Assembly: GCA_030765065.1 (NCBI GenBank)
Contig: CM060977.1
Location: 158,358,052-158,422,051 of the forward strand
Reading direction: 5' to 3'
Length of the DNA: 64,000 bases
From: Deroplatys truncata
Lineage: Eukaryota; Arthropoda; Insecta; Mantodea; Mantidae
The stretch's first letter is position 1. Each line of letters begins with the position of its first letter. Positions 1-64,000 of the stretch are shown here, in pieces. A program made the position numbers and the translations under genes. A model generated the notes under the pieces. It saw only the letters and a program-made list of their open reading frames with translations. It was not told the origin of the DNA and did no database searches.

Positions 1-578
1 ATCTGGGAGTTTGTCTTCCTGAAATGATTGGTCCGCGGGATAGCAAAGCCTCCAGTAGGTGATTCAGAGAAGCGTTTCTCAGTCACAAGGCGATTTCCCC
101 TTCACGTTTTGCAGTGACGATACATTTGGCTCAATATCTAGTATTTGAATTCTATTAAACTACAGTATCACTACATAACAAAGCTGTACCTTTAGTTCCT
201 CTTCTTGTGTGCATAACAACAATGACACCTTCGACCTTCGACCCCTACTTTGTTTTCGTGTAAGTACCACTTTATTATTAATTATTGTCAAGAACATAGA
301 TGTAATATATATGCGTTAAGTACACTGGAGAATCTCGGAAGTAGAAAATATTCGACTTCGTCTCGTATATTTTAAACCTATTCTGGTTTCTCAATAATGA
401 TGAATTTATCACCTTGTAACGCAATATACTGTTTAAGAACTACTTACATAAACAAGTTTAAACTTTACATTATAAATTGGCATTAAGTAGTTACTGGCAG
501 CTAATGTGTATTAAATGACGAAAAAGACTCTATGTATCATAGGGTCACAGTAGATGTACATCACAGTGTAAACAAAAA
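1..578. other. Unassigned AT-rich sequence
   Basis: No coding segment, RNA gene or repeat seen elsewhere in the window was recognised here. All frames are short and broken by stops. Confidence 0.4.
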
Positions 579-1027
579 CCTGATTATTTACATTCATATG
601 ACTTTCTCTACCCTCTATCGCTTACTAGTGGGTATACAAATTATTCTTAGGAAAGTTTATTTTCCTATCGACTTCATTTTATCCAGATGAATACATTACA
701 CATTTCTTCATAGACACAGAGGGAATGGCAATAGTCAAATGTTTTAGAACTGGAGTTATACGCTGGGCTTAAAATTCCATGCTGTTTGCATGCCATCGCA
801 AGAAACAAAAAAATGTACAGAACTTTAAAAGAATGCCTAGGTATTAAACAATTCGAACCATTAATAACGAATATCTCGGAAATGGCTGAACACCACAAAA
901 AAGTTGTTGAAATAAATTGTGTTTTTTAAAGGTTATAAAAACTTGCTTCCGATTGAAGTGGACTTCACAGGCTATTCCCAGAAAATTCAAAACATGCATT
1001 TTATTTCTCATGTAAATATCTTTAATA

Positions 1028-2230
1028 TAGAGTCTTTCAACAAGAGTGTCCTATCTTTAACATGTGATAGCTGCCGTTGTTATTGAGTTACAGTAGTCAT
1101 TTTTTTTCATGTGATTACAGTTGTTGTTGACAAACAGCCATGGAACGTTACAGCATTCAGCAAAGCGTAGAAATTGTGAACATTTATTATCAAATTGGAT
1201 CATCTGTTCGCCAAACCTTCCGTGTATTGCGTGAAGTTTACGGTGTGCATAATCGTCCCTGCGAGAGAACGTTTCGGCGTTTGATCGATAAATTTGAAAG
1301 AAGTGCTTCTGTCAGCGACCAAAGAATCCTGTACGTAATCGACGTAAGCACTCCAACGAAAACATAGGCACCGTTCGTGAGAGTGTACGCGAGAACGGAA
1401 ACACATCAATTGCTCGTCGAGCGCAAGAATGGTGTTAACTCAAGAACTAAAGCCCAACGACCATAGGTTGTGCCGTGTGTTCGCTGACTTGGCTATGGAG
1501 CAATTGGAAGCTGACCCGGATTTTTGTCGAAAAATCATCTTCAGCGACGAAGCCCACTTTTGAATGTGTTAACAAACAAAATTGCCGCTTTGGAGCAATC
1601 ACAATCCAATGCAGATGCAAGAACGACCACTTCATCCCCAAAAGGTTACTGTGTGGTGTGGATTTTGGTATGGTGGAATCATTGGTCCATATTTTTTCCA
1701 AGATGAAGATGGAGAAGCTCTAACTGTCAATGGAGAAAGATAGCGGACTCTTATAAGGGACTATTTTTGGGCTTAATTGGATGGTATGGATCTCAGCAAG
1801 ATGGTGCCACATGTCATACTGCTCTCGAAACAATCTATCTTTTGAAGGAGTAGTTCAGAGGTTTCATCATTTTCCGTGGTGGTGATGTTAACTGGCCCCG
1901 AGGTCATGTGATTTAACGTTGGATTACTTCTTGTGGGGTTATGTTAAATCTCGAGTTTATGTCAACAAGCCAGAAACACTAAATGATCTTATGAATAACA
2001 TCACGCGTGTTATTCGTGAAGTTGGACCTAATTTACGTTTTTCTGTCATTGAAAATTGGGTCAACCGTATATGCGCAACCCAACAAAGTCGCGGCGGTCA
2101 CTTAGCTGATGTTCTCTTCCACACGTAATGACATTAATTATGTTCCAAAATAAAAAACGAAACCTCCATCATTTATGGAACGTGTTTCATTTAAGTTCAA
2201 AGATAGGACACTCTTGTTGAAAGACCCTAT
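1028..2230 (+). mobile_element. DD41D Tc1/mariner-like element, family 1 copy 1
   Basis: The ends are inverted repeats of about 30 bp: the left reads TAGAGTCTTTCAACAAGAGT and the right, on the opposite strand, TAGGGTCTTTCAACAAGAGT. TA dinucleotides flank it at 1026-1027 and 2231-2232, the usual Tc1/mariner target duplication. It shares its ends and body with the copy at 10852-12137 but is 83 bp shorter because of an internal deletion near 1429. It lies inside an HLR repeat. Confidence 0.85.
1140..2128 (+). pseudogene. Broken transposase of DD41D family 1, copy 1
   Basis: The start is MERYSIQQSVEI at 1140. The N-terminal helix-turn-helix region of about 65 residues is intact, ending around KFERSASVSDQR. 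A small deletion near 1325 shifts the frame, and about 83 bp are missing near 1429, removing the second part of the DNA-binding domain. The first catalytic motif FSDEAHF is followed at once by a stop near 1561. The second, QQDGATCHTA, and the third, DLTLDYFLWG, remain in other frames; the third has lost one codon compared with copy 2. The C-terminus ends GGHLADVLFHT at 2128. In life such proteins bind the terminal repeats and cut and paste the element. This copy cannot be active. Confidence 0.85.
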
Positions 2231-2413
2231 ATATGCTGTTTTAATAAAAATCGTTAGAGCTATCGTTAAAAAATAAAACATTTCGAAAAATGTTCCTAAA
2301 CAGGGTAATTTGGAGTGGGAGAATTTTCTTGAAAATCATCGCATCTTTGGAAGATACGAAACCTAAATAACAAGTTTGGTATTTATCCTACTTTTCGTTT
2401 TTTAGTTATGCCG

Positions 2414-2415
<2 letters not shown>

Positions 2416-2449
<34 letters not shown>
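2416..2449. repeat. (CA)n microsatellite inside HLR copy 1
   Basis: Uninterrupted CA dinucleotides at the position where all HLR copies carry a short CA tract. Confidence 0.95.
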
Positions 2450-2451
<2 letters not shown>

Positions 2452-2582
2452 GACATTTTTATAAAAACGCTTTTTTATTATTGGGCCTGAAAATGTGTGT
2501 TTTCAGTGAAACTTCGGAACGAATTTTTGGGTGGAATGCCTTAGCTTGTCTGTCTACTCTGTACGAGTAGTAGATAAAATAA

Positions 2583-3406
2583 AAATGTAAGTCACAGCTC
2601 TTGAAGGTTAATGCAGGAGACAAATAACTTATCCAGGAAACCAAAACTTCGGGAAGGGTCCCAGAGGATACACCTTTCGTTCTTAGGCTACTGAACCAAT
2701 TTGTTTATAGTCTTACGGTCGTGAAAACTGGAGCCGTCTTTATTTGCAGCAAACGTTTCGTGAGACCGACTTTGAGTACCTTCGCTAAATTTAGAATGAG
2801 AAGTGCCTTGGTGAATCATTTACGGCTATAGTGAAATATACTTATAAATCCTTCTTCACAAGTAAGAAGAACGAGAAGTGCCAAAAGGGACAAGCAAGCA
2901 AGGTGCTCGTTGCGGATGGCCTGTACATACTAGTCGACCAATACACAGTTCTCAAACAGGATCTATCGCGTCGGGGCGATGTTCGATCAACAGCTCTGAC
3001 TTGTGTGTTTGCTTTAGCTAAAGTATATTTGTACAATGGAGGAATCCGGGAACAGCGTTAATGCAATGGGCCCACCGTGACTCCAGTCTATATTCTTATA
3101 CTCTCCATGTATTTGTAGTAGCTTAAAGATTCACCAACCAGGAATCTTAGCCTTAAACGTAAGCTTCTTCAGATAATACTTTTGTTTAAACCAGCTGTCC
3201 CCAGTTTGGAGGCAACTTAAGCGGAACTAAAGAAGCATAGGATCTGTTTAATGCAGAAATAATAATAATTATTATTTGTAGGAACTTCTGTGTTACGGCC
3301 AGTCTATACCTCCATGTGAAGCTGCACTCTCCATTCTCCTTTCCGCTGCATCTTTTAACTCTACATAGCTTCTCTCCTTCTTGATGTCATCTAGTATCTT
3401 AACTCT
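2583..3406. other. Unassigned sequence
   Basis: A 76-codon frame at 2831-3061 has no recognisable domain and its antisense is equally open, so I do not call a gene. A short ATT-rich run lies near 3260. Confidence 0.35.
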
Positions 3407-3418
3407 TCTTCTACCCAG

Positions 3419-3713
3419 AAAATTAAATTGAGTTTTATTTATGGACGCTCTTTAACTGTTGTGGTCCTTAGCGTCCCATTCTATATTGGGCGTGAAAGAA
3501 CGGTAATTTTGCTCAGAGGCCTCTTTATCAGGCTTGATGTTCTTTTATGCGCCGTAAATCTACGACACGGGACCAGCGGCTTTACTTCCCCTCCGAAGGA
3601 AGCCATGCTAAGGATTTTTACGCCCGAAAAATCCATCACCCTCCGCCGGGTTTGAACCCGCGACCTTGGGAACTACAGGCTAGCACGGTAACCACTACAC
3701 CACGGAGGACGAC
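3419..3713 (-). mobile_element. SINE-A copy 1, complete
   Basis: tRNA-derived SINE, read right to left. The head at about 3640-3713 carries RNA polymerase III box A (TGGTGTAGTGG) and box B (GGTTCAAACCC). The body has the family's palindromic stretch around TTCGGAAGG, and the tail ends in AAT-rich sequence at 3419. A perfect 12-bp target duplication, TCTTCTACCCAG, flanks it at 3407-3418 and 3714-3725. SINEs encode no protein and depend on a LINE reverse transcriptase; none is visible here. Confidence 0.9.
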
Positions 3714-3725
3714 TCTTCTACCCAG

Positions 3726-5930
3726 TCTTCTATGAAGGGACAGTTAAACATTGAAGGCTTCTTGATATATTGTTATTTTTATGCATTAGTATTTAAATTC
3801 TTGGGTCTGAAATACATACTATAGCTTTCCTTAAAATAAACTACTATGAATTTTAAATTTTTTACGTTTATCCTAAATTATTTCCAAACATGGTTCTGTG
3901 AAAAACTTTTGTAATAACCGAGGGCGGCGTGGCAGTTACAGAGCTTACTAGGGGCACCAGCTGGTAGAGTTTTGACACCACAGAGCCATGACGTTCCCTC
4001 AATAAATAGTTTTATAGCTCAAATTTCATATTGATATCTATTTATTTAAAACGTCCTTCGGGTTCTTCCTCGAGTATAGATCTGCAGGTAAAAGGAGGGA
4101 TGCAGTAGAGGTCTGCATAAATTCTTAGTTTTTGCCCGGCCCGGACCGGATTGTCTGATATTGTTTTAAAGAAAGTTATGTTACAGTTGTTGACTATTAT
4201 TATTATCGGTCTAAAAGCGCTGCAGGCCCTGATGTTCCAAAATAAGAACAGAAATCAGAGAGAATTTTCGGTAATTTTCCAAACCAATAGGCGAAGGGCA
4301 TTGGATACAGGTTGTATATTCCGCAAATAATATGTGTGTCTCCCGTGACTTAGTTGCAGAAACCAAAATCACGTGACAGATAAGGAACGGTGTGAGATTT
4401 TGCATATGGCTGAATCGTATAGACACGTAAAACCACTCATCATTCCGGGGTCCTCAGGTTCGGACATGTAATCCCGGTACCCGCTAGAACAAAAGTTTAC
4501 AAAGAAGAGCTCGTGAGTGAGGATATATTTTGTGTTGGTGGATCTTAAGGGAGAGGAGTACGTGAGGGAGTTGAAACCTTCTGTAAATAATGTGTAGCCA
4601 GAGAAGGAATCTTCCTTTGTCATAACATCGGAGACACTACGACCCGAGATATCTGAAAGGTTATTGCTCCCTCCGATCAAAATGAACACCTTAATTCACC
4701 CATACAATTCCTTCTCTCTCCCTCTCCTCCCTCTCATGTACAGATCCCGTCGCAGATTCCTGTATTGTGAATGAATCACATGTATTTCATATCTGGATTT
4801 TTCACTGCCTAAAATCCCTGACTACTTTTATAGTTTAGTATTTGGTGAATCCTGGTCCAGTTTATGAAGTATTCCTCACCCCTAAAGTGTATGCTACAGC
4901 AGTAGAAGGAAATGAAGTTATGAAGTGTGAGTTTGAACTGCCACTTCACAATTTATAGGAAATACGCGTTTATTTTGAACGACTCATTCACTAGCTATCC
5001 ATCACCAAGGGGATATTTCCCAAGGTACGGAGTTTAATATAAGTATGTTCATCGAAAGATATATCTAGACCCTGGGAATACTAAGGACTACCCTTACGCA
5101 AAGCTATCATAGCGTACTTTTTCCCTATTTAATCACTTTTTTTTTTTAAGTTTCTTGTGCTTGTCTGTTTATGATCAACCCTCAAGCTCCTAAACTGTAA
5201 TGATCAGGTTGGATACCAGCTCCATTTGCCATAATAACTTCCGTTTTCTGCAATCCTGTCGCTTTAACGTTGGTATTGGATCAATGCCGCTCTAAAGTAT
5301 GACCTTCACAGAAAACAATAAACGCAGCAGGGTGTCGATCTCAGTTCTTCTGCCAGTGGACAGGTTTCACCGGATGTACAGTCTACTGAGAGAATTATAA
5401 CCATATTGTCTCGCCTCAACATAGATAACGTAAATAATTATGCCTTACTGACGGATAATCGAAGCAGAATACACTTTGCTTCCATAATGGTGTTGCTGTA
5501 ACTCATTTGGACAGTCGGGTTTTTGCTACATGACTTTTTAAAGCTACGTTTTCAAAGAATAACGTATTCCTGTTTCACGGAAAAGTGCTTATGTACTTCC
5601 GGGAGGAACTATATTGTGCGTTCTAACTTCTGTCCCATTTGTGTTGGGTTTTCATAAAATATGTAATATTTATCATATGTTTTAGGAACTCCAGGCGTCG
5701 CTCCAGATATAGCATTAATGTGTTACCAATAGAGACCAAAGCCGAGATAATAATAATACGATTGAAGGTATGCGTCCGCTTTGCTCTCATCGAGATTCCC
5801 CCTGCTCTTTTTTCTTTCTTTCGTTCTAGTACCTTGTGCTTTGCTTAAGATTTAAGCTTGTGGTGTGCGACCTTCAGGGTACGCGTGCACTTGTAGGCAT
5901 CGGGCGACTTATGCATCACAGTTAATTACT
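3726..5930. other. Unassigned sequence with one unrecognised 106-codon frame
   Basis: The longest frame, 4369-4689 on the minus strand, begins MFILIGGSNNLSD. It matches no family I know and has no supporting context such as splice structure or homologous neighbours. The rest is AT-rich with no recognised repeat. Confidence 0.3.
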
Positions 5931-6125
5931 TACGTAACTGCATAGGAATGTGAGCTTTTTTCAGAACGAGTAGGTAAGATGTTTACATGAGTCTTGAAAA
6001 AAAATCACTTTCCTGCAGTTACGTACAATATTTTGTTTCATACTAGGTATGTCGAAATATTTTATATATTGGTTAAATGTTATACTGCATATTATTTTGG
6101 ACATGAACGCTGTCATATGTTTCAG
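5931..6125. repeat. Repeat V copy 1 with a hairpin of about 95 bp
   Basis: The arms ACGTAACTGCATAGG (from about 5932) and its imperfect complement CCTGCAGTTACGT (to about 6027) form a foldback. The following 95 bp, around ATATTGGTTAAATGTTATAC, recurs inverted near 13650-13740 next to another hairpin of the same kind. It looks like a small foldback element or part of a larger dispersed repeat. Confidence 0.55.
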
Positions 6126-6263
6126 TTAAGTTGTTGATTAAACAGTTGAACGAAATACAAAAACGGATTGCGGAAAGGAGGTGTACGGAAAAGTGTACTG
6201 ATTTGGAGACGGAAAAATGAAATTCCGGAAACTATGAAACAAAAATGTTTTTCGACGATAGTG

Positions 6264-6271
<8 letters not shown>

Positions 6272-6319
<48 letters not shown>
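6272..6319. repeat. (TTA)n microsatellite
   Basis: About 15 uninterrupted ATT/TTA units after a T-run. Frames crossing it give poly-Ile, poly-Tyr or poly-Asn and are not genes. Confidence 0.95.
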
Positions 6320-6527
6320 CGTTATCCTCCACTCGCATTCATGGTGTCCTGGTCGAAAATTGAATTTCATGTATTCAGTGCTGGTAACCTAAATTACCTG
6401 TGTGTTTTGCTCATTCTACTGCACGTATGTGTATGAACTATATTAGATTCTATTGCAAACTTGGAATATAATCATATTTGATAGTTGAATTTTACCATTT
6501 TAATCTTACCTGAGCTTTTACTTCATT

Positions 6528-7371
6528 TTTAGTTCTCTACTATGTATAGTAAGCAGGGGAAGTATTGCATTCCAACCAAAAATTCGATACCGAGATTTCA
6601 CCGGTAATACATGTTTTGAGGCCCCCTGAATCCACGAAAGCATTTTTCACAAAAGGTCCGTATGTGTCTGTGAACAGCATAACTCAAAAACGAAAAGTGG
6701 GATAAACCAAACGTGATATTTAGGTTCAGTATCTTTCAAAGATGCGACACGAAGATTTTCGAGAAAGTCCCCCCACCTCAGACTACCCTTTACATTGAGT
6801 ATTTTTTCGAAAATTTTAATTTCCTCATATATTTAAGACATTTTCATGACACATGAAATGTATATCTTGAATTTTCTGGGAATGTCCCCAAAAGTCCTCT
6901 TCATTCTGAATGGCTTTTGCATAACTGGCAAACCGTAAGGAATAGACATTTTTCTATACAAAAAATGCAGATCACATTAAAACACGAGGTAATTTATGTA
7001 ATATATAATAATAAATGTATATGACAATTTATGTCACACACTTTTTTTTGTCAAGTGAACCATTTCCGAGATATTCCTTGTTGTTTGTTTGAATTTTCCA
7101 ATACTTATACCTTTTCTCAAATGGGAATTCCTTATTCTTTTTGTCCTGGTAATGCAAAGAGAATGGAATGCTCCACATAGCAACCAGCTCTTAAAAGATT
7201 TGACTACCGCTTAAAGACTACCATATTCCCCTTGTACCTACAAGAAAATTAGTAATAAGATAGTTTCTGCAAATGTTCATTTCGATTAACATGAAGCAGA
7301 TGGAGAATAAAGTTTGTAAAAATAGCTTGTACAGGAGTAGGGAAAGTCATGTGAGTGTAAACATCAGATTT
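6528..7371 (-). repeat. HLR element copy 2
   Basis: Read right to left it starts near 7371 with the family's CTGATGTttACACTCACATGAC-type terminus and ends at 6528 with the CTACTATGTATAGTAAG hairpin. It has no expanded CA tract. Non-coding. Confidence 0.8.
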
Positions 7372-7514
7372 TTATTTGTTAATATTAACTTACAATTTAA
7401 TTCATGCAGCAGCTAAATATGAGCTGCAATTTGTTAATTTAAGGTCAACAAGGCGACTGCCTCCGAGGTCGAGTGATCGCCGAGCTAACTGGTATGTAAA
7501 GGAACAAATGAATG

Positions 7515-8325
7515 GAGAAATTAAAATTGAGTTTTATTCATGGACGCTCTTCAACTACTATGGTCCTTAGGGTCCCATTCTATGATGTGACGTATGCAGA
7601 GATTGTCGCGCATACGTCTCTCTGGTCACCTAGATTCGAGATGGCGGTTAAAGCTTGGGTGGGGGATTAGCAGTTTTAGGTGGGGGTAGTTGGGTTAGCG
7701 TCCCCCACGCTTTAGGAAGCGTTGCTTGGGGCAGAGTGAGTCAGTGCGTCGCAGTCAACCAGTACAGACGCGTAGTCGCCCTCTCCGTGCAGGAATGCAT
7801 GGCGGCCTCGCCCGACAGGCATGGAACTAAGACTGTGGGGTAAAGTATTCAGTTTTATCTAATAAACTCTCTGTCATCTATATCCTTATTGTCTTATTTA
7901 TGATAGTGTAAATTCCTTCTTCCTATTTTGAGCCATGTAAGTGTCCTTTTGCCAGTATTTAGTAATATTTCTGCCCTTTCACTTTAGCTGCGTCCCTAGT
8001 CGTAGCCTCGCCATTTTACAACTTGTTAATTTTCTGGTACCTCTAAGCGAGTCGCCCACCTACCAATGAGCATTTGATAAGAGGCTACGACAATATTGTG
8101 CGTGAAAGACGGTAATTTTGCTGAGAGGCCTCTTTATTAGGCTTGAGGTTCTTTTACGTGACGTAAATCTACGACACGGGACCACCGGCTTTGCTTCCCT
8201 TCCAAAGGAAGCCATGCTAAGGATTTTTACACCCGAAAAAAATCCATCGCCATCCGCCGAGTTTGAATCCGCGACCTCGGGAACTAGAGGCTAGCATGGT
8301 AACCACTACACCACAGAGGACGACG
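7515..8325 (-). mobile_element. SINE-A copy 2, split by an LTR-like insert
   Basis: Head with box A and box B at about 8250-8325 and tail at 7515-7582. The two parts (8093-8325 and 7515-7582) are separated by an insert at 7583-8092. An 8-bp target duplication AATGAATG flanks the whole at 7507-7514 and 8326-8333, so the SINE landed first. Confidence 0.85.
7583..8092. mobile_element. Candidate solo LTR inside SINE-A copy 2
   Basis: The insert begins TGATGTGACG and ends TACGACA, so it has the TG...CA ends of a retroviral-type LTR. It is GC-richer than its surroundings. It has a polyadenylation signal AATAAA near 7861, as expected at an R/U5 boundary, and an early hairpin, GACGTATGC with GCATACGTC. 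No primer-binding site or gag/pol follows, so it would be a solo LTR. A 4-6 bp target duplication is not clear, which keeps confidence moderate. Confidence 0.5.
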
Positions 8326-8333
8326 AATGAATG

Positions 8334-8800
8334 TATTAGAGAGGAATGGCTCAAAAATAATAGCGTTGTAAAAATAAATAAAATTATTTAGATCATCTCA
8401 GGTAAGAGATTTAGGAGAATATGTTTGGAATGTGAGAAGGAAATGGAAATGGGAGGATGAGAGAAGTTGAAAATAGTATGTGAAAAGAGGGAGAGTGAGG
8501 AAAATTGTAGAATTTAAGAATGTAAGAGATATAACTCAGAATGCAGGTCTGGGGAACAAGTGGCCAGGACCAATCCCAACACACCCCGGATGTATAAATA
8601 ACCTAGCACAAATAAATAAGTAAATAAATAAAAACAATACTTTAGCACACTTGAAGTTCTAAGTGACTTTTCTTTTGTTTCACCTGAGATCAGACAAAAT
8701 TATGCAATGTCAAGACATCATACATCGTTCCACTTTTTGAACGTTTAACTATAGTATCTACCTCTTGTATTCTCTTCTATAGGCATATACAAAAATGTAT
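8334..8800. other. Unassigned purine-rich sequence
   Basis: A GA-rich stretch around 8400-8530, then AT-rich DNA with AAATAAAT repeats near 8610-8630. No frame is supported. Confidence 0.35.
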
Positions 8801-8920
8801 ATTTAAACCTATTTCTTCCAATGTTTATCTTTATCACAGCAAGGAGATAGAAAAGCAAGCTCTTGTACGAATAAACTTAACATTTTATGAAAATAAATAA
8901 TATTGGGTAGAGAAAGTCGT

Positions 8921-8956
<36 letters not shown>

Positions 8957-8962
8957 CACAAC
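8801..8962 (-). repeat. HLR 5'-end fragment with (GT)n
   Basis: GTAGAGAAAGTCGTG near 8908 matches the family's 5' terminus read on the minus strand, followed by a GT microsatellite at 8919-8954. It abuts the 3' end of the next HLR copy, a head-to-tail arrangement. Confidence 0.5.
8919..8954. repeat. (GT)n microsatellite
   Basis: GT dinucleotide run with one early interruption. Confidence 0.95.
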
Positions 8963-9778
8963 AGAGTTTTACTTTCTCCACTACGTGTATTAAGTAGGGG
9001 AAGTATTGTATTCCACCCAAAAATTCGATACCGAGATTTCACCGGAAATATATGTTTTGAGAGCCCCTGAACCCAAAAAAGGCTTTTTTGGAAACATGTC
9101 CGTGTGTGTGTCGGATAAACACCAAACTTGGTATTTAGGTTCAGTATCTTCCAGAGATCCGACACGAACGTTTTCAAGAAAATCCCCCACCCCAGATTAC
9201 CCTATACATGGAACATTTTTCGAAAATTTTAATTTTCTCAAAAATGGCTCTAACGATGTTGATTAAAATATCATATGTTTAAGATACTTTTATGACAAAT
9301 AAAATGTATATCTTGAATTTTTTGGGAATGTCTCCAAAAGCATTCTTCATTGTGAACGACTTTTGCATAACTGGTAAACCATAAGAGATAAACAAAATTT
9401 TACTGCACAGAAAATGCAGATCGCGTTAAAATACACAAATTATGTCATATGCTTTTTTTGTTGAGTGAACTATTTTCGAGATATTGCTTGTTATTCCCTT
9501 AAATTTTCCAATACTTTTTCTCAAATGGGAATTCGTTATCAATTTTTGTTGTCCTGGTAATGCAAAGAGAAGGAATACTCCACATAGCAACCAGCTCTTA
9601 AAATATTTGACTATCGCTTAAAGTCTACCAATTCCCCTTGCACCTACAAGAAAATTAGCAATAAGATTAACATCTCGATATCTCGATTAACATGAAGCAT
9701 ATGGAGAATAAGCGTTTGTAAAAATAGTTTGTACAAGAGTAGAGAAAGTCATGTGAGTGTAACACATCAGATTTTTAT
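8963..9778 (-). repeat. HLR element copy 3 (subfamily A)
   Basis: Full-length-type copy: hairpin end ACTTTCTCCACTACG at 8967 and 5' terminus CTGATGTG, read on the minus strand, near 9770. The 122-codon minus-strand frame through it, rich in Thr-His, is repeat read-through. Confidence 0.85.
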
Positions 9779-10203
9779 GGAATAAAATATAAGGTTTTGT
9801 TTCCCCTCTTCCTAAGGAAACGCTGCTTTACTTCCCGTGGATAACACGAAGAGGAAACGGGTAAGGAATAATCGTTATCAGACAGTCATGTGATAGGTGT
9901 CTTCTAGTCACAGTTTGCTCTTTTCTTCCTGACAACACACAAAAACTGTTAGCTTACTCAAGGGGTATGCTAAAGGTAAATAAATTTGTGTATTATAGTA
10001 CCTGGCGTGGAGACGAGTTTCTGCCTCTATCTTTACACTTACATGGCAGTGTTAGTTGACGAAACTTGCAGCACAGAACAGTGATGAATTCGGAGCAACA
10101 GCTTCGCGACTGCTATCCTCGATAAAAGCTCAAAACTCTTTCAATGCAGAACGCGTCGGGCATTGAATAGGTATGTACGTCACAAACCCGTCCATTCTAA
10201 AAT
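9779..10203. other. Unassigned sequence
   Basis: Mixed-composition DNA with no recognised frame or repeat. Confidence 0.35.
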
Positions 10204-10216
10204 GCGATTATACGAG

Positions 10217-10499
10217 AAATTGAAATTTATTTTTATTTATGGACGCTCTTTAACTGCTGTAGTCCTTAGCGTCCCATTGTATATTGGGCGAGAAAGACCG
10301 GTAATTTTGCTCAGACATCTTTATCAGGCTTGAGGTTATTTAACATGCCGTAAATATACGACACGGGACCACGGCTTTACTTCCCTTCCGAAGGAAGCTA
10401 TGATAAGGACTCTCACGCCCGAAAAAAATCCATGCCATCCGCCGGGTTTGAACCCGCGACCTCGGGAACTAGACTAACCACTACACCACGAAGGACGAC
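10217..10499 (-). mobile_element. SINE-A copy 3
   Basis: Head with box B (GGTTTGAACCC on the plus strand) near 10446; tail at 10217. The flanks GCGATTATACGAG and GCATTTATATGAG match at 10 of 13 positions, so the target duplication has decayed and this copy is older than copies 1 or 5. Confidence 0.8.
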
Positions 10500-10774
10500 G
10501 CATTTATATGAGTATATTCTAATCTAAACTATCGTATGTTAGTTTTTTGTAATGCTTTCGCGTGCATTGTGTTGAAAACGTTTCACATTTTGTTCCTTGT
10601 GTTACCAAATAATGCGTTCTACGTGACTTTGAGAATGAAACAATTTCAGTGACAAATTAATATCAATATACTAATTAATACAGATGTTGCAAATTTGCCA
10701 AATTTTACGGTTTACCCTTAAAATATACAGAAGCGGAAGCCTTTTTACGACTTTGCTGCAGAGGCGGCATTTTT
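10500..10774. other. Unassigned sequence
   Basis: No supported feature. Confidence 0.3.
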
Positions 10775-10851
10775 ACGGCTTCAAATTAAGTTAAATTGAG
10801 TTTTATTTATGGACGCTCTTTAACTGCTGTGGTCCTTAGCGTCCCATTCTA

Positions 10852-12137
10852 AAGGGTCTTTCAAAAAGAGTGTTCTATCTTTAACATGTGATAGCTGCCG
10901 TTGTAATTGAGTTACAGCAGTCATTTTTTTCATGTTGTTACAGTAGTTATTGTAAAATAGCTATGGAACGTTACAGCATTCAGCAACGCGTAGAAATTGT
11001 GAAAATGTATTATCAAAATGGATCATCTGTTCGCCAAACCTTCCGTGTATTGCGTGAAGTTTACGGTGCGCATAATCGTCCCTGCGAGAGAACGATTCGG
11101 CGTTTGATCGATAAATTTGAAAGAAGTGCTTCTGTCAGCGATCAAAGGAACACCTGTACGTAATCGACGTAAGCGCTCCAATGAAAACATAGGCACCGTT
11201 CGTGAGAGTGTACGCGAAAACGGAAACAAATCAATGCTCGTCGAGCGCAAGAATTGGGGCTTTCGCCGACTACAACTTGGCGAATTCTGCATCTGGACTT
11301 GAAGCTTCACGCTTACAAAATGGTGTTAACTCAAGAACTAAAGCCCAACGACCATAGGTTGCGGCGTGTATTCGCTGACTGGGCTATGGAGCAATTCGAA
11401 GCTGACCTGGATTTTTGTCGAAAAATCATCTTCAGCGACGAAGCCCACTTTTTGACGGATGGTTGTGTTAACAAACACAATTGCCGCTATTGGAGCAATC
11501 ACAATCCAATGCAGATTCAAGAACGACCACTTCATTCCCAAAAGGTTATTGTGTGGTGTGGATTTTGGTATGGTGGAATCATTGGTCCACATTTTTTCCA
11601 AGATGAAGAAGGAGAAGCTCTGTCAATGGAGAAAGATAGCGGGCTCTTACAAGGGACTATTTTTGGCCTCAATTGGATGGTATGGATCTCAGAAACATCT
11701 GGTCCCAGCAAGATGGTGCCACATGTCATACTGCTCTCGAAACAATCGATCTTTTGAAGGAGAAATTCAGAGGTTTCATCATTTCCCGTGGTGGTGATGT
11801 TAACTGGCCCCCGAGGTCATGTGATTTAACGCCGTCGGATTACTTCTTGTGGTATGTTAAATCTCGAGTTTATGTCAACAAGCCAGAAACACTAAATGAT
11901 CTTATAACATCACGCGTGTTATTCGTGGAGTTGGACCTAATTTACGTTCTTCTGTCATTGAAAATTGGATCAACCGTATACGCAACCCAACGAAGTCGCG
12001 GCGGTCACTTAACTGATGTTCTCTTCCACACTTAATTACATTAATTATGTTCCAAAAAAATAGAAATAAACCTCTATTATTTATAGAACGTGTTTTATTT
12101 AAGTTCAAAGATAGGACACTCTTGTTGAAAGATCCTA
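10852..12137 (+). mobile_element. DD41D Tc1/mariner-like element, family 1 copy 2
   Basis: Terminal inverted repeats of about 30 bp (left GGGTCTTTCAAAAAGAGTGT; right, reversed, GGATCTTTCAACAAGAGTGT), TA duplicated at 10850-10851 and 12138-12139, length 1286 bp. The interrupted SINE supplies an independent check of both boundaries. It is nearly full length, unlike copy 1. Confidence 0.92.
10963..12035 (+). pseudogene. Broken transposase of DD41D family 1, copy 2
   Basis: The start is MERYSIQQRVEIVKMYYQNG at 10963, an N-terminal helix-turn-helix region of the DUF4817 type. Frameshifts are visible at about 11149 (one extra A), 11235 (one base lost) and 11620 (bases lost), with further breaks after 11860. 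Between them the protein is well preserved. The second DNA-binding part is GLSPTTTWRILHLDL. The catalytic motifs are FSDEAHF, then QQDGATCHTA, then DLTPSDYFLW. I count 41 residues between the second and third catalytic aspartates, hence DD41D. The C-terminus is GGHLTDVLFHT. Without the shifts it would be about 355 residues, normal for the superfamily. Confidence 0.9.
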
Positions 12138-12380
12138 TATATTGGGCGTGAAAGACCGGTAATTTTGCTCAGAGGCCTCTTTATCAAGCTTGAGGTGCCT
12201 TTATATGCCATAAATCTACGACACGGGACCACCGGCTTTACTTCCCTTCCGATGAAAGGCATGCTAAGGATCTTCGCCCGAAAATATCCACCGACCTCCG
12301 CCGGATCTGAACCCGCGACCTCGGGAACTAGAGACTAGCATGGTAACCGCTACACCACAGAGGACGACGTCACGGCTTCA

Positions 12381-13639
12381 TGGGCAGATTCAAAGTGTTA
12401 ACATATTTTCAACACGGACATGACAAAACATTAAATTATACTGCATATATTATAACTTAATATTATAGACTGAATGTACTGCGCCAATTGCTATATGTAC
12501 TATTTGTGTGACTATTCATCATGATCACGATCGCCCTTCTCTTTGCTGCAACAAAATGAATAGCTGCGAATTTGAAATGTGATTGCATCACTAATGATAT
12601 CTACTAACCAAATATGGGTGCGAACATTCAGTAATGCACTACATGGATAATTGTAAAGTAAATTCCTTCGAGTACATTATTTATTTTTTTCACGTTCTGT
12701 ACCTATAGCTTGCAATTTTTGTGATAGTTTTTGTCTATAATTCATGTTATGAAACTAATATATATACTAGAAATCCGTGTATAGCCTAGGAAGCGGTTTT
12801 CGTTGCTTTAATATGTGTATATTGTGGTACTAGGAAGAATTTCAGCACGTATGACAGAAAGAAGCAGTACTACAAGGTATTCAAGGGCATTTAAAAACGG
12901 AATTACCATTTAGTTTACCTATAATGTCTGTACATTTACTGCACTGAACATTTTGCGCATTCTAAATTTGATGTCATCTCAAAATTATTACTCCTTGCTG
13001 AAAGAGGGCAAGTTTTATAGGATTCGGTTTCAGGAAGTATATGTAATATATCGGATTTATTTTTTATATTTTAGAGTCACTGCAAAACACTAATAAAGCA
13101 AATCATCACTTTCAATGCTTGTTGCATACATACAGACGCTCGCTACCTTAACTTCGAATCATAGTGTCAGGAGCTAGGGGCAGTCGCGAAATGTAGTATT
13201 TAATATTTTGCTATGGACCCACCATTCTCGTCGGCACAACCACAGAACTTCCCTTGCCAGAATTACAGTAGAATTTTTCCATATCTTCCAAGTGCAATAT
13301 GATATTAGTAGCTCTTACAGACCAAACACTTTCAAATTCGCTGTGATGCAAGTATAATCCGAGCTTAGTCGTTTATAACAATCAAAAGAGGCAGGCAAAA
13401 ATGTAATAAAAACGTAAAAAAGGTAGGGTAAATTTATAAAAGGCATTATCACATTGGCACCAAGTTCACCAAATGACGCGACTGCTTTCATGCCACAATA
13501 ATTGACCATCACTTCGTCAAAATGTTTTGTTTCACACTATCTGGAATTTCATATTTTTTCCGTTTCCAAACCAGTACGTCAAACTGAACTTTTCCATTCA
13601 GTTATTTTTCGTACTCTTAACAATACGACTGTTGGTTCT
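12381..13639. other. Unassigned AT-rich sequence
   Basis: No long frame, no repeat shared with the rest of the window and no RNA-like structure recognised. It is one of the few stretches that could be single-copy DNA. Confidence 0.35.
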
Positions 13640-13810
13640 GCAATGGGCATAGGAAACATATGAATGCGTCCATGTTCAACATAAATGCAGTACAATATTT
13701 AACCAATATATAAATTATTTCGACATAGTATGCAGGAAAGTGTTTTTTTTTCTCCAGGACTTGTTTCGATATTCTTACAAGTCCTAAAAAAAACTCACTT
13801 TCCTATACAG
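13640..13810. repeat. Repeat V copy 2 with a hairpin
   Basis: In inverted orientation it repeats about 90 bp found at 6040-6125. It also contains a foldback: GCAGGAAAGTGTTTTTTTTT at about 13732 pairs with AAAAAAAACTCACTTTCCT ending near 13803. Confidence 0.55.
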
Positions 13811-14263
13811 TTACGTAAATAACTATTTCCGAATATTTCCTGGTACTGTGTTCAAAGAGAAGTGCTGAATCCTTAGCAGATAGCTAACATTAGAATACAA
13901 AAGATGTTCACATTGCAGCAAAATGCAGGACCAAATGGTGTCTGTCATCTAGAGTTCCCTGAAAGTAAGAATGTAAGAAGAACTGAAAATAAACTGAAAA
14001 CTTTTAAGTTGATTTAAAAAAGGCAAAATTGGTATTTATAATTCCAGTAGGCAGCTCGCCATATAAAGGCAACGCAGGCAAAATAAAAACTGGTTCTATC
14101 ACCTCCAAATACCTCAACACACAATTATATATGCATAACGTTTGATTTATTACCACGCAGTAAAAAAGGTATTTTGCCTAACATCCGGGCTCTAGTTATA
14201 AGCATGTAGACAGTTTGAAGTCGCAACAGTTTAATAAGCTCAACACTGGCAGCAGAAAAAAAA
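13811..14263. other. Unassigned sequence
   Basis: No supported feature. Confidence 0.3.
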
Positions 14264-15065
14264 TCCAATGTGTTACACTCACATGACTTTCTCTACTCTT
14301 GTACAAACTATTTTTACAAACGCTTATTCTCCATATGCTTCATGTTAATCGAGATGTTAATCTTATTGCTAATTTTCTTGCAGATGCAAGGGGAATTGGT
14401 AGGCTTTAAGCGATAGTCAAATATTTTAAGAGCTAGTTGGTATGTGGAGTATTCCATTCTCTTTGCATTACCAGGATAAAAAAAATGAATAACGAATTCC
14501 CATTTGAGAAAAAGTATAAGTATTGAAACATTTAAGGGAATAACAAGCAATATCTGAAAATGGTTCACTCAACAACAAAAAATGTATATGACATAAATTG
14601 TGTATTTTAACGCGATCTACATTTTTGTGTAGTAAACTTTTGTCTATCTCTTATGATTTACCAGTTATGCAAAAGTCGTTCACAATGAAGAATACTTTTG
14701 GAGACATTCCCAGAAAATTCGAGATGTACATTTCATTTGTCATGAAAATATCTTAAAAATATGATATTTTAATCAAAATTGTGAGAGCCATTTTTGAAAA
14801 ATTAAAATTTTCGATTCTGTGGTGGGCGGATTTTCTTGAAAGCCTTCGAGTCGCATCTCTGAACCTAAATACCAAGTTTGGTGTTTATCCGACTGTTCGT
14901 TTCCGAGTTATGCTATTCACAGACACACACACGGACATATTTCCAAAAATGCTGTTTTTGGATTCAGGGGGTCTCAAAACATATTTCTGGTGAAATCTCG
15001 GCATCGAATTTTTGGGTGGAATACATTACTTCCCCTACTTACTATACGTAGTAGAGAAAGTAAAA
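14264..15065 (+). repeat. HLR element copy 4 (subfamily A)
   Basis: 5' terminus ATGTGTTACACTCACATGAC at 14268, body in family order, 3' hairpin CTACTTACTATACGTAGTAG near 15034-15053 and end AAAGTAAAA. Directly followed by another HLR 5' end. Confidence 0.85.
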
Positions 15066-15066
15066 A

Positions 15067-15333
15067 GATTTGTTACATTCACATGACTTTCTCTATCCTC
15101 TATCGCTTATTAAGGGATATACAAATTATTCTTACGTAAGCTTACTTTCCTATCTACTTCATTTTAATCGAAATAAACATTTCCGCTGCATTACACACTT
15201 CATTACAGATACAAAGGGAATCGGGATAGTCAAATGTTACAGAACTGGACGCTATATGCTGGCCTTGATATTCCATACTCTTTCCATGGCATCGCGAGAA
15301 ACAACTGAAAATCAACAGCACTTAAAAGAACGA
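15067..15333 (+). repeat. HLR element copy 5 (subfamily B), 3'-truncated
   Basis: Begins GATTTGTTACATTCACATGA immediately after copy 4 (head to tail) and stops at the tRNA-like sequence near 15340. Confidence 0.75.
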
Positions 15334-15340
15334 CCCGTCT

Positions 15341-15405
15341 GCCGCCGTAGCTCAGTCTATAGAGAACCTGCCTGCTGTGCGAGGGGTCCCAGGTTCGATA
15401 TATTC
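15341..15405 (+). repeat. Partial tRNA-like sequence
   Basis: GTAGCTCAGT (box A type) and AGGTTCGA (box B type) are spaced as in a tRNA, but the 3' acceptor strand is missing. Probably the head of a truncated SINE joined to the HLR fragment, not a working tRNA gene. Confidence 0.5.
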
Positions 15406-15637
15406 AGTATAATATCTTAAAATGTGGTGAAAATCGGTTTTGATCTGACGGAGGAAAGGATTGTCAAATTCAAGCATTGCTATTTTTACTGAGCTTCCTT
15501 ATTAACGCAGTTTTTTAACGCCGACTCTACAAATTTATTCCTGCGTCAGTTTAAATTATATTATGTCGGTCTTATATAAAAAAATTGTTCCACTAAGTTA
15601 AATTTCCCAAAGAGTGTAGATACAGCAGTCTTTTTTT

Positions 15638-15671
15638 GCTGTGTTGCATTCACTTGACTTTCCCTACTCAC
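15638..15671 (+). repeat. HLR 5'-end scrap
   Basis: TGCATTCACTTGACTTTCCC matches the subfamily B 5' terminus. It faces the hairpin end of the next copy. Confidence 0.45.
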
Positions 15672-15672
15672 T

Positions 15673-15798
15673 ATTACTTTCTCTACTACGTATAGTAAGG
15701 GAAGTATTGCATTCCACGCAAAAATTCGATACCGAGATTTCACCAGAAATACATGTTTTGACGTGCACTGAATCCTTATAAAGCATTTTTTGGAAACA

Positions 15799-15860
<62 letters not shown>

Positions 15861-16553
15861 AACAGCTTAAATCAAATGAACAGTCGGATAAACTCCAAAC
15901 GTGGTATTTAGGTTCAGTATCTTCCAGAGATGCGACACGAAGGTTTTTCAAGAAAATCCCCCACCCCAGATTACCCTTTACATGGAACAATTTTTCGAAA
16001 ATTTTAATTTTCTAAAAAATGGCTCTAACGATTTTGAATAAAATACCATAAGTTTAAGACATTTTTATGGCAAATTAATTGCATATTTCAAATTTTCTGG
16101 GAATGTTTCTAAAAGTATTCTTCATAGTGAACGATTTTTGAATAACTGGTAAACCATAAGAGATAGACAAAAATTTACTATACAAAAAATGTAGACCGCG
16201 TTAAAATACATAATTTATGTCATATACATTTTTTGTTGTTGAGTGAACCATTTTCGAGGTACTGCTTGTTATTCCCTTAAAGTTACCAATACTTATACTT
16301 TTTCTCAAATGGGAATTCGTTATACTTTTTTTTTGTCCTGGTAATGCAAAGAGAATGGAATACTGCACATAGCAACCAGCTCTTAAAATATTTGACTATC
16401 GCTTAAAGCCTACCAATTCCCCTTGCATCTACAAGAAAATTAGCAATAATATTAACATCTCGATATCTCGATTAACATGTAGCATATGGAGAATAAGCGT
16501 TTGTAAAAATAGTTGTACAAGAGTAGAGAAAGTCATGTGAGGTAGCACATCAG
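15673..16553 (-). repeat. HLR element copy 6 (subfamily A)
   Basis: Hairpin end at 15673, (GT)n at 15802-15858, 5' terminus near 16553. The microsatellite is the longest dinucleotide tract in the window. Confidence 0.85.
15802..15858. repeat. (TG)n microsatellite inside HLR copy 6
   Basis: About 28 uninterrupted TG units. Open frames across it give Cys-Val or Thr-His repeats and are spurious. Confidence 0.95.
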
Positions 16554-17015
16554 TTTTTTTTTATGGATACGCAGGCAGAATCGCAGTGCACATGATAGCT
16601 TATGTCATTCAACACAATCTCCAGCTCATGTACTTAAAATGTGTGTCATTTCCGTCCGAGGTCATAGCGTTATCCCTCCAGATGACGCTAGGGCGTTTGG
16701 ACTTTGGAAAAAAATCCTCCAAAAGCGTACAGAAATAAAAAATAAGGCAGATATGTGAATGTCTACAACGAAGTAGGAGTTGTACACGAAATTAGCAAAG
16801 ACTTGTTTATTTTTAACAAGAATTGAAATCATTACACAACTGCATTAAGTAAAGCTAAGAAAGTTAGAAGAAAACGTAGAACAAGACAAAGAGATACTTC
16901 GACGAAAGTTAAACTCCTGTTTACCTATAAATTTGAATCTTCACTAGAAGGACAAATCTTTAGAATTAATTGTTCTTCCACACAAGCCATATGTTGGATA
17001 AGGCTGGAAATGTAG
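16554..17015. other. Unassigned sequence
   Basis: No supported feature. Confidence 0.3.
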
Positions 17016-17039
17016 AATCAGACGACTGAAAAATTCAGT

Positions 17040-17111
17040 GCCATAGCCGGGATTTGAACCACGGATCTCTCGGTCTCCGTCCGGTTGTTCTAACCACTGA
17101 GCTACCATGGC
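17040..17111 (-). repeat. tRNA-like sequence, left arm
   Basis: 72 nt starting GCCATGGTAGCTCAGTGGTT and ending GGCTATGGC. The acceptor stem is intact (7 pairs, one wobble), box A (TAGCTCAGTGG) and box B (GGTTCAAATCC) are perfect. The D stem has one mismatch, the T stem has only 3 of 5 pairs and the anticodon stem about 3 of 5. The position 34-36 triplet is GGA, but there is no serine-type long variable arm. Best read as a SINE head or tRNA pseudogene. Confidence 0.6.
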
Positions 17112-17170
17112 AACATGCCGACACTCTCTATGTGAATCAGTTGGAGAATTTAACGTCGCTCCGGCATGTT

Positions 17171-17242
17171 GCCATGGTAGCTCAGTGCTTAGAGCAACTG
17201 AATGAAGACTGGGAGTTCCGTGGTTCAAATCCCGGCTATGGT
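17171..17242 (+). repeat. tRNA-like sequence, right arm
   Basis: Same 72-nt unit as the left arm, with a perfect D stem (GCTC/GAGC) but a changed anticodon region. The extension after it again contains TTTTTCAGTCGTCTGATT and then an AG run. Confidence 0.6.
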
Positions 17243-17273
17243 ATTGAATTTTTCAGTCGTCTGATTGTACCTT

Positions 17274-17276
<3 letters not shown>

Positions 17277-17306
<30 letters not shown>
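17277..17306. repeat. (AG)n microsatellite
   Basis: About 14 AG units directly after the palindrome. Confidence 0.9.
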
Positions 17307-17309
<3 letters not shown>

Positions 17310-18054
17310 TTGGTTGAGAAGGAAGCTAAAGAACAGAAAATAATTCGGAACATTGTGCTTTGAAACTGTCTATACCTGCAGAGGAAAAGGATGTTGCAAA
17401 ATTCCCTGTAAAGCAATATGTGAAAATTGGCAATACATACCATACCTGCATCTACATTAATATCCTAAATCACGAAACGTGCATAAAAATTAACATAGTG
17501 AAACTACTATTTATGAGTGAACGGGATGATGAAAGAAGTTCGCGCATTTAAAATTTATTCTTTATTAATATTCAAACCTCAGACTTTTTCATAATTTTGA
17601 AGTGGTATTGTTGCATAGGATTATTAGTAGTCACTCATTTTCAACGAAAACGTGATTAGGTTCAGAAACATTAAACTGAGTTCAAAAATGTTCATGTTTT
17701 TTGAAAAATTCCATTCTTTTATCATGTTCACTAATATTAGAATAACATATTATTTGTGAAATACTCTGAGAGCTAAAAAGTGCTTCGTTGTGGATAATTA
17801 CCCGCTATTGTAATACATATTAAATGCAAAGTACTATGTTATGTGAAAAAAGGAAATAGTTTTTAGCTAAGTAGCACATGTCCAAGAGATATTTGCCAAT
17901 ATTTCATACACTTTTTGAATAAGAGAATTGTCTTTTACATACGTATACATGTGTAGATATTTTGTTCCAAAAAATTACATAAAATGTTTTCAAGTTGGTT
18001 AGTTTTGTGCCTCCTAAAACAAGCACTTTCTAGGTCATGTTCAGTTGTTAAGAA
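17307..18054. other. Unassigned sequence
   Basis: A 63-codon frame at 17360 is not recognisable. Otherwise AT-rich with no repeat found. Confidence 0.3.
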
Positions 18055-18265
18055 ATCTGAGGTGTTACAGTCTCATGACATTCTCCAGCCATTCTTCAAC
18101 AAACTATTGTTACAAAAGCTTATTCTTTCATCTACCTCATGTAAATCGAGATATTTGTAGAAATGTTTTATTATATGTTTCCTTGCAGGCACAACAGCGG
18201 AATACATAGGCTTAAGCAGTAGTCAAATGTTTTAAGAGCTGGTTCCGATATTAAAGTATTTTAGA
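18055..18265 (+). repeat. HLR element copy 7, 5' part only
   Basis: Begins TCTGAGGTGTTACAGTCTCA, diverged from the consensus, and breaks off after the GAGCTGGTT segment near 18250. Confidence 0.65.
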
Positions 18266-18473
18266 TGTGGCAAATGTAAGAAACAATTAGTAAAAGCTGT
18301 GCAGGCGCCAGTTTATCCAAACCAAATGTTGTGGCGTGTCAACTAAACATTTTAATGAGGACATCAATATTGATATCCTGTGTGCTTGCAGCCGTAATTA
18401 GCAATATGGCTGTTCCTTTAAGTTGAATAATGTTTATAAAATCGAGTCGCATTAGAATTGAAATTCTATTATA

Positions 18474-20042
18474 CAGGGTGAATCACCTAAACTTGCACCG
18501 CAAATATTTCGGCAATGCAAAGTGATTTTGATGTGCAGTTGTTACAGCATTGATTGGTAGTCAGGGGCTCGTACATTTAGCCTAGAAACAGATTTTAATA
18601 ATATTGAGAAAGTATTTTTTTGAGCAAACATACAATTTTTTAAATGGAACAATGCCTAGTTACATCAACAGAATAAAGGTAGGGTAAATTAGAATGTCAG
18701 TGGCGTTTGTTGCAAGATTCTAGTACAAGTGGTGTCGAGAAATCTTATTTCGAAGCTTTTACGCACCGACACTTGTACAACCTGTGGTAGCACAAACTAA
18801 AGAAAAGAAAAAAAAGGGAATTACAATACTTCTGTGGATTCTTACAAGTAAACAGAATATAGCCCTACAAAAATTGTGTTCAAAATTACCACCGGCAGCT
18901 TCAATACACACTTCCAGTCTGCTATGGAAAGACTGCTACACACGTTCTAGCATTTCAGCGGAAATTTCAGAGCAGGCAGCAGTAATACGTCATTACATAT
19001 CGCCTGGTGTAGTTGGAACATCCTTGTAGACAGTGCGTTTCAGCCTTCCCCACAGAAAAAAGTCTAAAGGGGTCGGATCCGGTGAACGGACCGTCCAAGG
19101 TACAGGTCCTCTTTGTCCAATCCAACGATTTGGAAACAATCCGTTAAGACAAGCTGTAGTACTTCATGCACTATGGGCTGGACAGCCATCATGTGGTACC
19201 ACAGGTTCCTCCTGGTTTGCAAAGGAACGTATTCTGGCATCTGTGGCAGATGGTCTGTCAGGAGGTTGCGATACTTGTGCGAGTTCATTGTTCCTTCTAT
19301 GAGCTAATGGTTCACTATCCCACACCACGCGTTTAAACTCCATGGACGCTGACGTTACACCTGACGAAGCCAATGAGGATTGTCAACAGACTAATAGTGC
19401 ATGTTTCTGCTGTTTACCTGGCCATGATTAATAAAGGTTGCCTAATCACTAAACAAGATACATGATGAATCTGGAGTATCATGTCTTAATGCCCATGTAC
19501 AAAAGTTAACATGATTCTCAAAATTGTTTCCATGCAGCTCTTGATGGAGAGAGATGTGATAGGGATGGAACCTATGTCGATGGAGAATGCGCAGTACACT
19601 TGCCTGACCTATGCCACTTCCACGTGCGATAGTGCGGGAACTAATTTGCGGATCTACTGCAACGGCAGCCAAAACATTAATTCCTGCCTCTTCTCCAGTA
19701 ACGTGTTTGTTTCTGTTACGTTTTATAGGTGTTACAGTACCACTTTCACGTAATTAGTTGAAGAGGTTGATAAATAATTGCCGAGATGGTTGACGTCTAT
19801 TGGGATACGTTTCCGCATACACCGTACAGGAACGAACTGCATTCTTCCTACACTCTCCATACATCATGAGCATGTCGGCTTTTTCCGTATTAATAAACCC
19901 AACTTTCTCAGTATTATTAAACTCTGTTTATAGACTAAATGTACGAGTCCCTGACTACGAATCAATGCTGTGAAAACTGCACATCAATAGCACTTTACAT
20001 TTCCGAAATATTTGCGGTGCAAGTTTTAGGTGATTCATCCTG
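18474..20042 (-). mobile_element. DD41D element, family 2
   Basis: Inverted ends CAGGGTGAATCACCTAAACT and, reversed, CAGGATGAATCACCTAAAAC, extending about 50 bp through GCACCGCAAATATTTCGG. TA flanks at 18472-18473 and 20043-20044. Length 1569 bp. A degenerate transposase runs on the minus strand. Confidence 0.88.
18864..19890 (-). pseudogene. Broken transposase of DD41D family 2
   Basis: Reading down from about 19890: an N-terminal region with MLMMYGEC; a second helix-turn-helix around SSRTIARGSGIGQASVLRIL with the family motif HRHRFHPYHISLHQELHGN (19442-19672); first catalytic motif LFSD followed by a stop; second motif HDGCPAHSA near 19180; third motif RSPDPTPLDFFLWG near 19040-19080 in another frame. 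I again count 41 residues between the last two catalytic aspartates. The C-terminus GGNFEHNF lies near 18870. Multiple stops and shifts make it inactive. Plus-strand frames here (18784, 19033, 19113, 19511) are antisense shadows. Confidence 0.85.
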
Positions 20043-20724
20043 TATAACTAAACAGTATTTTACGTTAAGCGTTTAAATTTGTTCTCTAAGACATTTGCAT
20101 TGTTTGTTCCCCTTTGTTTCTAAATTGGCACATTTTAATGGTCACCTGCTTTTAAGAATAAGTTGCCCCTCCCTCAAAAATATACTCAAGACGCTTTTGT
20201 CTGAATGAGTTTAAGAACGAAGGCCAATTGCATTAAACATTTTCTAATTTGGGTTAACGGGCATTAAGTTAACGTGTCATTTACTCTGTTGAATGACTAC
20301 AAATAGTTTACTAACCTCACGTTTATCATTGTCAGTTCGCTTGCGATTTGCTGGCTTAAAAAGCGTTTCGTCACAAATATTTTTAGCTACGTAGTTACTG
20401 GCAGTGGATACATCTCTTCTGAGATAGGACTGAAGCTTCAGCTCTAATTTAATGAAGATTGAAATACTGCATGTTTGAATTAGGTACTTCAAGCGTAAAG
20501 AAAACAGCGCTCCACGCCTAAAACTGTCTTATTCATATTTAATGTTATTGTTACTTTGCATTCGAAATAGTGCTATGAGTGTGGTATAACGGAATGGTTT
20601 TTTTAACTTCAACTTGTGTTATACTCCTGTTATATCTAGAGCTAGGTCATTCTATGCTAAAGAGAATTGCTATTGGTATTTCATCAAATAAGAAGGTTTT
20701 TTACTTTCTCGCTGGTGGAGTAAA
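20043..20724. other. Unassigned sequence
   Basis: No supported feature. Short frames only. Confidence 0.3.
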
Positions 20725-20995
20725 GGTAAAGGTCCTGACGAACGGAAGGAGCCCCCAAAATCGGGGCAGAGCACCGCACACAGGTCATTCGGCCCCTTGT
20801 GCTTCTAACGTGATCCCTTAGGGGAGAGACCGAAGGGCGACCAGATCTGGAATGACGGGCGCAAGCACAGACGGGGTCCTTAATGTTTTCAGATTGAACG
20901 CCTCCAGCTGCGTCCGAGCCCATCCATTGGGCCCCGAAGTCCGGAGTTTCCCCTAAAGAACGCCTGCCCGAAAGCACTCAGATACGGCTGGAGAG
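20725..20995. repeat. GC-rich island, probably a SINE-like insertion
   Basis: About 270 bp far richer in G+C than both flanks, with sharp composition edges and ending where an HLR copy begins. No polymerase III boxes or duplication were found, so the class is unknown. The 97-codon minus-strand frame through it has no known domain. Confidence 0.35.
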
Positions 20996-21002
20996 TACTG
21001 CT

Positions 21003-21612
21003 AGTGGAGTATTAAGTAGAGAAAGTATTTGTATTCATACCGAGATTTAACCGGAAATCCATGTATTAAGACTCCCGAATAAAAAAAAAAAACATATTTA
21101 GAAAAAGATCCTGTGTGTGTGTCTATGTGTATTTGTGTCGGTTAAATTTCAAACTTGGTATTTAAGTTCAGCATTTTCCAACGAAGGATGCGACGCAAGG
21201 TTTTCAAGAAAATCTCTCCATCCTAAACTACCCTTTACCTGGATAATTTTTGGAATTTTTTTATATTCTCAAAAATGGCTCTAACGATTTTGATTGAAAT
21301 ACCATATGTTAAAGATATTTTCATGATAAATGAAAGCTACATCTTGAATTTTCTGAAGTCCTCTTCATTTCTGAATGACATTTGTATAACTGGTAAACCG
21401 TGTGGTATAAAAAAAATCTTACTAAACAAAAAGCGTACATCTCCTTAAAGCAGCAGTTTATGTCAAATTAGTTTTTTTTCTTTTTTGTGGAACTAACCAT
21501 TTCCGAGATATTCTTTGTTATTGGTTTGAGTTTTCAAATATTTATAGTTTGCTCAAATGGGAAATCGTACTCTGTTTTTTCTTTTTTTCCCTCTTAGTAA
21601 TGCAAAGTGAAC
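21003..21612 (-). repeat. HLR element copy 8
   Basis: Hairpin end partly lost near 21010, then CATACCGAGATTTAACCGGA and the usual order down to the AATGCAAAG segment near 21600. Confidence 0.7.
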
Positions 21613-23882
21613 GGGCTAATTCTAAACGGATGTCTGCACTTTTGCTAATTCTTTCTAACATTTTCCGAATCTAAATTAACTTAATATCAGCACCGGTAGA
21701 TGGTAGCTATTGTGTTATAAAGTTTCAATCAAAGGTGTATTTTAAAGAACCAAGTGTTAGAACTTAAGTATTTCCAATACCTAAGTCACAAAGTTACTAT
21801 AGCCTCCATTCACCAATGAAGGCGGTGGATGACAGTTGCCGCGTAGACTGATGTAGGGAAGGGAAGGGCAGTGGTCGCAAACCCATGGCACTTTGGCACG
21901 AATAGGTTAACGCATTTTGTTAAACGTTAATACACTACATAATATGTATCTTATCTCATTCTTCTTCATTGGATTCTCCTTCAGATTCCGGATGCTTTTA
22001 ATGGAATCCATGCAGTTTCAGATGAATGTACCATAAACATATAATAATAAATTTAACAGAGCAGATTTATAGCTCGGAATTAAAGAATTTTACCGCTAAA
22101 CAGCAACTTCACACAAACACTCTGAAACAAGCCTAATGTTGATTGGCTATGGAGTACGTGACTATGCACTCGCAGAGTTTTTGCTACTGCGCAACCGCCT
22201 TCCTTCTTGACGTATAGGTTAAAATTAGCTAAAAAAACGTTCATTTTTGTGTTTTAGTACATCGTTTCTGACTAATATTTAAACGAAAACTAATTCCTCC
22301 AGCATTATTAGATGAACTCGAACTTTTAACAGTAAAAGTACTTCCTCAGAATTCATCTGAAAAACAAAATTTGAACTTACTCAACAACAATGCTGCTACC
22401 GACTTGACACGAACAATATACTGTGAAACATAGCTATGCTATTAACACTTCTTGAATTACTGCGCTGCAGTCAATGCCATCAATACCATAACGCTCACCA
22501 CCGCGATTTCGAATGAAATATTTCCTTCTTTCTTTGTGTGTGGTACTTACTTTGCACATTTGCCTGTGGCCGTTGTTATATCTCACATTAATTTTTAAGA
22601 TCTATTTAAGAAAGACAAATCTGGCTAACCGATTATGGTTCATCTTAGATATTCTATTTCAAAATATCGTAGATTCTTTTACTGTTACATCTCGAGTTGA
22701 GGGGGCACAGTTGCCCCTTGAGGTTGTGGACGTCCTTGCTTTCAGAACAGCCACTCATCATCTGCTGATTTCCCTCGTCTTTGAATGCTAAAGGCTAGAT
22801 AATTAAGACCCAAGTACATAATTTACTGCTGGTGTTTCCCAGACATATGACGCATGCACAAGCATGTATGCGATTAATCCCTTGGACTGTCTTTCCATAC
22901 AGAAGCGCTCTGAGTTACACACGCAAAAGAATGCGTTGAAAGGGCAAGATGTCCCCGGCGGCTTAATCTGCTTAGAGTACAGCATTCTTTTAAACGTAAA
23001 TCTTTGGTACAGTAAAAGGCGCTTGAATAAAAAGAAATGCAACTTTTTGATTATGAATCTGTAAGTATAAGAAATGCCTATTTCGGATGCCATAAAGGTT
23101 ATAAATATTCTGCTACTAGGCAGGACGCAAAGCAGTGTGATACATATAACACGTGCTACTACGATTCGTGATAACAGTATAAATCGCTTCGTTTCAATAA
23201 AATGATTAATAAAAATAACAGGCCCAAGGCTTTATGACTAATATTACATACAAATAAAAATATCAGCAATTGAAACATGCAGGCAAATATCCGCTTATAC
23301 AGGCCTTTTGTGTTGTTTGACTTGTTCCTCCCGAACAGTTTAATTTTTAATTTAAGCATTATTTACCGGCCATCAAACAAATTTTGACGTCAGTTTTGGC
23401 AGGTTTTAATTAATTTCAAGTTCGGCTCAACACAGTGTTAATTGCAGCAGATATGACAGTGATTCCAACAAAACAACTACACGAGCTACAACTAGCAATG
23501 TGTCTTACAACAAATTGAAACCCTTTAAGTCTTATGATCACAGCTTGCGGTTTAACTTCGCAACATTTCGTCAAAGTTCTTAAATATTTTGGTCTCCAGA
23601 AGAAAAGTAATAAAAACAATGAATGAAATTGTAATCGCCAACCTTGGAATTTCCATACGCATACTGTGGCACCATCTTTACAGTCAACAGTGAAAACGAA
23701 GATCCATTATTTCATGCTAATAGTTACCTTATTATTTAAAGTATATTTATATGCATAAATGTACATTTAGGTTTAATCTAAGCATATATTATTAATTACT
23801 TTATATTTATTTTGATGTTATTTATGTATAAATTAATAATTCATGCTTTAAGTCTTCTATGATTATATTACTGCGTATTAAA
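21613..23882. other. Unassigned sequence
   Basis: The longest frames (22513-22791 plus, hydrophobic; 22803-23093 minus) match nothing I recognise. No repeat from elsewhere in the window occurs here. Candidate low-copy DNA. Confidence 0.35.
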
Positions 23883-23895
23883 CACAGCCAGGACT

Positions 23896-24185
23896 GTCGT
23901 CCTCCGTGGACTAGTGGTACCGTGCTAGCCTCTAGTTTCCAAGGTCGCGGGTTCAAACCCGGCTGAGGGCGATGGATTTTTTCGGGCGGGAAGTAAAGCC
24001 TTCCCTTCGGAAGGGAAGTAAAGCCGGTGGTCCCGTGTCGTAGATTTACGGCACGTAAAATAACCTCAAGCCTGATAAAGAGGCCTTTGAGCAAAATTAC
24101 CGGTCTTTCACGCCCAATATAGAATGGGACGCTAAGAACCACAGCAGTTAAAGAGCGTCCATAAATAAAAACTCAATTTCAATTT
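23896..24185 (+). mobile_element. SINE-A copy 5, complete
   Basis: Head GTCGTCCTCCGTGG at 23896, box B GGTTCAAACCC at about 23951, body with a short local duplication around the CTTCGGAAGGG hairpin, tail CTCAATTTCAATTT. Perfect 13-bp target duplication CACAGCCAGGACT at 23883-23895 and 24186-24198. The perfect duplication suggests a relatively young insertion. Confidence 0.92.
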
Positions 24186-24202
24186 CACAGCCAGGACTTA
24201 AT

Positions 24203-24598
24203 TTTTACTTTCTCCACTACGTATAGTAAGTAGAGGAAGTATTGAATTCTACCCATTCACAGGAAATACGCGTTTTGAGGTGCTCTGAATCCAAATAAAG
24301 CATTTTTGGAAACATGACCGTGTGCGTGTCTGTCTGTGAACAGCATAACTCAAAAATGAAAGGTCGGATAAATACCAAACTTGGTATTTGAGTTTAGCAT
24401 CTTCTAAGGATGCGACACGAAAATTTTCAATAAAATCTCCCCACCCCAGACTACCATTTACATAAAAAAAAATTGAAAATTATTTTTTCAAAAATGGCTC
24501 TAACGATTTTTATTAAAATATCATATGTTTAAAATATTTCCGTGGCAAATGAAATGTTTATCTTGAATTTTCTGGGAATGTCCCCAAAAGTCCTCTTT
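24203..24598 (-). repeat. HLR element copy 9, 3' half
   Basis: Hairpin end CTACGTATAGTAAGTAG at 24217, body to TCCCCAAAAGTCCTCTT, then abrupt loss of similarity at 24599. Confidence 0.8.
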
Positions 24599-24749
24599 AA
24601 TCCGTTCGGGCGGCAACGTCCGCATTCGGAATACCTTTAAATCTATTAATTTTAAAGAGAGATTGTGCATTAATTTGATTTTAAATTTATACATTTAGGA
24701 TGGTTATTGTTAGTTGTAATTTTGCAATGAATTATTTTATTGATATTAA

Positions 24750-25215
24750 GTTAATTTCCCGGATTCGATTCCCGGCGACCGCCCTCTCTAACCATGCGGT
24801 TTTACGTGATTTTCCCCTGGCCGCCTAGGCGAATTCCGGGGTGCGTATTCTACCATGATTTGTCCTTTCCCCCATTTCCTCTTATTTCGTCTCTCCCTTT
24901 CACGTTTCAGGTGTATTTTTAGGTCCTGAGGTGTTGGGGTGTCGGGCAGATGGCGTGGTTGCTTGCGTATTGGAAAAATTTCTCCCCGTGAACGCCAGTG
25001 TGGGTTGTCTTGCCCTTTAGGGTTGTTTCGTCGCCCTCTCTCGGGATCTTTCGCCTCTACTGGTCACCGGTGTTCAAACTGAATATTAGGGACTTTTGCA
25101 CGTCTCTGAGCCTGTCTGAGACTCTTACGGCTCCTTCACCTCATCCCTGCCACCCGGGGGGTTAGCCATAATACAACAAGATGGCCGCAGAGGCGAAGTG
25201 CCCCCCTCCGATAAA
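24750..25215 (+). mobile_element. SINE-D: GC-rich tRNA-derived SINE, 5'-truncated
   Basis: Box B-like GGATTCGATTCCCGG at 24761 followed by a GC-rich body of about 450 bp. The segment 24804-24850 matches the central domain also seen in the SINEs at 35290 and 52895. The box A half of the head is absent. No clear target duplication. Confidence 0.6.
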
Positions 25216-25949
25216 CACATTCTACAGGTATTATCTTTCAAAAATATGTGTCGCGCAAAATAAATATGCTCTGGCGAAATGATTCAGTATTGTTTTCATT
25301 TCAAAACGCCTTGCTTGGCTTAATGATTCTGAATTTCATTTACTGTTACACTACTCTGAACATTTAAAATACGTTTCATTCTTCATAACCATTCGAGCTA
25401 ATTGATTCACGGAAAATGTAGGTCTGTTCGCGTATAATATTAACCTGCACTATTGCTGTTGACACCTGTAGCTTTTGTGTATGTTAACCAGTTTATGTTT
25501 CATCTACCTGATTTAGAAACCACTTATTTATCGCTTTTCGGTTTACCGTATAGCAGAAAAATAGTAGGTCAAAACAAATCGTGCATTACTTGTTTTTAAA
25601 GAAAGTAAAAGTGACAATACATGGGAATGCAACGTGTAACCAGTTTTATTTGAAGCGCTAGCATTAGCATTCGAATTCTCATATATTAACTTGATTTTGC
25701 ATGTTAGGAACTTGCTGTTTCTATCAAAATCTTATATATCTCTTTTCATTAATGATCTGCTGGGAATAAAATTATCCCACTTCAGGGTTTAGTTCCTGAA
25801 TGTTGATTTTTTGTTAGACAAAATACGAAGAAGAATGCCAAGGTGTTAAATTTTATTTTTCCAAGATAGGAAAGAAAAATTGCAAAATAGGCATTACATA
25901 TTTTAATATAAAAATATTTATACCTAAACCGTTTGGAGTAGCCTTTCAA

Positions 25950-25984
<35 letters not shown>

Positions 25985-26424
25985 GCCTCTTTTAGAGTTT
26001 TACGTGTGTATAATAATGCTAATCAAAGCATTATTAAAATGAAAATTTTAAATTAAATATTAAACTATGGCCATATACTATAAATGTCAATTACTTTATA
26101 GTATTTAATTATCATGAAATCCTTACACTGAGAAAACAAAATAAATCACTGGTTACATTGGCTGGAATTAACACTGGTTACAGTACGATTTAAATGGTTT
26201 TTCAATCATTTGCATGATGTAGGGCGAGCGCGTCTGTTTAATGTTTCGGATGTCCCAAATTCAATTTTCGGCTAGAGTGAACTACAGTGTGGTTGTTTTA
26301 TGGTGAGGCCAAGGGTCGCGCGTATGCGTGCTGCACACACTATTACGCTGGGTTTTTTTTTTTGTTGCGTAACTCCCGCGTTACTAACGATAGTAACATG
26401 CACTAGAATGAATAACTAACCTTG
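25216..26424. other. Unassigned sequence with (ATA)n at 25949-25983
   Basis: About 11 ATA units form a microsatellite. The rest is AT-rich without recognised features. A faint tRNA-like head near 26220-26280 is too degraded to call. Confidence 0.35.
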
Positions 26425-26575
26425 TTATAAGTGGTGTCCATCTGCGTGATGGCATTCCTGGCATCTTCGGATTTAATTTCTATTCACACGCATTGGTTCT
26501 TCTTGCGAAATGTTCATAATTTCTGTTTTAATATTGTGCTTAAGCTCGTCTATGGTGTGGGGATTGTTCCTATAA
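26425..26575 (-). pseudogene. C-terminal remnant of a Tc1/mariner-type transposase
   Basis: Read on the minus strand the segment gives RNNPHTIDELKHNIKTEIMN, then a region with one stop, then CHHADGHHL and a stop at 26425. This resembles the extreme C-terminus of DD41D-type transposases (a 'hTIdELK' segment, then a final GGHL-like motif). Neither the catalytic core nor the terminal repeats were found. Confidence 0.6.
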
Positions 26576-26863
26576 GCTTTTATTTTTTAGGGTTCCTCCT
26601 CCTCCGTCAATTTTTTCCTGGTTAGAACATCTAGTTTTCGCTTCTTAGGTTTAGCATTATGCGATCCCGTTGTCCCAAATTTATTACCGGATGTGTTTCT
26701 CTACTTGGAACTGGAATAGGAGGAAATTTCTCCTAAAATTGTCTACACACCTGTCTATATGATTCGGGTTTTACGTAGATGTGTATCGTGCATAAAAATC
26801 CGTTGTTCAAACGTGAATTTGTCGGCAGGCTTTCCAGTGGACTAATAACAAGACATTAACCCT

Positions 26864-26966
26864 CTTAAGCAAATCACAGATGTCTTTGAGTAAACTTTCA
26901 AGCTGATAAAAGATAACCTTGAACGCGTCATGCGCCGCCAGTTGCGCACTGTGAAGAAGTTGGTGT
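26864..26966 (+). pseudogene. Possible transposase C-terminal remnant
   Basis: Frame reading LKQITDVFE, stop, then KDNLERVMRRQL, which resembles the LK..ITdaf...LERVmrn segment of the same superfamily. Short, so low confidence. Confidence 0.35.
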
Positions 26967-27037
26967 TTTGTTTACGTAATATGTTGCTATGTATGAGAAG
27001 CTGATTTGAAGATGTATTTTTGTTGTTACTCTCCTAG

Positions 27038-27825
27038 TTTAAAAAATATATATTAACTTTGTTATTAAACTGCTTCTATAGATAGTATTTATATTTATAT
27101 TTGCCTCGGCTGCTTCAGTAATGTTTGTAAAGACACGTTTCTCTTAATCAGGGCGTGGTGCGACAATAATGTAGGCTTACACAGATTTTAAGCTTAAATT
27201 CACTTCTTTTTATTAATCCTTGGCACAAATTAAATAGCACTACACTGATATCAAGAGCTGTGAGATTCTTTAATTTAAAACTTACACTTTGTTAACGCGT
27301 ATACATATTTTACGATTCACACGAATACGTAATATTTATTTAGAGAACACATCTTCCATCCGGTCACTACCAAGGTCTACAGGCAACTTAACATATTTCA
27401 ACCGTCAAGCTTCTACATTTCAAGTCTCTGATTGGCTAATCCTAGTCCAATAGCATTTAATTAAAGTTTTTTTCTAGCTGTTGATTGGCTATTTTAAAAC
27501 TGTCACAAAATTTACATTATCGTTGCTCTAATCATGACTAGTAGCATTTAAACTGTCAAACTCATTATTGCCTCAAGGTTATCTCATTGTTAACTCATTG
27601 TTAGCAACGTTAAACTTATTATTCTCACAGCTCTTACATTATTAAATTACATAATGCATTCACATAACATTATTAAACATGTTTACAATAATATAAGCAT
27701 TTGCAATGACTGTTACATACATTTTAAATAATTATTACATACATATTGCTTCATGGCGGGCTGTTATTGAATTTACATATTATATAATTAATTGAAATTA
27801 TTCAAGTATTAAAAATACTGCCTCA
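27038..27825 (+). repeat. Repeat family T, copy 1
   Basis: Similar along its length to 31240-32085 and 62656-63409. Shared landmarks in order: GTGGTGCGA and TAGGCTTACACAGATT; GCTGTGAGATTCTTTAAT; CTGATTGGCTAATCCTAGTC; GGCGGGCTGTTAT; and the fixed right edge AAAAATACTGCCTCA. Non-coding. Possible short inverted ends around CAGTATTT. Confidence 0.8.
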
Positions 27826-28176
27826 ACTGGAAAAGTACCGAGACCACTACGGTGCAGCGTGCTACGCATATACACTATATTCACTCTTAGGTTGATCCGC
27901 GGCAAAACAAACCCACGTGGTCAGTGCACCGTAGTGCAACACGGTAGCAATGCGCCCAGGAAAGTAGTCTCATGCTAATCTCTGAATTTTAGAATGAATT
28001 TATCCTTAAATAGTATAATATTCTATACATATACCTAAGGTTTTATTTAACGCTGATTTATAACGTAGGTAAAACAGAGCTACAAGTCCCATGACGCAAT
28101 TCGTATGAGTCACCTGACATCCGGGTAGGCGCAGAATATTGTTTACAACCAGAAACCAGCAGTTGTGTTTAGTATC

Positions 28177-28434
28177 ATGGAGGACAGTGAATTTGTTGTG
28201 TTTTCGTCGAATTACGTAAAGCATTAGCCGCGCAAACCATTGACTAGTGGTGAAAAAACAATAGTGTTGAATCTTTATTATAAGTTATGTAAGAAATATC
28301 CAACACTTTCCGCGAAAGAAATTGTGAAATTAACTTCTGAGTTCACCGGTGTTTCGAGTACAAGTATAAACAGTGCTTGTGCAGAAAAATCTGAAACGAG
28401 AAAAGTGGTTACACCCGGAAAAAAAATCATATGA
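28177..28434 (+). pseudogene. N-terminal fragment of an unrecognised transposase-like protein, copy 1
   Basis: The start is MEDSEFVVFSSNYVKH, then an in-frame TAG, then KPLTSGEKTIVLNLYYKLCK, a helix-rich region continuing to about TRKVVTPGKK. The region after the stop resembles N-terminal DNA-binding domains of insect Tc1-like proteins, by impression only. The copy at 50364-50642 has the same TAG at the same codon, so the element family amplified already carrying it. No catalytic domain follows. Confidence 0.55.
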
Positions 28435-28605
28435 AATACGCGATGCAAGAATGTAGTGATTTTGAGAAGAATTCAATTCGCATAACAGTGCACAATTTCT
28501 TTTTTAAAATGAGCCGCCAACAGTTAATAAAGTGCCGCTTCCAGAGAGCGAATAAATTAAGTTATCGCATACCTGTTACTTTATTTTTCGCTCATTTGTT
28601 TTAGA

Positions 28606-28606
<1 letters not shown>

Positions 28607-28663
<57 letters not shown>
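28607..28663. repeat. (TTA)n microsatellite
   Basis: About 18 TTA units at the point where the two CACTA-element copies diverge. Confidence 0.95.
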
Positions 28664-28666
<3 letters not shown>

Positions 28667-29326
28667 CCAAACGTTTTATTTTGTACTGTAATAAAAAGAT
28701 CGCTTGGAATCACACTATACGGTGGTATTATATCCGTATCATGCTACATTTGAAAGTTTAGTATTTACTGGTGTTTCACCTCTATTAGCTTCAGGTTATT
28801 TGACAGCCAGTGGAATGTGATGGATTCTTTTCCAGCATTAAATCAAACTTGGTCCAGCAGCTTTTCCAAATGTGCTCGGAATTTCAGCTAAATTCACCCC
28901 TCAGGTCTTTTACATACTGGAATGCTGTCTTGATACAATATCTGCAATGTTCTGTTCATTGCTCCTACATAATATAAAAATAAAATCCATAATTAAAACT
29001 GATATAATTTAAAGTTTACAAAATATGCAGTATTATGAAGAGTTTCCTGAAATACATTTTGAAGTATGAAATTTTTAACATGCGAATTGAATTCTACTCA
29101 CAGTATACATCTATTCCTGCTCTCATAGTGTTGCATTAGGAGCCTTTGTTTAGAATATTGTTAAACTTAATATTTTATCTGTCTCTAGTTATGATCCAAT
29201 GGCATGATTAGATCTTCGTACCCTTATAGTGTTCCATATCAGAGTTTTATTTTTCATTGATTGTTACCACTGAGCTGAGAACATTTCTATTGTCACACAC
29301 CGGACACAGAACTCGAAAATAAAAAA
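28664..29326. other. Unassigned sequence
   Basis: No supported feature. Confidence 0.3.
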
Positions 29327-29505
29327 TCTGATGGGTTACACTTGCCTGCATGACTTTCTCTACTCTTTTGCAAACTCTTCTTACAAACGCTTAGGTATTC
29401 TTCATATTAATCGAGATAAACATTTGCAGAAATTGTCTTATTGCAAGACAATAAGACAATTTCTCTTGTAGCTACAAGGGATTTAGGGTAATACAGTATC
29501 TTTAA
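29327..29505 (+). repeat. HLR element copy 10, 5' segment
   Basis: Begins TCTGATGGGTTACACTTGCC and runs to the CTTTAA target of the Mutator-like insertion. It continues at 33629 on the far side of that element. It contains a perfect 16-bp inverted repeat at 29428-29464. Confidence 0.75.
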
Positions 29506-29896
29506 GGGGGTTCATTAATCCAAAAGGTCAACATATGTTTGACATTATTTAATACTTATTATTTAATAATATGCTGCATGTGTCAAAATGGCAGTGAACT
29601 GATAGAAAAAAAAAGAAAAACTTTATTATGCTGTAACTTTATTTATATAAGAGATATCTGGCTGAACGTTTCAGTATAGAGGGATATTTCTTCCCTCCTT
29701 TGATTTAGATAGCATTTGGTAGCCCTGCTTCAACATGGGACCTGTTTGTTTACATTTTTGTGAATGAAGCACGTGGTACTAGATTTGTAATAATTCTGTT
29801 GTTTTTGTGTGGTTGTGCTATTTCTTCCTGCGGTTTTTTGTGTTATTTTTAAATAACAAAATTGCAAGAAGCACGTAAGTGTTAAGGAAGAGAAGA

Positions 29897-31170
29897 AAAG
29901 TGGGTAAACCAAAACCTGTTAATACTAAAGTTCAGAATGTTATCCCTGACCTGGGCATAAATGAAGTTCATGCTACTAACATAACATAGCTCATCCCATA
30001 AAGAGCTGAAACCTTTATTAGAGCAATATGAAATAATGAAAACAGATGAATGCAGTGGTTTTCAGTATGAAATAGTAAATATATATTTATTTCAAACTGC
30101 ACGAAATGAATTTTTTGTTGTAAAACCTGTCATGGTCCTGTTACAAATCTGTGGTGAAAAAAATGCTGGTTTAGCCAGTAAAATAGCATTTATTTGTAAT
30201 GTGTGTGACAGGAAGCCTGATTTCATGAACTCGGAAACAAAAGAATTCCATAATCAAGACAAAACATGATATTGCATGATATTAACTTACATTTAGTTTA
30301 TGGCCTAAGAGCTATTGGGAAAGGTCCAACAAGAACAACAATTTCCTGTGGAATAATGAATCTACATAAACCTCCATCCCAGTTTACAAATTATGTAATT
30401 GTTTTTGGTTCTGCTGTTGAAGATGTATGTAGGGACAGTTAGAAATAGGCTATTGAGGAAGCTGTGGAATGAATTCAGGGAGCAGAGACATAACTATTGC
30501 TGTAGATGGTACTGCCAAAAGCGTGGAGTTTCTTCACAAACAGCTACCTGTGTAGATTCAGGTAAGGTTGTATATCTGGCTATAAAGAGTAAGTTCTGCA
30601 GGTGCAACAATAAGTTACAACAAATCCATGAAAATGACTGCATTGCCAGTTACCAAGGGGTAAATGGAGGATGGAAGTTGAGGGTGCCAAGGATATTATC
30701 AAGCACTCAGTGGCACAATAAAATGCAAGGTGTGTTGGATATTTGGGAGATGGAGATACAAAGTCTTAGAAAGCTGTTCCGGATGAACAGCCTTATGGAA
30801 AAGGTATAAACATTAAAAAGATGAGTGCATAGGTCATGTACAGAAGAGAATGGGAACAAGACTAAGACATTTAAAAATGAGATTACGTGGTAAACTTCTA
30901 AGTGATGGCAAACCATTGGGTGGTGCAAAGCGAGTTATTGGCAGTGATATTCTTAAATTTCAAACATATTATGGATCAGCAATCAGAAGAAGCGTTAAAC
31001 ACCTTCGTACATGTGGAAAACTATTTGGGCTGTTTATTTCCATCTGCTTTCATCAAATGAACAGCCTCAACATGGACTTTGTGATGCAACCTGGTGCAAA
31101 TATTTGAAAGCAAAGGAAGATGAAAAAGAATATATTCTAAAGAACACTTTCATCTTCCTTCTCCCTGCGT
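29897..31170 (+). pseudogene. Mutator-like transposase pseudogene
   Basis: Fragments in changing frames follow the order of the arthropod 'Mutator-like transposase domain' proteins. A lysine-rich start VGKPKPVNTK (29900s) comes first. The zinc-finger-like CGEKNAGLASKIAFICNVCD follows (30150-30220), then LHLVYGLRAIGKGP (about 30288-30325). The first acidic motif, IAVDGTAKSVEF, lies at about 30498-30533. The second, GYLGDGDTKS, lies at about 30738-30767 and is followed by a stop. Last comes ECIGHVQKRMGTRLRHLK at about 30824. A single missing base at 30823 separates the last two, the usual ATG start appears as GTG, and the far C-terminus is absent. Decayed and inactive. Confidence 0.75.
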
Positions 31171-31239
31171 GATTGAGATGAAGCAAATAATTAAAGGATT
31201 TAGCTGACAGAATGTCGAACACGCATGGTAGAACATGTA

Positions 31240-32085
31240 CGTTCCGGTGGCCTTTGCCCCAAATGTACTTTTCGGTAGCCTTTGCCCCCAAAAATGTTTA
31301 AAAACTATTAACTTTGTAATTTTGACTGTTTCTTTATATATTATATATTTATGTTTGCTTCGGCTGCGTCAGTATTTATATTTTTAGAGACATAAATGTC
31401 TTAGCAGGGAGTGGTGCGATTGAAGAATGTAGGCTTACACAGATTATAATTTTACTTCACCCCTTTTATTAGTGGTGGTTACGATTTAAATAACACTTCA
31501 CTGATAGAGAGAGAGAGATAGCTGTGAGATCTTTTTATTAATTACTTGCACTTTTTAACGCGTAAACTATTTTTGTCTCACACAAAATACGTATTAAATT
31601 TCTCGAGGACGCATTTAGCGTCCGGTTAGGAACACTGTCTACAAGCAACTGACTTCTGAATTTGTAAATTTTGCTCCATTTTAGTTTCTGATTGGCTAAT
31701 CCTAGTCCAATAGAATACCTTCATTTAGCTAGAGCTTTTTCTGGTTGTTGATTGGCTATTTTATGAACTGTCACAAAAATTACATTATTGTTGCTCCAAT
31801 AATTACCAGCAGCATTTAAACTTTCTAATTCATTATTGCCTCAAGGTTCCCTCATTGTTAGCAACTTTTAACCTATTTTTCTCACAGCTCATACATTATT
31901 AAATTACGTAATACATTCCCATAACATTATTACATATGTATTCAATAATATAAACATTAATACCATGTCTGTTACATGCATTTAATATATTATATTATAC
32001 ACATATTGCTTTAAGGCGGGCTGTTATTATATTTTATATTATATAATTTGACTGAAATCATTTAAATGTTAAAAATACTGCCTCA
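31240..32085 (+). repeat. Repeat family T, copy 2
   Basis: Shares the landmarks of copy 1 and, with copy 3, an extra left segment containing TTCCGGTGGCCTT. Right edge AAAAATACTGCCTCA at 32085. It lies inside the Mutator-like element, downstream of the transposase remnant. Confidence 0.8.
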
Positions 32086-32097
32086 CCTTCCAAAACT

Positions 32098-32921
32098 TCT
32101 GTGATATATTTATTAGTGGGTATACAATCTATTCTTACTAAAGCTTATTTTTCTGTATGCTACATTTTAAACCAAATAAACCTTTACAGGAATAGCTACA
32201 TTACACATTTCGGTATAGATACAAAGGGAACGGCGATAGTCAAATGTTTAAGAAATGGACGTCATACCCGGCCTTAAAATTCCGCCACTTTCCATGTAAT
32301 CACGAAGAAACAACTCAAAGTTGAAAGGACCTTAAGAGAATGGCCAAGAAATGAACAGTTCGAACCTTTAATAATGGATATCTAAGAAACGACTTATGCC
32401 ACAAAAAAAACTTATTTTAAATAAATTGTGTGTTTTAAAGACATCTGCATTTTTGGGTGGTACGTTTTCGTCTATCGCTTAACGTTTACCAGTTATACAA
32501 GATTATACAAAATTCTTCCAAATGAAGAGGACTTCCTACACTATTCCCAGAAAATTCAGAATATACATTTTATTTATCATGTAAATGTCTTTTATATACG
32601 GTATTTTAATCAAAAAAGTTACAGCTATTTTTTAGAAAATCAAAATTTTCGAAAAATGTTCCATATAAAGTATAGTTGGGGGTAAGGAATTGTTTTTTAA
32701 TCCTGTCACATCCTTGAAAGATACTAAACTCAAATACCAAGTTCCCATTTTTTGTTTTTGAGCTATGGTGTTCACAGGCACACACACACGGACATGTTTC
32801 CAAAACTGTTTTATTTGGATTCAGGGAACCTCAAAACGGTGAAATCTCTGTATCGGATTTTTGGGTGGAATGCAATATGAACCTTCTCTACCTCCTATGT
32901 ACGTGGTAGAGAAAGTTAAAA
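32098..32921 (+). repeat. HLR element copy 11 (subfamily B)
   Basis: Subfamily B body with ACTCAAATACCAAGTTC, a short CA tract near 32780, and the hairpin end with GTGGTAGAGAAAGTTAAAA. It is nested in the Mutator-like element. Confidence 0.8.
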
Positions 32922-33628
32922 TGTATTTATTAGGATGAACACGCTACATTTTGAGGCAGCAGCATCATTCAATAGGAGAAACATTGTTAAGTGCTAAGTA
33001 ATGAAGTTGCTGGGAATTAAAATTGGTTTTAATTACATCTGTGTGATGATAACCTTGGACCAAATAAGGATCAACAGAGGAGAGAAAATGTTAGAGGAAA
33101 TAAAAAGAAAGGCCAGGCAAGCAAACCACAGAGCAAAAAGGAAGCTCGAACCTGCATAAGCAAGAACAGGATCCAGATGATCTAACTTATGGTACAGAAA
33201 TGCATTAAGCTATGATTATAAATGTATTTCGGTTTTAAGAGCAATTTCCCAAAAACTACAATTTTCCACACTAATGTTCCTTTTTTCTTAGCCCCTATAA
33301 TAATTAGAAGAATTAAATTTTACCACATGTTCCGTACATTTATGTGATACTTCTAATTCAAGGGTTTCTTAATCATGCTATTAGTTTCAACATTAAAATT
33401 ATTTATTAAAATATTCCATTTTTATGTAGGACAATTTAAATATATATTATATATATATATACATTTCAAACCCGGAAACCGTTTCAAAAATGCTCATATT
33501 AAAAGTTTATAAAAGTCTCCAAGAATATATGGTAAAACTTCCGGCTTCCTATCCACAATAGTTATTGAGAAAAAGAACATGAATATGGGTAATTTTAACA
33601 CTTTCAAGATAGGCCTTAATGAACCCCC
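32922..33628. other. 3' non-coding part of the Mutator-like element
   Basis: AT-rich, with an (AT)n tract near 33440-33465. No frame is supported. It ends at the right inverted repeat. Confidence 0.5.
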
Positions 33629-33722
33629 TTAGCGATAATCAAATCTTAAGAGCAGGTCGCTTTGAAATCCCATTCTCTTTACATGGCCAATAGCTATTTT
33701 CCTCTTGAGAAAAGCATAATTA
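33629..33722 (+). repeat. HLR element copy 10, middle segment
   Basis: Resumes exactly where the 29327-29505 segment stops (AGCGATAATCAAAT...) and runs to the Tc1 insertion. Confidence 0.7.
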
Positions 33723-35099
33723 CACTGCCGTTTGTGAAAATTGCAACACCAAGATGGAAACGCATGAATTCAATAAATTTAATACCACCAGTCAGGTACA
33801 TGACAAGTAACAAATGATAATCTTTTCAAATCTATACATGACCTTTGAGGCCTAATATTCAGTATTTGGTATGACCTCCATGCGCTGCAATTAGAGCTGC
33901 TATACGCCGTGGCATTGAATCAAAAAGTTCTGAAAAAGTTGCTGAGGAATTTCCCTCCACGCAATTTGTATTCGAGCTCACAAATCCGTGACATTGGTTA
34001 CTGGAGGACCGTGACGCGCCAGGTGCCGACCATCCATATCCCAGACATGTTCGATGGGCGACATGTCAGGCGAACGTGCAGGCCAGGGAAGCAATGGTAC
34101 CTGTCGTTCTTCGAAGAAGGCTTGTACATTCCTTGCAATATGTGGCCGGGCATTGTCCTGTGGAGATGCCTGAAGCAGGGGGAGTACCTCAGGCTCTACA
34201 ACCCCGTTAGGTACCGGTTGCTGTTCTAAGTGCCCTCAATTCGTAAGAGGCGAGATCGGTTATTGTAACCAATGGCGCCCCAAACCATCACACCTGGTGT
34301 TTGTCCGCTATGCCGCTCAACAATGAAGCCCTCCAGGTTGCGCTCACCACGGTACCGCCGGACACGTATGCGGCCATCACTATAGGACACGTTGAAGCGG
34401 GACTCGCCCGAAAAGACTACATTTTGCCACTCAACACACCAGCGACTGGTTCACTTGCCCATTGTAGTCGGAGGAGCTTGTGGTTTCTGGAAAATGGAAG
34501 CCGACGTAATCGCATGCATGAAACCAGTCGAACCTGCAGCAGACGGCGACGAACCGTTGATGCAGACAAGTTCACACCTGTTCCTGTGTTCCAGCGTCGA
34601 GCCAACACTGTGAAGAAGCTGTACGGTCCGTTATGGCCATGCGGACAAGATGACGGTCATCCCGTGCTGTGGTCATGTTCCGTGGTCCAGCACCCGCTCT
34701 TCGCTGCGTACGACCTTCATCTATCCACTGCTTCCACGCACGCATCACTTCTTAGCAGAATGCCCTGTACGAGCCGAAATGTCAGGGTATGACAAACCCG
34801 CTTCCCGGAGACCGATCATTTTGCCCCGTTCGAACTCACTCACATGGCGATATGGCTCCCTTTGACGTCGACGAGGCATATTGGCACTCGCATTATTGTT
34901 TCCACCTTGTTTGACAGCTCTGAACTGACTATACTGGACGCAACTCTGACCTTGTCGGACCGTTACGAGAGGACTCTGCTCGGCCTACGTGTACTTCATC
35001 TCTCTGCAAACCTAATTACTTATTGCTTTCACACTCTTCTACACTTCCACCAAGTTTGGAGGTATTCGGGAAATTCTTCCTTGATGTTGCACTGCAAAC
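33723..35099 (-). mobile_element. Tc1-like element (DD34E)
   Basis: Left end CACTGCCGTTTGTGAAAATT with GCAACACCAAGATGG. The right end is degraded to CTTGATGTTGCA near 35080-35092, so the right border is approximate. It interrupts HLR copy 10, which resumes with GAATATCTCGGAAAT at 35120. Confidence 0.75.
33859..34879 (-). pseudogene. Broken Tc1-like transposase (DD34E)
   Basis: The start is MPRRRQREPYRHVSEFERGK at 34879. The helix-turn-helix region follows (REAGLSYPDISARTGHSAKK, then a stop), then NLSASTVRRRLLQV (second helix-turn-helix) and LPFSRNHKLLRLQWA. The catalytic part is PQDNARPHIARN ... PWPARSPDMSPIEHVW, with 34 residues between D and E by my count. The C-terminus RIAALIAAHGGHTKY precedes a stop at 33859. 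Several frameshifts and stops. The plus-strand 163- and 106-codon frames here are antisense. Confidence 0.85.
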
Positions 35100-35197
35100 A
35101 AATTCAGACAACTAACAAAGAATATCTCGGAAATAGTTGCGTTTTTTATGTTCTCTATCACGTACATAGTAGATAGAGAAGTAATTGCATTCCACCG
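35100..35197 (+). repeat. HLR element copy 10, rearranged segment
   Basis: 35100-35148 continues copy 10 (GAATATCTCGGAAAT). 35149-35197 is an HLR hairpin end in the opposite orientation (CTCTATCACGTACATAGTAG). The middle of copy 10 is missing, so a deletion or a second HLR insertion occurred here. Confidence 0.55.
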
Positions 35198-35452
35198 AGC
35201 TGGATGGTCCAGGTGGTAACTATATGCGGCTAGCATTCAGGAGGTCCCAAGTTCGATCCGCGGTGACAGCAACCTGACCCATGGGCTTTTTTGTGGGTTT
35301 TCCCGGGTCATCAGGCGAATACTGGAGTGGTTTCTTTCATCCCCCGAATTTCCTGTCCCTCCATTTCATTCATCCTTCATCTCATTTGGTCTATTTCAAG
35401 GTTGAAAGTGTCGGCGATGGTGTTTCGATACACCATGCATGGCAGAAAGCAA
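35198..35452 (+). mobile_element. SINE-B: tRNA-derived SINE
   Basis: Box A TGGTCCAGGTGG at 35206 and a box B-like AAGTTCGATCC at about 35251, then the central domain at 35290-35337 (GTGGGTTTTCCC, AGGCGAATACTGGAGTGG). It ends near the HLR fragment at 35453. The head differs from SINE-A. No target duplication was resolved. Confidence 0.7.
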
Positions 35453-35782
35453 AAAGAGCCATTTTTTAAAAAATAAAAATTTTCGAAAACTTTTCCTTTG
35501 TAAAGGGTAGTTTGGGTCGGGAGATTTTCTTGAAAATCTTTGTGTTGCATCCTTGGAAGATGCTGAACTTAAATACCAAGTTTGATATTTAACCAACTTT
35601 TCGATTTTGAGTTATGCTGTTTACAAATAGGCATACACACGTGCGCGCGGACTTTTTTCTAAAATTGTTCTTTCTGGGTTCAGGAGTTCTGAAAACGTGT
35701 ATTTCCGGTGAAATCTCGGTATCGAATTTTTCGTTGGGATGCAATACTTCCCCTACTTACTGTCATAGAGAAAGTAATAATA
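35453..35782 (+). repeat. HLR 3' part (copy 10 or a neighbour)
   Basis: Starts AGAGCCATTTT, has the short CA tract near 35635, then the CTACTTACTGTCATAGAGAAAGTAA end. Confidence 0.75.
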
Positions 35783-35829
35783 TATATAATGTTACTCCAT
35801 TCTTTTCGGTGCGGTAATGTAAAAAAAAA

Positions 35830-36655
35830 CTGTTACATTCGCATGACTTTCCCTACCGTCTATCGTTTATTAATGGGTACAAAAGCTACTCTTATGAAAG
35901 CTTATTTTTCTACCTATTTCGTTTTAATCGAGACAAACCTTTGCAGAAATAGCCACATTACACACTTCGTTATAAATACAAAGCGAATAGCGATAATCAA
36001 ATGTTTAAGAACTGGATGCTGTATGGTGGCCTTTGAATTCCATATACTCTTTCCATACAATCGCGAGAAACAACTGAATGTCGACAGAACTTTAAAAGAA
36101 TGACAAAGAATTGAGCGTTCAAACCAATAATAACGGATTGGAAATGGCTAATGCCCCAAAAATGTTATTTGAAATAAATTTTGTGTTTGAAAGAGATCTA
36201 CATTTTTATGTAGTGCGTTTTTTTTTCAGTGGCTTAACGTTCACTAGTTATACAAGATGATACAACATTTCTTCGAATGAAGAGGGTTTCATAGGCTATT
36301 CCCAGAGAATTCAAGATATAAATTTTATTTTGCATGTAAATATCTTTAATGTGTATATGATATTTTAATCAAAAGCATTAGATCCATTTTGAGAAAATAA
36401 AGTTTTCGAAAAATCTTCCATGTAAAGGGTAGATGGGGGCGGAGGAATTTTCTTGAAAGTCATCGTTTCGTATCTTTGGGAGATACCATTTTAGTACGAC
36501 TTAGAGTTTTTGAGTCGTGCTGTTGATAAACACACACAGTGGATTTCTTCTAAAAATGCTTTTTTATGCAGGGGATCACAAAACATATATTTCCGGTGAA
36601 ATCTGGATATCGAATTTTTGTGTGGAATACTATGTATGTGGTAGAGAAAGTAAAA
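35830..36655 (+). repeat. HLR element copy 12 (subfamily B)
   Basis: Begins CTGTTACATTCGCATGACTT after an A-run and ends GTGGTAGAGAAAGTAAAAAC. Full-length type. Confidence 0.85.
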
Positions 36656-37495
36656 ACTATTGGCTCTATAGATGGACATACATAGATATAGAGTAGATTC
36701 GACAGTTTGTGTATCGCGAGTTGATTTTTCATATGTTTTATTTCATTTCAGTGATTAAACTCTGATGTAGCAAGCTGAATCTTCTACCCGCGCAGTTCAA
36801 ATTAAATACTTGCTTTCACAATCCAGCAATATCTTGAAGTAATAAAATATTACTGAAAAAGTACTAATTTGCACGAAAAATCAAATAAATTAATTTACAT
36901 AGTATAGGTATAGCACGACATTAAACAATTTATGTTTATGTCTAATTAGACCCTCCCATAGCTTCAACGATTTTTCATGCTGTAAGCAGTACTAGCTTAA
37001 TCAGATTGTGATAACTTAGAGAAATATTTGCTCGTTTCTATGAATAAATTGTATAAACAAGGAACGGATTTCATGGGATGTTACCTAATGAAAGCTATAC
37101 TAAACATAGCCGCCTCATATTCTGGCAGAAACGAAGATCACAACTGCATTTCCGCCAAGTCTTACGTAATAATGTTGGCAAGCGTTATTTGGCATAGAAC
37201 GGAACGTATTCGCAGCTATTTGTACGAGGAAACTGTGTCGTTTCTGAAGACTCGGTTCTTAATATGACTCATGGAACTGGGAAGCGCACATTTTTCCGCC
37301 TTTAGTTTGCGTTTCTGGTTCACTGTAATAGCTGTATAAATTATGCACTATGGAGGACAAAATTGTCGAGCACGACCATTATAGGAAAAAGCATGCTTAA
37401 TATTCTCTATCAAGCATTTGGACTCGGAGAAAGCACAATGTGACTTTCTTTGTCTCAGAAAATACTACATAGCAATTTTCCTCCTTAATCATATA
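36656..37495. other. Unassigned sequence
   Basis: A 79-codon frame at 37028-37267 is not recognised. No repeat found. Confidence 0.3.
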
Positions 37496-37776
37496 CAGGG
37501 TGGACCATTTAATTTGAGACTGTACAATATCTTTCGTGTTTTGTTTGGACGTTATGCTGGTCATTTTACGGTCAATTTAGTATTTTAAATGGGAACATAC
37601 AATTAGATTTATTTCAAATTGACCCTAAAATGACCATCACAACGTCCTGAAACAAAACACGACTAATGGCATTTACTTTCCCCCCTAATATCTAGCAGCT
37701 TATATTAAAGACATTTCTTTCTACAACGCTTAGTTTTGGAGATACTGTACAGTCTCAGCTTAAATGGGCCATTCTA
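37496..37776. mobile_element. Foldback MITE of about 280 bp
   Basis: The outer inverted repeats (CAGGGTGGACCATTTAATTT at the left; its imperfect complement at the right around TGTACAGTCTCAGC) are about 40 bp and flanked by TA. An inner pair, 37533-37577 with 37613-37661, shares GGTCATTTTACGGTCAATTT, so most of the element can fold on itself. No coding capacity. Confidence 0.75.
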
Positions 37777-37876
37777 TATACAGGATGCATCAGATTAACA
37801 CCGAATAATTTTAAGACGTGATTCAGGTGTTACATTTCAGTATTTTCTTATAGGGAATGTATGTCCTTAAACGTTG

Positions 37877-38051
37877 TTGGCCCTCTTAGCTGTAGTCGCT
37901 GGAGCGTAAAGCTTCGCGCTTCGCCAAGCTGAGAATCGCGGGTTCGAGTCCCGCTATGTGTGTGTGTGTGTTTTGTATGTGCAATTGCAGTAATAAGCGG
38001 TAAAGTAAACAGCAAAACACAGTGCTCATAAACTGGGCAAGCAAGGGAACT

Positions 38052-38099
<48 letters not shown>

Positions 38100-38110
38100 T
38101 CTTGTTATCG
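37877..38110. repeat. tRNA-like head, (GT)n and a 46-bp poly-T run
   Basis: TAGCTGTAGTCGCTGG and a perfect box B GGTTCGAGTCC (about 37942-37952) precede a GT tract at 37957-37970 and a pure T-run at 38053-38098. Possible degraded SINE. The poly-T lies on the same strand as the boxes, the wrong orientation for a SINE tail, so two insertions may be joined here. Confidence 0.45.
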
Positions 38111-38451
38111 AGCTAGAGGACATTAACGTTTTTGAAACGCCGATTCGAGTTAGATGAAATTCTGCCAAAGAGATACCTGTTCCCCACGGCATTGGAATGT
38201 CGCTTATGTTTTGTTTTCTTTACATATTCGAATATCGCTTGTGTTCTGTTTTTGGCATTGTTTATATCACCGTTAACCTAAAACCTGCGTTTGTTGAAGT
38301 TGTAAGGGATTCCGTCGCATATTACACAGCACTTTGTGACTTTGTGGTTCCTGCAAGAAGGATCGGCCGTCAATATCAGCTATCAGGATATACTAACATG
38401 CTGCGTTAGGACTTTCAGTTTTACAGCCTATTACAAAAAATTTTCAGTTTA

Positions 38452-39492
38452 CTTACGCAGAACTAGCAGACATGCGTTACGTTTATGGTGCTGCTTAGGG
38501 AAATGCGAAAAGGCACGAGAACCTTTATGCTGAGCTTTACCCAAGGAGACATTCGCCTCATCACAGCACATTTACCGCCGTACATCAACGACTGCGAAAA
38601 ACAAGAACTTTTCAAAAACAAGCGTATCGTTCGGAAGTCCAAAGACATGTAAGAACAGTGACTCTAGAAGAGGAGGTTCTTGACGGGGTCCATAATTCTC
38701 CGTCCACAAGTACAAGAGCAATAGTGCATGTCATGCACACAAGCCAGTCTTCGGTTGCTAGAATCGAACAGTAATTACATCCGTAGCATCTCACCCAAGT
38801 TACAGCACTGGGGCCAGATGACTTTCCACCCCGACTACAGTTTGCCCAGTGGTTTCTTCATTAATCAACCAAGTTTTCCTACAACCATATTGTGGACGGA
38901 CGAGACGGTTTGTACACGAGAGGGCATATTTAACACTCATAAGTCACATTTGGGCACAGGAAAACCCTAGAGCTATTGGAGTTACAAATTACCAACACCG
39001 GTTTGAAGTGAAATTTGGACTGGAATTGTAAATGACACGCTCATAGGGCTCTATTTACTACCTCCACACTTGTTGGGCCACATTTATCTGTTTTTACATC
39101 TTTGCCAGAACCGTTGGAAGATGTTCCTTTAGTAACACGCCAGTTAATGTGGTTCCAAGGCGATGGGGCACCTACGCATTTTTCTGGTGACGTGCGGAAT
39201 TTTCTGTAAGGTATCCGGATCGCTGGAACGGTAGAGGAGCACCGAAATCATGGCCAGCACGTTCACGTGATCTAACCCCTTTGATTTTTTTTTTTCATTT
39301 TTTGGACATGTTCGGACTTTTGTGTACGAGACGCCGGTTACGACGAAGAGGAGCTGCTGGCCATGATCTTTGTAGCATTTGATGCTATTCGTGATATGCC
39401 AGGAGTTTTTTTAAAGAGCTTGGCAATCATTACAACGACGCTATCAACTATGCTCTGAAGTCAAAGGTCGGCATTTTGAACATCTTTTATAA
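38452..39492 (+). pseudogene. Broken transposase of DD41D family 3, copy 1
   Basis: Fragments in order: DMRYVYGAA near 38468; LRKTRTFQKQAYRSEVQRH; VTLEEEVLDGVHNSPSTSTR (38650s); first catalytic motif LWTDETVCTREGIFN near 38890; a segment LLGPHLSVFT-like; second motif MWFQGDGAPTHFS near 39150; the third is obscured by a T-rich insertion near 39283; a tail VFLKSL; and the end RHFEHLL with a stop at 39490-39492. More decayed than copy 2 at 40435-41494. Confidence 0.75.
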
Positions 39493-39643
39493 ACACTTAT
39501 GCACTTGTTCAATTATCAGTTTAACTATGTTTGAAGCCTGTTAAAAGCATATGTTTGTACCATTTAACACTGTTTTAACTTTTGTCAAGTAATTTATAAT
39601 GGTCAAGAAAATTTCACTAACAATAGTATTATAACCTTATACG

Positions 39644-39776
39644 CTCCCGAGATCGCGGGTCCAAACCCGGGTGGATTTTTTTCGGGCGTAAAAATGCTTG
39701 GCATGTCTTCTTTCGGAAGGGAAATAAAGCCAGTGGTCCCGTGCCGTAGATTTACGGCACGTAAAAGAAAACTTCA
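39644..39776 (+). mobile_element. SINE-A copy 6, internal fragment
   Basis: From CTCCCGAGATCGCGGGTCC (box B half of the head) to CACGTAAAAG. The 5' head and the 3' third are missing. It is joined directly to an HLR 3' end. Confidence 0.75.
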
Positions 39777-39935
39777 GTTACGCTTGTTCACAGACACACA
39801 CACGGACATTTTTTCTAAAAATGCTTGTTTTTGGATTCAGGATGTCTCAAACCGTGTATTTCCAGTGAAATCTCGGTATTGAATTTAATGGAATGCAATA
39901 CTTCCCCTACTTACCATGGTAAGTGATAGAGGTGA
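39777..39935 (+). repeat. HLR element copy 13, 3' end
   Basis: Starts within the body at GTTACGCTTGTTCACAGACA and ends near the CTTACCATGGTAAG hairpin, which has become a perfect palindrome. Confidence 0.7.
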
Positions 39936-40306
39936 TAAAAATCTTACTATTCTAATTTGAATTTAGAAAAGATAAACGTAGTGTTTTCCTCCCTCAAGAA
40001 CTTCAGATTGCCTCTTTATTGAGCGACCGTTAAAGCGCATGCAGTGACATTTAAGAGTCTTTATAATGGAACTCGGATGTTTACACTCCAGGGTGGTGTA
40101 CCTTATGGGCGGGGTTCCTATGAGTATGACGTGACAACTCTGTTTGCAATAACGACCCATGGCACACTTTATTGGTACAGCGTTGCTGTCAGAGGGTGCA
40201 GAACAGTACATTAATATTAAGAAGAAATCTGATATGTAATTATATGGCTTTCCCTGACCATTATTATTTATTTTCATAGCTGTAAGTCATGCAAAGCATG
40301 CGTCTA
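39936..40306. other. Unassigned sequence
   Basis: A 104-codon minus-strand frame (39963-40277) is not recognised and has no context support. Confidence 0.3.
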
Positions 40307-40308
40307 TA

Positions 40309-41616
40309 AGGTGTATCTTTATTGGTGTCATATATTTGGGAGACGCGTTCCTGACATCAAAACAGTAAAAAAAAGTTCATATGAAAATGGGTCTGAAAAT
40401 CATTTATTTCATAGTTACAACACGAAATCGAAAATTACAAAAATTGCTCGAAGTGCCTTCCTCTTGCTTCGATGCCTGCAGTAAGCCTACGCTCCATGTT
40501 CTGGCGTACGCTGTTGAAAATTCCTGGTGTGTTTCGTATTTGGTCAAATCCAGTTTAATACTCCTCTCAAAATGTCAACATCAGGTACAGGAGTCGCATA
40601 AACTATGGGCTTCAAATGTCCCAAGACGAAGAAATCCATTGGATTCAAATCAGGCGATCGAGCAGGTCATGCAATGGGTTCCCCTCGATCAATCCATCTT
40701 TGCGGAAATCGACCATTCAAAAATTTACCAACTATCATATTGAAATGAGCTAGAGCACCATCATGTAAAAATCACATTCCTTGGATACGTCCAGAGGCAC
40801 ATTATCAGTTAAGTGATGCAACTCATTACTGAGAAACTGGAGATAGGTTTGTCCATTCAGACGCGGAGGGAAGAAGTAGGGACCAATAAGGTGATCATGA
40901 ATGATTTCACCCCAAACTTTGAGAGAGAATCCCTGTTGATGGTTGTCCTGTCGTACTTCATTAGGATTTTCAAATGCCCAGTTATGAGTGTTATGGAAAT
41001 TGAAGATGTCATCGTGAATAAAACCAGCCTCATCCGTGAAGAAGATACAGGCTAGGAAATTCATGAACACAGCGCACTGCTTAACATGTGTTGACAGAAA
41101 CGTCTTCTTGGCTCAAAGACGCCTCATTTAATCCTTGCACACGTTGAAGGTGATACGGGTACAGAAGATTTTCATGTAAAATTCTCCAGATATTCGTATC
41201 ACTAACTCTTTCCCTTACAGCCATACGTCTTATGCTTTGTGATGGGTCTGCATCCACAGCACGAAGAACTCGTTCTTCAAACTCAATGCCTCGTACCGCT
41301 CTTGGTCTCCCAACATCCCTAGTACTCCTCTCAAATACGCCATTCTCTCTCAAGCGTTGATGAATTTGTGCGAATGTTCTTGCACACGGTAACAACCTGT
41401 CACGGTACCTTTCTGCATAAAGTTCGCGTGCTGCATTGCCGTCTGCACGGCCATACATGTAGTGCATATCCGTTTGTTCACTCATGAAATACATATTATT
41501 TGACCTATAACAACGAAACGGTTGATTTTGAAACCCATGTACATATGAACTTCTTTTACTGTTTTGATGTCAGGAACCGTCCCCCAAATACATGATACCA
41601 ATAAAGATACACTCTG
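40309..41616 (-). mobile_element. DD41D element, family 3 copy 2
   Basis: Long inverted ends of about 90 bp: left AGGTGTATCTTTATTGGTGT and CTGACATCAAAACAGTAAAA; right is the reverse complement, from CTTTTACTGTTTTGATGTCA to GATACACTCTG. TA flanks at the right (41617-41618) and TATA at the left. The left tip has lost a base or two. Confidence 0.88.
40435..41494 (-). pseudogene. Broken transposase of DD41D family 3, copy 2
   Basis: The start is MYFMSEQTDMHYMYGRADGN at 41494, or the second Met at 41482. Residues 1-130 are intact (two helix-turn-helix parts, the second ending NIWRILHENLLYPYHLQRVQ). A frameshift near 41090 follows. The catalytic domain 40750-41070 has FFTDEAGFIHDDIFNFHNTH and LIGPYFFPPRLNG. 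A second shift near 40760 leads to HDGALAHFNM, then a nonsense TGA where this family has tryptophan (IA*PARSPDLNPMDFF), then RLTAGIEARGRHFEQFL and a stop at 40435-40437. I count 41 residues between the last two catalytic aspartates. Few lesions, so inactivation is fairly recent relative to copy 1. Confidence 0.88.
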
Positions 41617-42323
41617 TATACATTGTGTTAATCATAATATATAGATATTAGCCAGAAATGTTTTCAGTTAGGTAATTCAATTAGGTAATTTATGACTATT
41701 AATAAGCAGAATGATACAATGCTAGGTGTGATGTCACAAATTCTTTGGTGAAAGTTGCTCGCTAATTATTTGAAGGTGACAACGGGTGGAAAATTTTGTA
41801 CGAACAGAAAGAATTTCATATACATATAATCCGTCTCAAACAAAAACGATTCTGTTGTAAATATATGGGAGGGAAGAAAGAGATAGATAGAAGCAGTGAG
41901 ACAGAGCTGTCTTAGGCAGCTGATGGCGGAGAAAAGTTCATAGGTTGTGTACAAGTGTTGAGATCCATTTCTCTGTATCCTGCACATACATCACAGATGT
42001 GTTCTAGGCTAGTGAATTCTGAAAGGAATGTTTACAACACACGTATACATAAACATAGATATATAAATTAAACAGATGACAGGCCCAGTTATAACTATTG
42101 TCTTCTTATTGTTAAATAATATGCAACCTAACTTTGTATTTATAATGAAACAGTAATACGTAAGGTGTATTCCTGTCCATACGGCCCTCTCGGAACAAAA
42201 TAGGTCACGATGTGAATGCTGATTTATACGTTTTTGTTTATGTACATAGTCGCTTCTGATATGTAGACTATTTCGTGTTTCCTACTCCTCTCACATACTT
42301 CACAATCCCAGAACACGTGTATA
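41617..42323. other. Unassigned sequence
   Basis: No supported feature. A 73-codon frame at 41766-41987 has no recognisable domain. Confidence 0.3.
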
Positions 42324-43614
42324 CGAGGGGCACTATTTATATTTTGAGCCTAATAATTAAAACAAAGTAATTTCTGACTGAAAACTGCTTTATTGTTTTT
42401 CAAAATATTCTCCTTTATGATCAATACACGTTTGCATCCGTTTTAACCATTTCTCAAAGCATTTATTCCAGTCTTCTTGAGACACCTCCAAAACATGTTT
42501 TTTTGAAGTCATCAACGGCTTCTTCTGCAAACGAAAATCGTTGTCCACGCAATTTATTCCTGATGTTCGGGAACAAAAAGAAGTCATTGGGTGCCAAATC
42601 AGGATTGTATGGCGGATGACCCATCACTTCGATTTTTTGAGCCTTCAAATACTCTGTTGTTAGACGAGATGTGTGTGCGCTCGCATTGTCTTGATGAAGA
42701 ACGATCCTACGGTTCTTGTTGGTTTTCCTTACTTCACCGAAGACTTCCGGCAAACAAATGGTTGTGTACCATTTGAAATGGACCATTTTACGTTCCTCTA
42801 AAGGCACTGTTGCCACATGGCCAGTTTTGCTGAAAAAGCAGGCGACCGTGTGCTTCGAAGTGCTTCGAGTGCGAACAACTTTTGTTGGATTTGCTTCATC
42901 TTGGAGCACCCATACAGTCGACTGCTGTTTACGTTCCGGCTCATACGCATAGATCCATGATTCGTCACCTGTTACAATCTTATATACGTCTTTTGAGGCG
43001 CCTTCATTGTATTTCTTGAGCATTTTTATACACCAATCGACACGAGCATCTTTTTGAGATTGCGTCAAATTATGTGGGATCCAACGAGAGCAAACCTTTT
43101 TCACGGCTAAATAATCATGCAATATTTTATATACGCTGGTGGAACCAATGCCTAGGGTTGCCTCAATCTCACAATATGCCGCATTACGATCTTTCATATT
43201 AGTTTTTTGCACAGCATCAATGTTTTCTGGCACAACAACTGATTTTGGACGACCTTCACGAACTTCATCATTGAGCGAACGGCGGCCACGATTAAATTCG
43301 TTATACCAGCTTTTCACAGTGGCAAAGGATGGAGATTCGTCGCCAAAAGAGGAAGTTAGTTGATCATTGCACTCTTGTGTTGATAATCCACGTCAAAAGT
43401 CGTAATAAATCATTGCACGAACATTTTCACGACTTAATTCTATGCTTTTGTTCACACAATTTTCAAGTTAGTGTAAACAAAACAAATGACGCTCTATTAA
43501 CAAAATGTTTGAAGTAGATTATGGTAAAAAATGTCAAACTTTCCATTGGAAACTTCAGATGGCACCTACAACATTCAGGGTTGTCAAGGCACAAAATATA
43601 AATAGTGACCCTCG
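42324..43614 (-). mobile_element. mariner element (DD34D), nearly complete
   Basis: Inverted ends CGAGGGGCACTATTTATATT and, reversed, CGAGGGTCACTATTTATATT, with TA duplicated at 42322-42323 and 43615-43616. 1291 bp, the standard mariner length. The coding region fills it in minus orientation. Confidence 0.95.
42390..43443 (-). pseudogene. mariner transposase (DD34D), inactivated by few lesions
   Basis: The long uninterrupted part is 42463-43317 (284 codons), from KSWYNEFNRGRRSLNDE to the frameshift. Catalytic motifs: GDESWIYAYEPERKQQ, LHQDNASAHTS and HPPYNPDLAPNDFFLFP, with 34 residues between the second and third aspartates. Lesions seen: the presumed start codon is ATA at 43441-43443; an in-frame TGA at 43393-43395 sits in YYDF*RGLSTQEC; and one extra base in a T-run at 42498-42504 shifts the frame before the normal C-terminus (HVLEVSQEDWNKCFEKW...GEYFEKQ, stop at 42390). 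Proteins of this type are often labelled SETMAR in insect annotations, but no SET domain is present here. Confidence 0.95.
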
Positions 43615-45212
43615 TACAACTTAAAAGCAGTCAGCTTATCTTCATCATGCAGCATTACTGTCGATCTGACGAATTAAAACACAGCCGAGGCAAACCTTAA
43701 GAAGTGGGAGATACAAACGATGGGGCATTGTTTTGCGAAGCGTAACGATTATGCTACTACACAACGATATTAATTTTAGCATAGATTTAATAAATCAGGT
43801 ACTGGCAATGTCTTACTCGAGAAGAAGTTAGCGTTGCTGCCTGCTAGTGTTGCAAAACTTATCCGCACACATGTAGCGTGAAAAAAGTGGCGGGTTACTC
43901 CTCTTCTCCTTGTTGTTTACAATAGGATCGTTCTTGTCTGAGATAGAGTATATCAGGTTTATCCTGAATGACACGATTGGAGGCCGCTAGGTCTCACTCG
44001 GCATTGATCGGGTTAAATAACAGGAACCCAGCTCACGCCCCTACTGACGGTAACGCATTTGAATTTTGTCTGATGTTTGGCATGGTGTATAGCGGGAATA
44101 ACATTATATGAAACTGTTGATTATGTTTACTGTGTGTAGTTACCATGTAAACTAGAGAACAGCGTGTGTTTATTGTGTTAAGTTTTGCCCGAACGAAGTC
44201 ACAGATAGACTGTCTACTTGAATTTTTACAGGAATTCCCCGTTGTCTCTGGACAACTTTAGATTTATATATTGTTAGAAACATCTAAACATATTTGGATC
44301 TGTATTAGGCAAAAAGAAACATAGGCAGCCAACAGTCTTAACAAAGGAAAAGCTAGACAGATAGGGGCTGTAGTCGAAGAAATCGCTGCCTCGCATTACG
44401 TGTTTTTCAAGACAGAATAGTTATTAGCATGGTCGCTCTTCAGATCTAATTCCATGTGGTTATTATCTCTGGAGAATGTGTAAAGATGAATTTTACATAC
44501 TAAATCCCCAAACACTCGACGAAACAGAATACTGTATCCGGCGTGTGTTTTCCGGTATTTCCGCTGCAGAAATTCGATGTGTTCAATAATATGTTCAATG
44601 CGTGCCAAACTTGTATCGACTCAGAGAGGCATCATTTCAGATACCTTTTATAACGAAAGATCAGCATTATCTAGGAGAGAAACGACGAACCGGTCCACCG
44701 CGACTGTACAAACGAATGGATTCATATAGCAGTGTCGTGGGAGTGGCGACTTGAAGGTGCGCCATTCAGACAAACGCGATATTATAACCAATTATTTTAC
44801 CTGCAACAAAACCTACTCTTCATACTCATATCAAACACAAACTACGTTTAAAATGTAAAACACTTTTTATTCATTCATTTGTTTATTTTTATTATTTTTT
44901 TCTAGAAAATGAACTCTCAATCTTATCAAGATTCATATCGAAGGCTTTGGCCGTTACAGAATAAACTACAACCTATTATAAACCTAGTCTTTTGCAGTTT
45001 TAAAGTAGGTAATTTTAATTAAATAGACCAAAAGCAAACAGTCAACACTTTAAAAATTGTCTTTAGCAACTCTCAGGCTTTAGGGCACTCCCTTCGGTCG
45101 TGTTTCAACTTGATTCTCTCACTACTAATTTTCTGTTTTGTCGCTAATTGACTAAACAACTATTTTGATAAGATTATCAGAATTATTTTTGAGAAAATAA
45201 AAAAGTAGTTTT
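43615..45212. other. Unassigned sequence
   Basis: No supported feature in about 1.6 kb. Short frames only. Confidence 0.35.
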
Positions 45213-46026
45213 ATTACTTTCTCTACTACGTATAGTAAGTAGGGGAAGTATTGTATTTCACCCAAAAATTCAATACCGAGATTTCACCGGAAATACATGT
45301 TTTGAGACCCCCTGAATCCAAAAGAAAGCATTTTTGGAAACATGTCCGTGTGTGTGTGTGTCTGTGAACAGCATAACTCAGCAACGAACAGTCGGATAAA
45401 CAACAAACTTGGTATTTAGGTTCAGTATCTTCCAGAGATGTTACACGAAGGTTTTCAAGAAAATCCCCACCCCAGATTACCCTTTACATGGAACATTTTT
45501 CGAAAATTTTGATTAAAATATCATATGTTTAAGATATTTTCATGACAAATGAAATGTATATCTGGAATTTTCTGGGAATCTCTCCAAAAGTATTCTTCAT
45601 TGTGAACGACTTTTGCATAACTGGTAAACCACAAGAGATAGACAAAATTTTACTACACAAAAAATGTAGATCGCGTTAAAATACACAATTTATGTCATAT
45701 ACATTTTTTTTTTTTTTTGTTGAGTGAACCATTTTCGAGATATTGCTTGTTATTCCCTTAAATTTTCCAATACTTTTTCTGAAATGGGAATTCGTTATAT
45801 TTTTTTTTATGTCCTGGACATACAAAGAGAATGGAATGCGCCACATAGCAACCAGCTCTTAAAATATTTGACTATCGCTTAAAGCCTAGCAATTCCCCTT
45901 GCATCTACAAGAAAATTAGCAATAAGATTAACATCTCGATTAACATGAAGCATACGGAGAATAAGCGTTTGTTAAAATAGTTTGTACAAGAGTAGAGAAA
46001 GTCATGTGAGTGTAACACATCAGATT
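45213..46026 (-). repeat. HLR element copy 14 (subfamily A)
   Basis: Hairpin end CTCTACTACGTATAGTAAG at 45222, short GT tract at 45347-45362, 5' terminus GTGTAACACATCAGATTTTT at 46011. A small deletion near 45508 removes the AATGGCTCTAACG segment. Confidence 0.9.
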
Positions 46027-46329
46027 TTTTAGATAAGTTGTAAACAAGACGGGCAGACACACGTAACGCTCACGATCTTTTACAAAATTCCTTTTTGGAT
46101 TCAGGTAGAGCAAAATTCTGCATAAACCAAGCATACGATATATTCTATTACTGCATATGTATGTATTGTTATAAAGAGAGAGTATGTGTGTCCGGGTTAA
46201 TATCTATCACCTATACAGTTTTGATAGTTTTTTTAATAATTGAAAACCGCTGTCCTTTACAGTGGACCTAAACTATTTTGCAATTTTAAAAAACTACGCT
46301 TCACATACTTTCAACCACATATGGACATC

Positions 46330-46412
46330 TACACAGACACAGGTACATGTGTTTGTAGAAGAATAGGTAGAGAAAGGTATGTGAATGTAACACACCAGAA
46401 ATGTTTTTCTCT
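46330..46412 (-). repeat. HLR 5'-end fragment
   Basis: GGTAGAGAAAGGTATGTGAA followed by GTAACACACCAG. An isolated terminus. Confidence 0.5.
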
Positions 46413-46494
46413 TGTGGTCATGTAAAGAGTTGAGTTTCAAAGCCACCACACAGCAACCGCTTTTTAAAGATCGCTTAAGCCTCCTTCATCTCTG

Positions 46495-46920
46495 CTGTAC
46501 CTAAACCCTGTTTCTTTTAAGTTGTAACTTTGCCCCGCTGACAAGATTCTTCAGCGCTCTCCTTCCTTCCCCTATGCTTTGATAGTAATGTACACCTTTG
46601 AATGGCGATGTACAAGCCCTGTGTAATGCAAGGTCAGGTGATAAAAGCGATAAAATCACTTAACGATAGATGCACGTGCTTTCGTAATTTGTTTAAACCG
46701 AAGGATCCTCCTACTTATTTTGATAAGAATTTATATACATTTCAGATGCATTAACTCTGTTACGTAATATGTTTTATGTAGTCGGTCATGAAAATGTAAA
46801 TCTGACAATTCTCTTCGAATATATTAAAATAAATGACCGTGTTAAAGAAAGAACCAGTTTGATTCCACAACAAGCAATTCCATGGCAGAACAGCAGCCAA
46901 TGAGAGGCACGTGACAGTTA
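46495..46920 (-). repeat. Repeat W, copy 1
   Basis: Inverted relative to 51305-51745. Shared landmarks: AATGTACACCTTTGAATGGC with CGATGTA; AACCGAAGGATCCTCCTAC; AATTCTCTTCGAATAT; and CACGTGACAGT near the right edge. Non-coding, class unknown. Confidence 0.65.
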
Positions 46921-47042
46921 AGAGACATGGTAGAGCTCTGCTCGGGCCAGGACCTAGACCAAGCCCAGCCCTCGAGCCGGGTTCGGGCTTAATTTAAAAA
47001 AAAAAATGTTTGTCGGGCTCGGGCTTCAATAAACACGAAAAC
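46921..47042. other. Short GC-rich segment
   Basis: Repeated GGGCTCGGGCTT-like motifs (near 46946, 46982, 47015) form an imperfect tandem or inverted arrangement. Function unknown. Confidence 0.35.
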
Positions 47043-47180
47043 AAATTTATCACATTCAAAATATGCATTTTATTTGCCTTGTAATTATCTTAAACATGTG
47101 ATACTTGTATTTAATGAAAATCGTTACCACAATTTTTAATAAAATTAAAAAACAACGAAAACTTTTCCATGTAAAGGAAA
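47043..47180 (+). repeat. HLR internal fragment
   Basis: Contains ATGCATTTTATTTGCCTTGT to TTCCATGTAAAGG in family order. Both ends are absent. Confidence 0.6.
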
Positions 47181-48829
47181 AATAAAGACCAGAAAGTTTA
47201 ATTTGTCAAATTTTTGGTCTGCACTGTTGAGATGCCCGGAATAGCACAGCAATTATCACAGCATGCACACATCCATGCCAGTAGCAATACTAGTAATGAT
47301 AAAAAAAAGCGAAATATACAAAGAAATAAACAATGCTCACTCGGCTAATTACAAATAACACTACTGCAGCACGGCATCTGCAAACTCTGTCTCCCACACC
47401 CAGCACATCCTAGGTATAAGATTCAGTATCGCGGTATGGGTTACATTCACTATATGTTGCACAATTTCCATCGCATACAACCCACCCGAGGCATTATGGG
47501 AGCGTTGCCAACATTGAAGGGCCTTAAGCCGCAAAGCGTAGCCGAGAGATATTTTTTAGAAGTAGAGAAGTGGAACAGTAACGATAGGCGCAGCCTCAGG
47601 ATCTGTGATGCTAAACTCCAATGATCCATCACTTAGCGACATTTTGTCTTCTGTTGGCAACTATTCGTCTTAAAATGGATGCCGTAAGTACTTCAGGTGT
47701 GTTTGACTAACCCCCATACTGAATAATATGGGCAGAGTGCAGTAATAGGGGTGGCATGTAGTCAAAAAGTCCGCTTACTACATGCGGTTCCAGTAGCTCA
47801 GCCCCAATATTTCTGTAAAGTGGTTCCGCGATTGGTCCCAAGGATCTAAGTTCATCCCTTACCACTCCTCTCAGCAGGGGAAAAAATCTCTATGCCGGTA
47901 TCGGAAATCGAACTCGAGTCCCTTCGTATAGCAAGCGGCAGCATTTGGTGGACTAAATAATAATAATAATCATCATAAATAACTGCAAAAATAATTCTAT
48001 ATAAAAAATTAGACAATTCAGCCTCGCTCGGAAGGTACACACAGGTGAACTCTTAAATTTTTACACGGCACAGCGCCTTTTTACACCATATGCAATACAA
48101 TTGTGTAGCCGCTGCAGCAGGTTGTACTGCATTATTAAACATGTTACCTTCCATGTGTCTTCTCTGTAGCGCTGAGGTAAAGCGTACGGTATTTCTGTGG
48201 TTAACACCACAGGTTCGCTTCTTGCATGTAGCAAGCACTTATTTTTCTTCATTTAATTTTCGATATACTCCATTTGGTAAAGTTCACAATAGAATAGTTA
48301 TTACGATGCAAAATACGTGGCTTCGCAATTTCATCATGCATATCTGTATCTTGTTGGATATCAAGGGGCGGTCTAGGTGTGTTGTGGCAGTTTGACGATA
48401 CACTGAACAGTGCGCAATACACGGTAATACTTGAGAATATTTTTATTCCCTCTGTGAGGATAATACGTCCTGATGGAATTGTTGAATTCATATAAGATTT
48501 TGCGCACAAATTCAAGAGGCCTGGGATGTTGCCGCTTCTCTCCATGTTAATGTAGGAATTTAATTCACCTATAATCCGAAAATGAGGGCAGTTATAGGTG
48601 CTCAGGGTTCATACAACTGATATTAATTTTGTTTATTTTTATGTGTTTTATTTTTAGGGGATAATAGTTTATTTGCATTTATTTCTTTAGTTATTCAAAA
48701 TGAGTATTTTAGTAGAATTGTGTTGTTGCGCGCATAGATATGCCTAAAACTTAAAATGCTAAAGTTATATTAATGCAATTTTATGTTATACACATGCAGT
48801 CATAAAATTAGCAATATAAAAAATAGCAA
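47181..48829. other. Unassigned sequence
   Basis: A degraded tRNA-like stretch lies near 47880-47945 (box B-like GAGTTCGATTTCC on the minus strand). Short frames at 48053-48545 occur on both strands and are not recognisable. Confidence 0.3.
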
Positions 48830-48905
48830 TAACGGATACGAGATTTGAATCGAGGAGCTTATGAGCGCAAGCGGTACCTTCTTAACCTGTCAGCCAACGA
48901 AACAT
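48830..48905 (-). repeat. Degraded tRNA-like sequence
   Basis: On the minus strand, TTGGCTGACAGGTTAAGAAG is followed by CGATTCAAATCTCGTATCCG, with spacing near that of a tRNA. The stems do not close fully. Probably a tRNA-derived repeat. Confidence 0.4.
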
Positions 48906-49149
48906 TTTCCCGGGATTTGTTTTCAGTAGCTTATAAGCGTCACCACCGAGAAACACCGTTATAAAATGACTATTACGCTCACAGGTCAGAGACCTTTCTA
49001 CAGTTGCTGCATATGCATTGTGAACACAGCTGTTGCGAAGGTACAGAAGCCCCCCAATCGTCTCATGGAATCTGAGGATGACTCATTTTTTTGTCCACGA
49101 GTGTACAGTGTAACGTATTCTCGGGCTCGGTGCGGGGCTAGGTTGTACG

Positions 49150-49292
49150 GAACAGGGTTTAAAACGAAATGTGTGATACAAGCATTTCTACAAAACGTTG
49201 ACTCGATTAAGGAAGGTGATAAAAGAACAAGGTTTTGTAAGAATGGCTTCCTAGAAAAGCTGATAAAGTAATGTGAATGCAACACTTCGGAT
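49150..49292 (-). repeat. HLR 5'-end fragment (subfamily B)
   Basis: Contains ACGAAATGTGTGATACAAGC and ends near AATGTGAATGCAACACTTCG. The adjacent AAGCTGATAAAGT has lost the family motif. Confidence 0.5.
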
Positions 49293-49965
49293 TTGTGTTT
49301 CAAGTAGATACTGGATTAAGGAAGGAAGATAAATGAAACGAAGAAGTGCACGTAACAAATATTCGAATAATTAGTTTAAATAAAATTGTTAAACATGCAT
49401 GAAAGTTATTACTGTCGCTCAAAATACAACGAAGCACAAAAGAAAGGTATAAGCCTCAAGTTTTCTACTCGTGAAAGAGTTAGTATCTCAGCGACCGTAC
49501 ACCTGACGAACGTACAGCTGGCATGTCGCTGCGATAAGCCGTCCTTGACGATAACGGGTAACAACCTGATTTCAACTACAGCTATACGCAAATTAGATGG
49601 CGAGCCAGTCAGTCGGTCGGAAGTTCAACATAATGAGGCACAAGTGAAATTGCCTGTTGCAGTCATTTGTTTACTTGCTTCGCTTTATCTCTGCCGTCTA
49701 CACCACAGATCATATCTGGGCACGCACAATGCTTTGGTACAATGAAAGAGCAACTTAATGTTAGCATTCAGTAAACTCTCCCTTTAGTGCTGCTAAAAGC
49801 CGCTCTTCCTGTAGAAGAGATTATCTGAATGCATATATAAATGCATATAAACAAAACCATAATTTTTAAAATTAGGAATTATCTACCACACAGCAGTTTT
49901 CCTATTACCCATTCATAATTTTATTTCTCCATAAATGCCTATCCTCTGCATCTTCATCTGTTAGT
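49293..49965. other. Unassigned sequence with a 119-codon frame
   Basis: The plus-strand frame 49386-49745 starts MLNMHESYYCRSKYNE. I do not recognise it. It is somewhat GC-richer than its flanks and might be an exon or an old repeat, but nothing decides this. Confidence 0.3.
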
Positions 49966-50015
49966 CATCTAGGCGCCAGTCGTCCTCCGTGGTGTAGTGG
50001 TTACGATGCTAGCCC

Positions 50016-51008
50016 CTACTCTGTATTCACTCAGGTTGATCCGCGTCAAAACAAACCCCAGGTGACCAGTGCACCGCTATAGTGTATCCTTCCGCCATTC
50101 GCACTAGAAATAATTTCACACTTTCAGACCATGTGGCCAGTACAAGCGGCACGTAGTCCTTATTTCGACAACTGAAACAGTGACTAGCATATTCTGTTAA
50201 GGGCTAAAGGTGATACGATTGATAGTTGCAACAAAATAAACGTTTCACATATAACAATAGTTAATTCTAAAATAAATGAGCGAAAAATAAAGTAACAGAT
50301 ATGCGATAACCTAATTTATTCGCTCTATGGAAACGGCACTTTATTAACTGTTGGCGGCTCATTTTAAAAAAAGAAATTGTGCCCTATTACACGAATTGCA
50401 TTCTTCTTAAAATCACTACATTGTTGCATCGCGTATTTCATATACTTTCTTCTTTTTTTTTCCCCGGGTGTAACCACTTTTCTCGTATTAGATTTTTCTG
50501 CACAAGCGCTGTTTATACTTGTACTCGAAACACCGGTGAACTCAGAAGTAAATTTCACCATTTCTTTCGCGGAAAGTGTTGGATATTTCTCACATAACTT
50601 ATAATAAAGATTCAACAGTATTGTTTTTTCACCACTAGTCAATGGTTTGCGCGGCTAATGTTTTACGTAATTCGACGAAAACACAAGAGCGAATTCACCG
50701 TCCTGCATGATACCGAACTCAACTGCTGCTTTCTGGCTGTAAACAATATTCTGCGTCTACCCGGATGTCAGGTGACTCATACGAATTGCATCATGGGACT
50801 TGTAGCTCTGTTTTACGTTATAAATCAGCGTTAAATAAAATATTAGGTATATGTATAGAATATTATACTATTTAAGGATAAATTCATTCTAAAATTCAGA
50901 GATTAGCATGGGACTACCTTCCTGGGCGCATTGCTACCGCGCTGCACCACGGTGCACTGATCACGTGGGTTTGTTTTGCCGCGGATCAACCTAAGAGTGA
51001 ATATAGTG
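50016..51008 (-). mobile_element. CACTA-ended DNA element, copy 2 (complete)
   Basis: The right end, read on the minus strand, is CACTATATTCACTCTTAGGT at 51008. The left end has CTGTATTCACTCAGGTTGAT at 50021. The inverted ends are about 60 bp and include GGTTGATCCGCG and CAAAACAAACCC. About 990 bp inserted into SINE-A copy 7. CACTA-type ends point to the CMC/EnSpm or Chapaev groups, but the target duplication is blurred, so the superfamily is uncertain. Confidence 0.75.
50364..50705 (-). pseudogene. N-terminal fragment of an unrecognised transposase-like protein, copy 2
   Basis: Minus strand: an ATG near 50705 opens MQDGEF and, one frame away, ..VFSSNYVKH with the same TAG as copy 1. Then MTSGEKTILLNLYYKLCEKY runs from 50642 to about 50364, ending VIGHNFFF. 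The segment CAMQQCSDFKKN-like before the end matches the region after 28434 in copy 1, which has one frameshift more. No catalytic part, so the element is non-autonomous. Confidence 0.55.
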
Positions 51009-51304
51009 TGGTTCCCGAGGTCGCGGGTTCAAACCCGGTGGAGGACGATGGATTCTTTTCGGACGTAAAAATCCTCAGTATGGCTTCCTTCAGAAGGAAA
51101 GTAAAGCCGGTGGTCGCGTGTCGTAGATTTACGGCACGTAAAAGAACCTCAAACCTGATAAAGAGGCCTCTGATCAAAATTACGGTCTTTCACGCCCAAT
51201 ATAGAATGGGACGCTAAGGACCACAGCAGTTAAAGAGCGTCCATAAATAAACCTCAGTTTATTGTTTACACCCTCGTTCATATAACTTTGCCCCTACTCT
51301 TTAC

Positions 51305-51745
51305 TGTCACGTGCACTACTCACCCATCATTGGCTGCTGTCGAGGGATAGGTTATTGTGCGGTACAAACTAATTTCTTGTTTAACATGTCATTTATTGTA
51401 ATACATTCGAAGAGAATTGACAAATTTATGTTTTGATAATAACCGTATGAATCAAGTATATTACGTAGGAAGGTAATGTCTCTGGAATGAATGTAAATTC
51501 ATATCAATAAATAGGTAGGAGGATCCTTCGGTTTGAACCTGCCTCTCAGGACGACGAAAGCTAGTGCATGTAACATGACAGGGTGCTTTTGTCGCTTTTA
51601 TCGCTTTGCAATGTTTGTTTGTCAGATACATCGCCATTCAAAGGTGTACATTAATCAACCAGGAGAAAGGGGGAGGAAAGGGAGCACGGAAGAATACATT
51701 TCGGCGGGGCAAGGTTCTAAGAAACAGAGTTTGCAGTGCAATCTG
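51305..51745 (+). repeat. Repeat W, copy 2
   Basis: Inverted partner of 46495-46920 about 4.4 kb away. The 124-codon frame at 51533-51907 overlaps this repeat and has no known domain. Confidence 0.65.
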
Positions 51746-52629
51746 ATAATCAGAGTTAGGACAAATATATTTTGGCTTACAATATGTGCATGCTACGGGT
51801 TTGTATCGACAGTGCGGCAAGGGGAAGGGGGTGTCACAGGTAACCAGGAACTGGAAACAGTAGCGTTAGGGGTAAAACAGAACATAAACACAGAGCTCAC
51901 AGAGTAAGTCTAGCATACCAGTAACGCAAGCGAACTACTGACTCGACTGGGTCCGTGTACTCTGCACGACGTCACGTGTACTAGGTAGGGTCGTAGTTAA
52001 CGTTGGTTCCTCGCTCAGTGGATATTTGTCCAAGTTCTACTGATAATGGTGTGCTGTCGTTATAATTTGTTATTGAATATTCAGACTTATTATGAACTCT
52101 ATCACGCTTTTGATATTGGCCACCCCAGTCTGATTGGTTTTCGCAGCCGTTGTCGGCGTAGAGTTCTCGCCTGATCTTGTGTTAGAGCGTATGATTTTTA
52201 GTTCTTTGTATTAATAGATAAATTAAAACGGAGGAAAGGATTTTCCTGTGTATGAAATTATACATGTAAATAAATTAAGTTGCATTATAATACGACTAAA
52301 CTGCTAATAGAATTATCTGCACATGACACATACTCATTATAAAATTAAAGACTACTCCGTTCGTATTCCAATCATTTGATATTCAACAATGGAATGCAAC
52401 ATAATATTCTTTTGTGTTTAAAGGGTTATTTGGAGGTATATTTTTAAAAAATGTTCTCCTTTGAGGGTGCCTGAATGAGATAGGTAGTTTGGTTATGTTG
52501 CATTTTTTTGAGTAGCACGGGTCACAGACAAGCCTGCGTAAAAATACTCTCTCTATGTGCCCCCTCTCTGTCATATTGTACATAAACAGTTTTTTTTTAA
52601 ATAGCGCTTAGGACTAGGCACTAGGATTA
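51746..52629. other. Unassigned sequence
   Basis: No supported feature. Confidence 0.3.
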
Positions 52630-53012
52630 GGAGCGGAGGGTGTTTAGAACCTCGACCTATGAAGATATTTTGTACCTAAGCCCCTGACGGGGCGCCCCCG
52701 GGAGGGAGGGGTGAGGTGATAGGAGAGAGGGAGAACCAAACCAGGAGGTTCGACAGGGCAGAAGCCAGGATCCCTCCTGCGGGCTTGCACATCCCACTGT
52801 GGGGGCCCGGGACTCGGAGACCGCCTCCATTCCAGGGGACAAAGTGTTACAAAGTGAATGAAAGGGAAACTATGCAAAGGAAATCGTTGTAATTAAGAAA
52901 CCAACGCAGCATCCGCCTACCAACCAGGGAAACCCACGAAAAACCCAAGGTCAGAATAGTGAGCGACGGGAATTGAACCCGGAATCTTACCAAGGAGCCA
53001 ATTCGCTCAGTT
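52630..53012 (-). mobile_element. SINE-C: tRNA-derived SINE, GC-rich tail
   Basis: Read on the minus strand, the head starts GAGCGAATTGGCTCCTTGG near 53010, has a perfect box B GGTTCAATTCC and closes with TCGCTC, which pairs with the first six bases. The head is only about 48 nt, as if the anticodon arm were deleted. The central domain occupies 52942-52895. The GC-rich tail reaches about 52630. Confidence 0.65.
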
Positions 53013-53802
53013 TTAGTTAGTAAATGTAACTATTTTGGTAAAGTAAAATCGATTTTTAGAAGCTTCTGTTTAAAATTGTGTTTCATCTTTATAGTGTTTA
53101 TATAATGAAATATTCTCCCTGGTAAAATAAGCTCATTGGTGTCGCACCTCCTCTCTCAGAGATTATAGTTATAGAGAGTAAACTATCGGTAGAAATGCAT
53201 ACTTTAATCTGCTGCTGAACAGGAAAACAGACAACTGTAGGAAGAATAGCCTGAGCTGGAGAAAGGGAACAAGCTTCTTATAATGCAAAATATATAGAGT
53301 GCATGTTTACATGTGTGTTATGATCTTACTGTCTCCATACAAAAAGTACTGGGAGACAAACATGAGACAACAGCGATAATAAAAGCTGTGCGATGGGTTC
53401 TTATGAAGGAATTTCTGAAACAGGTGTCACTGATCGAGTTGCGCAGTGGGCAGGAGGAAAGGCATGCGGAGGGTCCTCGACCCCACGCACGCACGCATGC
53501 ATGCATGGGATGCTGGGTACAGAACTACAAAGGTGGGCGACATTGCCATCGGGAAATAAATATTCAACATGGTGTTGTTGCTTCCCACGCAAGACTCGAC
53601 ATTCCATCCCCCTAGCTCTGTGACCACCTAGACATACATGTCTCTTAAGAAACGGTCATCAATCAGCTGCATGCCATCTCTTGGATATATTCATATTAAA
53701 TCGAAGAGGAAGAAGATTTCTTCCTTAAAACAGTCGAGTGGTTAGCAGCCATATTTACTATAAAGTAATAAAATAAATAAACAAAACCTTATGTTACATG
53801 CA
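53013..53802. other. Unassigned sequence
   Basis: Several overlapping frames on both strands at 53313-53627 are rich in His/Arg because of a CACG/CATG run near 53484-53508. No domain recognised. Confidence 0.3.
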
Positions 53803-53805
53803 CAT

Positions 53806-54608
53806 GACTTTCTCTACTACCTATAGTAAGAAGGGGATGTATTGTATTCCACCCAAAAATTCGATACCGAGATTTCACCGGAAATACATGTTTTGATGCC
53901 CACTGAATAAAAAAAAAGCATTTTTGGAAACATGTCCGTGTATGTGTCTGTGACAGTGGGATAAACACCAAATTTGGTAATTAGGTTCAGTATCTTCCAG
54001 AGATACGAAGCGAAGGTTTTCAAGAAAATCCCGCCACCACAGATTACCCTTTACATGGAACAATTTTCGAAAATTTTAATTTTCTCAAAAATGGCTCTTA
54101 ACGAATTTGATTAAAATATCATATGTTTAAGATAATTCATGAGAAATGAAATGTATATCTTGAATTTTCTGGGAATGTCTCCAAAAGTATTCTTCATTGT
54201 AAACGACTTTTGCATAACTGGTAAGATAGACAAAATTTTACTGCACAAAAAATGTAGATCGCGTTAAAATACACAATTTATGTCATAAACATTTTTGTTG
54301 TTGAGCGAACCATTTTCGAGATATTGCTTGTTATTCCCTTAAATTTTCCAATATTTATACTTTTTCTCAAATTCGTTATTCAGTTTTTTTTTTGTCCTGG
54401 TAATACAAAGAGAATGGAATGCGCCAAATAGCAACCAGCTCTTAAAATATTTGACTATCGCTTAAAGCCTACCAATTCCCCTTGCATCTACAAGAAAATT
54501 AGCAATAAGATTAACATCTTGATTAACATGAAGCATATGGAGAATAAGCGTTTGTAAAAATAGTTTGTACAAGAGTAGAGAAAGTCATGTGAGTGTAACA
54601 CATCAGAT
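53806..54608 (-). repeat. HLR element copy 18 (subfamily A)
   Basis: Hairpin end CTCTACTACCTATAGTAAG at 53813, 5' terminus GTGTAACACATCAGATTTTT near 54594. A small deletion near 54220. Followed head to tail by a subfamily B copy. Confidence 0.9.
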
Positions 54609-54648
54609 TTTTTTTATATAGTAACTCCAAACTATTATTACGCAAGCT

Positions 54649-55509
54649 TATTACTTTCTCTACCACGTACATAGCACGTAGAGAAGGTATTACATTGCAC
54701 CCAAAAATTCGATACCGAGATTTCACCGGAAATACATGTTTTGAGGCACCTGAATAAAAGAAAGGTTCACGTCTGTGTGTGCGCGTGTGTCTGTGAATAG
54801 CATAACTCAAAAACGAAAAGTTGGATAAACAACAAACTTGGTATTTAGGTTCATTACCTTCTAAAAATGTGACACGAAGATTTTTCAAGAAAATCCCCCC
54901 TCCTCAAACTACGCTTTACATGGAACTTTTTTCAAAATATTTTATTTTCTAAAAAAAGGCTAACGATTTTGATTAAAACACCTATATTAAAGATATTTAC
55001 ATGACAAACAAAATGTAAATCTTGAATTTTCTGGGAATATCCTTTGAAGTCCTCTTCATTCGGAAGGAATTTTGTATAATCTTGTAAAACTAGTAAACGT
55101 TAAGCGCTATACGAAAACGTACTCCACAGAAAATGTAGATCTCTTTAAAACACAATTTATTCCAAATAACGTTTTATGTGGCATCAGCCATTATCGAGAT
55201 ATCCGTTTTTAATGTTCCGAATTGTTCATTACTTCATTCTTTCAAGTCTTGTCAACATTCAATTGTTTCTCCCGATGTCATGGAAACGGTGTGGAATTTT
55301 AAGGGCAGCATATACCGTCCAGTTCTTAAACATTTGACTATCGCTATTCCCTTTGTATCTATAACGAAATGTGTAATATAGTTATTTCTGCAAAGGTTTA
55401 CTTGGATCAAAATGAAGTAGATAGAAAAATAAGCTTTAGTAAGAATAGTTTATATACCACTAATAAAGATAGAGGGTAGAGAAAGTCATGTGAATGTATC
55501 ACATCAGAT
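54649..55509 (-). repeat. HLR element copy 19 (subfamily B)
   Basis: Hairpin end CTCTACCACGTACATAGCACG at 54657 and 5' terminus AATGTATCACATCAGAT at 55493. The subfamily B middle includes TAAACGTTAAGCGCTATACG. Confidence 0.88.
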
Positions 55510-55525
55510 ATTTGTTTTTATCAAT

Positions 55526-55959
55526 TTCATGTCAATTTCACTACACATTTCGTCATGGGTACAAGGGGATAGAGGAAACCAAATCGGTAGCTAGGTATTT
55601 TAAAGCAGCTTGTTATATGCTGGCATTTAAATTCCGTATTCTCTTTTCATGACATCGCGAGAAACAAGTGAATAGCGACTGATAAAGTAATGCAAAATTC
55701 AAAACAATTTTAAGGGCTATTTTGGAAATGGCTGGTGTTAAAAAAACAGTTATTTGAAATAAATTGTATATTTTGAAGACATTTATATGTTTTTGTCTAT
55801 CTCTTATGATTTACCCGTATAGCTATACAAAACTGCTTCCGATAAAGAGAGCTTCTCAAGCTATTTCCAGAAAATTCAAGACATAACTTTAATTTGTCAT
55901 GCAAATATCATAAATATATGGCACTTTAATCAAAATCGTTAAGAGCCACTTTTGAAAAA

Positions 55960-56000
<41 letters not shown>

Positions 56001-56205
56001 GAAAATGCTCTATGTAAAGGGTAGTTTCAAGTGGGGGATTTTCTTGAAATAAAATCTTTGTGTCACATCTTTGAAAGATACTGAACTTAAATACCGTGCT
56101 CGATAGTTATAGAACATTTCATTTTTGAGTTATGCTGTTCACACATACGCGAACCTTTTTCTAAAAATCCCTTCTTTTAATTCAGGTGCCTTAAAGCAGT
56201 AACCT
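55526..56205 (+). repeat. HLR element copy 20 (subfamily B), 5'-truncated
   Basis: Body from CACTACACATTTCGTCATGG to AATTCAGGTGCCTTAAA. A pure A-run of 36 bp at 55962-55997 replaces the family's short A-run before the TTCCATGTAAAGGG segment. Confidence 0.75.
55962..55997. repeat. Poly-A run in HLR copy 20
   Basis: 36 consecutive A. It expands an A-run that is short in other copies. Confidence 0.9.
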
Positions 56206-56246
56206 TATTATCCCCAGTTTGATTTATGGAACAATGTTATTTATGA

Positions 56247-56380
56247 AAGTTGCGTTATCGTTATGAATGTTGCGTTATCGTTATGAATGTTGCGTTATCG
56301 TTATGAAAGTTGCGTTATCGTTATAAATGTTGCGTTATCGTTATAAATGTTGCGTTATCGTTATAAATGTTGCGTTATCG
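56247..56380. repeat. 20-bp tandem repeat, 7 units
   Basis: The unit is ATGTTGCGTTATCGTTATGA. The invariant TGCGTTATCG recurs exactly every 20 bp from 56251 to 56380. The first three full units end TATGA and later ones TATAA, so the array grew in at least two steps. A CAT repeat follows at 56382-56398. Confidence 0.95.
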
Positions 56381-56502
56381 CCATCATCATCATCATCAGG
56401 TGCTAGACTTAGATTAGCTTAGAAAGTTTGAAAAATGACCTATAAAATGACAAAATTTGAAATGGCTTAGTTACAAGAATGACCTAAAGCTGAGATTTAT
56501 TC

Positions 56503-57393
56503 GATTAAAATTAGTGCACTGCAAGTTTTAAATTGTGTATAAATGCTATATAAGCAGAAAAAATGTATAAGAATAATAGTGATATAGTTTAGAAGTTAAT
56601 TTTAAAAATATATTTGATCCGTATTCTTGTTTGAACAACCTGAAAAGAAAGTTAAGAAAACTATTTTTGAAGCAGATCTTACAAAACTGTGGCATTAACT
56701 CTTTTGATTCCTCAGATTATACAAAATTCATTGCGAATGAAGACACTTCACAGCTTATGACACGTCACAAGGACAAGAACAATAGTAACTCAACGCGAAA
56801 AAGTGAAAACTGACCTGCCTCATCTCTAGTTTGGGACATAAATTAAATTGAGTTTTCTTTATGGACGCTCTTTAACTACCGCGGTCCTTAGCGTCCCATT
56901 CTTTATTGGGCGTGAAAGACCGATAATTTTGCTCAGAGGTCTCTTTATCAGACTTGACGTTCTTTTACGTGTCGTAAATCTACGACACAGGACCGCTGGC
57001 TTTACTTCCCTTCCAAAGTAAACCATGCTAAGGATTTTTACGCCCGAAAAAATCTATCGCCCTCCGCCAGGTTTGAACCCGCGACCTCGGGAACTAGAGG
57101 CTAGCATGGTAAGTTTGGGACATGCTATTCATAACTGCAATGATATCTGTTTCCTCACAATAGCCGCCCCTCCACCCACTACAACCTTTACCAGACTAAC
57201 CATTAAATAGGAATGATTCTTTTTTCCAAAAAATGCTAGTAAAGGATTCACAAAGTTACACCTATTTCTCAGTTGAAAAGTAAAAGTTCTGGTGTTTGAA
57301 ATGTCAATATAAAACTCTTTATAGGTATACTCAATGTAAATGCAATAAAATAAAGAGCAAAAGGCAAGAAGATGACAAACTAATTACCTAAAG

Positions 57394-57395
<2 letters not shown>
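56503..57395. repeat. Repeat U, copy 1 (carries SINE-A copy 8)
   Basis: Matches 61171-61774 outside the SINE. Landmarks: TTACAAAACTGTGGCATTAA, CCTAGTTTGGGA-like target, AATAGCC.CCCCT, AGGCAAGAA.ATGACAAA. The 60-codon frame here is not conserved between copies. Confidence 0.7.
56840..57111 (-). mobile_element. SINE-A copy 8, 5'-truncated
   Basis: Perfect 12-bp duplication AGTTTGGGACAT at 56828-56839 and 57112-57123. The head stops about 24 nt short of the full 5' end, so box A is lost. This is typical of incomplete reverse transcription. The unoccupied site survives in the sister repeat near 61529. Confidence 0.92.

Positions 57396-57427
<32 letters not shown>
57396..57427. repeat. (AT)n microsatellite
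   Basis: About 16 AT units between repeat U and the next HLR copy. Confidence 0.9.
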
Positions 57428-57428
<1 letters not shown>

Positions 57429-57430
<2 letters not shown>

Positions 57431-58239
57431 GATGTGTTACACTCACATGACTTTCTCTATTCTTGTACAAATTATTTTTACAAACGCTTATTCTCCATAT
57501 GCGTCATGTTAATCGAGATATCGAGATGTTAATCTCATTGCTAATTTTCCTGTAGATGCAAGGGGAATTGGTAGGCTTTAAGCTATAGTCAAATATTTTA
57601 AGAGCTGGTTACTATGTGCAGTATTCCATTCTTTTTGTATTACCAGGACAAAAAAAAATGAATAACGAATTCCCATTTGAGAAAAAGTATAAGTATTGGA
57701 AAATTTAAGGGAACAAGCAATATTGTCGTATACCTCACATATTTATTATTTAACTTCAGAGGAGAGCAACTCGCTTATGAGAGGGATCGTTGAACAGACA
57801 AAGAACTTTAAACTCGAGGCATCGACAAGGGACGCAGCTAAAGTTAGATTCACAAAATAATTACACCAACATAATTTCTGGTTTAAGGGAGAGGCAAGGA
57901 ACTCTATTTTACCATAATTAAAAGCTGCAAAAGAGTGGATAACTAGTAGATTTATTATAACAATTTCTTACCCCATGTGTCTGCCGGGCGAGGACGCCAT
58001 ATCTCAGGCAGTTATCCGTCCAACTCACGCGGAGCCTAGTCACAGAATGCTAAGAAGCCCACGCTAAGGCTTAGCGTCAGTAACGCCATATCCCCCCCAA
58101 TGACACACTGCTTCCCCTGAATCGCCCCTACTCTCAGATAAACTGCCACCTCCGACCCGGTAACCAGAGGGCGTATTACCATTAATATAATCTGTGCACA
58201 TGCCACAATATCTCGAAAATGGTTCACTACTAAAAAAAA
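57429..58239 (+). repeat. HLR element copy 21 (subfamily A), split by a solo LTR
   Basis: Parts at 57429-57723 and 58206-58239. After GGTTCACTACTAAAAAAAA it is interrupted by another HLR starting TCTGATG at 58240. Confidence 0.85.
57724..58205. mobile_element. Solo LTR of a retrotransposon
   Basis: 482 bp starting TGTCGTATACC and ending CACATGCCA (TG...CA). A perfect 6-bp target duplication CAATAT lies at 57718-57723 and 58206-58211, and the HLR sequence rejoins exactly when the insert is removed. A single LTR without internal region implies recombination between two LTRs. The clade is not decidable from the LTR alone. Confidence 0.82.
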
Positions 58240-58471
58240 TCTGATGTGTTACGCTCACATGACTTTCTCTACTCTTGTACAAACTATTTTTACAAACGCT
58301 TATTCTCCATATGCTTCATGTTAATGGAGATATCGAGATGTCAACCTTATTGATAATTTTCTTGTAGATCCAAGGGGAATATGGTAAGTTTTAAGCGATA
58401 GTCAAATATTTTAACGCTGGTTGCTATGTGGCGCATTCCATTCTCTTTGCATGTCCAGGACATAAAAAAAA
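58240..58471 (+). repeat. HLR copy 22, 5' part of a resident element
   Basis: TCTGATGTGTTACGCTCACA to GTCCAGGACATAAAAAAAA. Its continuation (TGAATAACGAATTTGAG) is found at 59371 after an inserted full copy. Confidence 0.85.
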
Positions 58472-59370
58472 TCTGATGTGTTACACTCACATGACTTTCT
58501 CTACTCTTGTACAATCTAATTTTACAAACGCCTATTCTCCATATGTTTCATGTTAATCGAGATATCGAGATGTCAATCTTATTGGTAATTTTCTTGTAGA
58601 TGCAAGGGGAATATGGTAGCTTTTAAGCCATAGTCAAATATTTTAACCCTGGTTGCTATGTGGCGCATTCCATTCTCTTTGCATGTCCAGGACATAAAAA
58701 AAATGAATAACGAATTTGAGAAAAAGTATAAGTATTGGAAAATTTATGGAAATAACAAGCAATATCTCGAAAACGGTTCACTCAACAAAAGAAATGTATA
58801 TGACATAAGTTGTGTATTTTAATGCGATCTACATTTTTTGTGTAGTAAAATTTTGTCTATCTCTTATGGTTTACCAGTTATGCAAAAGTCGTTCACAATG
58901 AAGAATACTTTTGGAGACATTCCCAGAAAATTCGAGATATACATTTCATTTCTCATGACATTATCTTAAACATATGATATTTTCATCAAAATCGTTAGAG
59001 CCATTTTTGAGAAAATTAAAATTTTCGAAAAATCTTCCATGTAAAGGGAAGTCTGGGATGGAGGGATTTTCTTGAAAACCTTCGTGTCGCATCTCTAGAA
59101 GATACTGAACCTAAATACCAAGTTTGGTGTTTATCCGACTGTTCGTTTTTGAGTTATGCTGTTCACAGACACACACACACACACACACACAGACACACAC
59201 ACACAGACACACACACACACACAGACACACACACGGACATGTTTCCAAAAATGCTTTTTTTGGATTCAGGAGGTCTCAAAACATGTATTTCCGGTGAAAT
59301 CTCGGTATCGAATTTTTGGGTGGAATGCAATACTTCCCCTACTTACTACACGTAGTAGAGAAAGTAAAAA
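58472..59370 (+). repeat. HLR copy 23, full length, inserted into copy 22
   Basis: TCTGATGTGTTACACTCACA at 58472 through a CA/CAGACA tract at 59167-59233 to the hairpin CTACTTACTACACGTAGTAG and GAGAAAGTAAAAA. It lies in the A-run of copy 22 without visible duplication beyond A. Confidence 0.88.
59167..59233. repeat. (CA)n/(CAGACA) microsatellite in HLR copy 23
   Basis: CA dinucleotides broken by regularly placed CAGACA. The frames crossing it give Thr-His repeats. Confidence 0.9.
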
Positions 59371-59988
59371 TGAATAACGAATTTGAGAAAAAGTATAAGC
59401 ATTGGAAAATTTAAGGGAATAACAAGCAATATCTCGCAAACGGTTCACTCAACAAAAGAAATGTATATGACATAAATTGTGTATTTTAATGCGATCTACA
59501 TTTTTCATGTAGTAAAATTTTGTCTATCTCTTATGGTTTACCAGTTATGCAAAAGTCGTTCATAATGAAGAATACTTTTGGAGACATTCCCAGCAAATTC
59601 GAGATATACATTTTATTTGTCATGACAATATCTTAAACATATGATATTTTAATCAAAATCGTTAGAGCCGTTTTTGAGAAAATTAAAATTTTCGAAAAAT
59701 GTTCCATGTAAAGGGTAATCTGGGGTGGGGGGATTTTCTTGAAAACCTTCGTGTCGCATCTCTGAAAGATACTGAACCTAAATACCAAGTTTGGTGTTTA
59801 TCCGACTGTTCGTTTTTGAGTTATGCTGTTCACAGACACACAGACAGACACACACACGGACATGTTTCCAAAAATGCTTTTTTTGGATTCAGGGGGCCTC
59901 AAAACATATATTTCCGGTGAAATCTCGGTATCGAATTTTTGGGTGGAATACAATACTTCCCCTACTTTACGTAGTAGAGAAAGTAAAA
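59371..59988 (+). repeat. HLR copy 22, 3' part of the resident element
   Basis: Starts TGAATAACGAATTTGAGAAA and ends with the hairpin and GTAGAGAAAGTAAAA. Confidence 0.85.
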
Positions 59989-60013
59989 TATATAGGTAAT
60001 TACAAAAAAAAAA

Positions 60014-60245
60014 TCTGATGTGTTACACTCACATGACTTTCTCTACTCTTGTACAATCTAATTTTACAAACGCTTATTCTCCATATGGTTCATGTTAATC
60101 GAGATATCGAGATGTCAATCTTATTGGTAATTTTCTTGTAGATGCAAGGGAAATATGGTAGCTTTTAAGCGATAGTCAAATATTTTAACGCTGGTTGCTA
60201 TGTGGCGCATTCCATTCTCTTTGCATGTCCAGGACATAAAAAAAT
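60014..60245 (+). repeat. HLR copy 24, 5' part
   Basis: Near-identical to 58240-58471 and broken at the same A-run. Confidence 0.85.
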
Positions 60246-61150
60246 CTGATGTGTTACACTCACATGACTTTCTCTACTCTTGTACAATCTAATTTTACAA
60301 ACGCTTATTCTCCATATGGTTCATGTTAATCGAGATATCGAGATGTCAATCTTATTGGTAATTTTCTTGTAGATGCAAGGGAAATATGCTAGCTTTTAAA
60401 CGATAGTCAAATATTTTAACGCTGGTTGCTATGTGGCGCATTCCATTCTCTTTGCATGTCCAGGACATAAAAAAATGAATAACGAATGTGAGAAAAAGTA
60501 TAAGTATTGTAAAATTTAAGGAAATAACAAGCAATATCTCGAAAACGGTTCACTCAACAAAAGAAACGTATATGACATAAGTTGTGTATTTTTACGCGAT
60601 CTACATTTTTTGTGTAGTAATATTTTGACCATCTCTTATGGTTTACCAGTTATGCAAAAGTCGTTCACAATGAAGAATACTTTTGGAGACATTCCCAGAA
60701 ATTTCGAGATATACATTTCATTTCTCATGACATTATCTTAAACATATGATATTTTCATCAAAATCGTTAGAGCCATTTTTGAGAAAATTAAAATTTTCGA
60801 AAAATCTTCCATGTAAAGGGTAGTCTGGGGTAGGGGGATTTTCTTGAAAACCTTCGTGTCGCATCTCTGGAAGATACTGAACCTAAATACCAAGTTTGGT
60901 GCTTATCCGACTGTTCGTTTTGAGTTATGCTGTTCACAGACACACACACACACAGACACACACACAGACACACACACACACACAGACACACACACACACA
61001 CACAGACACACACACGGACATGTTTCCAAAAATGCTTTTTTTGGATTCAGGAGGTCTCAAAACATGTATTTCCGGTGAAATCTCGGTATCGAATTTTTGG
61101 GTGGAATGCAATACTTCCCCTACTTACTATACGTAGTAGAGAAAGTAAAA
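60246..61150 (+). repeat. HLR copy 25, full length
   Basis: Near-identical to copy 23, with a longer CA/CAGACA tract at 60939-61015. The pair copy 24 + copy 25 duplicates copy 22 (5' part) + copy 23, so a segment of about 1.1 kb or more was duplicated in tandem. No 3' remainder of copy 24 follows. Confidence 0.88.
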
Positions 61151-61170
61151 ATAAAATTTTGGTGTATTTA

Positions 61171-61774
61171 ATTTATTAAAATTAGTGTACAGAAACTTAT
61201 AAAGTAATTTATATATAGATACAACGGCTGTACAAGTAGAAAAAGTAGGTATAAGAATAATTATGAGATGATTTAAAAATTAATTAAAATATATTTGTTA
61301 TATATTCTTATTTGAAGAATCTGACAGGAACATTAAGAAAGTTGTTTTTGGAGCAGGTCTTACAAAACTGTGGCATTAACATTATTGAGTTCTCAGTTTA
61401 TACAACATTCATTAGGAAGAAGAGGACTTCACAGACTGTGACGCGATACAAGGATAAGGACAATAGGAACCTGTCTGTACGCACTCATTAACGCGAAAAA
61501 GGGAAAACTGACGTGTCTTACCCCTAGTTTGGGATATGAATTCATAATGCTCCACTGACAATAGCCACCCCTATACCCTTTGCAGAGTAATCATTAAATG
61601 CATTTTTTTCTAAGAATGCGAGTAAATAATTACAAAGTTACTCATATTTCTTAGTTGAATAGTGATATTTCTGAAGTTTGAAAAGTTATCGTTATGTAAA
61701 ATTGCAACAATGTAATACTGTTAATATTTGTAAATGTATGAAGATGCGCAAGGCAAGAAAATGACAAAATAATG
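61171..61774. repeat. Repeat U, copy 2 (empty SINE site)
   Basis: Sister of 56503-57395 without the SINE. CCTAGTTTGGGATATGAATT at about 61526 is the unoccupied target. Confidence 0.7.
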
Positions 61775-62349
61775 AGAAAGTCGAGATAAAAAAGGCCTAA
61801 GAATAGAAAATGGCATAAAATTACCCAACAAATTTATACCCGTGATAGGATTTATGCACGCGTTAGCAACAATTAAAAGATGACAGAATCCGGACCTGGT
61901 TATAAGGAATCGTCGCAAACATATTGAAGATACTCATTCTCATGTGCTGGCTGGACCAAAAGCTTTTAAGAATTCTGACAGTAGTAACATTGTTGCGGAC
62001 CGGATCTCGTTTCACGCTCGCATCAATAACACGACCTATTTGTGTGCCTGGCAGTTAGCGGTGCCGGGAAGTGTACACCAGATGCCAAACACTGACGTCA
62101 TTTCACACTTTCCTTGCTTCTCCCGTGAGACTACTGCATCAATAAAGGGTTTGTGTACTGACAGTTGGACGTCAACTCCATCTGGAGCGGTTTTTAAATG
62201 CACGATTGAGATGTTCTCTCAGAAAATAAAACTGCTTGTAGGACATTTCACCATAACGAATGGGTTGACACAGGTTATTTACGAACTAAACAAGTAGTTC
62301 CATTTGCGTGTTATTCGAGTGAGCCCTCTGCTTTTTTCACAAGAAGAAA
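61775..62349. other. Unassigned sequence with a 117-codon frame
   Basis: The plus-strand frame 61944-62297 (MLAGPKAFKNSDSSNIVADR...) sits in a GC-richer patch. The DNA also has LTR-like features: TGTTGCGGACC near 61993 and AATAAAGGGT near 62142. I found no matching CA end or duplication, so gene or LTR cannot be decided. Confidence 0.3.
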
Positions 62350-62450
62350 GTCTGATGTAGTACTAGATATAATTACGCGACTTTCTCTACCTATTTTCAA
62401 ACAGTTTTTTACCATTCTACCAATTATTCATACAATAGCTTGTTGTTTCT
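62350..62450 (+). repeat. HLR 5'-end fragment
   Basis: GTCTGATGTAGTACTAGATA then GACTTTCTCTACC. Diverges after about 100 bp. Confidence 0.5.
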
Positions 62451-62655
62451 ATTTACTTTCAAGAAGTTGTTTATCTTTACGTTATTAGCCCCACGTTTAA
62501 ATGCCAATTTGAAGAAGTATTTAGATTTTTAAGGAGGAGTTTTATTGTTACGTTATTTGCACCACGGTTTGGGCGTCAATTTGAAAGAGTTGTATTATAA
62601 CTCCACTGTTGGGGAGCCAAACTTGATGAAGTAACTGCCCCACGTATGGTACAAA

Positions 62656-63409
62656 GTTTCCGGTGGCCTTCGTCCCAACGTTTAGGAATCAGTATTAATT
62701 TGTAGAAGCATGTATCTCTTAGCAGGGGGTGATGCGGCTAAAAAATGTAGGTTTACACAAATTATAACTTTTTACTTCACTCCATTTATTAATCCTTCAC
62801 ACGATTAAATAACGCTTCACTGATATAGAGAGCTGTGAGATTATTTATTAATTGCACTTTTAAACACGTAAACTTTATAATATTCTCGCCGTAATGAATT
62901 TTCGTCTCACACTGAATGCGTACTGAGCGAATGAACAGCTCAGGTACGCTGCCGTCTATCGACTGCCGTTTACCGCTTAAATTTGTAAATTGTTCTATTT
63001 CAAGTCTCTGATTGGCTAATCCTACTCCAATAGAATACTTTTATTTAACTTAAAGTTTTTCTAGTTGTTGATTTGCTATTTATAAACTGTTTGAAATATT
63101 ACATTATTATTACTCCTCCAAGAATTAGTAGCAGCATTATTACTTAAACTTTCCAATTCATTACTGCATCAAGGCTACCTCATTGTTAGCAACTTTCGGC
63201 CTCTATTCTTACAGCTTCTACATTATTAAATTACTTAATACATTCACATAACACTATTATACATTACATAATAAAAATAAACATAATACAACGACTGTTA
63301 CATACATTTTATATATTATATTATACACATATTGCTTTAAGGCGGGCTGTTATTTTTATATATTATATAATTAGACTGAAATCATTTAAATGTTAAAAAT
63401 ACTGCCTCA
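62656..63409 (+). repeat. Repeat family T, copy 3
   Basis: Same order of landmarks as copies 1 and 2 and the same right edge AAAAATACTGCCTCA at 63409. A gap of some tens of bases near its left side removes the segment after CAGTATTAATTTGTA. Confidence 0.8.
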
Positions 63410-63584
63410 AATTCTATCCACTAGAAATTATACATAATGTACTAAGTTCGCGGTAGAATTCAGGAAACTAAACTTTTAGTCAACTGTTTTCCATATGTTT
63501 GCACTGTTATGCCTATTCTATGTATTAGCTCAGGAGAAATAAAAGAAAGGTGAAGCAAACACTACAGAAAACTCAAAACAACAA

Positions 63585-64000
63585 CTATGAAAAACTGTTT
63601 CACAAAATTTATATTTTAGTGATATCCATATTTTTCCTGTATATATCTCATGGTTTCTAAACTACTTAGAATGACGATGACTTCACAGGCAGTGACAGAA
63701 AATTCAAGATAAACATTTTATTCGCCATCGACATTACATCTCAAACTACCCTGTTTTTATCAAAATCGTTAGAGCCATTTTGGAGAAAACCAAAACTAAC
63801 AAATACTTTAAATGTAAAGAGTTGATTGGGGTGAAGGCATTTCATAAAAGTCTTCGCCTTTCTTTCTTGAAAGATGCTGGACTTAAATGACTTAAGTTTG
63901 TCACGCGCACGCACAACCACGCGGGCCTTTTGCTAAAGGAACCCACAAAAACGTGTATTTCCGATGATACCTCGCTATTGAATTTTTGGTTGGAATACAA
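63585..64000 (+). repeat. HLR element copy 27 (subfamily B), runs off the window
   Basis: Contains CTCATGGTTTCTAAAC, the AATCGTTAGAGCCATTTTGG segment and GTGTATTTCCGATGATACC. The hairpin end would lie just beyond 64000. Confidence 0.75.

Follow-up and report, generated by a model that had tools for sequence, protein, structure and literature searches.

A family of non-autonomous Helentrons in the mantis Deroplatys truncata that appears to nest preferentially at its own internal T-run

Introduction

Canonical Helitrons have a 5' TC and a 3' CTRR end and insert between A and T. DINE-1-like elements were formerly filed as DDE-type MITEs with terminal inverted repeats. The closest described relatives of the family studied here are the HINE/DINE-1 elements (Thomas et al. 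2014, PMC4067079). Common to both are subterminal inverted repeats (subTIRs), an inverted repeat nested in the 5' subTIR, a microsatellite, a 3' palindrome (in the mantis a candidate one, short and weakly folding), a T-rich target without duplication, and a partner with Rep, helicase and endonuclease. The mantis family differs in that an internal T-run is a main landing site and in that its nests contain as many as four 5' modules. Cg_HINE of the Pacific oyster (PMC7492417) shares the left flank (5' subTIR, complementary inverted repeat and microsatellite) and the right flank (3' subTIR followed by a palindrome); its tandem units are described as central satellite-like repeats, whereas in the mantis it is the element's own 5' and 3' modules that recur, and self-insertion has placed them side by side. 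For the Helitron2 element FoHeli of Fusarium oxysporum, self-insertion has been proposed to account for composites in which several 5' termini share a single 3' terminus, and the stated insertion point of Helitron2 lies between TTTT and a following T or C (PMC5148889). The same work gives one nested example with short 5' duplications and describes an element without endonuclease. Among the matches listed in searches of the openly accessible literature, this Fusarium work was the only close case of fixed-site self-insertion.

We analysed a stretch of 64,000 nucleotides (the window) together with sampled loci of the same genome. The results make it very probable, as judged from sequence comparison, that the HINEs of this mantis are moved in trans by a Helentron of the same genome and nest preferentially at their own internal T-run. 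Three questions that are usually treated apart meet here in a single family whose driver seems intact: the target choice of Helentrons, the origin of their arrays and composite ends, and the growth of one rolling-circle family to close to one fifth of a 4.3-Gb genome. Insertion point, order of events and partner gene can all be read in one assembly, and with self-nesting at a fixed site the earlier proposal on composites (PMC5148889) becomes testable.

Results and Discussion

Anatomy of the family

The repeat family comprises short, gene-less elements of two types, A and B, whose assignment to the non-autonomous Helentrons (HINE/DINE-1 type) is supported. The original prediction had named this class; it is upheld by an autonomous partner with matching termini, by filled and empty sites that differ in Ts only, and by T-rich flanks. 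It had read the elements in the reversed orientation, and their reverse complement gives the published HINE layout, namely T5-ACTTTCTCTACT (the subTIR with its own inverted repeat), a GT microsatellite, a core, and AGTAGAGAAAGT-hairpin-CAGA-Ts. The presumed TCTGATGTG end is thus the 3' hairpin end read as its reverse complement, and what had been taken for a CTACTTACTATACGTAGTAG 3' hairpin consists of the 5' subTIR and its inverted repeat.

The full A copy at 60245..61153 (minus strand) served as reference. It consists of a 5' module (M5, 61153 down to 60476), an internal T7 run (60469..60475, minus strand; A7 on the plus strand), which is the landing site studied, and a 3' module (M3, 60468 down to 60245). 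The subterminal inverted repeats near both ends of A copies (ACTTTCTCTACT and AGTAGAGAAAGT) measure 12 bp, which lies within the about 11-15 bp of HINEs. As in HINEs, one side of a short inverted repeat is nested in the 5' subTIR (ACTTTCTCTACT-N10-AGTAGGGGAAGT). This 5' tip (61101..61146, minus strand) folds as DNA with -4.9 kcal/mol (z -2.25), and the 5' inverted repeat of the B copy at 32916 has a fold z of -5.03. The 3' tip (60245..60280, minus strand) contains AGTAGAGAAAGT, CAGA, a T-run and, 4 nt before that run, the hairpin ATGTG-N7-CACAT, which is short and folds weakly (z -1.08 for A and -2.05 for B). The 3' subTIR ends 22 nt before the CAGA end, compared to 38-60 bp in mite HINEs (PMC4067079). 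T accounts for 70 of the 80 nt preceding 16 5' tips and for 92 of the 115 nt following 23 3' tips; the value for the window is 31%. A canonical Helitron does not fit: the ends are ACTTTC and CAGA plus a T-run, and insertion occurs in T-runs. A full-text literature search with the end sequences gave, among the matches listed, topics unrelated by title that share only an 11-letter term, and exact-pattern scans of collections of viral contigs and of genome contigs gave no match.

Abundance and arrangement of copies

Exact ACTTTCTCTACT occurs 18 times on both strands of the window taken together; for TCTGATGTG the count is 8 without mismatch and 25 if one mismatch is allowed. An A-type query yielded 38 hits and a B-type query 36, hits below 30 nt and microsatellite hits being excluded. 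Since merging the hits by eye gives about 30 copies or fragments, the predicted dominant family with at least 26 copies or fragments in both orientations holds. After masking of the microsatellite, A and B together account for 23.3% of the window; the reversed-query control gave 0. Fuzzy tip scans found 18 5'-type and 24 3'-type matches, a few of which are chance or cross-matches between both tips; in 20 Markov shuffles of the window the corresponding numbers were 1.95 and 0.85 per shuffle. In random sequence (90 kb, 40 loci) the masked coverage is 18.5% (bootstrap 12-25.5%), which we prefer to the 19.9% obtained with a CA repeat counted. In the part of this very large (4.3-Gb) genome that was sampled, the family therefore makes up close to one fifth.

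Besides the reference, full A copies lie at 8967..9771 (plus strand, immediately adjoining, on its 3' side, a B-type fragment that starts from 8670), 14264..15066 (minus strand), 15674..16553 (plus strand, with a long GT microsatellite) and 45211..46024 (plus strand), and a diverged full copy lies at 6525..7368 (plus strand). B copies on the minus strand are found at 571..2586 (interrupted between 1059 and 2229), 32105..32922 (without 3' tip) and 35831..36656, 48 bp downstream of which a partial copy begins (35782-35455). Further partial copies occupy 21033..21614 (plus strand), 24201..24602 (plus strand, 5' part) and 57429..58238 (minus strand, A type, interrupted by other sequence into the pieces 57429-57723 and 58173-58238).

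Two head-to-tail pairs had been reported, and both are present. The B fragment 15333-15067 is followed at its 3' end by a T-run, directly at which lies the A copy 14264..15066. The second pair is not a tandem: the A copy 53807..54607 and the B copy 54648..55508 (both plus strand, the latter at AAGCTTATT^TTT) seem to have inserted independently of each other into an older B copy of opposite orientation at 53780..56198 (minus strand), of which BLAST detects 53780-53806 and 55542-56198, and 54616-54647 was recognised by eye.

The autonomous partner

In agreement with the predicted lack of a Rep/helicase gene in the window, a six-frame scan with Walker A and Rep motif 2 patterns found none there. 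The autonomous Rep/helicase element between the same termini, as sought on the basis of the original prediction, is found in the genome: a Helentron of about 10.5 kb has matching ends and carries a single reading frame for Rep, PIF1 helicase and endonuclease. The gene was read in one copy (L049, 971-8005). Its protein matches PF14214 with 97.8 bits and PIF1 with 100 bits, and contains the motifs RGSPHEH and GSAGVGKST. The match to Exo_endo_phos_2 is weak (28.5 bits, cut-off 27.4) and was obtained with the last 216 amino acids scanned alone; it is absent when the whole protein is scanned, and a phmmer comparison of the endonuclease end with PDB gave one chance-level match (E 0.4). The helicase part matches Helraiser (7lcc), a canonical Helitron, at 2.9e-22. 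Unlike Helraiser, the mantis Helentron is without TC/CTRR ends and the A^T target and has the extra endonuclease domain.

In all three copies read, the Helentron 5' end is M5 (94.4, 94.7 and 89.9% identity). These values count against the partner reading, because other Helentron/HINE pairs are reported to exceed 95% (PMC4067079). The 3' tip is of the same make as that of the family, and most of the 3' module is unshared, which likewise counts against it; 40 scored copies of 255 candidates have 3' ends of 96-100% identity. The same three copies also carry an extra A-type 5' module. The present autonomous Helentron thus looks like a composite with several 5' modules, in which it differs from FoHeli as described in PMC5148889.

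Filled and empty sites

Filled and empty sites were compared for the internal run, for locus L020 and for a Helentron copy (L053/L054), and in each case only Ts are added. This bears out the prediction that target duplications are lacking. The empty internal run is T7 in 18 of 24 cases; filled, its left side is T5 in 12 of 13 and its right side T6-11. A T-rich target, no target modification and variable terminal Ts are the features of HINE insertion. A DDE-type MITE family could have been suspected from the 12-bp inverted repeats close to both ends and from mariner-like remnants in the window. It is extremely improbable and already contradicted, as the filled and empty pairs duplicate Ts only and a Rep/helicase/endonuclease gene is flanked by matching ends. 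A fixed-length target-site duplication was found in none of these pairs, and the protein of the autonomous relative pointed to Rep/helicase and not to a DDE transposase or reverse transcriptase, which would have spoken against the Helentron class.

Preference for the internal T-run

The element holds an internal run of T7-8, which is its own favoured target. Young A copies, taken as the best matches to one copy, sit in an internal run in 14 of 41 cases, and Helentrons in 17 of 40; the landing site was mostly assigned from one flank (5' for A, 3' for 37 of the 40 Helentrons). This fixed insertion point and the frequency of its use set the family apart from FoHeli (PMC5148889). Internal runs make up 6 of 176 runs of T>=7 in 154 kb of background (2 of 103 in the random stretches alone), counted by a different and stricter pattern rule than the insertions. 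Fisher's test gives 1.6e-7 for A copies and 6e-10 for Helentrons.

If the elements simply entered long T-runs, the internal run might be used often only as the T7-8 run of a very abundant family. Many insertions do lie in other T-runs: 4 of the 41 A copies are in a 3'-end run of the family, 3 in the opposite-strand T7 run of A and 20 elsewhere (two of these in B copies and one at another A run), and for 14 of 40 Helentrons the surrounding sequence is without family match. We consider this explanation unlikely, given the rarity of internal runs in the background and the fate of the element's other T7 run, which is commoner in the background (13 versus 6) and yet takes 5 insertions versus 31 (p 1.4e-4). 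A preference for the internal run itself is the better reading. Tentatively, and with somewhat more doubt than confidence, one may go further and regard this run as a functional, conserved self-landing pad that the Helentron machinery recognises in its own relatives beyond its length, and the Helentron's present 5' end as taken in this way from a non-autonomous copy. If this is true, growth of the family into itself would spare genes, add landing sites with each insertion and allow 5' ends to be exchanged between elements.

Nests

In the window, an outer A copy (58240..59988, minus strand; M5 59988-59368, M3 58470-58240) is split at its internal T-run by an inner A copy (58472..59371, minus strand). 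Nests range up to M5 M5 M5 M5 M3 M3 M3. Among 42 full M5 and 46 full M3, both members of an adjacent pair are closer to relatives elsewhere in the sample for 11 of 13 M5 pairs (one tie, one not) and for 12 of 12 M3 pairs, so that most adjacent modules are insertions and not tandem duplications. The head-to-tail look is mainly due to insertion into the family's own T-runs.

Alternatively, missed rolling-circle termination or unequal crossing-over at T-runs might multiply modules in place. Modules 2423 and 3099 of L027 are indeed mutual closest relatives (98.7%), and some nests are unbalanced (three M5 and one M3 in L027, two M5 and three M3 in L018). The extra 3' module behind the reference copy (60014..60244, minus strand) is 99.1% identical to its neighbour at 60245 (2 differences in 231). 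In L024, L026 and L027 the gradient with older modules outside is absent. As a general cause of the arrays, tandem duplication finds no support in most pairs, 60014/60245 included, and we regard it as improbable: inner modules are nearer to the young reference than the outermost ones in L009, L013, L018, L020, L023, L028 and the window nest, and the same junctions occur in the Helentron, a different element. The module 60014..60244 may have arisen by duplication, by nesting or by read-through at the first 3' end, because both it and its neighbour have closer relatives elsewhere.

Insertion into the family's own T-runs can be put into a mechanism as follows. The Helentron with Rep, PIF1 helicase and endonuclease would mobilise A and B copies in trans, presumably by rolling-circle steps, and would recognise the 5' subTIR with its inverted repeat and the 3' subTIR with hairpin and CAGA. 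Joining would take place at the T strand, behind TTTTT (or TTATT), with no duplication of the target, and the element would itself contribute some four or five Ts. New copies would preferentially enter existing copies in the same orientation, because each of these carries an internal T7-8 run in what may be a favourable setting, and nests of the form M5^n M3^m would result. With one fixed landing spot inside its own copies, the family would therefore pile up in itself. Because an outer 5' end and an inner 3' end are both available in a nest, a unit that combines several 5' modules with a single 3' end could move as one.

Apart from the repeat family, an Rfam search gave two tRNA matches at the gathering threshold.

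The repeat family and its share of the genome

A dense repeat family, as originally predicted, occupies the window. ACTTTCTCTACT occurs there 18 times exactly (both strands counted) and TCTGATGTG 8 times exactly, or 25 times with at most one mismatch. Reference copies of the two types, A (60245-61153, minus strand) and B (from 54648, plus strand), yielded 38 and 36 matches, respectively, which by eye amount to about 30 copies or fragments once merged. With the microsatellite masked, A and B cover 23.3% of the window; the reversed-query control gave 0. Identity between the two types is about 66% along their length. As judged by eye, the last subTIR base is T paired with A in the A copies of the window with both ends read, C paired with G in two B copies (54653-55508, 36651-35831), and mixed in copy 2580/580. 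This paired change carries little weight, since it is a single difference between two subfamilies.

A or B also cover 18.5% of random sequence (bootstrap 12.0-25.5%; reversed control 0), sampled as 40 stretches (90 kb) from 11 large contigs excluding contig C16; some A or B sequence was present in 21 of the 40. Figures given for other insects are 5.37% of the genome for all Helitrons combined in Heliconius melpomene (PMC4016481) and 7-20% for Helitrons in grasshopper repeatomes (PMC7486953).

Orientation and anatomy of a copy

The original prediction had the copies reversed: what it called the 5' end is the real 3' end read in reverse complement, and AGTAGGGGAAGT, taken for part of a 3' hairpin, is really the inverted repeat at the 5' end. 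After flipping, the 5' side consists of a T-run, ACTTTCTCTACT, a 10-nt spacer and the inverted repeat AGTAGGGGAAGT, followed by the GT microsatellite and the core. The 3' side comprises AGTAGAGAAAGT, then ATGTG...CACAT as a short hairpin, and finally CAGA with a T-run behind it. Fold scores support the structure at the 5' end (z -2.25 and -5.03); those of the 3' hairpin are weak (z -1.08 and -2.05). This layout matches the order outlined for DINE-1 and HINEs, namely a subTIR with a nested inverted repeat close to the 5' end, a microsatellite, and a 3' subTIR with a palindrome behind it (PMC4067079; PMC7492417). The direction of the partner gene described below agrees with the corrected orientation. 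One B-type end has a GT microsatellite expanded within its 3' hairpin (8907-8962, plus strand).

An autonomous partner in the same genome

A search of the assembly (4.29 Gb, 818 contigs) for a Rep/helicase element between the same termini was successful. At least 152 PF14214 matches were obtained (150 of 291 candidates scored). In one class (profile 8-190, E about 1e-26), 18 of the matches listed lie, by eye, in frames of 2,108-2,543 amino acids. Locus L049 carries a 2,345-residue frame (971-8005) with Helitron_like_N, a PIF1 helicase and the motifs RGSPHEH and GSAGVGKST. Its last 216 residues, scanned alone, matched Exo_endo_phos_2 with 28.5 bits (cut-off 27.4); the endonuclease was absent from the domains listed for the whole protein. 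Fusion of an endonuclease to Rep/helicase is described as a Helentron hallmark (PMC4067079). Within the same frame, a DUF6570 match precedes Rep and a Herpes_teg_N match lies at the N-terminus. The latter may represent an OTU-type protease, given that many Helentrons are said to come with an OTU domain (PMC5148889).

This Helentron ends 3' in GTGTAGAGAAAGTTATGTGAATGTAACACATCAGA plus Ts and measures about 10.5 kb from end to end (L050/L049). In all three copies with the 5' side read, it starts with an A-type 5' module (M5; identity 94.4, 94.7 and 89.9%), behind which, at TTATTCATTTT^ACTTTC, an older M5-like stretch (82%) runs into part of the 3' module (M3). The best-scoring PF14214 class (E down to 1.5e-54) is a second, canonical-looking Helitron class in the same genome, with internal stops in most members.

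Insertion into T-runs

In the window, T accounts for 70 of the 80 bases preceding 16 5' tips (one fused tip excluded) and for 92 of the 115 following 23 3' tips. In 18 of 24 uninterrupted copies, the internal run (between M5 and M3 of an A copy) is T7; filled runs show exactly T5 on the left in 12 of 13 cases and T6-11 on the right in 12. At L020, an A copy within a B copy gives AAGTTTATT|element|T7-CTATC; two B copies show the empty counterpart as AAGCTTATTTTTC, a third as AAGGTTATTTTTC. For a Helentron that entered the T7 run on the opposite strand of an A copy, the junctions are AATGC-T6|element|T6-GGATTC. In these filled/empty pairs only Ts, about four or five, are gained, in agreement with the original prediction, which saw no target duplications.

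In the window and sampled loci, 14 of 53 5' tips lie at A positions 680-684, and 22 of 53 flanks have no family match. The 5' flank was read for all of the best 41 A matches in the genome, a sample of the youngest copies in which L027 was entered twice: 14 lie in the internal run, 4 in a T-run at a 3' end of the family, 3 in the T7 run of the opposite strand and 20 elsewhere, including two within B copies (L017, L026) and one at a further A run (L099). Among 40 Helentron 3' ends, the internal run accounts for 17 (15 by script; L061 and L066 by eye), the opposite-strand run for 2 (L054, L085), other A-type runs for 3 (L057, L080, L088), a position preceding an A 5' end for 3 (L079, L083, L090), another Helentron for 1 (L074) and other places for 14; at L072, the internal run belongs to another Helentron. 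L072 and L074 are Helentrons inside other Helentrons, one of them in the host's own internal T-run.

The 154 kb of background sequence (the random 90 kb and the window) contains 176 runs of at least seven Ts, of which 6 are internal and 13 opposite-strand. Fisher's test for the internal run against this background, with sites mostly assigned from one flank and background runs counted by a different pattern rule, gave 1.6e-7 for A and 6e-10 for Helentrons; internal against opposite-strand run gave 1.4e-4.

Self-nesting

Among 20 loci picked from the best M5 matches, L009, L013, L020 and L024 are M5 M5 M3 M3 nests and L023 is M5 M5 M5 M5 M3 M3 M3. The window and loci contain 24 intact elements, and the script placed 7 of them between the end of an M5 and the start of an M3. 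Inner modules are closer to the young reference than the outermost in L009, L013, L018, L020, L023, L028 and the window nest; this gradient is absent in L024, L026 and L027. Full modules were compared (42 M5, mean identity 0.949; 46 M3, mean 0.927). Adjacent pairs (13 M5, 12 M3) are 0.90-0.99 identical. Each member of a pair is closer to a module elsewhere than to its neighbour in 11 of 13 M5 and 12 of 12 M3 pairs; of the exceptions, L024 is tied and for L027 2423/3099 this does not hold. L027 reads M5 M5 M5 M3, with no family match in either flank.

Most likely, the Helentron protein would open the 5' end, replication would proceed up to the 3' hairpin, and the product would be joined behind TTTTT on the T strand. 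Joining to the T strand would force copies that enter the internal run into the orientation of their host, hence the head-to-tail appearance. A nest would expose an outer 5' end and an inner 3' end, and use of both would yield units with several M5 and one 3' end; the module order of L027 and the Helentron suggests such units. This composite route, likewise invoked here, was proposed earlier for Fusarium Helitrons, as outlined in PMC5148889. New here are the fixed internal site, the frequency of its use by family and partner, and the genome share reached.

Contig C16 and other sequences

None of the best 81 matches listed (41 A, 40 Helentron) lies on C16 (707 Mb, 16.5% of the assembly), the chance of which is about 5e-7 if matches are evenly spread. 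Its GC content is 39.3% (8 kb sampled, L131-L150) versus 36.1% elsewhere, and an old copy turned up in 1 of 20 samples of 400 bases each versus 9 of 40 elsewhere. PF14214 matches are present on it. C16 could be foreign sequence or a chromosome of a special kind.

The window further contains mariner/Tc1-type transposase-like remnants at 42466-43392 (-), 40753-41569 (-), 1450-1720, 10885-11754 (+) and 19445-19753 (-), assigned from DDE_3 below its cut-off plus an HTH domain and otherwise by eye. Two neighbouring Rfam tRNA matches on opposite strands, 17039-17111 (-) and 17171-17243 (+), are perhaps pieces of tRNA-derived SINEs. A 20-bp tandem repeat (seven copies, 96% matches) lies at 56241-56380. 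A dispersed repeat of about 212 bp occurs in one orientation at 3420-3631, 8029-8240, 12076-12287 and 56840-57051, its copies in the window being 68-90% identical to the reference copy.
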